Assembly (NCBI GenBank): GCA_003554585.1
Contig: PWGV01000077.1
Coordinates: forward strand, 1-40,815
DNA from: Halobacteroidaceae bacterium
Lineage (GTDB): Bacteria > Bacillota > Halanaerobiia > B1SED10-174
DNA: 40,815 nt
Reading direction: 5' to 3'
The notes beneath the pieces were generated by a model that did not search any database, was not told where the DNA came from, and saw nothing but the letters and a program-made list of their open reading frames with translations. Both the position numbers and the translations under genes were made by a program. Within the stretch, counting starts at the first letter, position 1. Each line of letters starts with the position of its first letter. Below, one piece after another: positions 1-40,815 of the stretch.

Positions 1-54
1 AACCTGCGCACCTGGATCCGGAGTCCAGTGCTCTATCCACTGAGCTACAAGGGC
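1..54 (-). tRNA. tRNA-Arg (anticodon CCG), 3' part outside window
   Basis: On the minus strand the 5' acceptor strand GCCCTTG is followed by TA, a D-arm (GCTC/GAGC) and an anticodon stem CTGGA/TCCAG around the loop CTCCGGA, which gives anticodon CCG (Arg, codon CGG). The variable region and the start of the T-arm are visible, and the 3' half runs off the window start. A TTGACA and a TATATA lie just upstream, but 22 bp apart, so the promoter is uncertain. Confidence 0.9.
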
Positions 55-121
55 ACCTTACTCTTTATATAGTTTGGCACAATTAAGTTTAAATGTCAAG
101 GGTTCCGTAGGATACCGGGTT

Positions 122-1930
122 CTAAAACTCCATGGCCGAAACAAATCTCTCCTGGAATTCAGTTTTTACCGATAATTCAACATATCGAGTCAATTCCTTG
201 ATCCTTTTGGTCTGTTTTTCCAGGTTTTTATTGAGCAAGGCAAGCTTGGCTCCCGCTCCCGCTGCATTCCCTATCCGGAGGACTTTTTCTTCCAGTTCAG
301 AAGGAATCATCTTGATTTCCGCGGCACTGCTGGGGTTAAGGTAATTTCCAAAACCACCTGCCAGAAAAACAGTTCCAAGTTCTCCGTAATCAAGCCCGAC
401 TTCTTTAACCAGGATGCCAATGCCCGCAGCAATAGCCCCTTTGGCAAGCTGAACTTCGCGGATATCTTTTTGCGCCAGAATAATCTCCCTGCCAGTAGCG
501 CTTTTTTCAGGTCCAACAACCCGGAAAGCCGGATTTCCATTGTTTTCGGTCATAAAACTTTTTTGCCAGGAAGACATCTCCTCGAGAGGATAAAATGCCC
601 CGGTTGTTTTTATAAAGTTTAACCGGCATAAATCGGCAACAATATCCAGCAGGCCTGAGCCACAAATTCCCCTAGCTGGTTTATCCTCCACGGTTTTGTA
701 ATAGGCCTTGCCATCACTTTCAAGACTGAATTCAGAAACTGCTCCTGCTGTCCCAGCCATTCCAAAGGTTATATTCGCACCTTCGAAAGCAGGGCCCGCC
801 GCAGTTGAGCAGGCCACAATTCCCTTTTTATTTCCCAGGACAATTTCCCCATTGGTGCCGATATCAATTAGCATGTTAGAAGCACCTTTCAGGGTGTGAA
901 ATTTAACGGCAAGCATATCGGCGATAACATCAGCGCCAATATAGCCTGCAATGGAAGGTAAAAGGTGAACTTCTCCCCGGGGATTTGCCTCCAGATTTAG
1001 CTCTGCAGCGCTGAACCTTAATGCATCTGCAAAAACAGGGATATAGGGAATTCGGGCGATGGAATCAGCATTAATTCCGGCGAGGGTATGCAGCATTATG
1101 GTATTACCAACTACTACGGTTTTAACAATACTTTCTTTTTTTATTCCATTTCTTGAGCAAATTTTAGAAATAGAACTATTAATGCCATCCAAAAGTACCT
1201 TCTGGAGTTCACCTAAACCATCTTTATTCTGGATGCTGTGGTTAACCCGGGAAATAACGTCCGCACCATAGCGGCGCTGAGGATTATAGCAAGTTTGGAC
1301 ATCAACTTCTTCCCCCGATTTTAAATCCATTAGATAAAGCACAACAACCGTGGTTCCAATATCCACGGCAAGGCCAAAAAACTCTTTTGTTGTATCTCCT
1401 GCCTCAACATCAACTATTAACCCTCCCCGGGACAGGACGGTAAAAGCTTTCTTTTTGTTTACATGGTCAAGTTCTTTAAGACCCGGCAGGGAAATATCCC
1501 TGGTATCCAGCTCGTCATGAACTCTCCGGACAAAATCCCGGGGATCTTCTAAAACCGGTTTTTCTAGATGGATACATTCTTTTTTAAATTCGGGGGCAAT
1601 TTCCGTTTCGGTTACAACCCCCGAGGTGAGCCCGGTAATTTCACCATCTTCATCCAGAACAACCTCCAGATCAGATTCAACAGTGAACTGACAGGAAAGT
1701 CGAAAACCTTCCTCCAATTCCTGGGGATCGAGGATCTTGGTATCGGAACGGGAAGGTTCGGGGGGATTGTTCTTTATTTTCACCCGGCATTTTCCGCAAA
1801 CACCTCGACCCCCACAAAAAGGATTAATATCAAACCCTTCATCTACAAGTAGATTCATCAGGTTGCTTCCCTTTTCATCCTTGATTTCTGTTTTTTTCCC
1901 TTTGGATATTACTTCGATTTTGTACTCCAG
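122..1930 (-). CDS. Corrinoid-protein reductive activase (RACo/RamA-like ASKHA ATPase with [2Fe-2S] ferredoxin domain)
   Basis: This protein uses ATP hydrolysis to drive reduction of inactive cob(II)alamin on corrinoid proteins back to cob(I)alamin. The N-terminal plant-type ferredoxin domain has the C-x5-C-x2-C motif (CGGRGVCGKC) with a fourth Cys about 31 residues on. The large C-terminal ASKHA domain shows AVDIGTT, IDIGTNGEI, STAAGPAFEGA and VFLAGGFGNYL motifs typical of the RACo/DUF4445 family. The first ATG is at 1858, but the frame stays open back to the stop at 1958-1960 and encodes a typical ferredoxin first strand (EYKIEVISKGKK). That stretch has no ATG, GTG or TTG. A CTG at 1928-1930 sits 7 nt after AGGGGGG, so I place the start there (602 aa). 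It follows folT by 27 nt, probably in one transcript. The family assignment is firm; the start codon is an inference. Confidence 0.88.
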   Translation of the reverse strand: MEYKIEVISKGKKTEIKDEKGSNLMNLLVDEGFDINPFCGGRGVCGKCRVKIKNNPPEPSRSDTKILDPQELEEGFRLSCQFTVESDLEVVLDEDGEITGLTSGVVTETEIAPEFKKECIHLEKPVLEDPRDFVRRVHDELDTRDISLPGLKELDHVNKKKAFTVLSRGGLIVDVEAGDTTKEFFGLAVDIGTTVVVLYLMDLKSGEEVDVQTCYNPQRRYGADVISRVNHSIQNKDGLGELQKVLLDGINSSISKICSRNGIKKESIVKTVVVGNTIMLHTLAGINADSIARIPYIPVFADALRFSAAELNLEANPRGEVHLLPSIAGYIGADVIADMLAVKFHTLKGASNMLIDIGTNGEIVLGNKKGIVACSTAAGPAFEGANITFGMAGTAGAVSEFSLESDGKAYYKTVEDKPARGICGSGLLDIVADLCRLNFIKTTGAFYPLEEMSSWQKSFMTENNGNPAFRVVGPEKSATGREIILAQKDIREVQLAKGAIAAGIGILVKEVGLDYGELGTVFLAGGFGNYLNPSSAAEIKMIPSELEEKVLRIGNAAGAGAKLALLNKNLEKQTKRIKELTRYVELSVKTEFQERFVSAMEF

Positions 1931-1957
1931 CGGTGAACCCCCCCTAAATTTCTCTAG

Positions 1958-2503
1958 TTATCGGCTTCTTCCCATTTCTCCTTCCAGCGCTCGAAATGCC
2001 TTGTAATTGTACAATATTCTTATCAGGTAAGCATAAATGGGAACGCTGAAAAGCTGGCTAAAAAAGTTTGGGACCATTGTCGCCTGGATGGGAATACCAA
2101 ACAACATCTGCAAAAATATCGGAACCAGAACTACGTTAGTTGTCAACTGCCCTATTCCAATTGCCAGAAGAAGCATCCAGATCTTTCTCCTCCCGCCCAG
2201 AAGGGTGAAAATAATCCAGCCGGGGATTATTCCCGTCAAAGCAGCCGTCATTGTAAAATGGGGCATGTAAGCTCCCTGGGGGTTCATAAAATAGCCAATA
2301 ACATCTCCGATAGCCCCAACAGCACCTCCGGCAAGAGGTCCCATGGTCACCCCGGCGATTATTATGGGCAAGCCTCCAAAACCAATCCTGACTCCAGCTA
2401 CCCCTGCCATGGGGATTTGGATACTCAGAAACCTCTGCAAAACAATTGTCAGAGCAATCAGAAAAGCAAGGTAAACCAGTTTTCTCGTCGGAAATTCTTT
2501 CAT
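1958..2503 (-). CDS. folT: Folate ECF transporter S component
   Basis: This is a 181-residue hydrophobic protein with about five to six membrane segments. The pattern VRIGFGGLPIIIAG, MGPLAGGAVGAIGDVIGY and GAYMPHFTMTAALTGIIPG matches the folate-specific substrate-binding component of energy-coupling factor transporters. It would pair with the shared EcfA/A'/T module, which is not in the window. The ATG at 2503 is preceded by GAGGGGA at good spacing. An upstream in-frame extension to 2593 would run through the riboswitch and is rejected. A THF riboswitch directly upstream independently supports folate as the substrate. Location next to a THF-dependent methyl pathway and upstream of the RACo gene suggests it supplies folate for that pathway. 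Confidence 0.88.
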   Translation of the reverse strand: MKEFPTRKLVYLAFLIALTIVLQRFLSIQIPMAGVAGVRIGFGGLPIIIAGVTMGPLAGGAVGAIGDVIGYFMNPQGAYMPHFTMTAALTGIIPGWIIFTLLGGRRKIWMLLLAIGIGQLTTNVVLVPIFLQMLFGIPIQATMVPNFFSQLFSVPIYAYLIRILYNYKAFRALEGEMGRSR

Positions 2504-2520
2504 TTTAAAATCCCCTCTCT

Positions 2521-2559
2521 TTGGCCAAGCAGAAATAACCACCAAAGAGAAGGCCTCTT
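2521..2559 (-). promoter_or_regulatory. Riboswitch expression platform with alternative SD-sequestering helices
   Basis: After the aptamer the RNA contains CCAAAGAG-GCCTT-CTCTTTGG, an 8-bp hairpin. A second copy of GGCCAAAGAGAGGGG follows and includes the folT ribosome site. The central CTCTTTGG arm can pair with either copy. Pairing with the second copy would cover the edge of the ribosome site, while the first hairpin shares its 5' CC with the aptamer P1 helix. This suggests that ligand binding favours the sequestering pair and lowers translation. The sequences are seen directly; the mechanism is inferred. Confidence 0.6.
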
Positions 2560-2561
2560 TG

Positions 2562-2667
2562 GCTAGCGGACGCGGTGACCATACCGCAGCCATTCACAGA
2601 TGGCATTTCGTCCTGGGGCAACGTCCCATCCCCAAGCACTACTACGCATGGCACCTACTCTGCCTGG
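2562..2667 (-). promoter_or_regulatory. Tetrahydrofolate (THF) riboswitch aptamer
   Basis: The minus-strand RNA reads CAGAGTAGGTG, then a stem-loop with ATGGGACGTTG, then GGACGAA, TGCGGTATGG and GCGTCCGCT. These blocks occur in the order and wording of the folT/folE THF-riboswitch consensus (GAGAGUAG, GAUGGGAUGUCG, ACGAA, GCGCGGU, GCAUCCGCUC). The outer helix P1 can form between GGCAG and CTAGCC with one bulged A. It sits directly in front of folT, which is its usual place. Confidence 0.88.
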
Positions 2668-2698
2668 TAAATAAATTCTGTTGCAGTTTCTGATTATC

Positions 2699-2727
2699 AG
2701 TTTACATCAAATTTACAAAAAATGCAA
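2699..2727 (-). promoter_or_regulatory. Candidate sigma-70 promoter for folT
   Basis: The minus strand has TTGCAT (2722-2727), a 17-bp spacer and TAAACT (2699-2704) about 30 bp upstream of the riboswitch. This lets folT and the RACo gene be transcribed separately from the large upstream operon. The hexamers are imperfect. Confidence 0.45.
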
Positions 2728-2754
2728 AAATTAATAACCATTTTTATTAAAAAA

Positions 2755-4176
2755 TCAGGTTAGTTTGTCAATAAAATCCAGAAGTTTTTTATCGATTTCT
2801 TTATCCAGCGGGGGAGCTTCATATTCTTCAATGATTTTTTGGTATCTTTCTCTGGCTCGCTTAACAATATCGGGTAATGGGCAGTCACTCATGTAGCGGT
2901 CCCGCATACTTACATCAGGCTGTCTCAATTCTTTCATATGGCGGTAGGTATGTTCGGTGGATAAAAAATGCCCTCCACTTCCTACATCGAGAATGGTTTC
3001 TTTGCCCAAATATTCATCATCTATTTCAATTCCACCGGCATATTCCTTGGCCATTCCACAAATTTCATCATCCATGACAAACTTTTCAAAGCACATAGTC
3101 ATATAGTTTTCCAGGAGGCCAGCGGAGTGCAGTATAAAATTAAATCCACTGCAAACACTTGTAAGGAAAACCATCATCGATTCATAACCACTCTGAGCAT
3201 CAGGAATAAGAGAATCGGTTAAACACCCCCCGCCCCGGGAAGGTATGTTATAAAAACGGGCCAGTTGGGCTGTTCCGCCAAACATTTTTGCAGTTTCCGG
3301 GCTCCCTATTGCCAGGTTTCCGGTTTTCAAATCGACCACACTGGAAGCAGAACCGTAAATTACAGGTGCTCCGGGATTAACCAGTTGCGCCAGAGTAATA
3401 CCGGAAATTATTTCCGTATTCTGTTGAACCAGGGCGGCAGCAATGGTTGATGGTGCTGTAGTTCCAGTCATGCTCAGAGAGGACACTATGGTGGGTTGAT
3501 TGTAGCGGGCGTAGACCATGAGAGCCTCGGTCATCCGTTTATCAAACTGCAGGGGACTGTTAGTATTGATGAGGGAAACCAGGACGGGGTGATTTTTCAC
3601 ATAAGTTTCTCCCCCGTAAATAATTGCAGCCATCTTAACGCTATCCATGGCTTTCTTGGCACCCATAGCGCTCCCCATCAGGGCTTTGTCGGTATATTTT
3701 ACACCGGTATAAATCATTTTAGCGTGTCGAATATTATCAGGAATATCATCCGGTTCAACCAGCACCCCTCCGACCACGTCAATATTGGCACTGTTACCTG
3801 CCAGCTTGGTAAAGCCAATATAATCCTGGAAGGTTGAGCCTCTTCTTTTCCCGGTTTCCATGTCCATGACAAAAGGAGAGCCATAACCAGGAGCTAAAAC
3901 AGTATGTTTGCCCCCTACGGTAACTTTTTTATCAGAGTTTCGGGAATGCATATCAAAACTCGATGGGGCCAGTTTTAATTGTTCTTCGATCATTTTGGCC
4001 GGGATATAAACAGTTTTTCCTTCAACCCGGGCCCCGTTTTCTTTAAAAAGCTTGCGAGCTTCCTCGTTATGAAAATCCACGCCCTCTTTTTGTAAAACCT
4101 CCAGGGAAATTTCATGAATTTTTTTTATTTCCTCCCGACCCATTACATCCAACGGACCAAGATCACGGACTATCAC
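2755..4176 (-). CDS. MttB-family (non-pyrrolysine) quaternary-amine methyltransferase, third copy
   Basis: This is a 473-residue TIM-barrel member of the trimethylamine methyltransferase superfamily (COG5598). It moves a methyl group from a methylated amine to a corrinoid protein. The region where Pyl sits in true MttB reads GGGCLTDSLIPDAQ with no in-frame UAG, as in the glycine-betaine-type (MtgB-like) enzymes. The C-terminal VGSGGHFLSTEHT block is typical. The start is GTG at 4176, 8 nt after GAGGGGG. It is clearly diverged from the two copies at 18499-22119, so it may act on another betaine or amine. It lies at the end of the large operon, separated from the Flox-like gene by a strong palindrome, and has no adjacent corrinoid gene of its own. 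The substrate cannot be read from sequence. Confidence 0.87.
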   Translation of the reverse strand: MIVRDLGPLDVMGREEIKKIHEISLEVLQKEGVDFHNEEARKLFKENGARVEGKTVYIPAKMIEEQLKLAPSSFDMHSRNSDKKVTVGGKHTVLAPGYGSPFVMDMETGKRRGSTFQDYIGFTKLAGNSANIDVVGGVLVEPDDIPDNIRHAKMIYTGVKYTDKALMGSAMGAKKAMDSVKMAAIIYGGETYVKNHPVLVSLINTNSPLQFDKRMTEALMVYARYNQPTIVSSLSMTGTTAPSTIAAALVQQNTEIISGITLAQLVNPGAPVIYGSASSVVDLKTGNLAIGSPETAKMFGGTAQLARFYNIPSRGGGCLTDSLIPDAQSGYESMMVFLTSVCSGFNFILHSAGLLENYMTMCFEKFVMDDEICGMAKEYAGGIEIDDEYLGKETILDVGSGGHFLSTEHTYRHMKELRQPDVSMRDRYMSDCPLPDIVKRARERYQKIIEEYEAPPLDKEIDKKLLDFIDKLT

Positions 4177-4214
4177 AGGTTAAACCCCCTCGTTGATTTA
4201 TATCTTTTTTTGTT

Positions 4215-4242
4215 AAGAGGGCTCCTAATTAGGAGCCCTCTT
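4215..4242. terminator. Strong palindrome between FloxA-like and third mttB-type genes
   Basis: An AAGAGGGCTCC / GGAGCCCTCTT inverted repeat flanks TAATTA. The T-rich tail is better on the plus-strand side, yet all genes here read minus. In the minus direction it is followed by TT then A-rich sequence. It may be a partial terminator or an RNA-stability hairpin that lowers expression of the following methyltransferase gene. Confidence 0.5.
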
Positions 4243-4265
4243 TTCTTCTAACCTGCCAGAATTAA

Positions 4266-5111
4266 TTAAAACTCAGCGGGCATTTGTTCCATTTGCTTGA
4301 GGTCAAACACCGGTCCATCCTTACAAACATAATGCCGCCCAATATTACAGCGCCCACACTTTCCAAGTCCGCAGGACATCTTCATTTCCAGGGTAGTAAT
4401 TATATTCGCAGGGTCGATTCCCGAATTTTTCAACTCTTCTGTAATAAACCGGATCATGATAGGTGGCCCGCAGGTAAAGAAAACAGTATCTGGCTCATTC
4501 AAATCCAGTTCCTCGTTCAATAACTCGTGGGGGTAACCTACACAATGAACCCAGCCCTCACATTCTTCGTCAATGGTATATTTTACTGAAGTATTGGGAA
4601 AATTTTCCCAGTTGGAAAAATCGTATTTATAAAGCATATCTTCCGGTGACCGGAAGGCCAGAAGCATCTGGACCCGCCCATATTGCTCCCGGTTTTTCTC
4701 ATCTAGGACATAATTGATTAAAGATCTGAGGGGAGCAAGCCCAATCCCCCCGGCCAGGAAAACAAGGTTTTTACCCTTGACCTTCTCATAGGGAAAATTA
4801 TTGCCAAAAGGTCCGCGAACCCCGATCTGGTCACCTTCTTTCATATTGTGGATAGCTTCTGTAACCAGGCCGGTTTCTTTTATTGAAATATCGAAATAGT
4901 CTTCCTGGGTTGGAGATGAAGCAAAACCAAAGGGGGCTTCTCCAACTCCAAAAACGGTCAGCTCTACAAATTGCCCCGGAAAAAATTCGAACTTTTTCCT
5001 TGCTTCTTCTTCGATCAACCGGATGCGGAAAGTTTTAATATTCAGGTTGGACCCGGTTTCCTGCGTTATTTTTATTATCTCTGCCTTGTGGGGTAAAAGA
5101 TACTTATCCAC
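4266..5111 (-). CDS. FAD/NAD(P)-binding oxidoreductase with C-terminal [2Fe-2S] site (FloxA / sulfhydrogenase gamma-like)
   Basis: This is a 281-residue ferredoxin-NADP-reductase-superfamily protein. The FAD-binding barrel carries FFPGQFVEL and PFGFASSP. The nucleotide-binding fold carries VFLAGGIGLAPLRSLI and FFTCGPPIMIRF. The C-terminus has the Cys pattern CGLGKCGRC...VCKDGPVF of dihydroorotate-dehydrogenase-B-type [2Fe-2S] domains. In Flox/Hdr complexes this subunit exchanges electrons with NAD(H), and the same role is inferred here. The start is GTG at 5111, overlapping the end of the preceding gene (stop at 5104), with GGGGGTGA upstream. The overlap implies translational coupling. It is the last electron-transfer gene before the hairpin at 4215. 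Confidence 0.85.
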   Translation of the reverse strand: MDKYLLPHKAEIIKITQETGSNLNIKTFRIRLIEEEARKKFEFFPGQFVELTVFGVGEAPFGFASSPTQEDYFDISIKETGLVTEAIHNMKEGDQIGVRGPFGNNFPYEKVKGKNLVFLAGGIGLAPLRSLINYVLDEKNREQYGRVQMLLAFRSPEDMLYKYDFSNWENFPNTSVKYTIDEECEGWVHCVGYPHELLNEELDLNEPDTVFFTCGPPIMIRFITEELKNSGIDPANIITTLEMKMSCGLGKCGRCNIGRHYVCKDGPVFDLKQMEQMPAEF

Positions 5112-6147
5112 TACTCTTCACCCCCTCTTCATCCTTAAGGTATTTTTCAGCAGTTTTTAAAATAACCCGTAAATCAATATTCACCGGACACTGGCTGATA
5201 CATCGCCCGCAGGCCGAGCAGGCCGGAACCCCATCAAAATTATTGGGGTGATAGGAGAATTTGTGCATTATCCGCTGTCTTGTCCTCTGGTCCTGGGTTT
5301 CACGAGGATTATGCCCCGAGCCATGCTTGGTAAAGAGGGGGAACATGCACGAATCCCAGGTTCTCCACTTATCAATTTCTTCTTCTCTTTTCTCCCAGAA
5401 AAACCCGAAGCAGAAGCAGGTCGGGCAGTAATAAGTGCATACCCCGCACCCCAGGCAGTTGGCAGCAACTTCCTTCCAGAAAGGAGCATTAAAAGCTACC
5501 AGTTCGGGGATAGGAATGGGAACACCTATTTCAATCGCGGACTTCTCAAATTCTTCCTGCCAGGCTTTTTTCATTTTTTCCAGCTCTTCGGGATCTCCAT
5601 CGGGATAATCGGCAAAAAATTTCTCAAGTTCACTGTCGGTTACATTAAACCAGATCTTTTCCCCGTCATCATACATATAAACAGGAACATTTTCATCTCC
5701 CAGGGGATTGATGCCCAGAGAGTCGCAGAAACAATTTTCCTGCCTTTCACTGCATCCCAGTCCAAACATTACCGTATTTTCAAGGCGCTTTTGAAAGTAA
5801 GTGTCGGTAAAATCATCGTCCAGAAAAACGGGTTTGAGAATTTCAATTGCTCTCAAATCACAGGAGCGGACCCCGAAAATCAGGTTTTTCCGGCCTCCAA
5901 GTTCAATAACCGGTTCACCACTTTTTTCTTCCCCGAGTCTCTCGTTCTGAGGTAGAAAAAACTTTTTTGGGGGGGTATCTGGCTGACGGTTAAGGTGGAT
6001 TTCATTAAAATCCTCAACCTGATGGTACTCCACCCGCTCCTTTTTGCCGTATTTTCGAATTACCGGTGCCACTATCCGGAACTCGCCGTCCAGTTCTTCA
6101 AGTAATTTCCCCAGCTCATCTTTTTGCAATACTTTTAACACTGCCAC
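5104..6147 (-). CDS. 4Fe-4S dicluster protein (FloxB / sulfhydrogenase beta-like)
   Basis: This is a 347-residue soluble iron-sulfur protein. An N-terminal domain includes the family block FGVRSCDLRAI. It is followed by two ferredoxin-like Cys motifs, CLGCGVCTYYCPTC and CSACGRCISQCP. This layout is that of the beta subunit of sulfhydrogenases and FloxB, which links the NAD-binding flavoprotein to partner iron-sulfur subunits. The start is GTG at 6147, just after AGGAGGGGGTGA; a second GTG two codons on is also possible. It overlaps the FloxA-like gene by 8 nt. The sequence is rich in Asp and Glu, mildly suggestive of a salt-adapted host. The family assignment is good; the exact complex is inferred. 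Confidence 0.82.
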   Translation of the reverse strand: MAVLKVLQKDELGKLLEELDGEFRIVAPVIRKYGKKERVEYHQVEDFNEIHLNRQPDTPPKKFFLPQNERLGEEKSGEPVIELGGRKNLIFGVRSCDLRAIEILKPVFLDDDFTDTYFQKRLENTVMFGLGCSERQENCFCDSLGINPLGDENVPVYMYDDGEKIWFNVTDSELEKFFADYPDGDPEELEKMKKAWQEEFEKSAIEIGVPIPIPELVAFNAPFWKEVAANCLGCGVCTYYCPTCFCFGFFWEKREEEIDKWRTWDSCMFPLFTKHGSGHNPRETQDQRTRQRIMHKFSYHPNNFDGVPACSACGRCISQCPVNIDLRVILKTAEKYLKDEEGVKSSG

Positions 6148-6157
6148 TCACCCCCTC

Positions 6158-7000
6158 CTAATCCAGAAATCCCTGTTCGCTGTCATTAAGCTTATAGGTA
6201 GCGAACAAAGTTTTTTCTTCAGGGTCCAAACCCGGTTCAAATTGGTAAACTTCTTTTGCAACCCGGTACAGGTGCTTGGTTAGAGCCCGCATATTTATCC
6301 CCTCAGGACAGGCCTGTTCACAGGCCCCACAGTTAATACATCTCCCGGCCATATGCATGACCCTCATCAGGTGAAAGGTAAAATTATCACGCTTTCCAAT
6401 GCTGTTGCCAACCCACTGCGGTTGGTTGCTGTCGACAAAGCATTCATCGCATGCGCAAACAAAGCAGGCTTCCCGGCAGGCATAGCAGCGAATACAGCGG
6501 GCAAATTCTTTCTGGAAATATTCAAACCTTTCCTCGCTGCTCATACCTTCCAGGTCATCTTCTATTTCAGCGTCAACGTCTTCTGAACGGGGTTTCCCTA
6601 TCTCTTCATCTGCAACAACAGGATTGCGAACTCCACATTCATCACAGGCATCGTTTTCTTCCAATCCCTCGCAATCATTGATCCCAATTATATATACTTC
6701 TTCTCGTTTGATTAATTCTTCCGCAAGGTAAACCGTAATTGCTCTGGTGTCGCAGGGTTTTGCCACAATCCCGGTTTTGCTCCCCTTGTAATCAAGCAGG
6801 TACTTGGCCAGCATCATATCGCATTCTGGGGTGAACAATAATTCTTCTGCTCTTTCGGATTCTGTAACAAATATGGGGGTTATTTGGCCGGTAAATTCTC
6901 CCCGGCCAAACCCGATAATTCTCTCTACCTTCCCCTCGGAGAGGATTTTTCGACCTGCTTCCTGGATTTTTTTGCTTATTTCAGAGTAGTTATTTCCCAC
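6158..7000 (-). CDS. Iron-sulfur electron-transfer subunit (FloxC-like, coenzyme F420 hydrogenase beta-like N-terminus)
   Basis: This is a 280-residue protein. The N-terminal half resembles FrhB-type or formate-dehydrogenase-associated subunits (AKPCDTRAI, a Cys pair in NDACDECG). The C-terminal half has two Cys clusters, CIRCYACREACFVCACDEC and CINCGACEQACPEGI, for two [4Fe-4S] centres. The likely start is GTG at 7000, preceded by GGAGGAG at 7-8 nt, inside the end of mvhD (11-nt overlap); an extension to 7060 is rejected. It lies between mvhD and the FloxB-like gene, so all three probably form one electron-transfer unit with HdrA. What oxidises or reduces it is inferred from neighbours only. 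Confidence 0.78.
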   Translation of the reverse strand: MGNNYSEISKKIQEAGRKILSEGKVERIIGFGRGEFTGQITPIFVTESERAEELLFTPECDMMLAKYLLDYKGSKTGIVAKPCDTRAITVYLAEELIKREEVYIIGINDCEGLEENDACDECGVRNPVVADEEIGKPRSEDVDAEIEDDLEGMSSEERFEYFQKEFARCIRCYACREACFVCACDECFVDSNQPQWVGNSIGKRDNFTFHLMRVMHMAGRCINCGACEQACPEGINMRALTKHLYRVAKEVYQFEPGLDPEEKTLFATYKLNDSEQGFLD

Positions 7001-7454
7001 TGGCCATCTCCTCCTCTCTGCGGGCAAAACCCCTGCCGTCAAATCCTTCCCAGGGCCCAACTTCTTTGATCCTGGTTACAACCCTATCAACTATGGCCGC
7101 AAATCTTTTTCCTTCGGAAGCTGAACACCAGGTGAAGTTAACCCTCTCTTCTGCTATACCCGCGTACTGCATTAGTTCTTTTAGCATCAAAAATCTGCGC
7201 CGGGCATAGTAGTTTCCGTCAAGATAATGGCAGTCTCCAGGATGGCACCCGGATACTAAAATCCCATCCACTCCTGAATTAAAGGCCCTGATTAAAAGGA
7301 AGGGATCTATCCTTCCTGAACAGGGAACCCTGATTACCCTGATTTGTGGAGGATACTGCATCCGACTGCTTCCCGCAAGGTCGGCTGCAGCATAGCTGCA
7401 CCAGTTGCATAAAAAAGCAAGTATTTTGGGTTCAAAATTTTCCTTAGCCGCCAT
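6990..7454 (-). CDS. mvhD: MvhD-type [2Fe-2S] electron-transfer subunit
   Basis: This is a 154-residue protein with the hallmarks of the methyl-viologen hydrogenase delta subunit family: LCNWCSYAAADLAG, RVIRVPCSGRIDP and VSGCHPGDCHYLDGN. In known complexes MvhD docks on HdrA and passes electrons to its FAD. The ATG at 7454 begins directly after the hdrA stop, with GGAGGG in the hdrA tail. It is followed by the Flox-like genes, which suggests that here MvhD connects HdrA with an NAD-linked Flox module rather than with a hydrogenase. No [NiFe] hydrogenase gene is present. Confidence 0.92.
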   Translation of the reverse strand: MAAKENFEPKILAFLCNWCSYAAADLAGSSRMQYPPQIRVIRVPCSGRIDPFLLIRAFNSGVDGILVSGCHPGDCHYLDGNYYARRRFLMLKELMQYAGIAEERVNFTWCSASEGKRFAAIVDRVVTRIKEVGPWEGFDGRGFARREEEMASGK

Positions 7455-10400
7455 TTATAATCCCTCCCCTTTGAGCGGAGCGGGTTCGCGGTCCGCAAAA
7501 ATGGCTTCCATTTCCTCAACCAGTTCCTGATTGCTAAATCCATGCAGGTCGGCTGCGTGCGGACGGCAGACTGAAGCACAGCTTCCACAGCCCTTGCAAA
7601 GGATTTTATTTACTTCGGCCTTGCCGGTCCACTCACTTATTTCAATTGCCTGGTAGGGACAGACCTCGACACAGTTTCTGCAGCTCATACAAAGGTCGGG
7701 ATCAATCTGGGCAACCATGGCCTCTGTAAGCAGGTACTCCCTGGTTAGGATAACCGCGGCCCTTCCTGCAGCAGCCCTGGCCTGGGAGATAGATTCGGTT
7801 AGATTTTTAGGCCCATGGGCGAGCCCACAAAGGTATACCCCGTCTGTAGCAAAATCCACAGGCATTAATTTAACGTGGGCTTCCAGGAAAAAGCCGTCTT
7901 CGTTTAATGGAACTTTCAACTGCTTGCTTAAAACGTCGCTATTTTCCAGGGAAACTACAGCCTTGGAGAGGACCAGGAGGTCTGCATTTTCTGCCCTGGA
8001 TACTTCTGCCACTGGATCCCGGTAGGAAATAGTTAGCTTTCCATTTTTCTCTTCCACCTGAGGTTTTTCCTCCACATCAAAACGAACAAACTTAACTCCC
8101 AATTGGCGGGCCCTGCGGTAATTATCTTCATAATAACCATAGGTTCGAATATCCCGGTACAGGATTGTAATATCCATTTCGGGATGTCTTTCTTTTAGAT
8201 ACACCGCATTGCTTACAGCCTGATTGCAACAGAGTCGACTGCAGTATTCCCTCGGTTCCTCCCGGGAACCAACGCACTGGATCATGAATACCTTTTTAAT
8301 TTCTTTGGGGAGATTTTTATCTCTGATTTTTTCTTCAAGTTGTAGCTGGGATATTACCCTGTCGTGTTTTCCGGAAAGGTATTCGTCGGTTTCAAGTTCC
8401 CCGGCACCTGTAGCAACTATAACAATTCCGCCTTCAATCTCTTTTTGCTCCCCTGCTCCCTCAGTTTCCGGATCCAGGACTATTTTGAAGTTTCCTACAT
8501 ATCCGTCAACTTTACTGACGCTGTAACCTGTATAGGTTTCAATCAGGTCATTATGCAATACTTTCTCTCGGAGCTGGTCGACAAAACGCCTGGCCGGCCT
8601 TCCTTCAGGAGTAAAAAGAAGATTATTGGCATTACCGCCGAGTTCATTTTCTTTTTCTACCAGAACTACCGGGAAACCGATATCGGCAAGCTGCAGCGCT
8701 GCAGTCATTCCTGCAACTCCCCCGCCGATAACAAAGCCTTTATTCAGCTTGTCAACCCGACTCCTTTCCAGGGCCCGGGTTTTCTTGGCTTTGGCAACCG
8801 CTCCCTTGATCAGGTCAAAGCCTTTCTTCGTTGCTTTCTCTTTTTCTTCCCGGTGAACCCAGGAATTCTGGTCCCGGATATTGGTCATTACCATGAGGTA
8901 AGGATTTAATCCACCCCAGGAGACAGCCTGCCGGAAAAGTGTTTCGTGGGTCCGGGGAGTACAGGAAGCAATTACTACCCTGTTCAGGTTCTTTTCCTTG
9001 ATTCTCTGCCCGATTAATTCCAGGTTATCCGGCGAGCAGAGGTACTTGATTTCCTCGGAGTGTTCGACAAAAGGCAAGTGTTTTGACTGCTCGGTAACCC
9101 GGGGAACATCCACAACTCCCCCAATATTATTACCACAGTGGCAGACAAAAACTCCAATCCGCACTCGTTCGTTGTCAACGAAGCGGTAAGAAACTTCTTT
9201 CTTATCCTCTTTTTCTTTTTTCAGTTCAGGAAAGCGGCGAGCAATAATAGCCGCCTGGGCGGCAGCTCCGCTGGCTTCGATAACCGATTCCGGGATATCC
9301 TTGGGCCCGGCGGCAACACCACAGGTAAATATTCCCTTGCAGCTTGTAGCCAGGGGATCAAGTTCGTCCGTTGCCGCAAAACCATATTTATTAACCCTGA
9401 TTTTTAGCCTTTTCATCATTTCGGTCACCTGGGTATTCGGCTTCAAGCCAACCCCCAGGACTACCAGGTCATATTTTTCTTCGGAAAATCGGCCTTCTTC
9501 ATCGAGACCTTTAACAATTATCTGCCCATTATCAGGATCCTCTTCCACCCTGGCTACCCTGCTGCGCCGGAAATTAACCCCTTTTGTGGCTTCGGCAGTA
9601 TTATAGTACCTTTCAAAACCCTTTCCGTAAGCCCTGATATCCATATAATAGAGGTCAATTGCCTCGATTTCCTCAGAATGTTCGCGGGTAACAAGGGCCT
9701 GCTTGATGGAGTACATGCAGCAGACCGCGGAACAGTAATTACAGTCGGTCCGGGTATCCCGGGATCCCGCGCAGTGAAGGAAGGCTATTTTCTTGGCTTC
9801 TTCTCCATCACTAACCCTTTGAATGTGTCCCTCGGTCGGACCTGAAGCACTGAGGTAACGTTCATATTCCAGGCTGGTAATTACATTGGGATGCCGGAGA
9901 TAACCATATTCACTGACCATTTCACCCTGGAAAGCTTCGTAGCCTGCGGCATAAATTACTGCTGCCACGGAAAGCTCCATCTCTTCGGGCTTTTGATTAT
10001 AATCAACAGCCTTTTTGTCGCAGACCTTTTCACATATTCCACATCGATCCTTGTTGATTTTCAAACAGTGCTCTGGATCAATGGTTACAACATTGGGCAC
10101 ACCCTGATCGTAGTACTTGTAAATACCCTTTCTTTTTACCAGACCTTCATTGTATTCATCCAGGACTTTAACCGGGCATTTTTCAATACACTCACCACAC
10201 CCGGTACAGGCGTCTTCGATTATATAACGGGGATTCTTCCGGAGCTTAATCCGGAAATCGCCCTCCTTACCCTGGATATCAAGAACATCGCTGTAGGTGT
10301 AAGTGGTAACCATTTCGTGGTTGTAGCAGTCGCTAATTTTTGGTGCAAGAATACAGGTCGAACAGTCGTTGGTGGGAAAGGTTTTATCAAGCTGGGCCAT

Positions 10401-10520
10401 CCTCCCTCCCAGGCTTGGTGAACTCTCCACAAGGTAAACTGGAATTCCCATTTCACCGAGGTCGAAGGCTGCCTGTATTCCAGCAATACCTCCTCCGATT
10501 ACCATAACCGGTTTAGCCAT
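7455..10520 (-). CDS. hdrA: Long HdrA-type flavoprotein with duplicated FAD domain (electron-bifurcating scaffold)
   Basis: This is a 1021-residue protein, larger than the roughly 650-residue archaeal HdrA. Order: first FAD fold (GGGIAG near residue 9); Cys motif CSTCILAPKISDC (about 53-65); ferredoxin-like insert CTGCGECIEKCP (about 105-116) and CGICEKVC (about 160-167); thioredoxin-reductase-like fold; HdrA-specific block VFVCHCGNNIGGVVDV (about 460); second FAD fold GGGVAGMTAA (about 600) without the Cys insert; C-terminal CMSCRNCVEVCP and CKGCGSCASVC. HdrA is the flavin scaffold that bifurcates electrons in heterodisulfide-reductase-type complexes. I choose ATG at 10520, with GGTGGTG upstream, over GTG at 10532. 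It overlaps hdrC by 8 nt. No hdrB lies nearby. Confidence 0.92.
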   Translation of the reverse strand: MAKPVMVIGGGIAGIQAAFDLGEMGIPVYLVESSPSLGGRMAQLDKTFPTNDCSTCILAPKISDCYNHEMVTTYTYSDVLDIQGKEGDFRIKLRKNPRYIIEDACTGCGECIEKCPVKVLDEYNEGLVKRKGIYKYYDQGVPNVVTIDPEHCLKINKDRCGICEKVCDKKAVDYNQKPEEMELSVAAVIYAAGYEAFQGEMVSEYGYLRHPNVITSLEYERYLSASGPTEGHIQRVSDGEEAKKIAFLHCAGSRDTRTDCNYCSAVCCMYSIKQALVTREHSEEIEAIDLYYMDIRAYGKGFERYYNTAEATKGVNFRRSRVARVEEDPDNGQIIVKGLDEEGRFSEEKYDLVVLGVGLKPNTQVTEMMKRLKIRVNKYGFAATDELDPLATSCKGIFTCGVAAGPKDIPESVIEASGAAAQAAIIARRFPELKKEKEDKKEVSYRFVDNERVRIGVFVCHCGNNIGGVVDVPRVTEQSKHLPFVEHSEEIKYLCSPDNLELIGQRIKEKNLNRVVIASCTPRTHETLFRQAVSWGGLNPYLMVMTNIRDQNSWVHREEKEKATKKGFDLIKGAVAKAKKTRALERSRVDKLNKGFVIGGGVAGMTAALQLADIGFPVVLVEKENELGGNANNLLFTPEGRPARRFVDQLREKVLHNDLIETYTGYSVSKVDGYVGNFKIVLDPETEGAGEQKEIEGGIVIVATGAGELETDEYLSGKHDRVISQLQLEEKIRDKNLPKEIKKVFMIQCVGSREEPREYCSRLCCNQAVSNAVYLKERHPEMDITILYRDIRTYGYYEDNYRRARQLGVKFVRFDVEEKPQVEEKNGKLTISYRDPVAEVSRAENADLLVLSKAVVSLENSDVLSKQLKVPLNEDGFFLEAHVKLMPVDFATDGVYLCGLAHGPKNLTESISQARAAAGRAAVILTREYLLTEAMVAQIDPDLCMSCRNCVEVCPYQAIEISEWTGKAEVNKILCKGCGSCASVCRPHAADLHGFSNQELVEEMEAIFADREPAPLKGEGL

Positions 10521-10956
10521 CTTTTTCACCACCGCTGCTCAGTTCTGCGATCACTTTTTTCAGCTCTTTTTTTTGTTCGTGGTGTCCTTGGAGGACCTGC
10601 AAACGATATTCCCAGAGAGCCCTGTCAACATTCTCAATGTCTTCAAGCATCTCCCTTGGGAAATATTCGTTTTCCACTGCCAGTTCTCTTAAAACCCTGA
10701 GTATATCAGCAAATTTCACGTTCTGCGGACAATGGGCCACGCATCTGTGGCACTGGATACATTTCCAGAGCTCCCTGCTACTCAAAATCTCTTCTTTTTG
10801 GCCCATGGTAACCTTGCTGATAATAAGCCTCGGGTTGAAATCCTGGTCAAGTTCACTAATAGGGCAGGTTGCGGTACAGCTCCCGCAGCTATAACAGAGG
10901 TAAATATTCTCCCCTCCGGGGCGATCAGCAACCTCTTTCCTAAAATTAGCCTCCAT
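10513..10956 (-). CDS. hdrC: HdrC-type bis-[4Fe-4S] protein
   Basis: This is a 147-residue protein with two ferredoxin-type motifs, CYSCGSCTATCP and CIQCHRCVAHCPQNV. This is the HdrC layout, which passes electrons from HdrA to the next subunit. In classical complexes that partner is HdrB with CCG domains, but none is encoded here. The C-terminal part (QVLQGHHEQKKELKKVIAEL) is probably helical. It sits directly between metF and hdrA, with 2 nt after metF and an 8-nt overlap with hdrA. The location suggests that in this system it delivers or receives electrons at MetFV. That role is inferred from gene order. Confidence 0.9.
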   Translation of the reverse strand: MEANFRKEVADRPGGENIYLCYSCGSCTATCPISELDQDFNPRLIISKVTMGQKEEILSSRELWKCIQCHRCVAHCPQNVKFADILRVLRELAVENEYFPREMLEDIENVDRALWEYRLQVLQGHHEQKKELKKVIAELSSGGEKDG

Positions 10957-10958
10957 AT

Positions 10959-11882
10959 TTATTCCACCTCCGGTCTGGGGTACAGGCCTGCTCGTTCAAT
11001 TATTTCGGGGGTTATTTTTTCCCAGCCTACAGGCATCAGGTGTATTCCCCGAACCCCTTCAATTTTCTTGACCCGTTCAATTATTTCAATTGCTACCCGA
11101 ACTCCTTCTTCCTCCGGATCTTCGCATTTTTCCATTCTCTCAATCAGGGAGTCGGGAACGTCCATCCCCGCGACATCGGTTTTCATCATCCGCAGGGCTT
11201 TTACTGACTTGGCGGGAAGAATTCCCGCCATAATATAGGTTTTTTCATGAATACCTCGCTTGCGGACTTCCTCCATCCAGTATTCAAATTTATCCAGGTT
11301 ATAAATGGCCTGGGTCTGGATAAACTGGGCTCCTGCCTCAATCTTTTTTTCTACCTTCATCATCTGCATCTCAAAGGGATCCCCGAAGGGATTGGCAGCA
11401 GCACCGATAAACATCTTGGGAGGCACTTTCATTTCTTTCCCGTTAAGGAGCACTCCCTTGTGGACCATGTCATAAACTGCCCGGATTAACTGGACGCTGT
11501 CCAGGTCGAATACGTTTTTGGACCCGGGATCCATACCAAAACTCTGATGGTCTCCCGTCAGGCAGAGAACATTATTTAACCCCAGGGAACTTGCTCCCAG
11601 GAGATCGCTCTGCAGTCCAATCCTGTTTCTATCCCTCGTTGTTGCCTGGATTATCATTTCCAGGCCTTCTTCCCTGGCGAAATGAGCGGCGACAATGCTG
11701 GACATCCGCACAATAGCTGTCTGATTGTCGGTTACGTTGACCCCATCGACATAACCAACAAGTTTGCGGGCTTTTTTCCTGATAAATTCAACATTAGCTC
11801 CAATCGGAGGCCCTAGTTCGCTACAAACTACGAAATGGCCCGCTTCCAGTTTTTTCTGTAACAAGGACATCGATTCACTCAT
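10959..11882 (-). CDS. metF: Methylenetetrahydrofolate reductase
   Basis: This is a 307-residue FAD TIM-barrel enzyme that interconverts methyl-THF and methylene-THF. Recognisable blocks are VVCSELGPPIGAN, DGVNVTDNQTA, TTRDRNRIGLQSDLLG, NVLCLTGDH and AQFIQTQAIYNL. Length fits bacterial MetF without the C-terminal SAM-binding domain. It overlaps metV by 8 nt; the ATG at 11882 has GGAGT before it. Beside MtgA and MttB genes the enzyme probably runs in the oxidative direction, taking methyl groups to methylene-THF. The redox partner is probably not NAD directly, since metV, hdrA, hdrC and mvhD are linked as in the known acetogen MetFV-Hdr-MvhD arrangement. Confidence 0.95.
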   Translation of the reverse strand: MSESMSLLQKKLEAGHFVVCSELGPPIGANVEFIRKKARKLVGYVDGVNVTDNQTAIVRMSSIVAAHFAREEGLEMIIQATTRDRNRIGLQSDLLGASSLGLNNVLCLTGDHQSFGMDPGSKNVFDLDSVQLIRAVYDMVHKGVLLNGKEMKVPPKMFIGAAANPFGDPFEMQMMKVEKKIEAGAQFIQTQAIYNLDKFEYWMEEVRKRGIHEKTYIMAGILPAKSVKALRMMKTDVAGMDVPDSLIERMEKCEDPEEEGVRVAIEIIERVKKIEGVRGIHLMPVGWEKITPEIIERAGLYPRPEVE

Positions 11883-12549
11883 TGTAATACTCCTTATTGA
11901 CTAATTTCCTTGGTCCACCGTCGCGGTAAGGCTGCCAGTCTTTGGGGTCCTCGAAAACCAGCAGTTTTTCTAAAATATCAAGATCCTTCATGCGGTTGAA
12001 AATAAGTTCCCAGCCACAGTCGATTTCATCATCAACCTCGCATTTCCCATCCTGTGAGCCGCCACAGGGACCGTTTAAAAGGCTCTTGGAACAGCGCGCA
12101 ACCGGACAAACGCCCCCGAAGCGATCCAGAATACATTCGCCGCAGCCTATGCAGCGTTCGGCCCATTCCCCTACTGCAGTTGTTGCCCCGTAAAAAGAGG
12201 TATTAAGTCCGGGGAAAATGAGTTTTTGGGGATGCCTTTCCACCATGTGCTGGACACCTACTCCACAGGCCAGGGAAAGGATAATATCGTGATCCTCAAT
12301 TTTTTCCGCAATGTCATCAATAAATTCGAAATCGCACTGCCGGGTTATTGTATCGGTAGAGATTGTAACCTTCTTACCCTTTTTTCCGTAGTAAAGCTGG
12401 AGAAGGTTGGCCAGGGCTTCTACCTCCCGTTCGCCGCCGGCCAGGCTAACTGTAACGCAGGTCCCGCAGCCTACAATCAGGAGGCTTTCCCAGTTTTCTC
12501 CCAGCATTTTAATAATTTCTTCGGCTTTTTTCTGCTGACCAACAATCAT
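11875..12549 (-). CDS. metV: MetV, zinc/iron-sulfur partner subunit of methylene-THF reductase
   Basis: This is a 224-residue protein of the methylene-THF-reductase C-terminal (MTHFR_C / MetV) family. The N-terminal half has VGCGTCVTVSLAGGEREV. The C-terminal half has the Cys-rich stretch CIGCGECILDRFGGVCPVARC followed by LLNGPCGGSQDGKCEVD, the usual signature. MetV forms a complex with MetF and is needed for its electron transfer. The ATG at 12549 sits 7 nt after GGAGGGAGG and overlaps the upstream stop in an ATGA junction; an earlier in-frame start at 12567 is less likely. Tight overlaps on both sides imply coordinated translation with metF. Confidence 0.93.
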   Translation of the reverse strand: MIVGQQKKAEEIIKMLGENWESLLIVGCGTCVTVSLAGGEREVEALANLLQLYYGKKGKKVTISTDTITRQCDFEFIDDIAEKIEDHDIILSLACGVGVQHMVERHPQKLIFPGLNTSFYGATTAVGEWAERCIGCGECILDRFGGVCPVARCSKSLLNGPCGGSQDGKCEVDDEIDCGWELIFNRMKDLDILEKLLVFEDPKDWQPYRDGGPRKLVNKEYYNE

Positions 12550-13883
12550 AACTGTCCCTCCCTCCACCTGTCAAGAAGATTTGCCAGATCTTGTTCCATG
12601 GGAGGAGATAACCTCTCAAACCTGACCTTATCCTCACCTAGTTCGAGGCTGGCCAGGGTTTCATTTACCTCATCAACAATTCGCTGGCCGCGTTGATCTC
12701 CTTCCAGATGTTTGCAAGATTCTTCAAAACACCCCAGGATCAATATTCTATCCTCCGGATCCTGCAGGGAAGCATAAATATCTTCTTTTTTTATGCTGCA
12801 GGCACAGGGTATTTCCCGGGTGATAAAACCTTCCAGGTCTTCTTGGGGCATTTTTTTTCTGGCAGTTGCGGCCGAGTTTTCGCACATAAAAACCTGCAAA
12901 CCCGAGCCTTTTTCTTCCTGTTCATCGGCAATTGATATTGCACCTGCCGGGCAGTGAGAGATGCAGGCATTACATCCCCAGCAGGCATCTTTCAGTACTT
13001 CCATTGCATCCTGTTCCTTATTCTCTTCCAGGGCAGCATGGGGGCAAACCCGGAAACAGGTATAGCACAATATACACTTTCGGTCATCTACCTCCCGGTC
13101 ATCTTCAACAAGGGGTTGCAGGTTATTTTTTATGGCTTCGATTTCTTCCAGTGTAAACTTAATTTCATCCTCGAACCCGGCTAGCCCGTTGGGACTGCGA
13201 GCTCCCCCTACAGCATAAACTCCCCGCCGACCGGTTAAAGTTGGGGCAAGGTAAACATTTTCAGCCTGCAAATAACCTTCTTCATTGGGAATAATCCTTA
13301 AAACCCGGGCAAGTTTTTCCAGTTCTAGGGAAGGTTTTAAAAGAGGTGCAGTATATATTTTCCCTTCCACATCCATTGTTGCCCCACCACGGGTGTAGGA
13401 GACCTTGTTGGGTGGATTTATTTCAAATTTTCCCTGCTCATAGCGGAAAAATGCTACCCCCGCCCGCCTGGCTTCTTCATATAACTGGTCGGTACCCTCA
13501 GTAAAACGGAGGGACCTGTAGAAATAGTACACCTGGCGGGAAGGATTATCTCTGGCAGCCTGCAGGGCTTTTTTAAGCCCGATCCCGTTAATAAAGGCCG
13601 AGGCAATTTCTTCATTGTCCTGGATGAAAATTAGTGTGTTTTCCCGATCCGATTCTAAAGCTTCGGAAAAAACGGGAAGTTCGGGCACGCTTTCCTCCTG
13701 TTGGTGGGGAAGATTTACAACAATTGCCCGGGTTTTTACTTCTTTAACCTTCCCGTTTTCCCGATAGCGGAGGGAAAAATCACCAATTCTGCCCTTGCAG
13801 CTTGTTATTTTTTCTGGTTCAACCTGCCTTTTTTCCAGGGAGGGGGTTTCTACTGGATTTCCGATGAAAATTACATCATACAT
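12546..13883 (-). CDS. HdrA-like domain protein fused to ferredoxin and MvhD-like domain
   Basis: This is a 445-residue protein that is not a complete HdrA. Residues about 1-255 resemble the nucleotide-binding part of an HdrA or thioredoxin-reductase fold (ending GVYAVGGARSPNGLAG) but lack a GGGxxG FAD motif at the N-terminus. Two ferredoxin motifs follow (CILCYTCFRVCP, CWGCNACISHCP). The C-terminal about 110 residues look like a degenerate MvhD: VFMCENSA, IPCACSIK and LGCFEESCKHLEG correspond to the MvhD Cys blocks. Together with the preceding 352-residue gene it mirrors the layout of hdrA plus mvhD, cut at other places. It overlaps both neighbours (8 nt and ATGA). Function is inferred as a second electron-transfer branch for MetFV. 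Confidence 0.75.
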   Translation of the reverse strand: MYDVIFIGNPVETPSLEKRQVEPEKITSCKGRIGDFSLRYRENGKVKEVKTRAIVVNLPHQQEESVPELPVFSEALESDRENTLIFIQDNEEIASAFINGIGLKKALQAARDNPSRQVYYFYRSLRFTEGTDQLYEEARRAGVAFFRYEQGKFEINPPNKVSYTRGGATMDVEGKIYTAPLLKPSLELEKLARVLRIIPNEEGYLQAENVYLAPTLTGRRGVYAVGGARSPNGLAGFEDEIKFTLEEIEAIKNNLQPLVEDDREVDDRKCILCYTCFRVCPHAALEENKEQDAMEVLKDACWGCNACISHCPAGAISIADEQEEKGSGLQVFMCENSAATARKKMPQEDLEGFITREIPCACSIKKEDIYASLQDPEDRILILGCFEESCKHLEGDQRGQRIVDEVNETLASLELGEDKVRFERLSPPMEQDLANLLDRWREGQL

Positions 13884-14934
13884 CAGCCAGCCCTCCTGAC
13901 TTACAAAGCTGTTTTTGTTTTAAGAGCCTGTAAGCAACTCTTTTTCCATCACTAATTGTTGCAGCAATATCGCGGGGTCCTTTAATTGACCCTGCGAGAT
14001 AGATCCCGGTTTCTTCTTCATCTACAAGGGGGTAAAGGAAACCATAAGCATCAAGCTGCATATTAAAGAGCATCGACCAGCGTTCATTAACATCATTGGG
14101 ATGTAGTCCTTCAGAAAGGACCAGAAGATCTGCATCCAGGGTCTCCATTCTACCCTCCTGCTGGTTTTCATAGAGGACCCTTAATTTATCATCAACTTTA
14201 CTGACATCAATAGGTTTACAGTTTACATAATTTATACCGGCCTGATCCAATTCCGCAAAATTCACATCAAGAAAATACCCGGCTTCCTGAAGGTCAATGA
14301 AAAATATTGTGGCTTCCAGATCCGGGTAAAAATGTTTTAAAACCCGGGCCATCCTGTAAGAATAACCGCAGCATATCTTGGAACAGTAACGGGCTTTTTC
14401 CTGAATGCTGCGGGAACCGTTGCACTGGATAAAGACGACGGAATTCGGCTTAGAACCGAACTTTAAGATGTCTTCAGGATCGGAATGATCGGCCCGTCTG
14501 CGCATAAATTCTTCCAGCTGGCTGGCCCAGATTACCCGGTTATCATCAGAGAATTCTGGCGTGCCCGTCTCCAGGTCTGACCATTTAACAAAACCTGTTG
14601 CTAAAACGATTGACTCAACATTTTCAACTTCAACAAAATCGCCATCTTTTTCCACGCTCAAATTGTAATCCCCAGGTTTGCCTGTCAGATCATTAACCAG
14701 GCCCTGGTAAATTATCTCAATCTCCGGGGAATTCTGGGCCGCTATAATTGTCTCGTCAACCAGGCACAGATTACATTTGATACATTTATCAACAGCTTTA
14801 CAGCCATAATCTTTTATATTGCCTCCCAATGTATCCGTTTTTTCTATTAGGGTGACTTTATTGCCGGCTCTGGCCAGTTCAACAGCCGCGGTAGTTCCGG
14901 CAATTCCGCCCCCAATTACCGCAATTCTGCTCAT
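13876..14934 (-). CDS. HdrA-like FAD protein (N-terminal half of a split HdrA)
   Basis: This is a 352-residue flavoprotein with an N-terminal FAD motif VIGGGIAGTTAAVELARAG and a LGG block. The Cys cluster YGCKAVDKCIKCNLC stands where HdrA has its FAD-proximal cysteines, and RYCSKICCGYSYRMA corresponds to the CNYCSAVCC block of HdrA. It ends after the thioredoxin-reductase-like fold (GIYLAGSIKGPRDIAATISDG) with no C-terminal ferredoxin. That part is supplied by the next gene, which overlaps by 8 nt. The start is ATG at 14934 after AAGGAGGAG; an extension to 15084 would run into mtgA and is rejected. It may form a heteromer equivalent to a full HdrA-MvhD. Family is sure; the partner is inferred. 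Confidence 0.82.
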   Translation of the reverse strand: MSRIAVIGGGIAGTTAAVELARAGNKVTLIEKTDTLGGNIKDYGCKAVDKCIKCNLCLVDETIIAAQNSPEIEIIYQGLVNDLTGKPGDYNLSVEKDGDFVEVENVESIVLATGFVKWSDLETGTPEFSDDNRVIWASQLEEFMRRRADHSDPEDILKFGSKPNSVVFIQCNGSRSIQEKARYCSKICCGYSYRMARVLKHFYPDLEATIFFIDLQEAGYFLDVNFAELDQAGINYVNCKPIDVSKVDDKLRVLYENQQEGRMETLDADLLVLSEGLHPNDVNERWSMLFNMQLDAYGFLYPLVDEEETGIYLAGSIKGPRDIAATISDGKRVAYRLLKQKQLCKSGGLADV

Positions 14935-14965
14935 TTTTCTCCTCCTTAGGCCTGAGTTACTCCGG

Positions 14966-15763
14966 TTATTTGGCCAGTTTACCCTCCCGGGATGCTTTAA
15001 TATAATTGGTTCCATATGGATCCCTATTGAGGAGAACTTCAGTGGCCCGAACCAGGCTGACCAGGTAATTATCAAGCGGGTCAATTATCGCTGCATCCAA
15101 ACCTCTACCCATTGCCAGGACAATGAAAGCCTGGTTGAGAAGCGCTCTGCTGGGAAGCCCATAAGAAATATTACTAAGACCACAGGTAATATGGGCTCCG
15201 GTTCCCATCCTGGTTATTCCCTCAATAGTATCAAGAGCCTGCATTCCGTACTCACCATTTACCGCGATTGGCTTGATCAGGGGATCAAGGAAAACATTTT
15301 CCAGGGGTACCCCATCCCGATCCAGATCATTAAGCAGCTTTTCAGCAATACCCAGCCTTTCTTCTGCGGTTTCGGGCATCCCTTCGTCTCCCATGCAAAG
15401 GGCAATAACCTTGGCATTATATTCCCTGACCAGAGGCATAATTTTATCATATCTTTCTTTTTCTGCAGTAATAGAATTAATCATGGGAGTTCCCTTGTGA
15501 GTTTTAATTGCAGCTTCTAAAGCCTCGGGACTCGGGCTGTCGAGGGCCAGCGGTTTATCTACAACTTCCTGGACTTTTTCCACCAGCCAGAGCAGGTACT
15601 TGGTTTCCTGCTGGACAAAAGCCCCGGCATTTACATCAATATAATCCGCTCCACCCTCATCCTGCTTTTTAGCTATATCCTGAATATAATCAACATTACC
15701 TTCCTTCATGGCTTCCCGCATTACTTTCCTCGTGGAGTTAATAAGTTCTCCAATAATTATCAT
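14966..15763 (-). CDS. mtgA: Methyltetrahydrofolate:corrinoid methyltransferase (MtgA type)
   Basis: This is a 265-residue pterin-binding TIM barrel (dihydropteroate-synthase-like). Blocks seen: IIIGELINSTRKVM, YIDVNAGAFVQQE, PLALDSPSPEALEAAI, GTPMINSI, DPLIKPIAVNGEYG and TCGLSNISYGLP. This family moves methyl groups between THF and a corrinoid protein (MtgA, AcsE, MtvA). In this operon it would take the methyl from the methylated corrinoid proteins encoded upstream and make methyl-THF for MetFV. The ATG at 15763 has only a weak ribosome site (GAGAAAG). A strong one lies 30-40 nt upstream in front of a 10-codon open frame, so its translation may be coupled to that frame. Confidence 0.9.
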   Translation of the reverse strand: MIIIGELINSTRKVMREAMKEGNVDYIQDIAKKQDEGGADYIDVNAGAFVQQETKYLLWLVEKVQEVVDKPLALDSPSPEALEAAIKTHKGTPMINSITAEKERYDKIMPLVREYNAKVIALCMGDEGMPETAEERLGIAEKLLNDLDRDGVPLENVFLDPLIKPIAVNGEYGMQALDTIEGITRMGTGAHITCGLSNISYGLPSRALLNQAFIVLAMGRGLDAAIIDPLDNYLVSLVRATEVLLNRDPYGTNYIKASREGKLAK

Positions 15764-15792
15764 TCTTTCTCATCGCCGGACAACTCCGGCAA
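15760..15792 (-). CDS. Possible 10-codon leader peptide in front of mtgA
   Basis: A perfect ribosome site (AAAGGAGGTGA) is followed 5-6 nt on by TTG and the frame LPELSGDEKE, ending in TGA that overlaps the mtgA ATG as ATGA. A GCCGGA-GTTG-TCCGGC hairpin lies inside the frame. This could couple ribosomes onto mtgA, or the hairpin could simply bring the distant ribosome site closer. There is no evidence that the peptide itself has a function. Confidence 0.35.
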   Translation of the reverse strand: MPELSGDEKE

Positions 15793-15815
15793 TGATTTCA
15801 CCTCCTTTGAAGGGT

Positions 15816-16472
15816 TTAAAAAAGCTTTTCCCTGACTACCATTCTCCCCGGTTCTACAACTAAAAATTCTTTGTCCCACTTTCCTGTCACAAGTTTTTTT
15901 AAAATTTCTGCAGAACCTTCGATTATTTGCATTTCAAGACCCAAAAACTCTGCAGCCCTCCGGGAATATTCTATATATTTCTCGGGATTTTCAGTGCCCG
16001 GGGTCTTGATATAAACCAAGCGCTTGTAATTTTTATATTCTTCTCCCATTACCCAGCGGGCGTTTTCCTCGCCAACTCTTTCAGTATAATCTTCAAACTG
16101 GGTTAGGGGGTCACCACCGTGTTCAATCCAGCCCCGGCTTAAATAAATAGTCCCGGGTTCACCGGAAAACTCTTCGTTATAACGTTCCCGCGAACCCAGC
16201 AGCAAGGCTATACAATCGTGAGCCCTGGGAATAATCAGTTTCTTTTTTTTGCTTTTCAATCCCAGGGTTCCGTGGCTGCAGAGGCCGTAGCCCAAAAGTA
16301 TACTATCCCATTTATCAGGGGTTTCATCGATTTTTTCCTGCAAGGTTTTCTGCAGCTTATGGGGATGGCGGTGCAGACCGTATTCCAAAAATTCCATTTC
16401 CATATTTTCGGGGGCGAAGGCCTGAATTTCTGTTTTAACTGTTGAACAGGCAATTATTTTTTTAATTTTCAT
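15816..16472 (-). CDS. DUF1638 protein associated with corrinoid methyltransferases
   Basis: This is a 218-residue protein of the DUF1638 family, often found beside corrinoid methyltransferase genes and of unknown function. Conserved-looking blocks are IACSTVKTEIQAF, LGYGLCSHGTLGL, IIPRAHDCIALLLGS and YLSRGWIEHGGDPL. The Cys and His residues in the second and third blocks could bind a metal or cofactor. The start is ATG at 16472 in GGGGTGATG, overlapping the hyuA-like stop by 11 nt; an earlier frame opening at 16556 lies within the neighbour and is rejected. Its place between the ATPase and mtgA suggests a role in corrinoid handling or in substrate preparation. This is inference. Confidence 0.8.
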   Translation of the reverse strand: MKIKKIIACSTVKTEIQAFAPENMEMEFLEYGLHRHPHKLQKTLQEKIDETPDKWDSILLGYGLCSHGTLGLKSKKKKLIIPRAHDCIALLLGSRERYNEEFSGEPGTIYLSRGWIEHGGDPLTQFEDYTERVGEENARWVMGEEYKNYKRLVYIKTPGTENPEKYIEYSRRAAEFLGLEMQIIEGSAEILKKLVTGKWDKEFLVVEPGRMVVREKLF

Positions 16473-18468
16473 CACCCCACGGTCGACCAACAGCTGAAAA
16501 CTCAATAATTGTCTCAATAAAGAGCCGGTTTTGTTCCTCTTCCCCCTCAGGAACAAAACCGTACAGATTGGTGAACTTATCTTCCCGGTGCTCCATTATT
16601 TCGATATCTAAAGCTCCCGAGTTTTCTGCTTTTTCGTATACGTGCTCTCTCCCTATCTTCCGTCCGTACTGGACGGCTTCCTCCATTTCTAAGAACCCCT
16701 CCCGGCCCGCGGGGGTATAAACAAGATAGCCCCCGTGTTCGCCGGGTTTTACTGTTACCTGGATTCTCTCAATCACCTTACCGCTGACCGTTCCCACCGC
16801 GTTTGCCACTTCCGCCGATTCAGGAAGCTGCAGGGAAGCGTTGAGCTTCTCGGCAATCTGGGGGAAGTACGCTCCCACCGGCGCTCCTACGGCGATTAGA
16901 GGTATGTTTACCCGGGTGGAAAATTCGATCAACCTTTTTTTTTCTTTTCCTTTCCCAAAAATCTTCTGTAAAAAGAAAGTGGATCCCCTGTCTTCAAGCG
17001 ACAAACCTTCCTCGCGACATCCAGCCAGGACTTCAATCAACAGTGATGAGACCTGGTAATAAATTTTTTCCAGCACTGCTTCCATAAAAGCCTGACCATC
17101 TTCGGACATCCGGCGAGCCATTATCTTCATGCCAATTTCAGCCGCTTCTTTATTCCACTGGTCAAAATCACCAGAAACGTGCAGAAGATCGGTGGGTGTC
17201 AGGGAGGCCCGGTGTAATGAGCCAACATTAACCAGCCTCTTCCAGGGGATTACTTCTGGATTCTTTTGCAGTTTCCGCCCCAGGTGGAAAAGAGTGTGCG
17301 GGCTTTCCTTGAGCAATTCCAGCATTAAGCTTTCAGTCTCGCTTAATTCCAGGTTTGCCGGGTCTTTAATATGCACAAGGATAGTGGTGGGCTGATTTTC
17401 CAGGGGAAAGTAAATTTCTTCCCAGATTTCCTTCAATTCCTCCAACAGCTGGGGAAACCGATCTACAACCCAGGCCAGGGGGAAAACCCTCTGAGGGCCT
17501 ATTGAAAGCTCTCCTGAGCTGGATACTTTAATCAAACTATCTCCGCCGAGGCCAACGGTCGTAATATCCGCTGCCTTAACCCGGGTCATCCAGCCTCCTA
17601 CCCGGGCCCCTTTCTGATTAAGGGAGGGACGACCATCCTTGATGATTGCAATATCAGTTGTAGTTCCTCCCATATCCACAACAACGCCTTCTTTCAGGCC
17701 GGTAAGAGCCATGGCTCCAATAATGCTCGCGGCAGGACCGGAAAGAAGAGTTTCTACCGGGCGTTCCCGGGCCATTTTTTCACTGATTAGGGTCCCATCA
17801 CCTTTAACAACCATTAAGGGGGCACTTATTCCCCGGGTTTTTATATTTTCTTTTACTGCATCTATTAAGTTGGTAATCAAAGAGATCAGGCGGGCATTGA
17901 AAACTGCGGTAACTGTTCTCTCCCTAAAACCCAGGTCAGAAGAAAGCTGATGACCGCTAACCACCGGGCAACCTGTCATTTCCGAAATCAGGCGAGAAAC
18001 CTGGATTTCCTGTTTGGGGTTGCGGACACTCATATAGCCAGAAACTGCAAAAGCTTCAACTTTTCCTTCCAGGGATTTAACTGCTTCCTCGGCTTCCTTT
18101 AAATCAACTTCGCGGGTTATTCTTCCCCGCACATTACAACCACCCCTTATACTTGCATAATGGGGGGTGGGCAGGGGCCCGTCCGGTTCAAATCCAACTT
18201 GAATTAAACCGACTTCGGCGCCCTGCCCTTCAACAATGGCATTGGTTGCCAGGGTAGTGGATAAGGATATCATTTTGATCTCACTTAAGTTATATTCATC
18301 GGGCCACTGGTCCAAAAGCCCCTGCAGGCAATTATCAATGGCCAGATGTAAATCGTGCCTGGTTGTAACTACCTTGGTTTTGCAGAGGATCTCCTTTTTA
18401 TCCAGTTCCCAGATTACTCCGTCGGTGAAAGTTCCTCCGGTGTCAATTCCCAATGCCAGATTTGCCAT
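16462..18468 (-). CDS. HyuA-like hydantoinase/oxoprolinase-family ASKHA ATPase
   Basis: This is a 668-residue ASKHA-fold protein. The N-terminal motif GIDTGGTFTDGVIWE and the second phosphate motif VDMGGTTTDIAIIKDG are typical of the hydantoinase A/oxoprolinase family, whose members use ATP in ring opening or in acetone-carboxylase-type reactions. The usual partner HyuB (COG0146) is not present in the window, and the gene sits between an mttB-type gene and DUF1638. The start is ATG at 18468, 8 nt after GAGGAGGAG. Family members occur in methyltransferase clusters. Possible roles are ATP-dependent activation of a corrinoid system (the fold is shared with RACo) or opening of a cyclic N-methyl substrate. 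The substrate is unknown. Confidence 0.82.
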   Translation of the reverse strand: MANLALGIDTGGTFTDGVIWELDKKEILCKTKVVTTRHDLHLAIDNCLQGLLDQWPDEYNLSEIKMISLSTTLATNAIVEGQGAEVGLIQVGFEPDGPLPTPHYASIRGGCNVRGRITREVDLKEAEEAVKSLEGKVEAFAVSGYMSVRNPKQEIQVSRLISEMTGCPVVSGHQLSSDLGFRERTVTAVFNARLISLITNLIDAVKENIKTRGISAPLMVVKGDGTLISEKMARERPVETLLSGPAASIIGAMALTGLKEGVVVDMGGTTTDIAIIKDGRPSLNQKGARVGGWMTRVKAADITTVGLGGDSLIKVSSSGELSIGPQRVFPLAWVVDRFPQLLEELKEIWEEIYFPLENQPTTILVHIKDPANLELSETESLMLELLKESPHTLFHLGRKLQKNPEVIPWKRLVNVGSLHRASLTPTDLLHVSGDFDQWNKEAAEIGMKIMARRMSEDGQAFMEAVLEKIYYQVSSLLIEVLAGCREEGLSLEDRGSTFFLQKIFGKGKEKKRLIEFSTRVNIPLIAVGAPVGAYFPQIAEKLNASLQLPESAEVANAVGTVSGKVIERIQVTVKPGEHGGYLVYTPAGREGFLEMEEAVQYGRKIGREHVYEKAENSGALDIEIMEHREDKFTNLYGFVPEGEEEQNRLFIETIIEFSAVGRPWGDEN

Positions 18469-18498
18469 TCCCCGGACTCCTCCTCTGTAATTTAACTT

Positions 18499-19953
18499 CT
18501 AGCCTTTGAGTTTTTTTTCAGCATCTATTACAATCTGTCTGAGCTTCTCTTCAACATCCTTGGGTAAGGGGTCTGGTTTGTGAGTTTCAAGGATATTGAT
18601 TACTTTGTCGTTACTGCGCTGGAAGAGGTTTTTCTCTCCTTCTTTTACCCAGTTTTCATATATCTTGCGCTGGAACAACTCCGGGTAGTAAGTTTCGGTT
18701 TTATAATGGTTCATGGTATGTTCCTGAGCAAGGTAATGTCCACCATGGCCTACTTTATCAATTACATCAAGAGCCAGAGTTTCTTCATTCACTTCAATTC
18801 CCCTGGTTATTCTGCGGGCGAATCCAATTAGTTCATCGCAAACTGTCAAGTATTCCAGAGAAGCAGTATTTCCATGCTCAATATATCCAACATCGTGGTT
18901 TAAGTTCGCCCCTGACATGGAAGTTGTCAGGATGGAAATTGCCCCTTCAATTGCTGCCTGCTCATCAACAACCTTGGAGTCAGTGCAGCCGCAGGTTCCG
19001 AACATGGGAATATCGAGGAAGCGGGAAATATCTGCCAGGCCTGCCTGCAGCAGGTGGAATTCTGGAGCTCCATAAGCAAAAATTGTAGTCTTCATATCCA
19101 TGATCGTAAAAACTCCGCCCATGATGAATGGACTACCTTCACTGGTTTCCTGATTAAGAACGAGACCGCTCAAACTTTCAGCGAGTCCAGTAGCCAGTCC
19201 ACCAGCCATTGTTATGGGTACTGTTCCACCAAACATGGGGCAGGGTGTGTAAACAACGGGCAGTTTTTTCTTGGCAGCCAGGACCAGTTTCTGCGCTGAA
19301 TCCCCGGGATGCTGGAGGGGAGAAATTGGTTCCGCATAGAGAGTCATAAAGGGGTTGCGCTGTAGTTCCTTTTCTCCACCGGCTACAATTTCACACATTT
19401 TGATTATATCAGAATATCCCTCAACATCTATTGCAGTAATTACAATGGGCTTGGAGGTGTTGAGAACCATAGCTTCGAACTGATGCCTGTCGTAGATTTC
19501 CTGGGGAACGTCCTGGACAATTCCCAGGGACATAATGAAGTCGATGTTGGGCAGGGCATCCAAAACCTTGGAAGCCATGGTTACTGTTTTCTTGCTGGTT
19601 GGGATCCTGTTATTGGTATAGGGGTCAATGAAAAACGGCGTATCAGAGCCCGAACCGAAGTAAGCGTTGTTGCCCTCCATTTCCATAACCCTTTTCCCGG
19701 TCCTGCTGTTGCAGAGGGTTACTTTGGAAGGAACAGTTCGCAATGCTTTTTCTACCAGTTTAACCGGAATCCGAACTCTTTTTCCTTCTACGGAACAGCC
19801 AGCCTTTTCCAGGATTTCCAGTGATTCTTTATCATGATAAACTACACCTGTTCTTTCCAGTATCTCCATGGCCGCTCCCAGTATATGTTTACACTGGTCA
19901 TCTGAGAGGACCTGAAGGTCAGCAGATGCATTTATTCCGAAATTACTTCTCAT
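18499..19953 (-). CDS. MttB-family (non-pyrrolysine) methyltransferase, second copy
   Basis: This is a 484-residue COG5598 TIM barrel. The segment corresponding to the Pyl site in trimethylamine methyltransferase reads GTCGCTDSKVVDEQAA, with no UAG. The active-site neighbourhood MDMKTTIFAYGAPEFH and the tail block VGHGGHYLAQEHTMNHY match the glycine-betaine-type group. It would demethylate a quaternary amine onto the corrinoid protein encoded 24 nt upstream (19978-20613). The start is ATG at 19953 after AGGAGAGGTGG. By eye it shares roughly half its residues with the copy at 20629-22119, so the two probably differ in substrate (for example glycine betaine against another betaine). Which substrate cannot be decided here. 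Confidence 0.9.
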   Translation of the reverse strand: MRSNFGINASADLQVLSDDQCKHILGAAMEILERTGVVYHDKESLEILEKAGCSVEGKRVRIPVKLVEKALRTVPSKVTLCNSRTGKRVMEMEGNNAYFGSGSDTPFFIDPYTNNRIPTSKKTVTMASKVLDALPNIDFIMSLGIVQDVPQEIYDRHQFEAMVLNTSKPIVITAIDVEGYSDIIKMCEIVAGGEKELQRNPFMTLYAEPISPLQHPGDSAQKLVLAAKKKLPVVYTPCPMFGGTVPITMAGGLATGLAESLSGLVLNQETSEGSPFIMGGVFTIMDMKTTIFAYGAPEFHLLQAGLADISRFLDIPMFGTCGCTDSKVVDEQAAIEGAISILTTSMSGANLNHDVGYIEHGNTASLEYLTVCDELIGFARRITRGIEVNEETLALDVIDKVGHGGHYLAQEHTMNHYKTETYYPELFQRKIYENWVKEGEKNLFQRSNDKVINILETHKPDPLPKDVEEKLRQIVIDAEKKLKG

Positions 19954-19977
19954 GCTGCCACCTCTCCTTTCCTCTTT

Positions 19978-20613
19978 TTAGCGGCCTACCAGTTCGATGG
20001 CCAGATCCTTGGCCGAGGCTGCATCAGGTGCCCAGCCGTCGGCGCCAATTTCATCCGAAAAATCAGAAGTTACCGGTGCTCCACCAATAATTATTTTAAC
20101 TGAATCTCTCAGACCTTCTTCTTGCAGGATCTCGATAGTATCCTTCATTGCCAGCATGGTTGTAGTCAGGAGAGCACTCATGCCCACTATGTCGGGCTTG
20201 TGTTCTCTAACTGCTTCGGCAAACTTCTCCGGTTCAACATCCATTCCCAGGTCGATTACTTCCATGCCGCCGCTTTCCATCATCATGCCAACCAGGTTTT
20301 TCCCGATATCGTGAAGGTCACCGGCTACTGTTCCCAGGACCACCTTACCGGTCGAGGTTACTTCCCCTTCAACAAGCAGGGGCTTAACCAGATCCATACC
20401 AGAATTCATTGCCCTGGCAGCCATGAGAACTTCGGGAACATACATGTCTCCCTCTTTAAACCTCTGGCCTACAACGTTCATTCCCTTAATCAAACCTTCG
20501 TTAATAATAGCTGCAGGTTTGGAACCTTCATCAATAGCCTTTTGAGTCAATTCAGTGGCTTTTTCCACATTACACTCGATAATCGCATTTTGCAGGGCTT
20601 CAAAATCTGCCAT
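19978..20613 (-). CDS. Methyltransferase corrinoid protein (MtbC/MtgC-like), copy 1
   Basis: This is a 211-residue two-domain corrinoid carrier. An N-terminal four-helix cap (residues 1-90) is followed by a B12-binding Rossmann domain. The base-off/His-on motif is GDLHDIG (D-x-H-x-x-G), with GMSALLTTTM and IIIGGAPVT completing the cofactor pocket. It accepts methyl groups from the MttB-family enzymes and passes them to MtgA. It is about 90% identical by eye to the copy at 22142-22777; differences cluster in residues 18-40 and 84-92. It sits between two mttB-type genes, 15 and 24 nt from them, and has a good ribosome site (GGGGGAG). Confidence 0.95.
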   Translation of the reverse strand: MADFEALQNAIIECNVEKATELTQKAIDEGSKPAAIINEGLIKGMNVVGQRFKEGDMYVPEVLMAARAMNSGMDLVKPLLVEGEVTSTGKVVLGTVAGDLHDIGKNLVGMMMESGGMEVIDLGMDVEPEKFAEAVREHKPDIVGMSALLTTTMLAMKDTIEILQEEGLRDSVKIIIGGAPVTSDFSDEIGADGWAPDAASAKDLAIELVGR

Positions 20614-20628
20614 TATTAATCTCCCCCT

Positions 20629-22119
20629 TTATTTCTTTTTGGCCTTTTGGGCCTTATTGGCTTCCCGCTCTTCCGCCTTTTCCACAATCGAGTCAATCTC
20701 TTTATTAACTTTTTCAGACAGCGGCTTGGGCTGATGTTCTTTGAGTATTGAATGGAGTTTATCTCTCACCCTATCTCCCATGCTTGAACTATTCGCTTTT
20801 TTCTGCCAGCCGTCATGCCTCATCCGGTTGATTAGGGTGGGGAACCAGGTTTCTTTTTTAAAGTTATCCATGGTATGGAGTTCACCAAGATAATGCCCTC
20901 CTGGACCAACCTTATCAACTACATCCAGGGCCAGGGTATTTTCGTTGATCTCAATACCCCGCATGAACCTCTTGACCATGGCTATAATTTCATCATCCAT
21001 AACCAGTTGTTCTAAAGATCCAGTTGATCCGGATCCGGTGTAACCACAGTCGTGGACCAGGTTTGCCCCGGACAGAGCTGCCATAAGTATACTCATTGCT
21101 GCTTCTCCGGCTGCCTGGCCGTCGAGAATATGGGCATCAGTGCAACCAGCAGTGCCGAATACGGGCATTTTCATGTGGTGTGCGACTTCAGCAATCCCGG
21201 CCTGCATGGTGTGAAATTCAGGACTGCCATAGCTGAAAACAGTCGTTTTCATATCCATAATCGCATAAACCCCGCCCATAATTATGGGAGTTCCGGGCCT
21301 TACCAGCTGGGAAACAATAATCCCCACCAGACTCTCTGCAACACCCAGGACGAGCGTTCCGGCCAGGGTTGCCGGTGCAGTTGCACCTGACATTACACAG
21401 GGAGTATACACGATGGGGATCTTATTTTTGGCTGCAAACACAGCCTTGGCTATAGCTTCTTCTGAGTGTAAGAGCGGAGAGCTCGGTTCAGAATAAAGGG
21501 CTAAAAATGGTCTCTGCTGGAGGTTTTCCAGTCCTCCTACAACCACCGCTGCAATATCAGTAATAGCCTGGTACTGGTCAATATCAAAACCCCAGTGGAC
21601 AATAGGCTTATTGGTATTGGATACCAGGGCCCTGAAGGCATGTACATCGGACAGGGTGTCGGTAACCCCGGTGGGGGTTCCCAGATCCTGCACAAAATCA
21701 ATGTTGGGCAGGGCATCGCAGACTTTAGCTACGTTTTCAGTATCGCTTATCACCGGACGGCGCCTTTCCCCTGTAAAGGGATCGCGATGGAAAGTATTTG
21801 TGGGTCCGGGTCCATAATAAGTTTTATTATCCTGCAGAACCATTGCCTTGTTGCCAAGTTGATCATAAAGAGTAACCCTGGACGGAGCACTGCGAACAGC
21901 CCATTCGCTTAACCCTACAGGGATCCTCACCCTGTTGCCGTCTACCCAGCAACCACCCTTTTTCAAAATTTCCAGTGACTCTTCATCGTAAATCTTCGCC
22001 CCGGTTCTTTCCAGAACTTCTGTTGCCGCGGAAAAAATATCTTCTCTCTGGGCATCACTTAGAAGCCGGAAATTCACGGTTTGATTAACCTTGTAACGGG
22101 ACTTAACGAAATTTCCCAT
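20629..22119 (-). CDS. MttB-family (non-pyrrolysine) methyltransferase, first copy
   Basis: This is a 496-residue COG5598 enzyme. The Pyl-equivalent segment reads GTAGCTDAHILDGQAAGE and is uninterrupted. MDMKTTVFSYGSPEFHTMQAG and VGPGGHYLGELHTMDNF are the family landmarks. It would pass a methyl from a quaternary amine to the corrinoid protein encoded just upstream. The start is ATG at 22119 after AAAGGAGAGG. The frame is open to 22248, but that extension overlaps the corrinoid gene and is rejected. The C-terminal tail is Lys/Glu/Ala rich (KAEEREANKAQKAKKK) and probably disordered. As the first methyltransferase after the sigma-54 promoter it may be the main enzyme of the operon. Confidence 0.9.
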   Translation of the reverse strand: MGNFVKSRYKVNQTVNFRLLSDAQREDIFSAATEVLERTGAKIYDEESLEILKKGGCWVDGNRVRIPVGLSEWAVRSAPSRVTLYDQLGNKAMVLQDNKTYYGPGPTNTFHRDPFTGERRRPVISDTENVAKVCDALPNIDFVQDLGTPTGVTDTLSDVHAFRALVSNTNKPIVHWGFDIDQYQAITDIAAVVVGGLENLQQRPFLALYSEPSSPLLHSEEAIAKAVFAAKNKIPIVYTPCVMSGATAPATLAGTLVLGVAESLVGIIVSQLVRPGTPIIMGGVYAIMDMKTTVFSYGSPEFHTMQAGIAEVAHHMKMPVFGTAGCTDAHILDGQAAGEAAMSILMAALSGANLVHDCGYTGSGSTGSLEQLVMDDEIIAMVKRFMRGIEINENTLALDVVDKVGPGGHYLGELHTMDNFKKETWFPTLINRMRHDGWQKKANSSSMGDRVRDKLHSILKEHQPKPLSEKVNKEIDSIVEKAEEREANKAQKAKKK

Positions 22120-22141
22120 TATACCCTCTCCTTTCCTCGAG

Positions 22142-22777
22142 TTAACGACCCACCAGGTCCATGGCCAGGTCTTTGGCGGATGCTGCATCGGGTGCCCAGC
22201 CGTCAGCACCAATTTCATCTGCAAAATCAGATGTAACAGGTGCTCCACCGATAATTATCTTGACTGAATCCCGCAGGCCTTCTTCCTGAAGAATTTCAAT
22301 TGTGTCTTTCATGGCCAGCATGGTGGTGGTTAAAAGTGCACTCATTCCTACAACATCGGGCTTGTGTTCCCGGACGGCTTCGGCAAACTTCTCCGGATCA
22401 ACATCCATCCCGAGGTCAATTACTTCCATGCCGCCGCTTTCCATCATCATTCCTACAAGATTTTTGCCAATATCGTGCAGGTCACCGGCTACTGTTCCCA
22501 GGACCACCTTCCTTGCGGTTGCAACCTCTCCCTCTACCAAGAGGGGTTTGCAAATATCCATTCCAGAATTCATTGCGCGAGCAGCCATTAAAACTTCGGG
22601 AACATACATGTCTCCCTCTTTAAATCTCTGGCCTACTACGTTCATTCCTTTAATCAAACCATCATTAATTACATCTGCCGGGCCGGCCCCCTGGTCAATA
22701 GCCTGCTGGGTTAATTCCGTAACCCGTTCTACATTACACTCGATAATCGCATTTTGTAAAGCTTCAAAGTCTGCCAT
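22142..22777 (-). CDS. Methyltransferase corrinoid protein, copy 2 (first gene of operon)
   Basis: This is a 211-residue corrinoid carrier with the same layout as copy 1: helical cap, GDLHDIG cobalamin-His motif, GMSALLTTTM and GGAPVT. It is the first gene after the sigma-54 promoter. Its ATG at 22777 follows AGGAGGAGGG. Being promoter-proximal fits the high amount of corrinoid carrier needed relative to the methyltransferases. The near identity with copy 1, in contrast to the diverged MttB partners, suggests either recent duplication of the carrier or gene conversion that keeps both carriers compatible with the same MtgA and activase. Confidence 0.95.
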   Translation of the reverse strand: MADFEALQNAIIECNVERVTELTQQAIDQGAGPADVINDGLIKGMNVVGQRFKEGDMYVPEVLMAARAMNSGMDICKPLLVEGEVATARKVVLGTVAGDLHDIGKNLVGMMMESGGMEVIDLGMDVDPEKFAEAVREHKPDVVGMSALLTTTMLAMKDTIEILQEEGLRDSVKIIIGGAPVTSDFADEIGADGWAPDAASAKDLAMDLVGR

Positions 22778-23057
22778 TGGTCCCTCCTCCTGTTTTTTTC
22801 CCTCACCTGCGTCCTACCTGTTTTAACTGCTTTATCCCCTCCAGGCTTAACCCGGGACAAAACAGATTTTCCAAACCTTAACAGCCAAAAACGCTTAGCC
22901 GGATTTGTTTTTTCCAGGCCAATCATCCCCATAAAGGGAACAAGTGAAATATCTTTTTCCCACCTCCTCTTCCTCCCCACGGGGGTTTTACCAAACAGGA
23001 TTACTACCTTCTAACACTTAAACTTTGCATTTCTTTCCATTCCTAAAGTTTTCCACC
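22778..23057 (-). other. Long (about 280 nt) 5' leader of the methyltransferase operon
   Basis: No convincing gene is seen between the inferred sigma-54 start site and the first ATG. The leader is purine rich and has an internal ribosome-like GAGGAGGTGG near 22961-22970 with no good start after it. A GTG-started frame at 22980-22729 lacks a ribosome site and runs into the corrinoid gene, so I do not call it. I see no cobalamin box or other known riboswitch. Confidence 0.4.
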
Positions 23058-23067
23058 AAAATAAAAC

Positions 23068-23083
23068 TGCAAAAAGCGTACCA
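23068..23083 (-). promoter_or_regulatory. Sigma-54 promoter of the methyltransferase operon
   Basis: The minus strand reads TGGTACG-CTTT-TTGCA. It matches the sigma-54 consensus TGGCACG-N4-TTGCW with one change and the exact GG-N10-GC spacing. The predicted start is near 23057. A sigma-54 activator gene ends 211 bp upstream. Confidence 0.85.
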
Positions 23084-23189
23084 CCTCCTCCCTTATTCTC
23101 CTAATCCCTTTAATAACTGCAATTTAGAAGGTAAAGGGCCTCTCAGTAAAAAAGAAAATGAGATAACAGGAGTAGGAAAAAACCCTTCT

Positions 23190-23204
23190 TTCTCATTTTT
23201 AGAA
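23190..23204. promoter_or_regulatory. Candidate activator site (UAS), TTCTCA-N3-TTAGAA
   Basis: This is one mismatch from the palindrome TTCTCA-N3-TGAGAA seen perfectly at 25150. It is centred about 140 bp upstream of the predicted sigma-54 start, a normal enhancer distance. Confidence 0.65.
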
Positions 23205-23267
23205 ATCACTGTGGTATTTATTCTGAATTTTTTGTAATGTAACTGGTTCCACGATTTATTTATTTTT

Positions 23268-23282
23268 TTCTCATAATGATAA
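23268..23282. promoter_or_regulatory. Candidate activator site (UAS), TTCTCA-N3-TGATAA
   Basis: This is one mismatch from the TTCTCA-N3-TGAGAA palindrome, about 218 bp upstream of the predicted start. It is close to the next copy at 23286. Confidence 0.6.
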
Positions 23283-23285
23283 TTT

Positions 23286-23300
23286 TTCTCAAATTAAGAA
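23286..23300. promoter_or_regulatory. Candidate activator site (UAS), TTCTCA-N3-TAAGAA
   Basis: This is one mismatch from the palindrome. It spans the stop codon of the activator gene. Its centre is 18 bp from that of the site at 23268, slightly under two helical turns, which would suit cooperative binding. Confidence 0.6.
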
Positions 23301-25069
23301 ACCTGGATCTCCTTTAATTTTCTATACAGGGTTGCCCTGCTGATCCCCAATGTTGCTGCGGCTTTTTCTTTACCCTCGGTAGAAAAGCCAAATCTTTGCA
23401 GTGCCTTGCTGATTGCTTCTCTTTCCAGGGCATCAAGGGTGGGTATGGTTCCCACTTCTTCTCCCTGGCGGAAATTCAACAGCCTTTCGGGAAGGCTCTT
23501 CAGGGAAATTTCCGGACCGGTTTCAATATTGACTGCATATTCAATGGCATTCTCCAGTTCCCGGATATTACCCGGCCAGGGATATTCCAGGAAAATCCGC
23601 CGGGTTCCTTCCTGGAAATCGGAAATGTTTTTCCCCAGCTGGGTGGAATACATGTCAAGGAAAAAATGCATCAAAAGGTTAATATCTTCCTTCCGCTGCC
23701 GCAGCGGGGGGATATAGAAAGGAATAACATTTAGGCGGTAAAAAAGATCCTCTCTGAACAGCCCCTCCTCAATTAACCTTTCTAAATCCTGGTTGGTAGC
23801 CGCAATAATTCTAACGTCAACTTCTTTGGTACTGACACCACCCACTCTTTCTATTTGCCTGGTTTCAATTACCTGCAGCAGGTCCACCTGAAAACTCAGG
23901 GGCATATCACCAATCTCGTCCAGGAAAATTGTTCCCTCGTGGGCAAGTTCAAATTTCCCCGGTTTACCACCCTTCTTTGCTCCCGTAAAAGCCCCTTCAT
24001 CATATCCGAAAAGTTCGGATTCTAAAAGGGAATCGGGAATCGCTGCGCAGTTCACCGTAACGAAAGGTTTCCCCTTGCGGTGACTTTCCTCGTGAATAGC
24101 CTTGGCAAAAAGACTTTTTCCAGTTCCCGTTTCACCCTGAATAAATATTGTGGAGTCGGTATTGCAAACCCTGCGCATCCTGTTTTTTATCTCAATCAAC
24201 TCGTTGCTTGTCCCCTTAATCGCATCCAGGGTTCCTTTTTTCTCTTCACCAATTAGTTTGCTGGCCAGTTTGCGAATTTCTTCTCCCTTGCGGAAAGAAA
24301 TTACCGAACCCTTAATTTCTTCACCTTCATAAATGGGAGTAATACTACAGAATATTTTCAATTCCCGCTGACCATCAATATCCAGGGTCATTTCCTTCTC
24401 ATAAAAATCACTTCCCGGGTCCTCCTCGAAGTGGAGAAGGGGATCAAAATCGGGAAAAACTGAAGAGATATGCTTTCCGGTCCTATCTCCATTTAAAGAT
24501 AGGATTTTCCGGGCCGATCCGTTGATATTGATTATATCTCCCCTGGCATCAAGGGCAATTATCCCCTCGTGAACAGAGTTAATGACAGTTTCAAACTGAT
24601 TGGCGAGGGTGGTAACCCTTCCCCTCATCCGCTTTTCATTTAAAGTTGTCACAATAAAGCTGGTTACATTGTTGAGAAAATTTAGTTTTTTATCAAATTC
24701 ATCCAGAAGGATTCCTTTCTGATCTTCATTTAAGGCCAGGAGGGATACGGTGCCAATTTTTTCCCCGTTATGAAAAATGGGGCGCATGGCAAAGGCAACC
24801 ACGGTGCATTTATCCGAATAATCACACTGTTCACAGTAATGGCTCTGTTTGGTATCTTCAATCAGGATGTGGCTATCAACCCAGGACTGGATAACCCGGT
24901 CGGTTGTGCAATCCTCGTTGTAAACCACTCCTACCTCTTTTTTATACCAACCTGTCCCGGCAATTACCTCCAGATTGTTATCGATTATTGCCAGTTCAAC
25001 ATCCAAAACCGCTGCAAAAGCGTCAGAAACCTGCTGCAAAAAACCTTTTATGTCCTTGAGTTTTTCCAT
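23294..25069 (-). CDS. Sigma-54-dependent transcriptional activator with GAF-like Cys-rich sensor and PAS domain
   Basis: This is a 591-residue enhancer-binding protein. Residues 1-145 form a GAF-like sensor with cysteines at about 54, 79, 82 and 88 (CEQCDYSDKC). Residues about 155-265 are a PAS domain. The AAA+ domain follows with Walker A GETGTGKS (about 312), GAFTGA (about 359), Walker B GTIFLDEIG (about 379) and arginine-finger region LFYRLNVIPF. The C-terminal Fis-type helix-turn-helix is EKAAATLGISRATLYRKLKE. The ATG at 25069 follows AGGGAGAGG and is preferred over the ATG at 25093. It most likely activates the sigma-54 promoter at 23068. The palindromes at both that promoter and its own promoter suggest autoregulation. 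The ligand is unknown; a methylated amine, corrinoid or redox signal is possible. Confidence 0.93.
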   Translation of the reverse strand: MEKLKDIKGFLQQVSDAFAAVLDVELAIIDNNLEVIAGTGWYKKEVGVVYNEDCTTDRVIQSWVDSHILIEDTKQSHYCEQCDYSDKCTVVAFAMRPIFHNGEKIGTVSLLALNEDQKGILLDEFDKKLNFLNNVTSFIVTTLNEKRMRGRVTTLANQFETVINSVHEGIIALDARGDIININGSARKILSLNGDRTGKHISSVFPDFDPLLHFEEDPGSDFYEKEMTLDIDGQRELKIFCSITPIYEGEEIKGSVISFRKGEEIRKLASKLIGEEKKGTLDAIKGTSNELIEIKNRMRRVCNTDSTIFIQGETGTGKSLFAKAIHEESHRKGKPFVTVNCAAIPDSLLESELFGYDEGAFTGAKKGGKPGKFELAHEGTIFLDEIGDMPLSFQVDLLQVIETRQIERVGGVSTKEVDVRIIAATNQDLERLIEEGLFREDLFYRLNVIPFYIPPLRQRKEDINLLMHFFLDMYSTQLGKNISDFQEGTRRIFLEYPWPGNIRELENAIEYAVNIETGPEISLKSLPERLLNFRQGEEVGTIPTLDALEREAISKALQRFGFSTEGKEKAAATLGISRATLYRKLKEIQVS

Positions 25070-25106
25070 TGCCCTCTCCCTTTCAGAATACATTACAGAA
25101 TTTTGT

Positions 25107-25121
25107 TTCTCATTTTGATTA
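25107..25121. promoter_or_regulatory. Candidate activator site overlapping the regulator's -10 box
   Basis: TTCTCA-N3-TGATTA has a perfect left half and two mismatches in the right half. It overlaps the TATAAT of the regulator promoter, so binding here could repress the regulator's own gene. Confidence 0.5.
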
Positions 25122-25146
25122 TAACAAAACGACTTTTAATAAACAA
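25118..25146 (-). promoter_or_regulatory. Sigma-70-type promoter of the activator gene
   Basis: The minus strand has TTGTTT (25141-25146), a 17-bp spacer and a perfect TATAAT (25118-25123). It lies between two copies of the TTCTCA palindrome. Confidence 0.75.
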
Positions 25147-25149
25147 CCC

Positions 25150-25164
25150 TTCTCATATTGAGAA
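25150..25164. promoter_or_regulatory. Perfect palindrome TTCTCA-TAT-TGAGAA (activator site)
   Basis: This is a perfect inverted repeat; one further flanking pair (C/G) extends it to 17 bp. It is 3 bp upstream of the regulator's -35 box and lies between the divergent regulator and MFS genes, so it could serve both. Confidence 0.7.
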
Positions 25165-25294
25165 GAAAAATTCAAGGAAAAAAACGAACTCTTTCTCTCT
25201 CCTGGCAGGAGTTGCAAAAAATTTCTATAACTATTTAAGGAGTTGAAGACATCAGGGCTTTTCTTTTATGGAACCTGGAAAGAAGGTGATTTAA

Positions 25295-26482
25295 TTGCAG
25301 CACCGATCGAGGAATTTCTTTTTAACACTGGGAGTTTGTTTTTTTATTTATTTTAATTTCTTTTCTTTCCAGGTTATTACCCCTCAATATTTAACGGATC
25401 TGGGCGGCACAGGTTTCCAGGCGGGCCTGCAGAACTCCTTCTTTTTCATCGCAGGCATTCTCTTGCGGCTCTATTTCGGACCGATGGCCGACAGCAGGGG
25501 ACGAAAAATTCCTATTCTGATTGGTGCTTTTGTATTTGCAACTACTCCCCTTTTATTTTTAATTAGCAATAATGTGCCGATGATATTTGTTTCTCGCTTC
25601 TATCAGGCTATTGGCCTGGCAGCGTTTTTTTCCAGCGGGACTTCTTTGATCAGCGATATAGCCCCACCCCAGAAAATGGGTACTTACATGGGTTCCTACA
25701 GGTTTACCGCGACTATGGCCTTGGTTGTTGGCCCGGGAATTTCCATTGCCCTGATCAATAATTTCGGTTATTCCACCCAGTTTATTTTCAGTTTTTTTGT
25801 CGGAATGATCTCCTTTGCTCTTGGCGTTTTTTTAATTCCGCCCAGTCTCAAGGCTTCAGAAGTTTCCAAAAACCCAATCTACCAGTTAAAAACAGTTTTA
25901 AATAACAAGTTGCTCTGGCCCATCTATTTAGGGGCGGGAGTTGTAGCCTTCAGCTACGGGACACTTTTAACTTTTGGCTCGATTTATTTTTCCCGCGCGA
26001 CTGATGTTGCCAATCCCGGGCTCTATTTCACCATCTTCGCTCTTTTGGGAATGGTGGGTAATATTTCTGCCGGGGGCATATCCGATAAAATTGGAAGGAG
26101 GGCAGTTGTCACCCCCTCCCTTACTCTGCTGGGCCTGGGGATTTTTATCCTGTATTTCCTACCGGGAACAACTTCTATCTTATGGATCAGCAGCATTATT
26201 ACCGGATTGGGTTATGGCAGCTCAATTACAGCCATTTTCACCTGGATTACGGATGTAACCGAGCAGAAAGCCCGGGCCACTGCCCTGGCTTTTCAAGAGA
26301 GTGCTCTGGATATTGCCTATGCTTCGGGTTCTTTCCTGTTCGGTATCTCTATCTCCCTCTGGGATTATGGGCCCTCTTTTAGCCTGATCGGGATTATTAC
26401 CCTTTTCACAGCAGGTTTTTTCCTGTTCGGAGGAAAAGAACGCAGAAAAAAATATGCCCAGGAAATGGCAGGGCAGGATTGA
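25295..26482 (+). CDS. MFS transporter, 12 membrane segments
   Basis: This is a 395-residue major-facilitator carrier. The motif-A loops FGPMADSRGRKIPI (after helix 2) and GGISDKIGRRAVV (mid-protein repeat) are clear, and hydrophobic segments run the length of the protein. The start is TTG at 25295, 8 nt after GAAGGTGAT; the signal-like N-terminus is the first membrane helix. It is transcribed away from the sigma-54 activator, sharing the intergenic region with the perfect palindrome, so it may belong to the same regulon. The substrate could be a methylamine product, a betaine, or something unrelated; sequence alone does not decide. A bidirectional terminator follows the stop. Confidence 0.88.
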   Translation: MQHRSRNFFLTLGVCFFIYFNFFSFQVITPQYLTDLGGTGFQAGLQNSFFFIAGILLRLYFGPMADSRGRKIPILIGAFVFATTPLLFLISNNVPMIFVSRFYQAIGLAAFFSSGTSLISDIAPPQKMGTYMGSYRFTATMALVVGPGISIALINNFGYSTQFIFSFFVGMISFALGVFLIPPSLKASEVSKNPIYQLKTVLNNKLLWPIYLGAGVVAFSYGTLLTFGSIYFSRATDVANPGLYFTIFALLGMVGNISAGGISDKIGRRAVVTPSLTLLGLGIFILYFLPGTTSILWISSIITGLGYGSSITAIFTWITDVTEQKARATALAFQESALDIAYASGSFLFGISISLWDYGPSFSLIGIITLFTAGFFLFGGKERRKKYAQEMAGQD

Positions 26483-26490
26483 AAAGGGAA

Positions 26491-26515
26491 AACCCGGTTA
26501 TTAATCAACCGGGTT
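26491..26515. terminator. Bidirectional rho-independent terminator
   Basis: AACCCGGTT/AACCGGGTT stem with a 7-nt loop. In the plus direction it is followed by TTTATTTT, and on the minus strand by TTCCCTTTT. It serves the MFS gene and also overlaps the last codons of the convergent nitrilase-family gene. Confidence 0.85.
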
Positions 26516-27508
26516 TTTATTTTCTGTCGGCAATTTTTCGGGTTTTAAATCCTTAATATCCTTTTTGGTTTCTTTCATCTTCCGGTAAACGCTTTCAAAA
26601 TCAATCCGGTAATTAAATTCCACCTCGGAGCGAGCCCTTTCTTCTTTAATGTCCAGGTTCCGGATTATCAGTAATTCTTCCCGCATCTTTGAACCCTGCA
26701 AAAGGGGCAAACCCGAAGGAGCCCAGACCCCACTACCTCCCCAGAAGAGGATTCCGCTCCGGTCATGGGAGCCCACTCCATTGACCCCGATGCTCCAGGT
26801 CTGGTTGTAGGCTGCTTTAGAAGAATTCATCAGGTCCCATAAAAAGCCGTAATAGTTATCCGTCCGCACATTCATCTGGGGATAATCCCGGATAGCGTGG
26901 GCTCTCCAGGCGGCAACAGTGATGATTGCATCAACATCGTCAGTAAAAGCATACTGACGAGCCAGTTCAACAAAGCAAAGGTCATAACAGGTTAAAAACC
27001 CAAAACGCCCCCAGCGCGTATCAATAGTCAGTCTTTTATCACTGCCCCCTTTAAAATACCTTTTTTCCAGGGGAGTCAGGAAAATCTTGTCGTAGGTCAG
27101 GTTATGGTCTGTAAAATCGTAATCCGGGTGGAGAATGAAGGAAGAATTATATAAGTCATCTCCTTTCCGGAATACATTGTTAAAAAACACATATTCCAGT
27201 CCCTGCTGGTTGTTAGAAAGGCTATCCCTGATATTGTTGAACCAGGGCGCAAGGTGGCGAGTTTCTCCCTCCAACAGATGGTCCCAGATTTCTCCGTCTT
27301 GGGCTTCCCAGATGTACCCGGTAAGGCTCAACTCGGGGAAAATTATGATATTGACCTCTTTTTTATGGCCGATCTCAATTACTTCTTCGATCTTGGACAT
27401 ATTCTGCCGGATATCCGTAGTCGGGTTAATGTTTGCAAGAAGTAGCGAAGGTCTCTCCTCCAGGTTACAATAAGTCCTTTCAACAATGCGGGTAATCAAA
27501 ATTTCCAC
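26501..27508 (-). CDS. Carbon-nitrogen hydrolase (nitrilase superfamily amidase)
   Basis: This is a 335-residue protein with the Glu-Lys-Cys catalytic triad of the nitrilase fold: Glu in FPELSLTGY, Lys in YDKIFLTP and Cys in FLTCYDLCF. The spacing fits the family, and the segment ITVAAWRAH is typical of the position after the nucleophile. Such enzymes hydrolyse amides, carbamoyl groups or nitriles. No signal peptide is seen, so it is cytoplasmic. The start is uncertain: GTG at 27508 lies too close to GGGA, while TTG at 27499 has better spacing from AAGGGAGTGG. The charged C-terminus (about 35 residues, Lys/Glu rich) overlaps the terminator. The gene stands alone and the substrate is not known. 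Confidence 0.85.
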   Translation of the reverse strand: MEILITRIVERTYCNLEERPSLLLANINPTTDIRQNMSKIEEVIEIGHKKEVNIIIFPELSLTGYIWEAQDGEIWDHLLEGETRHLAPWFNNIRDSLSNNQQGLEYVFFNNVFRKGDDLYNSSFILHPDYDFTDHNLTYDKIFLTPLEKRYFKGGSDKRLTIDTRWGRFGFLTCYDLCFVELARQYAFTDDVDAIITVAAWRAHAIRDYPQMNVRTDNYYGFLWDLMNSSKAAYNQTWSIGVNGVGSHDRSGILFWGGSGVWAPSGLPLLQGSKMREELLIIRNLDIKEERARSEVEFNYRIDFESVYRKMKETKKDIKDLKPEKLPTENKNPVD

Positions 27509-27590
27509 TCCCTTTCCCCATTAACACTTTATACAAATATATTTCTATTCAAATTCGCAATTCCCCCCTATTAACCTTCTTAAAAAGCAA

Positions 27591-27615
27591 AATCCCCTGA
27601 AAAAATCAGGGGGTT
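27591..27615 (-). terminator. Rho-independent terminator after the decayed BCCT gene
   Basis: CCCCTGA/TCAGGGG stem, followed on the minus strand by ATTTTGCTTTTT. A T-run on the other side may let it work in both directions. Confidence 0.7.
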
Positions 27616-27621
27616 TTTTGA

Positions 27622-29212
27622 TCAATCTTCTGAGCCCTTGCCAATTTTCTCTTCCGAACTCAAATCTTTTAATGCAGCAAAAACCCTATCCTTTTCTTCG
27701 GGAAGGGAGTAATTTTGCACCTCCTGAAAAAGGGCTTTAAAAAGGCAATAAAAGCATAAAGGGAAAACCGCCAATAATTGAAGCAGTTTGCAGGGCCTGC
27801 AAACCACCCGTAAAAAGAAGAATGGAAGCAATGGCCCCCTCAATTATTCCCCACGTAGCCCTTAATTGATAGGGGGGATTTAACATTCTTCCCGAAGTTA
27901 GCATCCCATTAACATATGTCCCCGAATCAGAAGAAGTTATAAAGAAAATAGCTACGAGAAGCATACCTGCAAAAATTAAAAACCGTGAAGCAGGAAGTAA
28001 TTCCAGGGCGGCAAAAAATCCTGCAGCTTCATTACGGGCTACAGCATCCGCAATCCCCCCGCGGCAAAATGTTCCTCGTAGAGAGCTGAACCCCCAAAAA
28101 TACTGAACCAGATTATGCTAACAAGGGTGGGAACCAGCAAAACACCGATAACAAAAGTCCGGATGGTCCGCCCCCGGGAAATCCTGGCTATAAAGGTCCC
28201 AACAAAGGGTGCCCAGGCCAGCCACCAGGCCCCAGTAAAATACCGTCCAGGCTCTATACCAGCCTTCTGTTCCCTCTCCGGCCGCGTCAAGTCCAAAAGA
28301 CATATTTATTATATTTTGCAGGTATTCACCGGTGGAATGGGTTAGCAGGTTCAGGATAAAAAGAGTTGGGCCCAGCAGGAAAAACAGGGTAAGAAGCCCA
28401 ATGGCCAGAATAATATTCAGCCTGCTCAAATTTTTAATACCCCTGTCAATCCCTGTTACGGTGGAAGCCACCGCGGCGATAGTTATTACGACTACAACTC
28501 CAACCCACAAAGGCTCCGTGCTTTCGATTCCAAACAGGGTTTCAAAACCGGAACCAATCTGCATTGCTCCCAGCCCCAGGGAAGTTGCCAGACCAAACAT
28601 CGTGGCAAAAACACCGACAACATTAACTAATACGCCCCAACCCCCGACAATACCCTTTTTCCCCAGGATCGGCTCCAAAGTGGAACTTAACATCATGGGA
28701 AGATCCTTCCGGAAGCTAAAATACGCCAGGGAGGCTGCGACAACCGCGTAAATTGCCCAGGGATGGAAACCCCAGTGAAAGATCGAATACCGCATGGCCT
28801 GATGAATTGCCCCTGCAGTATATGGTGCTCCCATCGGCGGCCAGATATAGTGGGAAATGGGCTCGGAAACTCCCCAGAAAATTAACCCAATTCCCATACC
28901 ACAGCTGAAAAGCATGGCAAACCAGGTTAACAAGGGGTACTGCGGTTGCTCATTATCCTTCCCCAGCTTAATCCCTCCCAGGGGACTGACCAGCAAAAAC
29001 AGGATCAATATTAAAAAAACGCTTACGGAGAGAATAAAGCTCCACCCTAAATATTCAACCATGAAAGAAAAAATTGAATTCATCAATGCCTCAGCAGTCC
29101 CGGGCATGGCAATCCCAAAAAAAACAAAGGCTATGGTAATTATTAAAGCACAATAAAAAGCGGGGTTTTTAAGAATAATCCCCTGCTGATCCTGGATTGG
29201 TTTTTCTTTCAT
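27622..29212 (-). pseudogene. Decayed BCCT-family betaine carrier (three frame-disrupting lesions)
   Basis: Alignment by eye with the intact paralogue at 29345-30946 shows a full-length gene split over three frames. The first frame is good from the start at 29212 through [13 protein letters not shown]; one extra C in the run at 28230-28233 then shifts it. The second frame holds the TM8 motif [15 protein letters not shown] up to EEHFAAGG, where one base is missing at the C-run near 28055. The third carries FFITSSDSGTYVNGML to GGFPFM, and about 17 bp is missing near 27757 before YCLFKALF. The two C-run changes could be sequencing errors, but the 17-bp loss cannot. Downstream codons are still well conserved, so inactivation is recent or partly artefactual. 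Confidence 0.82.
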
Positions 29213-29286
29213 CCGAGGATCTTCCCTTCCCCAAAAGTCCTCACCAATTAAAATCCCTTGAATAAATTCTGAAATATTTTTTCAAA

Positions 29287-29318
29287 AAATCCCCCCGGCC
29301 CTTAAACCGGGGGGATTT
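29287..29318 (-). terminator. Rho-independent terminator after the BCCT transporter gene
   Basis: AAATCCCCCCGG/CCGGGGGGATTT stem of 12 bp, followed on the minus strand by TTTTTT-type sequence. It lies 27 bp downstream of the stop. Confidence 0.88.
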
Positions 29319-29344
29319 AAAGTCACCTCGAAATAACTTTCTTT

Positions 29345-30946
29345 TTAAAGCTTATCAGTTTTCCCTTCAGCTTTCAGGTCCTTGATGGCCTCAAAAATTC
29401 TGGCCCGTTCAACTGGTAAGGAACCGGCCTGCATCTCTCCGTAGAGAGCTTTAAAGAGGCAGTAAACCATCAGGATCATGAGGATCATGAAGGGGAAACC
29501 ACCGATAATCGATGCCGTCTGCAGGGCTGACAAACCTCCGGTAAATAGGAGAATGGAGGCGATTGCTCCCTCAACTACTCCCCAGGTAACCCGCAGCGGG
29601 AGCGGCGGGTTGAGCATACCCCGAGAGGTCAGCATACCGTTGACGTAAGTTCCGGAGTCAGACGACGTAATAAAGAAGATTGCCACGGAAATCATACCTA
29701 CAAAAATCAGCAATTGTGAAGCAGGTAAAAGGCTTAAAGCCTCGAAGAAACCCGCTTCAGAACTCTCCGCGACAGCATCGGCAATACCTCCTGCGCCGAA
29801 GTGTTCTTCATGCAGGGCGGCGCCGCCAAATACGCTGAACCAGACAATACTGACCAGGGTGGGAACCAGAAGAACCCCCACAACAAAGGTCCGGATTGTG
29901 CGACCCCGGGATACCCGGGCAATAAAGGTTCCTACAAAGGGCGCCCAGGCCAGCCACCAGGCCCAGTAGAATATCGTCCAGGCACCGTACCAGCCTTCTG
30001 TTCCCTCGCCAGCAGCATCAAGTCCGAAGGACATGTGAACAACATTCTGTAAGTACTCTCCGGTGGAGTGGGTGAAAAGGTTGAGAATGAACAGCGTTGG
30101 GCCAAAGATAAATACCAGGACTAACAGGGTTATAGCTATAACGATATTAAGCCTACTTAAATTCTTAATACCCCTATCAATACCGGTAATTGTTGAAACA
30201 ACCGCAGCGGCAGTTACAACAATAACTATTGTAACCCAGGTCCCGGAACCACTTGTTATTCCAAACAACCTCTCCAAACCATTACCAATCTGCATTGCTC
30301 CAAGTCCGAGTGAAGTTGCCAGGCCAAACAGGGTGGCAAAAACCCCGATTACATTAACCAGGATACCCCACCCACCATCAATACCTTTTTTACCCAGAAT
30401 AGGTTCCAGGGTAGAACTGAGCATCATGGGCAGGCCCTTGCGGTAGCTGAAGTACGACAAAGCACCGGCAACCACAGCATATATAGCCCAGGGGTGGAAA
30501 CCCCAATGGAAAATAGAATAACGCATGGCAACGTGGATTGTTCCCGCTTCATAGGCTTCTCCCATGGGAGGCCACATGTAATGCCAGATCGGTTCAGAAA
30601 CACCCCAGAAGATCAAACCAATCCCCATACCACAACTGAACAACATGGCAAACCAGGTATACAGGGGATACTCTGGTTTCTCATCATCTTTTCCCAACCT
30701 GATTCCGCCTAGGGGACTTACCAGTAAAAATAGAATAAGTAATAGGAAGATGCTGACAAACAGGATGAAGCTCCATCCGAAGTATTCTATCATAAAGTTA
30801 AAGACATTACCCATCCAGGTTTCTGCTAAGTCAGTAAAAAATATCCCGAATAGAACAAATGCAACGGTAATGATCAGGGCAATGTAAAAGGTTGGATTAT
30901 TTAAAATACTACCTCCCTGATCTTGAATCAGTTCTTTTTCCTCCAC
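29345..30946 (-). CDS. BCCT-family betaine/choline-type transporter
   Basis: This is a 533-residue, 12-helix secondary carrier. The family landmarks are present: GMGIGLIFWGVSEP (the glycine stretch of sodium-coupled BetP-type members rather than the CaiT form), [23 protein letters not shown] (the aromatic substrate-site helix and following loop) and ITSSDSGTYVNGML. The start is GTG at 30946, 8 nt after AGGAGG. The C-terminal tail is short and charged. A terminator follows 27 bp after the stop. With methyltransferase genes nearby it most likely imports glycine betaine or a similar quaternary amine as substrate, not only as osmolyte. A decayed paralogue lies directly downstream. Confidence 0.92.
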   Translation of the reverse strand: MEEKELIQDQGGSILNNPTFYIALIITVAFVLFGIFFTDLAETWMGNVFNFMIEYFGWSFILFVSIFLLLILFLLVSPLGGIRLGKDDEKPEYPLYTWFAMLFSCGMGIGLIFWGVSEPIWHYMWPPMGEAYEAGTIHVAMRYSIFHWGFHPWAIYAVVAGALSYFSYRKGLPMMLSSTLEPILGKKGIDGGWGILVNVIGVFATLFGLATSLGLGAMQIGNGLERLFGITSGSGTWVTIVIVVTAAAVVSTITGIDRGIKNLSRLNIVIAITLLVLVFIFGPTLFILNLFTHSTGEYLQNVVHMSFGLDAAGEGTEGWYGAWTIFYWAWWLAWAPFVGTFIARVSRGRTIRTFVVGVLLVPTLVSIVWFSVFGGAALHEEHFGAGGIADAVAESSEAGFFEALSLLPASQLLIFVGMISVAIFFITSSDSGTYVNGMLTSRGMLNPPLPLRVTWGVVEGAIASILLFTGGLSALQTASIIGGFPFMILMILMVYCLFKALYGEMQAGSLPVERARIFEAIKDLKAEGKTDKL

Positions 30947-31601
30947 TTACACAACCTCCTTTTTGCTGATTTTTAATTTTTGGGGAAAGTTCAAAAAACC
31001 ATCCCAATGCTCCCATTTTCTCCCATTCAACACCCCCTTTATGAACTGTTTTGCAAAGCTGGAAAAACCCAAGTTTCTTTTAATATAGTTGGAATCAGGG
31101 CTGTGATAACTGGTTTATCAGGATAGTTTAAATTAATCTAAAATTTTTTTGTGTTTTGAACTGCTTATCTATTCCGGCTATTGGCAATATTAAAACTATT
31201 TAAGCCTGCAAAAGTTTTATTTAAACCTACCAAAGGTTATTGCTCTAATAAGCTAAACACAGAATTTCAAAAATAACCTTCCAACCAAACTTCAGTAAAT
31301 CTGGAATCTGAAAATCCGGTGGAAGTTCCGAAAAATTCAAGCACTTTCCGCCTCTTTTTGCAATAAAATTTCTTTATTTTCTTTCAGAGGCATTTCGCCT
31401 TGTTGTTTCTACCCTCTTATTAATAATTCCTTCTAAAAATTAAAAACAATTTTTCCCGTTCATTTTTTTGCTTTTCAGGAGACCAAAAAAATTCCCATAA
31501 GAAAAGGGTTTTTCGCTAGAATAAAAAATCTTAATTTTTAAAAAGAAAAACCCCTTCCAAAGAAAGGAAGAGGAATTTTTTGGAATTTTTTTAATCTATC
31601 T
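30947..31601. other. 655-bp AT-rich intergenic stretch with a 21-bp-spaced direct repeat
   Basis: No gene is seen on either strand. The stretch must hold the promoter of the BCCT gene, but I find no convincing sigma-54 or sigma-70 site. An imperfect direct repeat, TATTTAAGCCTGCAAAAG (31197-31214) and TATTTAAACCTACCAAAGG (31218-31236), has a 21-bp period, two helix turns, as expected for tandem operators. The tryptophanase terminator is at its far end. Confidence 0.4.
31551..31573 (-). terminator. Rho-independent terminator after tnaA
   Basis: On the minus strand CCTCTTCC-TTTCTTT-GGAAGGGG has one mismatch and is followed by TTTTTCTTTTT. It lies 28 bp after the tnaA stop. Confidence 0.82.
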
Positions 31602-32990
31602 TTACACCCTTGCAAAGCGAGCGGTAAAATGGCGCAGAATTTTTGGTTCATAAGCAAATCGAACCCCCGAGATTTCTTTGCGCCTTTTATCCATCCGGTG
31701 GAAAGCTTCGACCACATAATCCATGTGGTTGTCAGTGTAGGTTCTCCGGGGAACTGTCAATCGTAGGAGATCTAGTTGGGGAATAAGGTTTTTCCCTGTT
31801 TCCGAGTCTCTCCCTGCTAAAATCGTTCCCACTTCGACTGCCCTCACTCCACTTTCCAGGTACAGTTCAATACAGAGGGCCTGCGAAGGGAATTGTTCTT
31901 GAGGAATATGGGAAAGCCAGTTTTTTCCGTCTACAAAAACCGCATGCCCTCCCACAGGTTTCTGGATGGGAACACCAATCTCCATTAACTTTTTGCCCAG
32001 ACGTTCAACCTGTCCAATCCGGTGGGCCAGGTAATCTTCTTCCTGAACCTCATAAAGACCTCTAGCCAGGGCCTCCATATCTCTTCCCGCGAGGCCTCCA
32101 TAGGTAACAAAACCTTCCAGGGGAACCAGCCGCTCTTTTGCTCTCATGTACAATTCTTCCTGTCCTTCCGCCAGACCAATTAGTCCTCCAATATTTACAA
32201 GGCCATCTTTTTTAGCACTAACAGTACAACCATCGGCCAGGGCGAAAAAATCCCGAATTATTTCCTGTAAAGATCGGGCTCCCTGACCCTGTTCACGTTT
32301 TTTTACAAAGTAAGCATTTTCAGCGAACCTGGCCGCATCTAAAAACAAAGGCAATTCGTATCTATCCGCAATTTCACGGACTTTTTCCATATTACCCAAA
32401 GAGACAGGCTGCCCTCCCCCACTGTTACAGGTTATGGTCATCAGGATAAAAGAAATACTCTCCCGCCCATTTTTTTCGATGAAATCGACCAGGGCTTCGA
32501 TATCCATATTCCCTTTGAATGGATACTCAGAATCAAGATCATAAGCTTCTTTCCGGACCAGGTTAACACCCCGACCCCCGGCAATTTCAATATGGGCCTT
32601 GGTAGTATCAAAATGCATATTTCCTATAACATACTTTCCTTTTTCTATTAAAAGGGGAAAGAGAACATTCTCTGCTCCCCGCCCCTGATGAGTTGGCAGA
32701 AAAAAAGGATAACCAAAAATATCCTTTACCGCCCGTTCCAGATTGAAAAAATTCCTGCTCCCCGCGTATGATTCATCTCCCAGCATAATTCCAGCCCACT
32801 GATTATCACTCATCGCACCTGTTCCACTATCAGTTAATAGGTCGATAAAGACTTCGTCGCTTTTCAGCAAAAACGGGTTCAAACCCGCCCTTTCCAGGGC
32901 CTTTTCCCTTTGCCCTCGAGATAAAAGCTGAATAGGCTCAACAACCTTTATGCGGTAGGGTTCGGCCTGGGGCCAGGATGATTCTACCAT
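31602..32990 (-). CDS. tnaA: Tryptophanase (tryptophan indole-lyase)
   Basis: This is a 462-residue PLP enzyme splitting L-tryptophan to indole, pyruvate and ammonia. Family blocks are PYRIKVVEPI, FIDLLTDSGTGAM, LPTHQGRGAENV, CNSGGGQPVSL, LDAARFAENAYF and SAKKDGLVNIGG (PLP lysine). It is told apart from tyrosine phenol-lyase by Asp in HFDTTKAH (TnaA Asp137; Thr in Tpl) and His in the C-terminal LRHFTARF (TnaA His463; Phe in Tpl), although VNIGG is more Tpl-like. The ATG at 32990 follows GAGGAGGG. A TTG at 33038 with a weaker site would add 16 residues not expected in the family. A terminator lies upstream at 33062, so it must have its own promoter, but I see no clear one. Confidence 0.88.
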   Translation of the reverse strand: MVESSWPQAEPYRIKVVEPIQLLSRGQREKALERAGLNPFLLKSDEVFIDLLTDSGTGAMSDNQWAGIMLGDESYAGSRNFFNLERAVKDIFGYPFFLPTHQGRGAENVLFPLLIEKGKYVIGNMHFDTTKAHIEIAGGRGVNLVRKEAYDLDSEYPFKGNMDIEALVDFIEKNGRESISFILMTITCNSGGGQPVSLGNMEKVREIADRYELPLFLDAARFAENAYFVKKREQGQGARSLQEIIRDFFALADGCTVSAKKDGLVNIGGLIGLAEGQEELYMRAKERLVPLEGFVTYGGLAGRDMEALARGLYEVQEEDYLAHRIGQVERLGKKLMEIGVPIQKPVGGHAVFVDGKNWLSHIPQEQFPSQALCIELYLESGVRAVEVGTILAGRDSETGKNLIPQLDLLRLTVPRRTYTDNHMDYVVEAFHRMDKRRKEISGVRFAYEPKILRHFTARFARV

Positions 32991-33061
32991 GACTAGTCCC
33001 TCCTCTATTATGTGCTCACCATATTCTTTCCACCTCAATACCTGAACTTCCTTTAAAAAAA

Positions 33062-33099
33062 GTTAAACCGATGCCCACGGGGATCGGCATCGGTTTAAC
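33062..33099 (-). terminator. Strong rho-independent terminator after the C39-like gene
   Basis: GTTAAACCGATGCC/GGCATCGGTTTAAC is a perfect 14-bp stem with a 10-nt loop, followed on the minus strand by a T-run. It ends the ddh-type operon and separates it from tnaA. Confidence 0.93.
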
Positions 33100-33109
33100 C
33101 AGGAGGGAA

Positions 33110-34021
33110 TCAATGAGAAAACAATATATATGCAATGCGGTTCCAGGCCCGCTCAAACTCTTCCCGGGGATAAAGTCTTCGCACTGTTTTTTCTTCGGGA
33201 GCAGCGGGATCATTTGTAACCACATATTCTACGCCATTTTCCTGTAAAATTCCGGTTAGAACCACCAGGTGCCCATTGCTTTTTTCCTGGGGAGCCCCGG
33301 TGAGTTCCCCTTTTTGGTAGGCAATACTGGCTATTAGAGGGGTTCCTGCAGCAAGCCATTCCCGGGCTTCTCCAATACCACTAAGCCTGTGGACAACGGC
33401 AGGGAAACCCATAATTCCAGCCAGGGCGGTATTGAAAGACCAATTACCATATATTCCAGGTCCATTGTCGAATACTCCAGCCGCAACTTCAAGAGTTGGG
33501 AAATCTTTTCCGTAATACTCCATAACCATTGCCAGGCAGGTTGGGCTGCAAATCACTCTTCGATCAGAACTTTCCTGGACCATCTGGGATCTTTGGGGAA
33601 CTGGAATTTCTCCGGTCCAAACTGACTCTATCGGGGGAAGAATATCTTCCTCATTCCAGAAAGTTGCTCCCACCAAATACATCAGCGGTTTTTCACCGTT
33701 GTTACCCGGCTCTGCTTCAACCCCCAGTTCAAAGGCCTCACAGCTCTCTTCAGCGATTAAAGTATCAATAGCAACCCGGAACTTTTTTCCCCGGGGACTC
33801 AGGGTTTTGGAAGAAATCTCCCTGCCCCAGGTACCCAGTTTGGCCCATGGTTCCCAGTCTTCTCCGGGAAACTTTATCCTTAGCTTCAATACAAAATAGC
33901 TTCCTCCCGGAGTTTCTCCATTCCAGAACATAACCAAGCGATTAAAATTAACGTTTTCCCGGCGCAGGGGAGTATCCAGGTCAACCCCGGAAAAAACCAC
34001 GGTGTTCTTCGAGTTAATCAA
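33110..34021 (-). CDS. C39-like (papain-fold) cysteine peptidase family protein, cytoplasmic
   Basis: This is a 303-residue protein. The N-terminal about 140 residues look like a beta-rich domain (PGGSYFVLKLRIKFPGEDWEPW). The C-terminal part is a C39_2-type peptidase fold with Cys in VICSPTCLAMVMEYYG, His in SNGHLVVLTG and Asp in TNDPAAP. No signal peptide is seen. It closely resembles the secreted protein at 37769-38863 in the peptidase part (QMV/QMI...CSPT, WSFN, GHLV, VVNDPAAP). The start is TTG at 34021 after GGGGGAG. It is the last gene of the operon with the deacylase and dehydrogenase, so it may release substrate for them. The exact reaction is unknown. Confidence 0.78.
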   Translation of the reverse strand: MINSKNTVVFSGVDLDTPLRRENVNFNRLVMFWNGETPGGSYFVLKLRIKFPGEDWEPWAKLGTWGREISSKTLSPRGKKFRVAIDTLIAEESCEAFELGVEAEPGNNGEKPLMYLVGATFWNEEDILPPIESVWTGEIPVPQRSQMVQESSDRRVICSPTCLAMVMEYYGKDFPTLEVAAGVFDNGPGIYGNWSFNTALAGIMGFPAVVHRLSGIGEAREWLAAGTPLIASIAYQKGELTGAPQEKSNGHLVVLTGILQENGVEYVVTNDPAAPEEKTVRRLYPREEFERAWNRIAYILFSH

Positions 34022-34023
34022 AA

Positions 34024-35592
34024 TCAGGTTCTCCCCCTTTTTAGAATTTTGCCGGGGAAATTCTCGACCTGTTTTCCAGTAATTAAAACCAACTCCCCAT
34101 TGACCATTACATATTCAATACCTTCTGGAGACTGGAAGGGGTCGGTAAAGCTGGACCTGTCGACTACAACCTCGGGGTCAAAAACTGTAATATCTGCAGC
34201 GAAGCCCTCTCGCAACAAACCTCTTTTCCAGAGTCCAAGTCTCCAGGCCGGCATTCCTGATATTTTGTAAACCGCTTCTTCCAGGGAAAAGGCTCCCTGT
34301 TCCCTCGAATAATAACCCAGAACGCGGGGGAAGGTTCCGAAATTTCTGGGGTGAGGTCTTCCCTCTCTATCGGTAATCGCACTACCGTCAGAACCAACCA
34401 TGGACAGGGGGTTTTTCAGGACCTCCTGCACATCTTCTTCGCACATTCCAAAACGAATCATCGTTGCTTCTGCTTCGCTTTCCATTACTAAATATATTAG
34501 GGCATCCGAACCGTGCATCCCTAAGTCAGTTGCAATTTCCGATATCCTCTGCCCCTCGAACTTCTTGTTTTTGCCTTCGGGGAGGAAAGAAACCATAATT
34601 TTTTCAAAATCCCGTTCCGATTCATTGCGGTTCAAGCCTTCCCGAACCTTACAATAAAAATCTTCATTTTTTAAATTCTCCAGCATTTTTTTAGTTCCGC
34701 CATTATGGGCCCAGGAGGGAAGCAGGGCGCTGAGTGATGTGGAGGTTGCAATATAGGGGTAAACATCACAGGTAATATCCAGCCCATTCTGTCGCAATTT
34801 CTGCATGTAGGAAAGGGTTTCCTTAACTGCTCCCCAGTTTTTTTCCCCGCCTACCTTGTGATGAGAGACCTGGACTGCGACACCCGTCTTCTGCCCTACT
34901 TCCGCACTTTCCTGGACCGATTCCAGCAAGCGATCACTCTCATTCCGCATATGTGTGGCATAGATCCCACCGTATTTAGCTGTAACTTTACCCAGGGCCG
35001 CGAATTCCTCGGCATTTCCATAGCAGGAAGGAGCATATAATAAACCGCTGCTAAAACCGTAAGCCCCTTCTTCCAGACATTCCCCGAGTATTTTTTCCAT
35101 TTCTTTTAATTCCTGGGGAGTTGCTTCTCTTTCATCATTGCCAACCACGGATTTACGCAGGGCTCCATGCCCCACTAACCCCGCCAGGTTGGCAGCGGGT
35201 CTTGCTTTTTCCAGGGCCTCCAGGTATTCTCCAAAACTTGCCCAGGAAAGTTCAATTCCCTTTTTTCTCAGAGAAATTTCAAAATCATCAGCAGCAACCC
35301 TGTAGGCTGGAGCAACAGAAAAGCCGCAATTGCCAAGGACTTCGGTCGTTACACCCTGTTCTATCTTGCTTTTCCCCAGATTATTTAGCATATAAATAGT
35401 ATCAGAGTGGGTATGAATATCAATAAACCCCGGTGCGATAACTTTTCCCTGAACATCAATAACCTGGTCGGCTTTTTTATCAATTTTGCCCATTCGCTTA
35501 ATAATTCCGTCTTTTATCAAAACATCACCGTAAAAAAACGGACTGCCCGTTCCATCTACAATTTTTCCATTTTTGAATAAAATTGTGGCCAC
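34024..35592 (-). CDS. N-acyl-D-amino-acid deacylase (D-aminoacylase, amidohydrolase superfamily)
   Basis: This is a 522-residue metal-dependent amidohydrolase. The metal-binding HTHSD is in APGFIDIHTHSD, the family Cys is in EVLGNCGFSVAP, metal His are in THMRNES and VSHHK, and the catalytic Asp is in VGSDGSAITD. The order and length match D-aminoacylases, which release D-amino acids from N-acyl or dipeptide precursors. The start is GTG at 35592 after AAAGGAG. It lies between the dehydrogenase and a C39-like protein, with 2-20 nt gaps, under the sigma-54 promoter at 36562. This suggests catabolism of D-amino-acid-containing compounds (for example peptidoglycan fragments). The precise substrate is inferred only from family and neighbours. 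Confidence 0.9.
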   Translation of the reverse strand: MATILFKNGKIVDGTGSPFFYGDVLIKDGIIKRMGKIDKKADQVIDVQGKVIAPGFIDIHTHSDTIYMLNNLGKSKIEQGVTTEVLGNCGFSVAPAYRVAADDFEISLRKKGIELSWASFGEYLEALEKARPAANLAGLVGHGALRKSVVGNDEREATPQELKEMEKILGECLEEGAYGFSSGLLYAPSCYGNAEEFAALGKVTAKYGGIYATHMRNESDRLLESVQESAEVGQKTGVAVQVSHHKVGGEKNWGAVKETLSYMQKLRQNGLDITCDVYPYIATSTSLSALLPSWAHNGGTKKMLENLKNEDFYCKVREGLNRNESERDFEKIMVSFLPEGKNKKFEGQRISEIATDLGMHGSDALIYLVMESEAEATMIRFGMCEEDVQEVLKNPLSMVGSDGSAITDREGRPHPRNFGTFPRVLGYYSREQGAFSLEEAVYKISGMPAWRLGLWKRGLLREGFAADITVFDPEVVVDRSSFTDPFQSPEGIEYVMVNGELVLITGKQVENFPGKILKRGRT

Positions 35593-35611
35593 TCTTTGGG
35601 CTCCTTTCCAG

Positions 35612-36517
35612 TTAAACCAGCTTTGCTATTAATTCGTTTTGATCTCCGGCCAGAAAATAAACCGGAGGTATTTCCACCATCGTATAAGCTCCCGGGTCCA
35701 TGCGCATCGAAGCTCGGGCAGAAGAAACCATAACCTGCCCGGTTACTGCGGGATTGGTAACCCGGACATCATAAGAAAACATCTGGTTATGAGTTTTCCC
35801 CGCGATACCCTTTCTATTTATTCTTACTCCATGCCCTACATCAACCAATTGGCTGACATCATCGGTATCTTCGATAAAGGTTTCACCGTTGGAAAAATAA
35901 GGGTCCTGCCTGATTTCGGAACAAATATCTTCAAAAGTTGTTCCGGGATACCGCTGGATATAGACCATGCGGCGATGGATCCCTGTATCAACAGGAATTG
36001 TAAGCACAAGGGCATCTTCTACTCCTGCAATTTCTTTGACAGCAACGGTATGCCCCATACTCATCCCCGGCCCAAAATTGGTATAAGTTAATCCGCGGGG
36101 AGCCATAATTTCCAGGGTTGCCCGGACCATGGAATCAGTACCTGGATCCCAGCCGGCGGCGAGAATTGCTACTTGTTCTTTTTCCTGTGCAGTTTGTTCT
36201 AGTTCTTTTTTTAGTTTGATCAGTTCAGTCCCGTGCAAATCGAAACTATCAATTGTGTTTAAACCTTTGGACATAACCTCCCGGGCAACCCTGGGAACCT
36301 GCCTGGTTGGAATGGCTAAAATTGCCACATCAGCTTCTGCAAAATCGTCTATTTTATCAGACACTTTTATCCCCCTGTTTTCTTCCTTACACCTATCTAT
36401 AGCTTCAGGGCGTTCAATAATCCCTTTTAGTTCCATGTCCGGAGCAACTTCAACTGCTGAAACAACACCTTTTCCTACGTGCCCATACCCTATTACAATA
36501 ATTCCTATTTTTTTCAT
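35612..36517 (-). CDS. ddh: Diaminopimelate-dehydrogenase-like oxidoreductase
   Basis: This is a 301-residue NAD(P)-dependent enzyme. The N-terminal Rossmann motif is VIGYGHVGKGV. The central block AGWDPGTDSMVRA and FGPGMSMGHTVAVKEIAGVEDA corresponds to the substrate region of meso-diaminopimelate D-dehydrogenase (GWDPG, GVSQGHSDAIRRI), which oxidatively deaminates the D-centre of meso-DAP. Beside a D-aminoacylase it may be catabolic and may accept another D-amino acid, since several loop residues differ (STANFG-type changes such as TNFGPGMSMGH). The start is ATG at 36517 after GGAGGG, 34 nt downstream of the predicted sigma-54 start site. It is the first gene of its operon. The family call is good; the substrate is uncertain. 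Confidence 0.75.
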   Translation of the reverse strand: MKKIGIIVIGYGHVGKGVVSAVEVAPDMELKGIIERPEAIDRCKEENRGIKVSDKIDDFAEADVAILAIPTRQVPRVAREVMSKGLNTIDSFDLHGTELIKLKKELEQTAQEKEQVAILAAGWDPGTDSMVRATLEIMAPRGLTYTNFGPGMSMGHTVAVKEIAGVEDALVLTIPVDTGIHRRMVYIQRYPGTTFEDICSEIRQDPYFSNGETFIEDTDDVSQLVDVGHGVRINRKGIAGKTHNQMFSYDVRVTNPAVTGQVMVSSARASMRMDPGAYTMVEIPPVYFLAGDQNELIAKLV

Positions 36518-36561
36518 AAACCGCCCTCCAATAAAACAGTTAATATTCTAATATTACTTTA

Positions 36562-36577
36562 TGCAAAATTTGTACCA
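36562..36577 (-). promoter_or_regulatory. Sigma-54 promoter of the ddh-deacylase-C39 operon
   Basis: The minus strand reads TGGTACA-AATT-TTGCA with exact GG-N10-GC spacing and two changes from the consensus. The predicted start is near 36551. The TTCTCA palindrome of the other sigma-54 system is not seen here; an AAACTTCGAGTTT inverted repeat about 40 bp upstream (near 36620) may be a different activator site. Confidence 0.75.
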
Positions 36578-36694
36578 CTGAATTGCCCCATCCTGGTTTT
36601 AAATATTTTTTTTTTGAAACTTCGAGTTTACAAAAGGAAAAACAATTTTAACAGGGAATATGTAGTTATTAATCAAAATTCTGGGGGGAACTAC

Positions 36695-37438
36695 GTGTTA
36701 AACCTTTTTTATGTACAGTTATCTTTATTCATCATTTACCTAACTCTTTTATTTCCAGAAGTACTTCGCTTTGAAAAAAACCGAGCTAAAATTTTCCGAC
36801 GGGTAACTTTATTATTTTTGCTGCTCAATTCCACGGCCGGATTAATTTGCATTTTTACCTTCTTGCCATTTGCCCCGGGAATAATCATTTTAACCCGGGA
36901 TGTTTTGCCTTCGGCCTTGGGGTTTTTATTTGGGGTAACCCTTGCCCTGTTTGAATTCTGGCCTGTAAAACTTGCCAGGTTGCGTTATATCCCCTTCTTA
37001 GTTTTCCTGATCCCGGCAATTTCTTTATGTTTTAGTGCCCAGCAATTGGATTCTCCAATTTCAGATTATTCCTTTAGCCCACAAAGCACTGTTCCAGGTG
37101 AGCAAATCCAGCTTGAAGTTCTTGAATATGAAATTATTTATAATATTCCCTACCTTGCTGAAGAAGTTTATTACGCTGTCAACACTAGATTTGTCCTCAA
37201 CGGTCGGGTCGTGGAAAGAAAAAACTGGCCAGTCCTTTTAAAAACAATGAGAAATACGGAAACATTTCTTTACACAACGAATCTCGAGGAAGCAAAAGCA
37301 GGTTTTTTACCCGGCTTTTATAATTCAGTTCTTATAATCGATAACTATGATTTCCTTGAACTAAGGTCTGAGAGACCAGAGGCTGTCAGTTTTAGCCGTG
37401 AACTTCAGAGAAATCTCAATACTTTCATGGGGTGGTAA
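36695..37438 (+). CDS. Unrecognised membrane protein with C-terminal extracytoplasmic domain
   Basis: This is a 247-residue protein that I do not recognise. Four hydrophobic segments occupy the first half (LFYVQLSLFIIYLTLLF, LLFLLLNSTAGLICIF..., ALGFLFGVTLALFEFW, YIPFLVFLIPAISLCF). A soluble domain of about 120 residues follows, rich in Tyr, Glu and Asn, predicted to lie outside the membrane. The start is GTG at 36695, 6 nt after TGGGGGGAA; the frame is open further upstream but without a good ribosome site. It is one of only three plus-strand genes in the window and is followed at once by a second small membrane protein, so the two probably form an operon. No function is proposed. Confidence 0.6.
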   Translation: MLNLFYVQLSLFIIYLTLLFPEVLRFEKNRAKIFRRVTLLFLLLNSTAGLICIFTFLPFAPGIIILTRDVLPSALGFLFGVTLALFEFWPVKLARLRYIPFLVFLIPAISLCFSAQQLDSPISDYSFSPQSTVPGEQIQLEVLEYEIIYNIPYLAEEVYYAVNTRFVLNGRVVERKNWPVLLKTMRNTETFLYTTNLEEAKAGFLPGFYNSVLIIDNYDFLELRSERPEAVSFSRELQRNLNTFMGW

Positions 37439-37439
37439 A

Positions 37440-37745
37440 ATGAACTGGGAAAATTTAATTTTGACCATCGGGGGATTAATTCTTGTATTTATTCGCTATT
37501 TATTCTGGTTACTGCATCAATATAATTGGGTTGCTTTTGCTTTGTTTTTTATTATTTTAATATCCCTTATAAGAATAATCGGGTTGGGTTTCAACAGCCT
37601 TCGGTTTTACCTCATCTGGCGAAAACAAAAGGAAAAACCCATTTACCTTGCCATCAGCTACGAACTCTTCCAGGATACCTGGCGAGGAGTCCTCTTGACT
37701 TCCTGTTTGTCAGCGGTTTTATTTACCCTTGTTTTCTGGTTTTAA
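37440..37745 (+). CDS. Small membrane protein of unknown function
   Basis: This is a 101-residue protein with three likely membrane helices (NLILTIGGLILVFIRYLFW, WVAFALFFIILISLIRIIGL and a C-terminal TSCLSAVLFTLVFWF). A short basic loop (WRKQKEKP) separates the second and third. The start is ATG at 37440, one base after the previous stop, with GGGGTGG before it. Coupled with the preceding membrane protein; a bidirectional terminator follows. I do not recognise the family. Confidence 0.6.
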   Translation: MNWENLILTIGGLILVFIRYLFWLLHQYNWVAFALFFIILISLIRIIGLGFNSLRFYLIWRKQKEKPIYLAISYELFQDTWRGVLLTSCLSAVLFTLVFWF

Positions 37746-37770
37746 AAAAGGGCCCCGGGGGCCCTTTTTT
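37744..37770. terminator. Bidirectional terminator between convergent genes
   Basis: AAAAAAGGGCCC/GGCCCTTTTTT stem with a GC-rich core and T-runs on both strands. It serves the plus-strand membrane-protein pair and the minus-strand dpp operon. Confidence 0.9.
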
Positions 37771-38863
37771 AACGTTCTTCAATTATATAAACTATTCCAA
37801 TCCAGGCATTCTCAAACTGTTCGGGGCAAAATTCCCTACGGACAGTTTCATTATCCGGAGCTGCTGGATCATTTACTACAATATATTCCTTACCATCCCG
37901 TTCAGTAAAACCAACTACCAAAACCAGATGCCCGGATGTTGAATTCATCGGCGCGTTATCCAGTTGCCCGGCCCCGTACCTGATCGAGGTTATTACCGGA
38001 ATCCCCTGGGCTATTTTTGCCCTGATTTCATTTAAACCGGGGTAATGATCAACATAAGCCCGGTATCCAAGACTCCCGGCATAGGCGACGTTAAAAGACC
38101 AGTTTCCAAAAATCGAAGCTCCGTGATCATATGAATTGTAGGCAACGGATTCCGTTGATTCATCATGGCCAAGCATTTCTAAAACCATGGCCATCGATGT
38201 TGGGCTGCATATTCTTGAGCGGATAGCCTGATCTTCAATCATTTGAGACCGATTGGGAACTTCAATTTCTCGCAAGTAACCCTCCGGCCTGGCAATCGAG
38301 GGATATGGTTCATCATTATCATAAGCCGTTCCTGCTATCCCTGTTAAAACCGGGGTTTCTTTCCCATCGGGACTGATCAGGGTAGCCCGCAGGCGGTACT
38401 TTTGCGCTTTATCTTCATGTAAGACCTGGAAAATATCAATGTTTATCCGGAAGGGATAGCCATCATTCCACTGGGATAGTGTAATCGACCGGGATTCCGT
38501 ATTCTGACCCCAGATCCCCATTACCTGCCAACCGCTCCAGGTTTCGTCAGCAATTTTTACGTCGGCTTCTACGATTACATAGGTTTCTCCCGGAGTTATA
38601 ACATTCCAGGAAGCAACCATGCTGGCAAAAGGGTAAGTCGTTTCAATAATTGGACTCTTGTAAATCCCGTCCGCCACATATTCTCCATCAACTTTCTTCA
38701 GTTCAAGGGCTCCAGGGTAATCCTCGGATAAAACCAGGTTTTCAATATCTCCTGCCAGCCAATCCTCTTCTCCCTCCAAGAAGATGAAATTAGCCTGGGC
38801 AGTAAAAGAAATTGCCAGCAAAAATAACCCCAGAGAAAAAATAAATATTTTTTTTCGGGTCAT
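37769..38863 (-). CDS. Secreted C39-like (papain-fold) cysteine peptidase family protein
   Basis: This is a 364-residue protein with an N-terminal signal peptide (TRKK, then IFIFSLGLFLLAISF, then TAQA-N). A beta-rich domain (about 25-200) carries PGETYVIVEADVKIADETWSGW. The C39_2-type domain follows, with Cys in RICSPTSMAMVLEMLG, His in TSGHLVLVVG and Asp in VVNDPAAPDNE. It resembles the cytoplasmic copy at 33110-34021 over most of its length. The start is ATG at 38863 after AAAGGAGG. It is the last gene of the dppBC operon, so it likely works on peptides or cell-wall material outside the membrane before uptake. A terminator follows at 37744. The reaction is inferred from fold. Confidence 0.82.
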   Translation of the reverse strand: MTRKKIFIFSLGLFLLAISFTAQANFIFLEGEEDWLAGDIENLVLSEDYPGALELKKVDGEYVADGIYKSPIIETTYPFASMVASWNVITPGETYVIVEADVKIADETWSGWQVMGIWGQNTESRSITLSQWNDGYPFRINIDIFQVLHEDKAQKYRLRATLISPDGKETPVLTGIAGTAYDNDEPYPSIARPEGYLREIEVPNRSQMIEDQAIRSRICSPTSMAMVLEMLGHDESTESVAYNSYDHGASIFGNWSFNVAYAGSLGYRAYVDHYPGLNEIRAKIAQGIPVITSIRYGAGQLDNAPMNSTSGHLVLVVGFTERDGKEYIVVNDPAAPDNETVRREFCPEQFENAWIGIVYIIEER

Positions 38864-38882
38864 ATTTATCCTCCTTTAAAAA

Positions 38883-39869
38883 TTACCCGCCACCTTTCAT
38901 TCGTGGATCAAGGATATCCCGGAGTCCATCACCGAGAAGGTTGAAACCCATTACAACAGCAAAAATTGCAATCCCTGGAAAGGTCATTTGCCACCATCTT
39001 CCCCGGACAATCGGAGAGGTTGAACGAGCCTGGGAAATCATTCGCCCCCAGCTTATTTGTGGCGGCTGAGCACCGAGGCCAAGGAAACTCAGGGCTGCTT
39101 CTCCTAATATTGGGCCCGCAAGCCCAAGAGTAGCCATAACGAGTAATGGGGCCATGGCGTTGGGCAGAACATGACGGAAAATAATCCGCTTATTGGTAGC
39201 TCCAAGAGCCCGGCTGGCCTGAACAAAATCTCTTTCCCGGAGAGAAAGTGTTTCTGCTCTGATAATCCTGGCTACTCCTGTCCAGCCCGTAACTGCCAAA
39301 GCAAAGAAAATGTTTTCAATCCCCGGACCTCTTACCGCCATTATAGCCAGGGCGAGCAATAAGTCCGGAAAAACCACAAATCCATCAGCAATACGCATTA
39401 TTATCGTGTCCGTAAATCTCCCAAAAAATCCCGCTATTAAACCAAGAGGGACCCCAATAGCAAATCTGATCAGAACTACCCCAACGCCAATAAAAAGCGA
39501 AAGGCGGGCTCCCATTATAATTCGGCTTAAAATATCCCTTCCCGCATGGTCAGTACCCAGGATGAAAAGGACCTCTCTCTCGGTAAACATTTTATCTGGA
39601 TCTTCCTGGGTATAATCAACCACCGTCTGTGTTACCGCGCTCATCGGAGGCAAGTGCCTGTTGGGCAAATCCATTTGCAGGGGGTCGTGGGGTACAAGCC
39701 AGGGGGCAAATGCTGCTGAGAAGATAAAAATCACTATTATCACTAAGCCCGCAAAGGCTGTAGGGCGCTCCCAAATACCTTTTAAAATGGTTTTAATTGG
39801 ATTTTCCATTCGGACCCCCGCCGATAGATCCTGCAATTCTTCTCTTTTTAAATCTTTTCTATCTTTCAT
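38883..39869 (-). CDS. dppC: Dipeptide/oligopeptide ABC transporter permease, DppC type
   Basis: This is a 328-residue membrane protein with six helices. The permease EAA loop is seen at [33 protein letters not shown], and the family N-terminal part at [33 protein letters not shown]-type and [18 protein letters not shown] blocks are typical of DppC/OppC. The start is ATG at 39869 after GAGAGGAGGGA; an earlier in-frame ATG at 39893 overlaps dppB and lacks a site. It follows dppB by about 20 nt. ATPase and binding-protein genes are not in the window. The substrate class is peptides, inferred from family. Confidence 0.92.
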   Translation of the reverse strand: [328 protein letters not shown]

Positions 39870-39889
39870 TTTCAGTCCCTCCTCTCCAA

Positions 39890-40815
39890 TCAATCATAGC
39901 GTATACGGGGATCCAAAAAAGCATAAATAATATCAACAAGGACAACGTTCAGGCAAAAAACAAGGCCAAAAAACATAAGAGCACCCAAGACCATTGGAAC
40001 ATCACGGTTTATAAACCTCTCAAAAACCAGCCTGCCTACCCCCGGCCAGCTAAATATTGTTTCAACAATTACAGAACCACCCAATAATTGCCCAACAGAG
40101 AGGCCAACCACAGTTACAACGGAGAGCATTCCATTCCGCAAAGCGTGCTTGTAAACAACTACCCTTTCTCCTAAACCTTTCGATCTGGCAGTCCGAATAT
40201 AATCCTGTCGAAGAACTTCGAGCATACCGGAACGTAAAAGCCTCATGGTCAGGGTTGCCCCTGCAGTCCCCAGTGTTATTGCAGGGAGAATCGCGTGTTT
40301 AAAACCTTCCCAGGTCCAGAGAACGGGTCCGGCCCTGCCATACATTGGTAAGATACCCCAGAGAAAACCTACAAAATAAATCAACATAAGCCCCATCCAA
40401 AAGTTAGGGACACATAAACCGAATAGGGCAAAAACCCTCCCAAAATGATCAAATGGGGTGTTTTGCCTAACTGCAGAAAAAATCCCTATAGGAATTGCAA
40501 TGGATAATGAAAGAATAAAAGAAACAAGGCTAAGCTCAAAGCTTGCGGGAATTCTTCTCAAGATAGTTGGTAAAACCTCTCGATTATCCCGTATTGAACG
40601 GCCAAAATCTCCCCGTAAAAGCCCTCCAACCCACTCCACATACTGAAGCGGAAGAGGACGGTCCAGCCCCATTGTTCGCCTTAAGTGGGCAATGTCCTCA
40701 GGAGTTGCATCATCACCAAGCATCATGGCCACAGGATCTCCGGGAACCAAATGGATAAGGGAGAAGGTGATTAATGAGGCAATAAAAAGAACAGGGATAA
40801 CCTGGAGTAATCGCC
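39890..40815 (-). CDS. dppB: Dipeptide/oligopeptide ABC transporter permease, DppB type, 5' end outside window
   Basis: About 308 codons are visible. The frame continues to the window edge with RLLQVIPVLFIASLITFSLIH just before VPGDPV, the usual DppB N-terminus, so only the first few residues are missing. Family blocks: LVPGDPVAMMLG, GLDRPLPLQYVEW, GDFGRSI, a permease loop at LRQDYIRTARSKGLGERVVVYKHALRNGMLSVV, and the tail IYAFLDPRIRYD. It pairs with the DppC protein encoded directly downstream to form the membrane channel of a peptide importer. A TTG at 40750 is not the true start. Confidence 0.93.
   Translation of the reverse strand, partial: RLLQVIPVLFIASLITFSLIHLVPGDPVAMMLGDDATPEDIAHLRRTMGLDRPLPLQYVEWVGGLLRGDFGRSIRDNREVLPTILRRIPASFELSLVSFILSLSIAIPIGIFSAVRQNTPFDHFGRVFALFGLCVPNFWMGLMLIYFVGFLWGILPMYGRAGPVLWTWEGFKHAILPAITLGTAGATLTMRLLRSGMLEVLRQDYIRTARSKGLGERVVVYKHALRNGMLSVVTVVGLSVGQLLGGSVIVETIFSWPGVGRLVFERFINRDVPMVLGALMFFGLVFCLNVVLVDIIYAFLDPRIRYD

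Follow-up and report, generated by a model that had tools for sequence, protein, structure and literature searches.

A probable quaternary-amine methyl-oxidation locus with an HdrB-less MetVF-Hdr-Flx redox half in an uncultured Halanaerobiia lineage

In the locus described here, genes for stripping methyl groups from quaternary amines stand in one row with genes for methyl-THF oxidation and electron transfer. The window, by which we mean the whole stretch of 40,815 nucleotides that was analyzed, comes from a metagenome-assembled genome (MAG; 5.4% contaminated) of an uncultured member of the Halanaerobiia, a salt-loving anaerobic bacterium. The best explanation of the whole, to which we give a probability of about 0.72, is a locus dedicated to the oxidation of methyl groups from quaternary amines in this lineage. 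What the sequence establishes is which genes are present, how they are ordered and that this order is conserved. Downstream of a sigma-54 site lie 18 genes, all on the minus strand, running from the first MtgC gene to MttB_C (Table 1). According to the gene calls, every gene named in a preliminary description of this DNA is on that strand and in the order given there, and the content it listed (two corrinoid proteins, three MttB proteins, MtgA, MetF, MetV, HdrA, HdrC, MvhD/FlpD and Flx-type proteins) is backed by Pfam and NCBIfam. The DUF1638 gene, the hydantoinase-like gene, the second, split HdrA, and the THF riboswitch, FolT and RACo below 2755 were absent from that description.

Table 1. 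Features of the locus, listed in the direction of reading
Feature	Position	Strand	Basis or remark
Sigma-54 activator (PAS, AAA+, Fis-type HTH), PrdR-like, likely regulator	23294..25093	-	best NCBIfam match PrdR
Candidate activator-binding site, inverted repeat AAAATGAGA...TCTCATTTT	23155..23199	-	
Sigma-54 -24/-12 site, TGGTACGCTTTTTGCA	23068..23083	-	
MtgC-like corrinoid protein 1	22142..22777	-	homology to second copy
MttB_A, non-pyrrolysine MttB-family methyltransferase	20629..22119	-	Cys at Pyl position
MtgC-like corrinoid protein 2	19978..20613	-	matches MtgC/pyl_corrinoid models
MttB_B, non-pyrrolysine MttB-family methyltransferase	18499..19953	-	
Hydantoinase/oxoprolinase-like ASKHA protein	16462..18468	-	
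DUF1638 protein	15816..16472	-	
MtgA, methyltransferase to THF	14966..15763	-	above NCBIfam NF005719 cut-off
HdrA2N, FAD part of split second HdrA	13876..14934	-	
HdrA2C, ferredoxin part fused to MvhD/FlpD domain	12546..13883	-	
MetV	11875..12567	-	genome's only copy
MetF	10959..11882	-	genome's only MTHFR-family gene
HdrC-like 2x[4Fe-4S] protein	10513..10956	-	
HdrA, 1025 aa	7455..10532	-	two FAD domains, ferredoxin-domain insert, Glu224/Lys277
FlxD/MvhD	6990..7454	-	
FlxC-like 4Fe-4S protein	6158..7000	-	position and 4Fe-4S domains only; start uncertain, ORF opens at 7060
FlxB-like, AsrA/sulfhydrogenase beta family	5104..6147	-	
FlxA-like FAD/NAD(P)-binding subunit with 2Fe-2S domain	4266..5111	-	
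12-bp hairpin	4215..4242	-	T-run on + strand only
MttB_C, MtgB-like (MtgB-type glycine betaine methyltransferase by homology)	2755..4176	-	PDB 9yce/2qne, E 8e-142
THF riboswitch	2561..2664	-	Rfam RF01831, 55.8 bits, cut-off 36
FolT-like ECF folate transporter S component	1958..2503	-	PDB 4z7f at 2.3e-13
RACo-type reductive activator of corrinoid proteins	122..1858	-	

From the first MtgC gene down to FlxA (22777 to 4266), with starts corrected, the successive junctions measure 22, 15, 24, 30, -11, 52, 31, -8, -22, -8, 2, -20, 0, about -11 (approximate because the FlxC start is uncertain), 10 and -8 nt, a range of -22 to +52 nt, and FlxA is followed by 89 nt, with a hairpin inside, before MttB_C. 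Gaps under 60 nt, as first described, are therefore found at all of these junctions except the last one. Shared gene order speaks for a single functional unit more strongly than gene spacing does, and the comparative search proposed with the preliminary description found the order again in 17 genomes, which belong to five families; in 13 of them the redox genes share their stretch with MttB. Because this arrangement persists in several related families, the methyl-stripping and methyl-oxidizing genes probably make up one dedicated machine; the earlier assignment to one pathway is supported by this recurrence and by the search of the genome, which found no further MetF or MetV. Within the collection of papers searched, no account of such a linkage of methyltransferase and redox genes was found. 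Redox loci of the order HdrA2-MetVF-HdrC-HdrA-FlxDCBA also occur in Clostridiales (L107), Spirochaetes (L131) and Synergistales (L141); they share with the window the gene order and a single MetF clade (support 100/98) and differ from it in that the stretch retrieved around them contains neither MttB nor MtgC; protein identities are 26-65%. Proteins of ~520 aa in other Halanaerobiia that resemble MetV are MetF-DUF5981 fusions (~28% identical, without Hdr genes) and were set aside.

The methyltransferase half contains the three genes that define MtgB-type glycine betaine demethylation, namely an MtgB orthologue, an MtgC corrinoid protein and MtgA for transfer to THF. By sequence, MttB_C is MtgB-like and MttB_A and MttB_B are non-pyrrolysine relatives, and the two corrinoid proteins are 90.5% identical. 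A pyrrolysine-type MttB was rejected, as the three MttB genes have no in-frame TAG and the position that aligns with pyrrolysine is occupied by Cys or Leu; the PYLIS_3 matches are explained by coding homology. The half resembles the glycine betaine cluster of 'Ca. Formimonas warabiya' DCMF in its three MttB-family enzymes, two corrinoid proteins, one MTII, a hydantoinase-like protein and BCCT betaine transporters nearby. In DCMF a methyltransferase set of the same kind is strongly induced by glycine betaine, Wood-Ljungdahl proteins are abundant on both substrates, and the cluster, which has partial counterparts in Sporomusa ovata and 'Ca. Frackibacter', differs from that of the window in comprising nine genes without MetVF, Hdr or Flx (PMC9768040).

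The redox half, which consists of the split HdrA2, MetVF, HdrC, HdrA and FlxDCBA and is without HdrB, matches no MTHFR type among the four that have been published. In the FlxABCD-HdrABC system of Desulfovibrio vulgaris, described by Ramos et al. in 2015, the Flx proteins reportedly form the NADH side of the Hdr complex. As in that system, FlxABCD (FlxC by position and Fe-S domains) adjoins HdrA and HdrC in the window; unlike it, the window has MetVF in the place of HdrB. No protein with a CCG domain is present among the cluster genes, and a motif search of the loci in which the three Flx genes are complete found no HdrB. The half also has the core set of the Type IV, Hdr-type MTHFR of Moorella thermoacetica and Sporomusa ovata, with MetV, MetF, HdrA, HdrC and MvhD in one cluster, which in Moorella is one transcript (PMC8760232, PMC9430772). 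The window differs from these two in the missing HdrB, the added FlxABC, the second, split HdrA and the methyltransferase genes in the same row.

Based on the protein families, we put forward a mechanism in which MtgB and the two non-pyrrolysine MttB enzymes would take methyl groups off glycine betaine, and probably also off the products of its demethylation or related amines, and hand them to MtgC, with RACo keeping the corrinoid active. MtgA would then transfer the methyl group to THF, for which FolT would supply folate, and MetVF would oxidize methyl-THF to methylene-THF. Less certainly, electrons may flow from MetVF via HdrC to HdrA, where those of reduced ferredoxin would join them, and leave via FlxD and FlxCBA to NAD+. 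With bifurcation reversed in this way, the transfer of electrons uphill from methyl-THF at -200 mV to NADH at -320 mV would become feasible, and the mode of oxidation is perhaps this confurcation. We tentatively suggest, at somewhat under even odds, a fifth MTHFR arrangement, an HdrB-less MetVF-HdrC-HdrA-FlxABCD methyl-THF oxidase that would reduce NAD+ by confurcation from methyl-THF and ferredoxin, be part of a betaine operon and serve methyl oxidation also in bacteria that lack acetyl-CoA synthase. It is possible, if doubtful, that Hdr-Flx-MetVF instead hands the electrons straight to NAD+ or to a carrier in the membrane, with no ferredoxin confurcation, given that the Hdr-type reductases assayed, those of Moorella and Sporomusa, did not show ferredoxin coupling and that the Sporomusa enzyme is partly membrane-attached (PMC8760232, PMC9430772). 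However, the aligned HdrA of the window keeps the ferredoxin insert that is missing in both organisms (PMC9430772), and its Glu224 and Lys277 align with Glu356 and Lys409 of 5odc, a pair near the FAD that is linked to bifurcation, so that it has the sequence features of a bifurcating HdrA; in addition, FlxA supplies an NAD(P) site. The locus bears on the question in acetogen energetics of which electron carriers Hdr-type methylene-THF reductases use, with the candidate partners (NAD+ via FlxA, ferredoxin at HdrA) in a single gene block open to expression and assay.

That the claimed operon yields one transcript is plausible. Within the window the sigma-54 consensus on its own is weak evidence (2 sites at one mismatch versus 0.72 expected; 13 of 100 shuffles had as many). 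The site earlier proposed at 23068 is upheld by a block of ~20 nt around it that is identical in three species, with the surrounding intergenic region diverged, and by the genome-wide count of the pattern, 9 versus 0 for the reversed control. The upstream inverted repeat has the same sequence at a near-equal distance to the -24 box in G000, G002 and G004, rpoN is present, and the activator scores 399 bits against PrdR, below the cut-off of 795. These elements come together within the genus only; among the other carriers no sigma-54 site was found, so such control does not extend to them. In the window, a single sigma-54-dependent message probably covers the block from 23068 to 4266, with predicted induction via the neighboring activator. 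A division into several transcripts, with sigma-54 control for the methyltransferases, a promoter of its own for Hdr/Flx/MetVF and further units for MtgB and FolT-RACo, seems unlikely: it would accommodate the 3'-terminal hairpin and riboswitch, the redox module standing alone in other phyla and a sigma-70-like match near 12545-12574, but that match is one of many chance matches, promoter-like matches in the window are no commoner than in shuffles, and the genes from 22777 to 4266 overlap or nearly touch.

Since a hairpin precedes MttB_C and a THF riboswitch precedes FolT-RACo, the 3' end itself is probably regulated separately, which speaks against one simple transcript, and MtgB may be tuned by the hairpin and FolT-RACo by the THF level. 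The hairpin lies at the same place in all four congeners examined, with a different sequence in G001, G002 and G004; it was rejected as an operon terminator because its T-run is on the plus strand, and what comes after it on the coding strand is rich in A. The riboswitch is also found in G001, G002, G009 and G014, FolT with its corrected start lies behind it, and RACo is the cluster end in other families. The unit as first delimited keeps its start at the sigma-54 site and loses its end at 2755, as it runs on to FolT and RACo.

As to direction, acetyl-CoA synthase (AcsB) is undetected in 7 of the 13 carriers whose completeness is 90% or more, absences in MAGs that are possibly assembly gaps, and for this reason the complex most likely oxidizes methyl-THF. 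The genome of the window does encode CODH/ACS including AcsB, so that reductive use is conceivable there; AcsB was not detectable in other members of the genus. Contamination was rejected as the source of the CODH/ACS contig, which is probably genuine, since its tetranucleotide distance to the window is 0.088 (Fhs contig 0.084, congener G004 0.10). That the redox half is an ordinary Wood-Ljungdahl methylene-THF reductase that works reductively in acetogenesis and merely adjoins the methyltransferases is improbable: the acetogen-type MetVF, the CODH/ACS and Fhs of a genome with no other MetF or MetV, and the redox module without MttB in other bacteria would suit it, but the carriers with undetected AcsB and the linkage to MttB genes across families stand against it. 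The locus also suggests that some halophilic anaerobes use the methyl branch to burn betaine, an abundant osmolyte, and not to make acetate. Betaine/glycine reductase was rejected as a general electron sink (GRDB was not found in the genome and is mixed among carriers), as was methionine synthesis as a reason why MetF would be needed constantly (a search for S-methyl_trans found no such domain in the genome). The preliminary idea that the whole methyl-oxidizing route is inducible overreaches, because FchA and Fhs lie on another contig, within a histidine-utilization cluster, and the locus has no FolD or formate dehydrogenase gene; the idea is nearer the truth in relatives, where the Fhs gene comes after MttB_C.

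The 18 genes of the minus-strand row follow one another as MtgC, MttB_A, MtgC, MttB_B, hydantoinase-like, DUF1638, MtgA, HdrA2N, HdrA2C (the halves of a split second HdrA), MetV, MetF, HdrC, HdrA, FlxD, FlxC, FlxB, FlxA, and MttB_C, with junctions of -22 to +52 nt except for the 89 nt upstream of MttB_C, which bears out the order, single strand, and tight spacing of the preliminary description. We infer that the row is a single transcript. What argues better than spacing for a functional unit is that the gene order is held at protein identities of 36-98%. A search for the same order elsewhere, as that description had proposed, recovered the core HdrA2-MetV-MetF-HdrC-HdrA-FlxD in 17 genomes from five families; 13 of these also carry MttB genes on that stretch. 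Among the stretches without MttB, the contigs of three genomes (G003, G005, and G053) end early on at least one side, and G009 has no MttB although its contig runs on. MttB linkage was seen only in Halanaerobiales/Halanaerobiaceae MAGs among the best 80 of 472 public MetV loci, a scope that allows for rarer linkage elsewhere. MAGs of this group are also the closest named relatives of the source MAG (2.89 Mb, 215 contigs, 91.5% complete, 5.4% contaminated). The MetF proteins of these loci form a single clade (100/98) of Halanaerobiia (100/100 within it) and one genome each of Clostridiales, Spirochaetes, and Synergistales, whose loci share the gene order of the window but have no MttB in the fetched stretch. 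Two of these three genomes bear the sample code Th196, which we take to mean termite gut.

The window's HdrA can be aligned to Methanothermococcus HdrA (5odc) and contains the ferredoxin-domain insert, and its Glu224 and Lys277 align with 5odc Glu356 and Lys409, presumably the numbering of the Glu/Lys pair. Such a pair marks a bifurcating flavin, and the insert is reported missing from the HdrA of Moorella and Sporomusa (PMC9430772). The G053 HdrA gene (L053:6477-10958) contains an additional large insertion resembling the NAD(P)H module of a glutamate-synthase small subunit (GltD type), reminiscent of the GltD domain described for Moorella HdrA (PMC9430772). No HdrB-type protein occurs among the window's cluster genes, nor did a motif search find HdrB in any locus carrying all three Flx genes. 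The arrangement matches none of MTHFR types I-IV exactly, of which type IV is the Hdr type (PMC8760232).

AcsB was found in six of the 13 carriers of the gene order that are at least 90% complete (the window's genome G000 and G005, G028, G036, G044, and G053) and not in the other seven (G001, G003, G009, G014, G034, G042, and G054); retention of the cluster without acetyl-CoA synthase points to a role in methyl oxidation. In the window's organism the methyl groups may still be turned into acetate, since its AcsB lies on a contig whose composition is close to that of the window. No MetF or MetV other than those of the window was found in this genome, so methyl-branch flux would depend on this locus, barring another copy in an assembly gap. 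Oxidation of methyl-THF (-200 mV) by NAD+ (-320 mV) is uphill (both potentials from PMC6295475), and the sum would come close to neutral if ferredoxin supplied a second pair of electrons. Given the features of HdrA, it seems reasonable that ferredoxin joins the reaction.

MttB_A and MttB_B share 48% identity, and each is 29% identical to MttB_C, which is of the MtgB type. MttB_A has Cys at the pyrrolysine position of MttB, and the corresponding motif of MttB_B reads the same. The Rfam PYLIS_3 matches inside both genes come without any amber codon and reflect shared mttB coding sequence, an annotation trap. The methyltransferase set is similar to the cluster that betaine induces in strain DCMF, which comprises three MttB-family enzymes, two corrinoid proteins, an MTII, a hydantoinase-like protein, and two transporters (PMC9768040), and by this precedent glycine betaine and the products of its partial demethylation are the probable substrates. 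The two MtgC genes (90.5% identical in protein, 81% in DNA) likely reflect recent duplication or gene conversion. The second of two adjoining BCCT betaine/carnitine/choline transporter genes is interrupted, with same-frame homology to the copies of the congener G002 down to 27746 and a frame shift beyond. Further MttB-family genes of this genome lie on contig 101 (tandem pair, L063:3251-6169), contig 31 (L064:18307-19803), and contig 86 (apparently broken, L065:10070-11027).

Features in and around the gene row
Feature	Position	Strand	Remark
Second sigma-54 site	36562-36577	-	44 nt before next gene listed
Gene heading another same-strand cluster	35612-36517		Cluster has amidohydrolase, C39-like peptidase, beta-eliminating lyase
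BCCT transporter	29345-30946		Intact
BCCT transporter	27637-29212	-	Open frame ends at 28118
Sigma-54 activator	23294-25093	-	Upstream of row
MtgC	22142-22777	-	
PYLIS_3 match	21045-21145	-	In MttB_A
MtgC	19978-20613	-	
PYLIS_3 match	18888-18987	-	In MttB_B; below cut-off
THF riboswitch	2561-2664	-	Below MttB_C; 55.8 bits (cut-off 36)
FolT-like folate transporter component		-	Below MttB_C, with riboswitch and RACo
RACo		-	Below MttB_C
tRNA	1-54	-	Cut by contig end, just downstream of RACo

A 516-nt intergenic region separates the activator gene from the row, and the sigma-54 site TGGTACGCTTTTTGCA lies 290 nt upstream of MtgC. Taken alone this site is weak evidence; together with an inverted repeat, AAAATGAGA/TCTCATTTT, it is conserved in sequence, at a spacing constant within 2 nt, in G000 and its congeners G002 and G004, and sigma-54 is encoded in the window's genome. 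Even a looser pattern found no site upstream of the cluster in six other carriers (G009, G014, G028, G034, G044, and G052), and sigma-54 control thus appears to have been added to an older block of genes at the level of the genus.

The THF riboswitch recurs in G001, G002, G009, and G014, and in other families too the cluster ends with RACo, so the conserved unit extends to at least 122; FolT, and perhaps RACo, are probably controlled by THF level. Fhs directly follows MttB_C in eight relatives, by BLAST in G014, G028, G034, G036, G044, and G052 and by sequence reading in G054 and G057; in G009, which has no MttB_C, it follows FlxA. The window's genome has Fhs and FchA on contig 65 instead, inside a urocanase/formiminotransferase cluster. 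The proposed inducibility of the entire methyl-oxidising route is therefore unsupported for this genome, its later steps being encoded elsewhere. At the position of the window's cut tRNA gene, G001 and G002 have complete tRNAs.

Follow-up and report, generated by a model that had tools for sequence, protein, structure and literature searches.

The locus analyzed here raises the question of what a HyuA-type ATPase does in an operon for corrinoid-dependent methyl transfer when no HyuB is encoded beside it. The window, i.e. the whole stretch of DNA that was analyzed, comprises 40,815 nucleotides from a salt-loving Halobacteroidaceae bacterium. The original prediction described a HyuA-type gene that lacks HyuB, overlaps a DUF1638 gene and lies between methyltransferase genes; it suggested that the pair might repair or load a corrinoid, arguing from the kinship of HyuA with RACo, or might open a cyclic N-methylated substrate. 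The description of the locus is borne out by an overlap of 11 bases, by MttB-type and MtgA flanks, and by the location of the genome's HyuB on another contig.

A betaine-type corrinoid operon

The genes are listed in order of transcription, and the HyuA-type protein is called HyuAx throughout:

22142-22777, minus strand: corrinoid protein, second copy (211 aa; B12-binding domains, Pfam)
20629-22248, minus strand: second MttB-superfamily methyltransferase (PF06253, E 4e-95; true start probably internal to the ORF)
19978-20613, minus strand: corrinoid (B12-binding) protein, MtgC-type (211 aa; B12-binding and B12-binding_2)
18499-19953, minus strand: MttB-superfamily methyltransferase, non-pyrrolysine (484 aa; PF06253, E 6e-98; no in-frame TAG)
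16462-18468, minus strand: HyuA-type ASKHA ATPase, HyuAx (668 aa; Hydant_A_N and partial Hydantoinase_A)
15816-16472, minus strand: DUF1638 protein (218 aa from the ATG at 16472; PF07796)
14966-15763, minus strand: MtgA-type methyl-corrinoid:tetrahydrofolate methyltransferase (265 aa; Pterin_bind; NF005719 above cut-off)
13876-15084, minus strand: HdrA-like (Pfam)
12546-13883, minus strand: HdrA/FlpD-like (Pfam)
11875-12567, minus strand: MetV-like (Pfam)
10959-11882, minus strand: MetF-like (named by sequence similarity and gene order)
10513-10956, minus strand: HdrC-like (named by sequence similarity and gene order)

Further features of the window are:

122-1858, minus strand: RACo-type reductive activator (578 aa; RACo_C_ter E 1.2e-74, Raco_middle E 4e-57, RACo_linker, Fer2)
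23068-23083, minus strand: candidate sigma-54 promoter, TGGTACGCTTTTTGCA (upstream of the first corrinoid gene; 1 mismatch to consensus)
23294-25093: sigma-54-type activator gene, which by its placement would adjoin the candidate promoter

The hallmarks of an mtgBCA cluster are present, namely a non-pyrrolysine MttB, a corrinoid protein, MtgA, and BCCT genes nearby (28118-30946), and judged by this gene content the operon is a betaine-type corrinoid methyl-transfer operon. Substrates differ within the MttB family, and the MttB-type protein encoded directly upstream of the HyuAx-DUF1638 pair (18499-19953) scores 427.7 bits with TIGR02369, under the cut-off of 525. Downstream of the pair and of MtgA (14966-15763), the Hdr/MetV/MetF/HdrC gene order is kept in other families of the class. 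The number of sigma-54-like sites in the window, which include a second one at 36562-36577, is not above chance.

Several other genes surround the operon. The end of the cluster (122-4176, minus strand) holds RACo, which also scores 394 bits with the AcsV profile, the S component of an ECF transporter (1958-2593), and a third, different MttB-type gene (2755-4176); the ORF at 1958-2593 had been taken for a corrinoid protein from its length until the domain scan identified the transporter component. NAD/FAD-binding, Fe-S and FlpD-type proteins are encoded at 4266-7454 (minus strand) beside a 1025-aa HdrA-like protein, and together these could possibly form an electron-bifurcating module with MetFV. 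One BCCT ORF (28118-29212, minus strand; 364 aa) matches the first two thirds of the profile alone and is possibly broken; its neighbor at 29345-30946 is a full-length BCCT gene. A nitrilase-type carbon-nitrogen hydrolase (26501-27508, minus strand) lies between MFS and BCCT transporter genes.

The closest described counterpart is the glycine betaine cluster of Ca. Formimonas warabiya DCMF (Ga0180325_114734-114742), which has the same content and order, with a corrinoid protein, MttB, a 668-aa HyuA-type protein, MtgA and BCCT; similar betaine clusters occur in Ca. Frackibacter and Sporomusa ovata (PMC9768040). The DCMF HyuA-type protein (Ga0180325_114738, 668 aa) is listed as 'Unknown', and betaine strongly induces it together with mtgBC (PMC9768040). 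In the DCMF cluster, unlike in the window, the HyuA-type gene and mtgA have no DUF1638 gene listed between them, and the missing HyuB and the HyuA subfamily were left unanalyzed in that study (PMC9768040). According to its legend and text, the betaine operons of Desulfitobacterium and Acetobacterium fall into a group of their own, which corresponds to the other half of the DCMF cluster (PMC9768040), and thus HyuAx is probably not essential for the chemistry.

HyuAx is a distinct HyuA subfamily

HyuAx was defined as the group of proteins that match the window's HyuA-type protein over its whole length in a search of 399 Bacillota genomes. It is found in 30 of them, with scores of 449-855 bits for nearly full-length members and lower scores for the most distant or partial matches; a far larger second group of HyuA proteins aligns over approximately residues 4-332 only, at less than 190 bits. 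HyuAx is thus a distinct HyuA subfamily, cleanly separated in the search. In Pfam, Hydant_A_N matches residues 6-164 (E 1.6e-32) and Hydantoinase_A matches residues 184-326 (E 4.8e-33), the latter covering positions 1-145 of the 291 in the profile only.

The ATP site is kept. Residues D9, G11-T13, T15, D16, K32, D265, G267-T269 and D272 are invariant across the 39-member alignment of HyuAx. The phosphate-binding residues of caprolactamase CapA are D11, T15, D18, K32, D295, T299 and D302 (PMC8453981); these correspond to HyuAx D9, T13, D16, K32, D265, T269 and D272, and it is because all of these equivalents are invariant that the site is regarded as intact. An AlphaFold model prepared from 39 sequences (pLDDT 87) has as its top fold matches N-methylhydantoinase, acetone carboxylase beta, acetophenone carboxylase and caprolactamase A (E 1e-25 to 1e-32). 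HyuAx thus shares the whole-length fold, the phosphate-binding motifs and Lys32 with the HyuA/CapA proteins of N-methylhydantoinase, 5-oxoprolinase, caprolactamase and acetone carboxylase beta; it differs from them in having no HyuB/CapB partner, in a C-terminal half unrecognizable by sequence, and in its tie to corrinoid operons.

Sequence matches to solved HyuA proteins all end at profile position 324. A profile of the C-terminal half finds HyuB-less relatives of 565 aa (E down to 2e-22) and gives no match (E 0.8) to the HyuB-paired HyuA of the same genome. The contacts between CapA and CapB are located in the C-terminal half of CapA (PMC8453981), and by sequence comparison the corresponding HyuB-facing half of HyuAx has diverged from HyuB-paired HyuA. 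The Bacillota relatives of ~565 aa, paired with a histone-deacetylase-like protein, are also HyuB-less and recognizably related to HyuAx in the C-terminal half, but have corrinoid neighbors at 0 of 19 loci and are often found beside mutSL. At 17 of the 19 Bacillota loci sampled (L118-L132, L136, L137) a HyuB-less HyuA-type protein of ~550-660 aa is accompanied by a partner of ~450-495 aa, a representative of which matches the histone deacetylase Pfam family; mutS/mutL-like genes are often adjacent.

Similarity to ATPases that serve B12 enzymes is limited. HyuAx and RACo/RamA have in common the ASKHA ATPase superfamily and the corrinoid-operon setting; HyuAx, however, has neither the Fe-S domain nor the RACo middle and C-terminal domains, and RACo is present besides it. 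No conserved set of cysteines was found in HyuAx beyond C47 (87%) and one minor position, and therefore an Fe-S site is unlikely. GlmL (MutL, PF13941) is an ASKHA-type accessory gene of the B12 enzyme glutamate mutase. Its similarity to HyuAx amounts to one brief motif segment that just reaches the Pfam cut-off (residues 244-285 only; 27.4 bits at a cut-off of 27), and NCBIfam GlmL gives 28.3 against a cut-off of 475.

HyuAx occurs with corrinoid genes and without HyuB

The original prediction would have been contradicted by a HyuB encoded elsewhere that consistently accompanies HyuAx, and such a pattern is not seen. No HyuB is present in the window; the sole HyuB of the genome (C205:5983-7533) is on another contig, directly beside a separate, different HyuA of 663 aa. 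No HyuB is close to HyuAx at any locus, and only 8 of 29 HyuAx genomes have any HyuB at all; HyuB acting in trans on HyuAx is rejected as a general rule by this count.

MttB is found in 26 of 30 HyuAx genomes vs 31 of the 369 others (57 of 399 overall; Fisher p 5e-21, kinship ignored), and RACo in 28 of 30. Within 6 kb of HyuAx, genes for a corrinoid protein, MttB, MtgA, RACo or DUF1638 occur at 28 of 40 loci; within the same distance of the closest HyuA relatives (~565 aa) they occur at none of 19, a comparison that supports the predicted tie of this HyuA to corrinoid operons. The position of HyuAx between MttB or a corrinoid protein and MtgA is fixed across families. In one genome without MttB (G034), HyuAx belongs to an operon that encodes the methanol methyltransferase MtaB, and its neighbors on the two sides are a corrinoid protein and MtgA; HyuAx is therefore tied to corrinoid transfer and not to one substrate. 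Several HyuAx paralogues occur per genome, and at approximately 12 of the 40 loci HyuAx is an orphan copy, surrounded by housekeeping genes and with no corrinoid genes beside it. These counts cover related genomes and loci, which are not independent, and many of the genomes are draft assemblies; genes beyond the scanned proteins were named by similarity to window proteins.

Some further neighbors were recorded. One HyuAx copy (L042) adjoins a glycine-cleavage T-type gene. ORFs of ~1,180-1,230 aa near some HyuAx or DUF1638 genes had been considered as MetH by length; those scanned (L077, L115) are DNA polymerase III alpha, and the large ORF of L074 groups with that of L077. In Methanosarcina acetivorans, predicted hydantoinase genes (MA4395-MA4396) adjoin the mtaCB2 methanol methyltransferase genes (PMC11619418), possibly another HyuA-corrinoid neighborhood, in a methanogen.

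DUF1638 is linked to corrinoid proteins

PF07796 matches the window's DUF1638 protein over its full length (160.5 bits, cut-off 27), and the genome holds a single copy. Residues C9, E15, H34, C65, D86 and C87 are invariant in 42 DUF1638 sequences. In the structural model (pLDDT 95) all of these except E15 are located where the first sheet strands end or immediately beyond, a placement that would gather the invariant residues together. No PDB fold match to the model was obtained at E<=0.001, and no solved relative was found by sequence.

DUF1638 was sampled at 39 loci across Bacillota. The 12.5-kb stretch contains a B12-binding gene at 24 of them (adjacent to DUF1638 in 14) and RACo at 11 (adjacent in 4); most DUF1638 genes are near corrinoid proteins without HyuAx. 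In one genome (G330) DUF1638 is fused to a corrinoid protein in a single open frame (L082:5171-7021, minus strand), with the DUF1638 profile match at residues 176-340 and the corrinoid protein at 392-578. Price et al. reported that Phaeobacter DUF1638 mutants are rescued by methionine and that DUF1638 co-occurs with a RamA-like activator, and offered no mechanism (PMC5764234). The Phaeobacter inhibens proteins and those of the window share the family and the context link to corrinoid proteins and RACo-type activators (PMC5764234); DUF1638 of P. inhibens, however, is tied to a split methionine synthase, whereas that of the window adjoins a HyuA-type ATPase in a catabolic operon. A 2025 paper reports a higher abundance of DUF1638 on N-osmolytes, glycine betaine among them (PMC12478193). 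Because of the published genetics, the corrinoid-protein neighbors, the fusion and the invariant C9, C65, C87 and H34, DUF1638 is the better-supported corrinoid part of the pair.

The pairing is conserved and optional

The ORF as listed for DUF1638 begins at TTG 16556; from the junction sequence, translation most likely begins at the ATG at 16472 and runs to the stop at 15816, and this start gives the overlap with the HyuA-type stop codon. Among 59 genomes of the window's class, 23 have HyuAx, 24 have DUF1638 and 20 have both (p 5e-9, kinship ignored). The two genes are adjacent in 14 of the 23 HyuAx genomes, representing 6 genera and 3 families: the window's genus (5 genomes), a second genus of its family, one genus of family f2, and three genera of family f144. 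Because the arrangement is repeated in 13 other genomes of the class, with 6 genera in all, the adjacency is more than chance. In f7 and other f2 genera HyuAx and DUF1638 are not adjacent, and MtgA directly follows HyuAx.

Outside the class one genus has the two genes side by side (f53; G047, G086, G154), and in G318 HyuAx adjoins a remnant DUF1638. The DUF1638 gene behind HyuAx in G154 (L066:8268-8923, plus strand) is split into two frames, and that genome has other DUF1638 copies. Most HyuAx operons outside the class have no adjacent DUF1638, and 5 of 30 HyuAx genomes have no DUF1638 at all. A special co-occurrence of the two genes across Bacillota beyond their shared link to MttB is weak: among MttB-bearing genomes, DUF1638 is present in 24 of 26 with HyuAx vs 23 of 31 without. 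The adjacency within the class is thus stronger evidence for the pairing than is Bacillota-wide co-occurrence. The predicted occurrence of HyuA-DUF1638 linkage in other genomes is confirmed by this survey (13 other genomes in the class, one genus outside); the linkage is real and conserved, yet optional.

Proposed function and alternatives

The reading that we prefer, with moderate confidence, is that HyuAx and DUF1638 both serve the corrinoid protein as accessory factors in betaine-type methyl transfer. It builds on the operon, its conservation, the intact ATP site, the HyuA fold, the absence of HyuB, and the linkage and fusion of DUF1638 to corrinoid proteins. In the proposed cycle MttB would transfer the methyl group of methyl-X to the Co(I) corrinoid protein to give methyl-Co(III), and MtgA would pass it to tetrahydrofolate, followed by MetFV/Hdr. 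When the cofactor is oxidized to Co(II), DUF1638 would most likely act directly on the corrinoid protein together with RACo, working through a putative metal or Fe-S site of C9, C65, C87 and H34. HyuAx would most likely spend ATP to reshape the corrinoid protein or its complex with MttB, presumably through direct contact with the corrinoid protein, and this remodeling may expose the cofactor for reduction (by RACo with DUF1638), loading or exchange. A more elaborate version, which we consider doubtful, is that the two proteins jointly constitute a second machine for corrinoid repair or exchange, driven by ATP, which would work beside RACo on MttB-type corrinoid proteins; a HyuA-fold protein would have lost its hydrolase partner and now act on a protein, and DUF1638, whose fold has no PDB match, would be its metal- or Fe-S-bearing, corrinoid-facing partner.

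The closest solved relatives of HyuAx activate small molecules and not proteins, which counts against the preferred reading, as do the orphan HyuAx loci, the separate group of betaine operons in Desulfitobacterium and Acetobacterium, and the weak co-occurrence with DUF1638 among MttB-bearing genomes. The main rival, unlikely in our estimate, is that HyuAx is a metabolic enzyme working without HyuB: at the expense of ATP it would turn a metabolite of the betaine pathway into an activated carbonyl or acyl phosphate, the candidate substrates being bicarbonate, dimethylglycine, sarcosine and a cyclic N-methyl compound. It shares its fold and ATP site with enzymes whose phosphorylated substrates are lactams, hydantoins, acetone or bicarbonate, the DCMF homologue is betaine-induced (PMC9768040), and the HyuAx copy beside the glycine-cleavage T-type gene fits as well. 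However, HyuB bears the metal site where ring opening takes place (PMC8453981), and it is near HyuAx at no locus and present in 8 of 29 of the genomes; HyuAx also occurs in the methanol-type operon of a genome without MttB, and its HyuB-facing half is divergent. Opening of a cyclic substrate, the other function originally suggested, is disfavored because HyuB is missing and HyuAx is found in that MtaB operon without MttB. The metal-bearing partner might instead be DUF1638, its Cys/His site substituting for HyuB such that the two form one enzyme. Overlapping or closely spaced genes in several lineages and the three invariant cysteines and histidine of DUF1638 are consistent with this, but it is made very unlikely by the HyuAx operons and genomes described above that lack an adjacent DUF1638 or any DUF1638, by the DUF1638 genes near corrinoid proteins without HyuAx, and by a Foldseek search of the DUF1638 model that returned no HyuB match.

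That HyuAx senses or regulates something in these operons, or is carried along in them as a passenger, without any function at the corrinoid, would account for its several paralogues per genome and for the orphan copies in housekeeping neighborhoods; it is rather improbable given that HyuAx keeps its place between MttB or corrinoid protein and MtgA from family to family, that the ATP site is invariant, and that the DCMF protein is strongly induced. Least credible is that HyuAx is an alternative RACo that itself drives Co(II) reduction. It is an ASKHA ATPase in corrinoid operons, and two HyuAx genomes showed no RACo; but its conserved cysteines offer no Fe-S site, no RACo domain is matched in Pfam, and a genuine RACo is encoded in the same cluster and in nearly all HyuAx genomes. 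HyuAx as a RACo is rejected on these grounds, and the sequence largely refutes this reading. The original argument from RACo kinship falls with it, the fold being that of HyuA/CapA and RACo itself being present at 122-1858. The direction of corrinoid repair or loading is supported, for DUF1638 by published genetics (PMC5764234); corrinoid maintenance is the best-supported direction, reached by a different route.

Implications

A HyuA-type gene (HydA) in betaine methyltransferase clusters was already drawn and measured in 2022 (PMC9768040), and DUF1638 has been linked genetically to corrinoid reactivation since 2018 (PMC5764234). No report of the HyuA-DUF1638 pair was found in the openly searchable literature (subscription papers and preprints being outside its reach). 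As far as that literature can be searched, what is new is the delineation of the HyuB-less subfamily from related proteins, the conservation of its coupling to DUF1638, the fusion of DUF1638 to a corrinoid protein, and the invariant Cys/His set.

Corrinoid methyl transfer powers acetogenesis and supplies methanogenesis from betaines, methylamines and methanol, and the upkeep of its easily oxidized corrinoid cofactor is only partly understood. HyuAx genes of this kind should not be annotated as N-methylhydantoinase. Most likely HyuAx and DUF1638 help keep the pathway's vitamin-B12-type cofactor working, and they offer two concrete, testable candidates for its upkeep: a HyuB-less HyuA-type ATPase, and a DUF1638 protein with genetic support.
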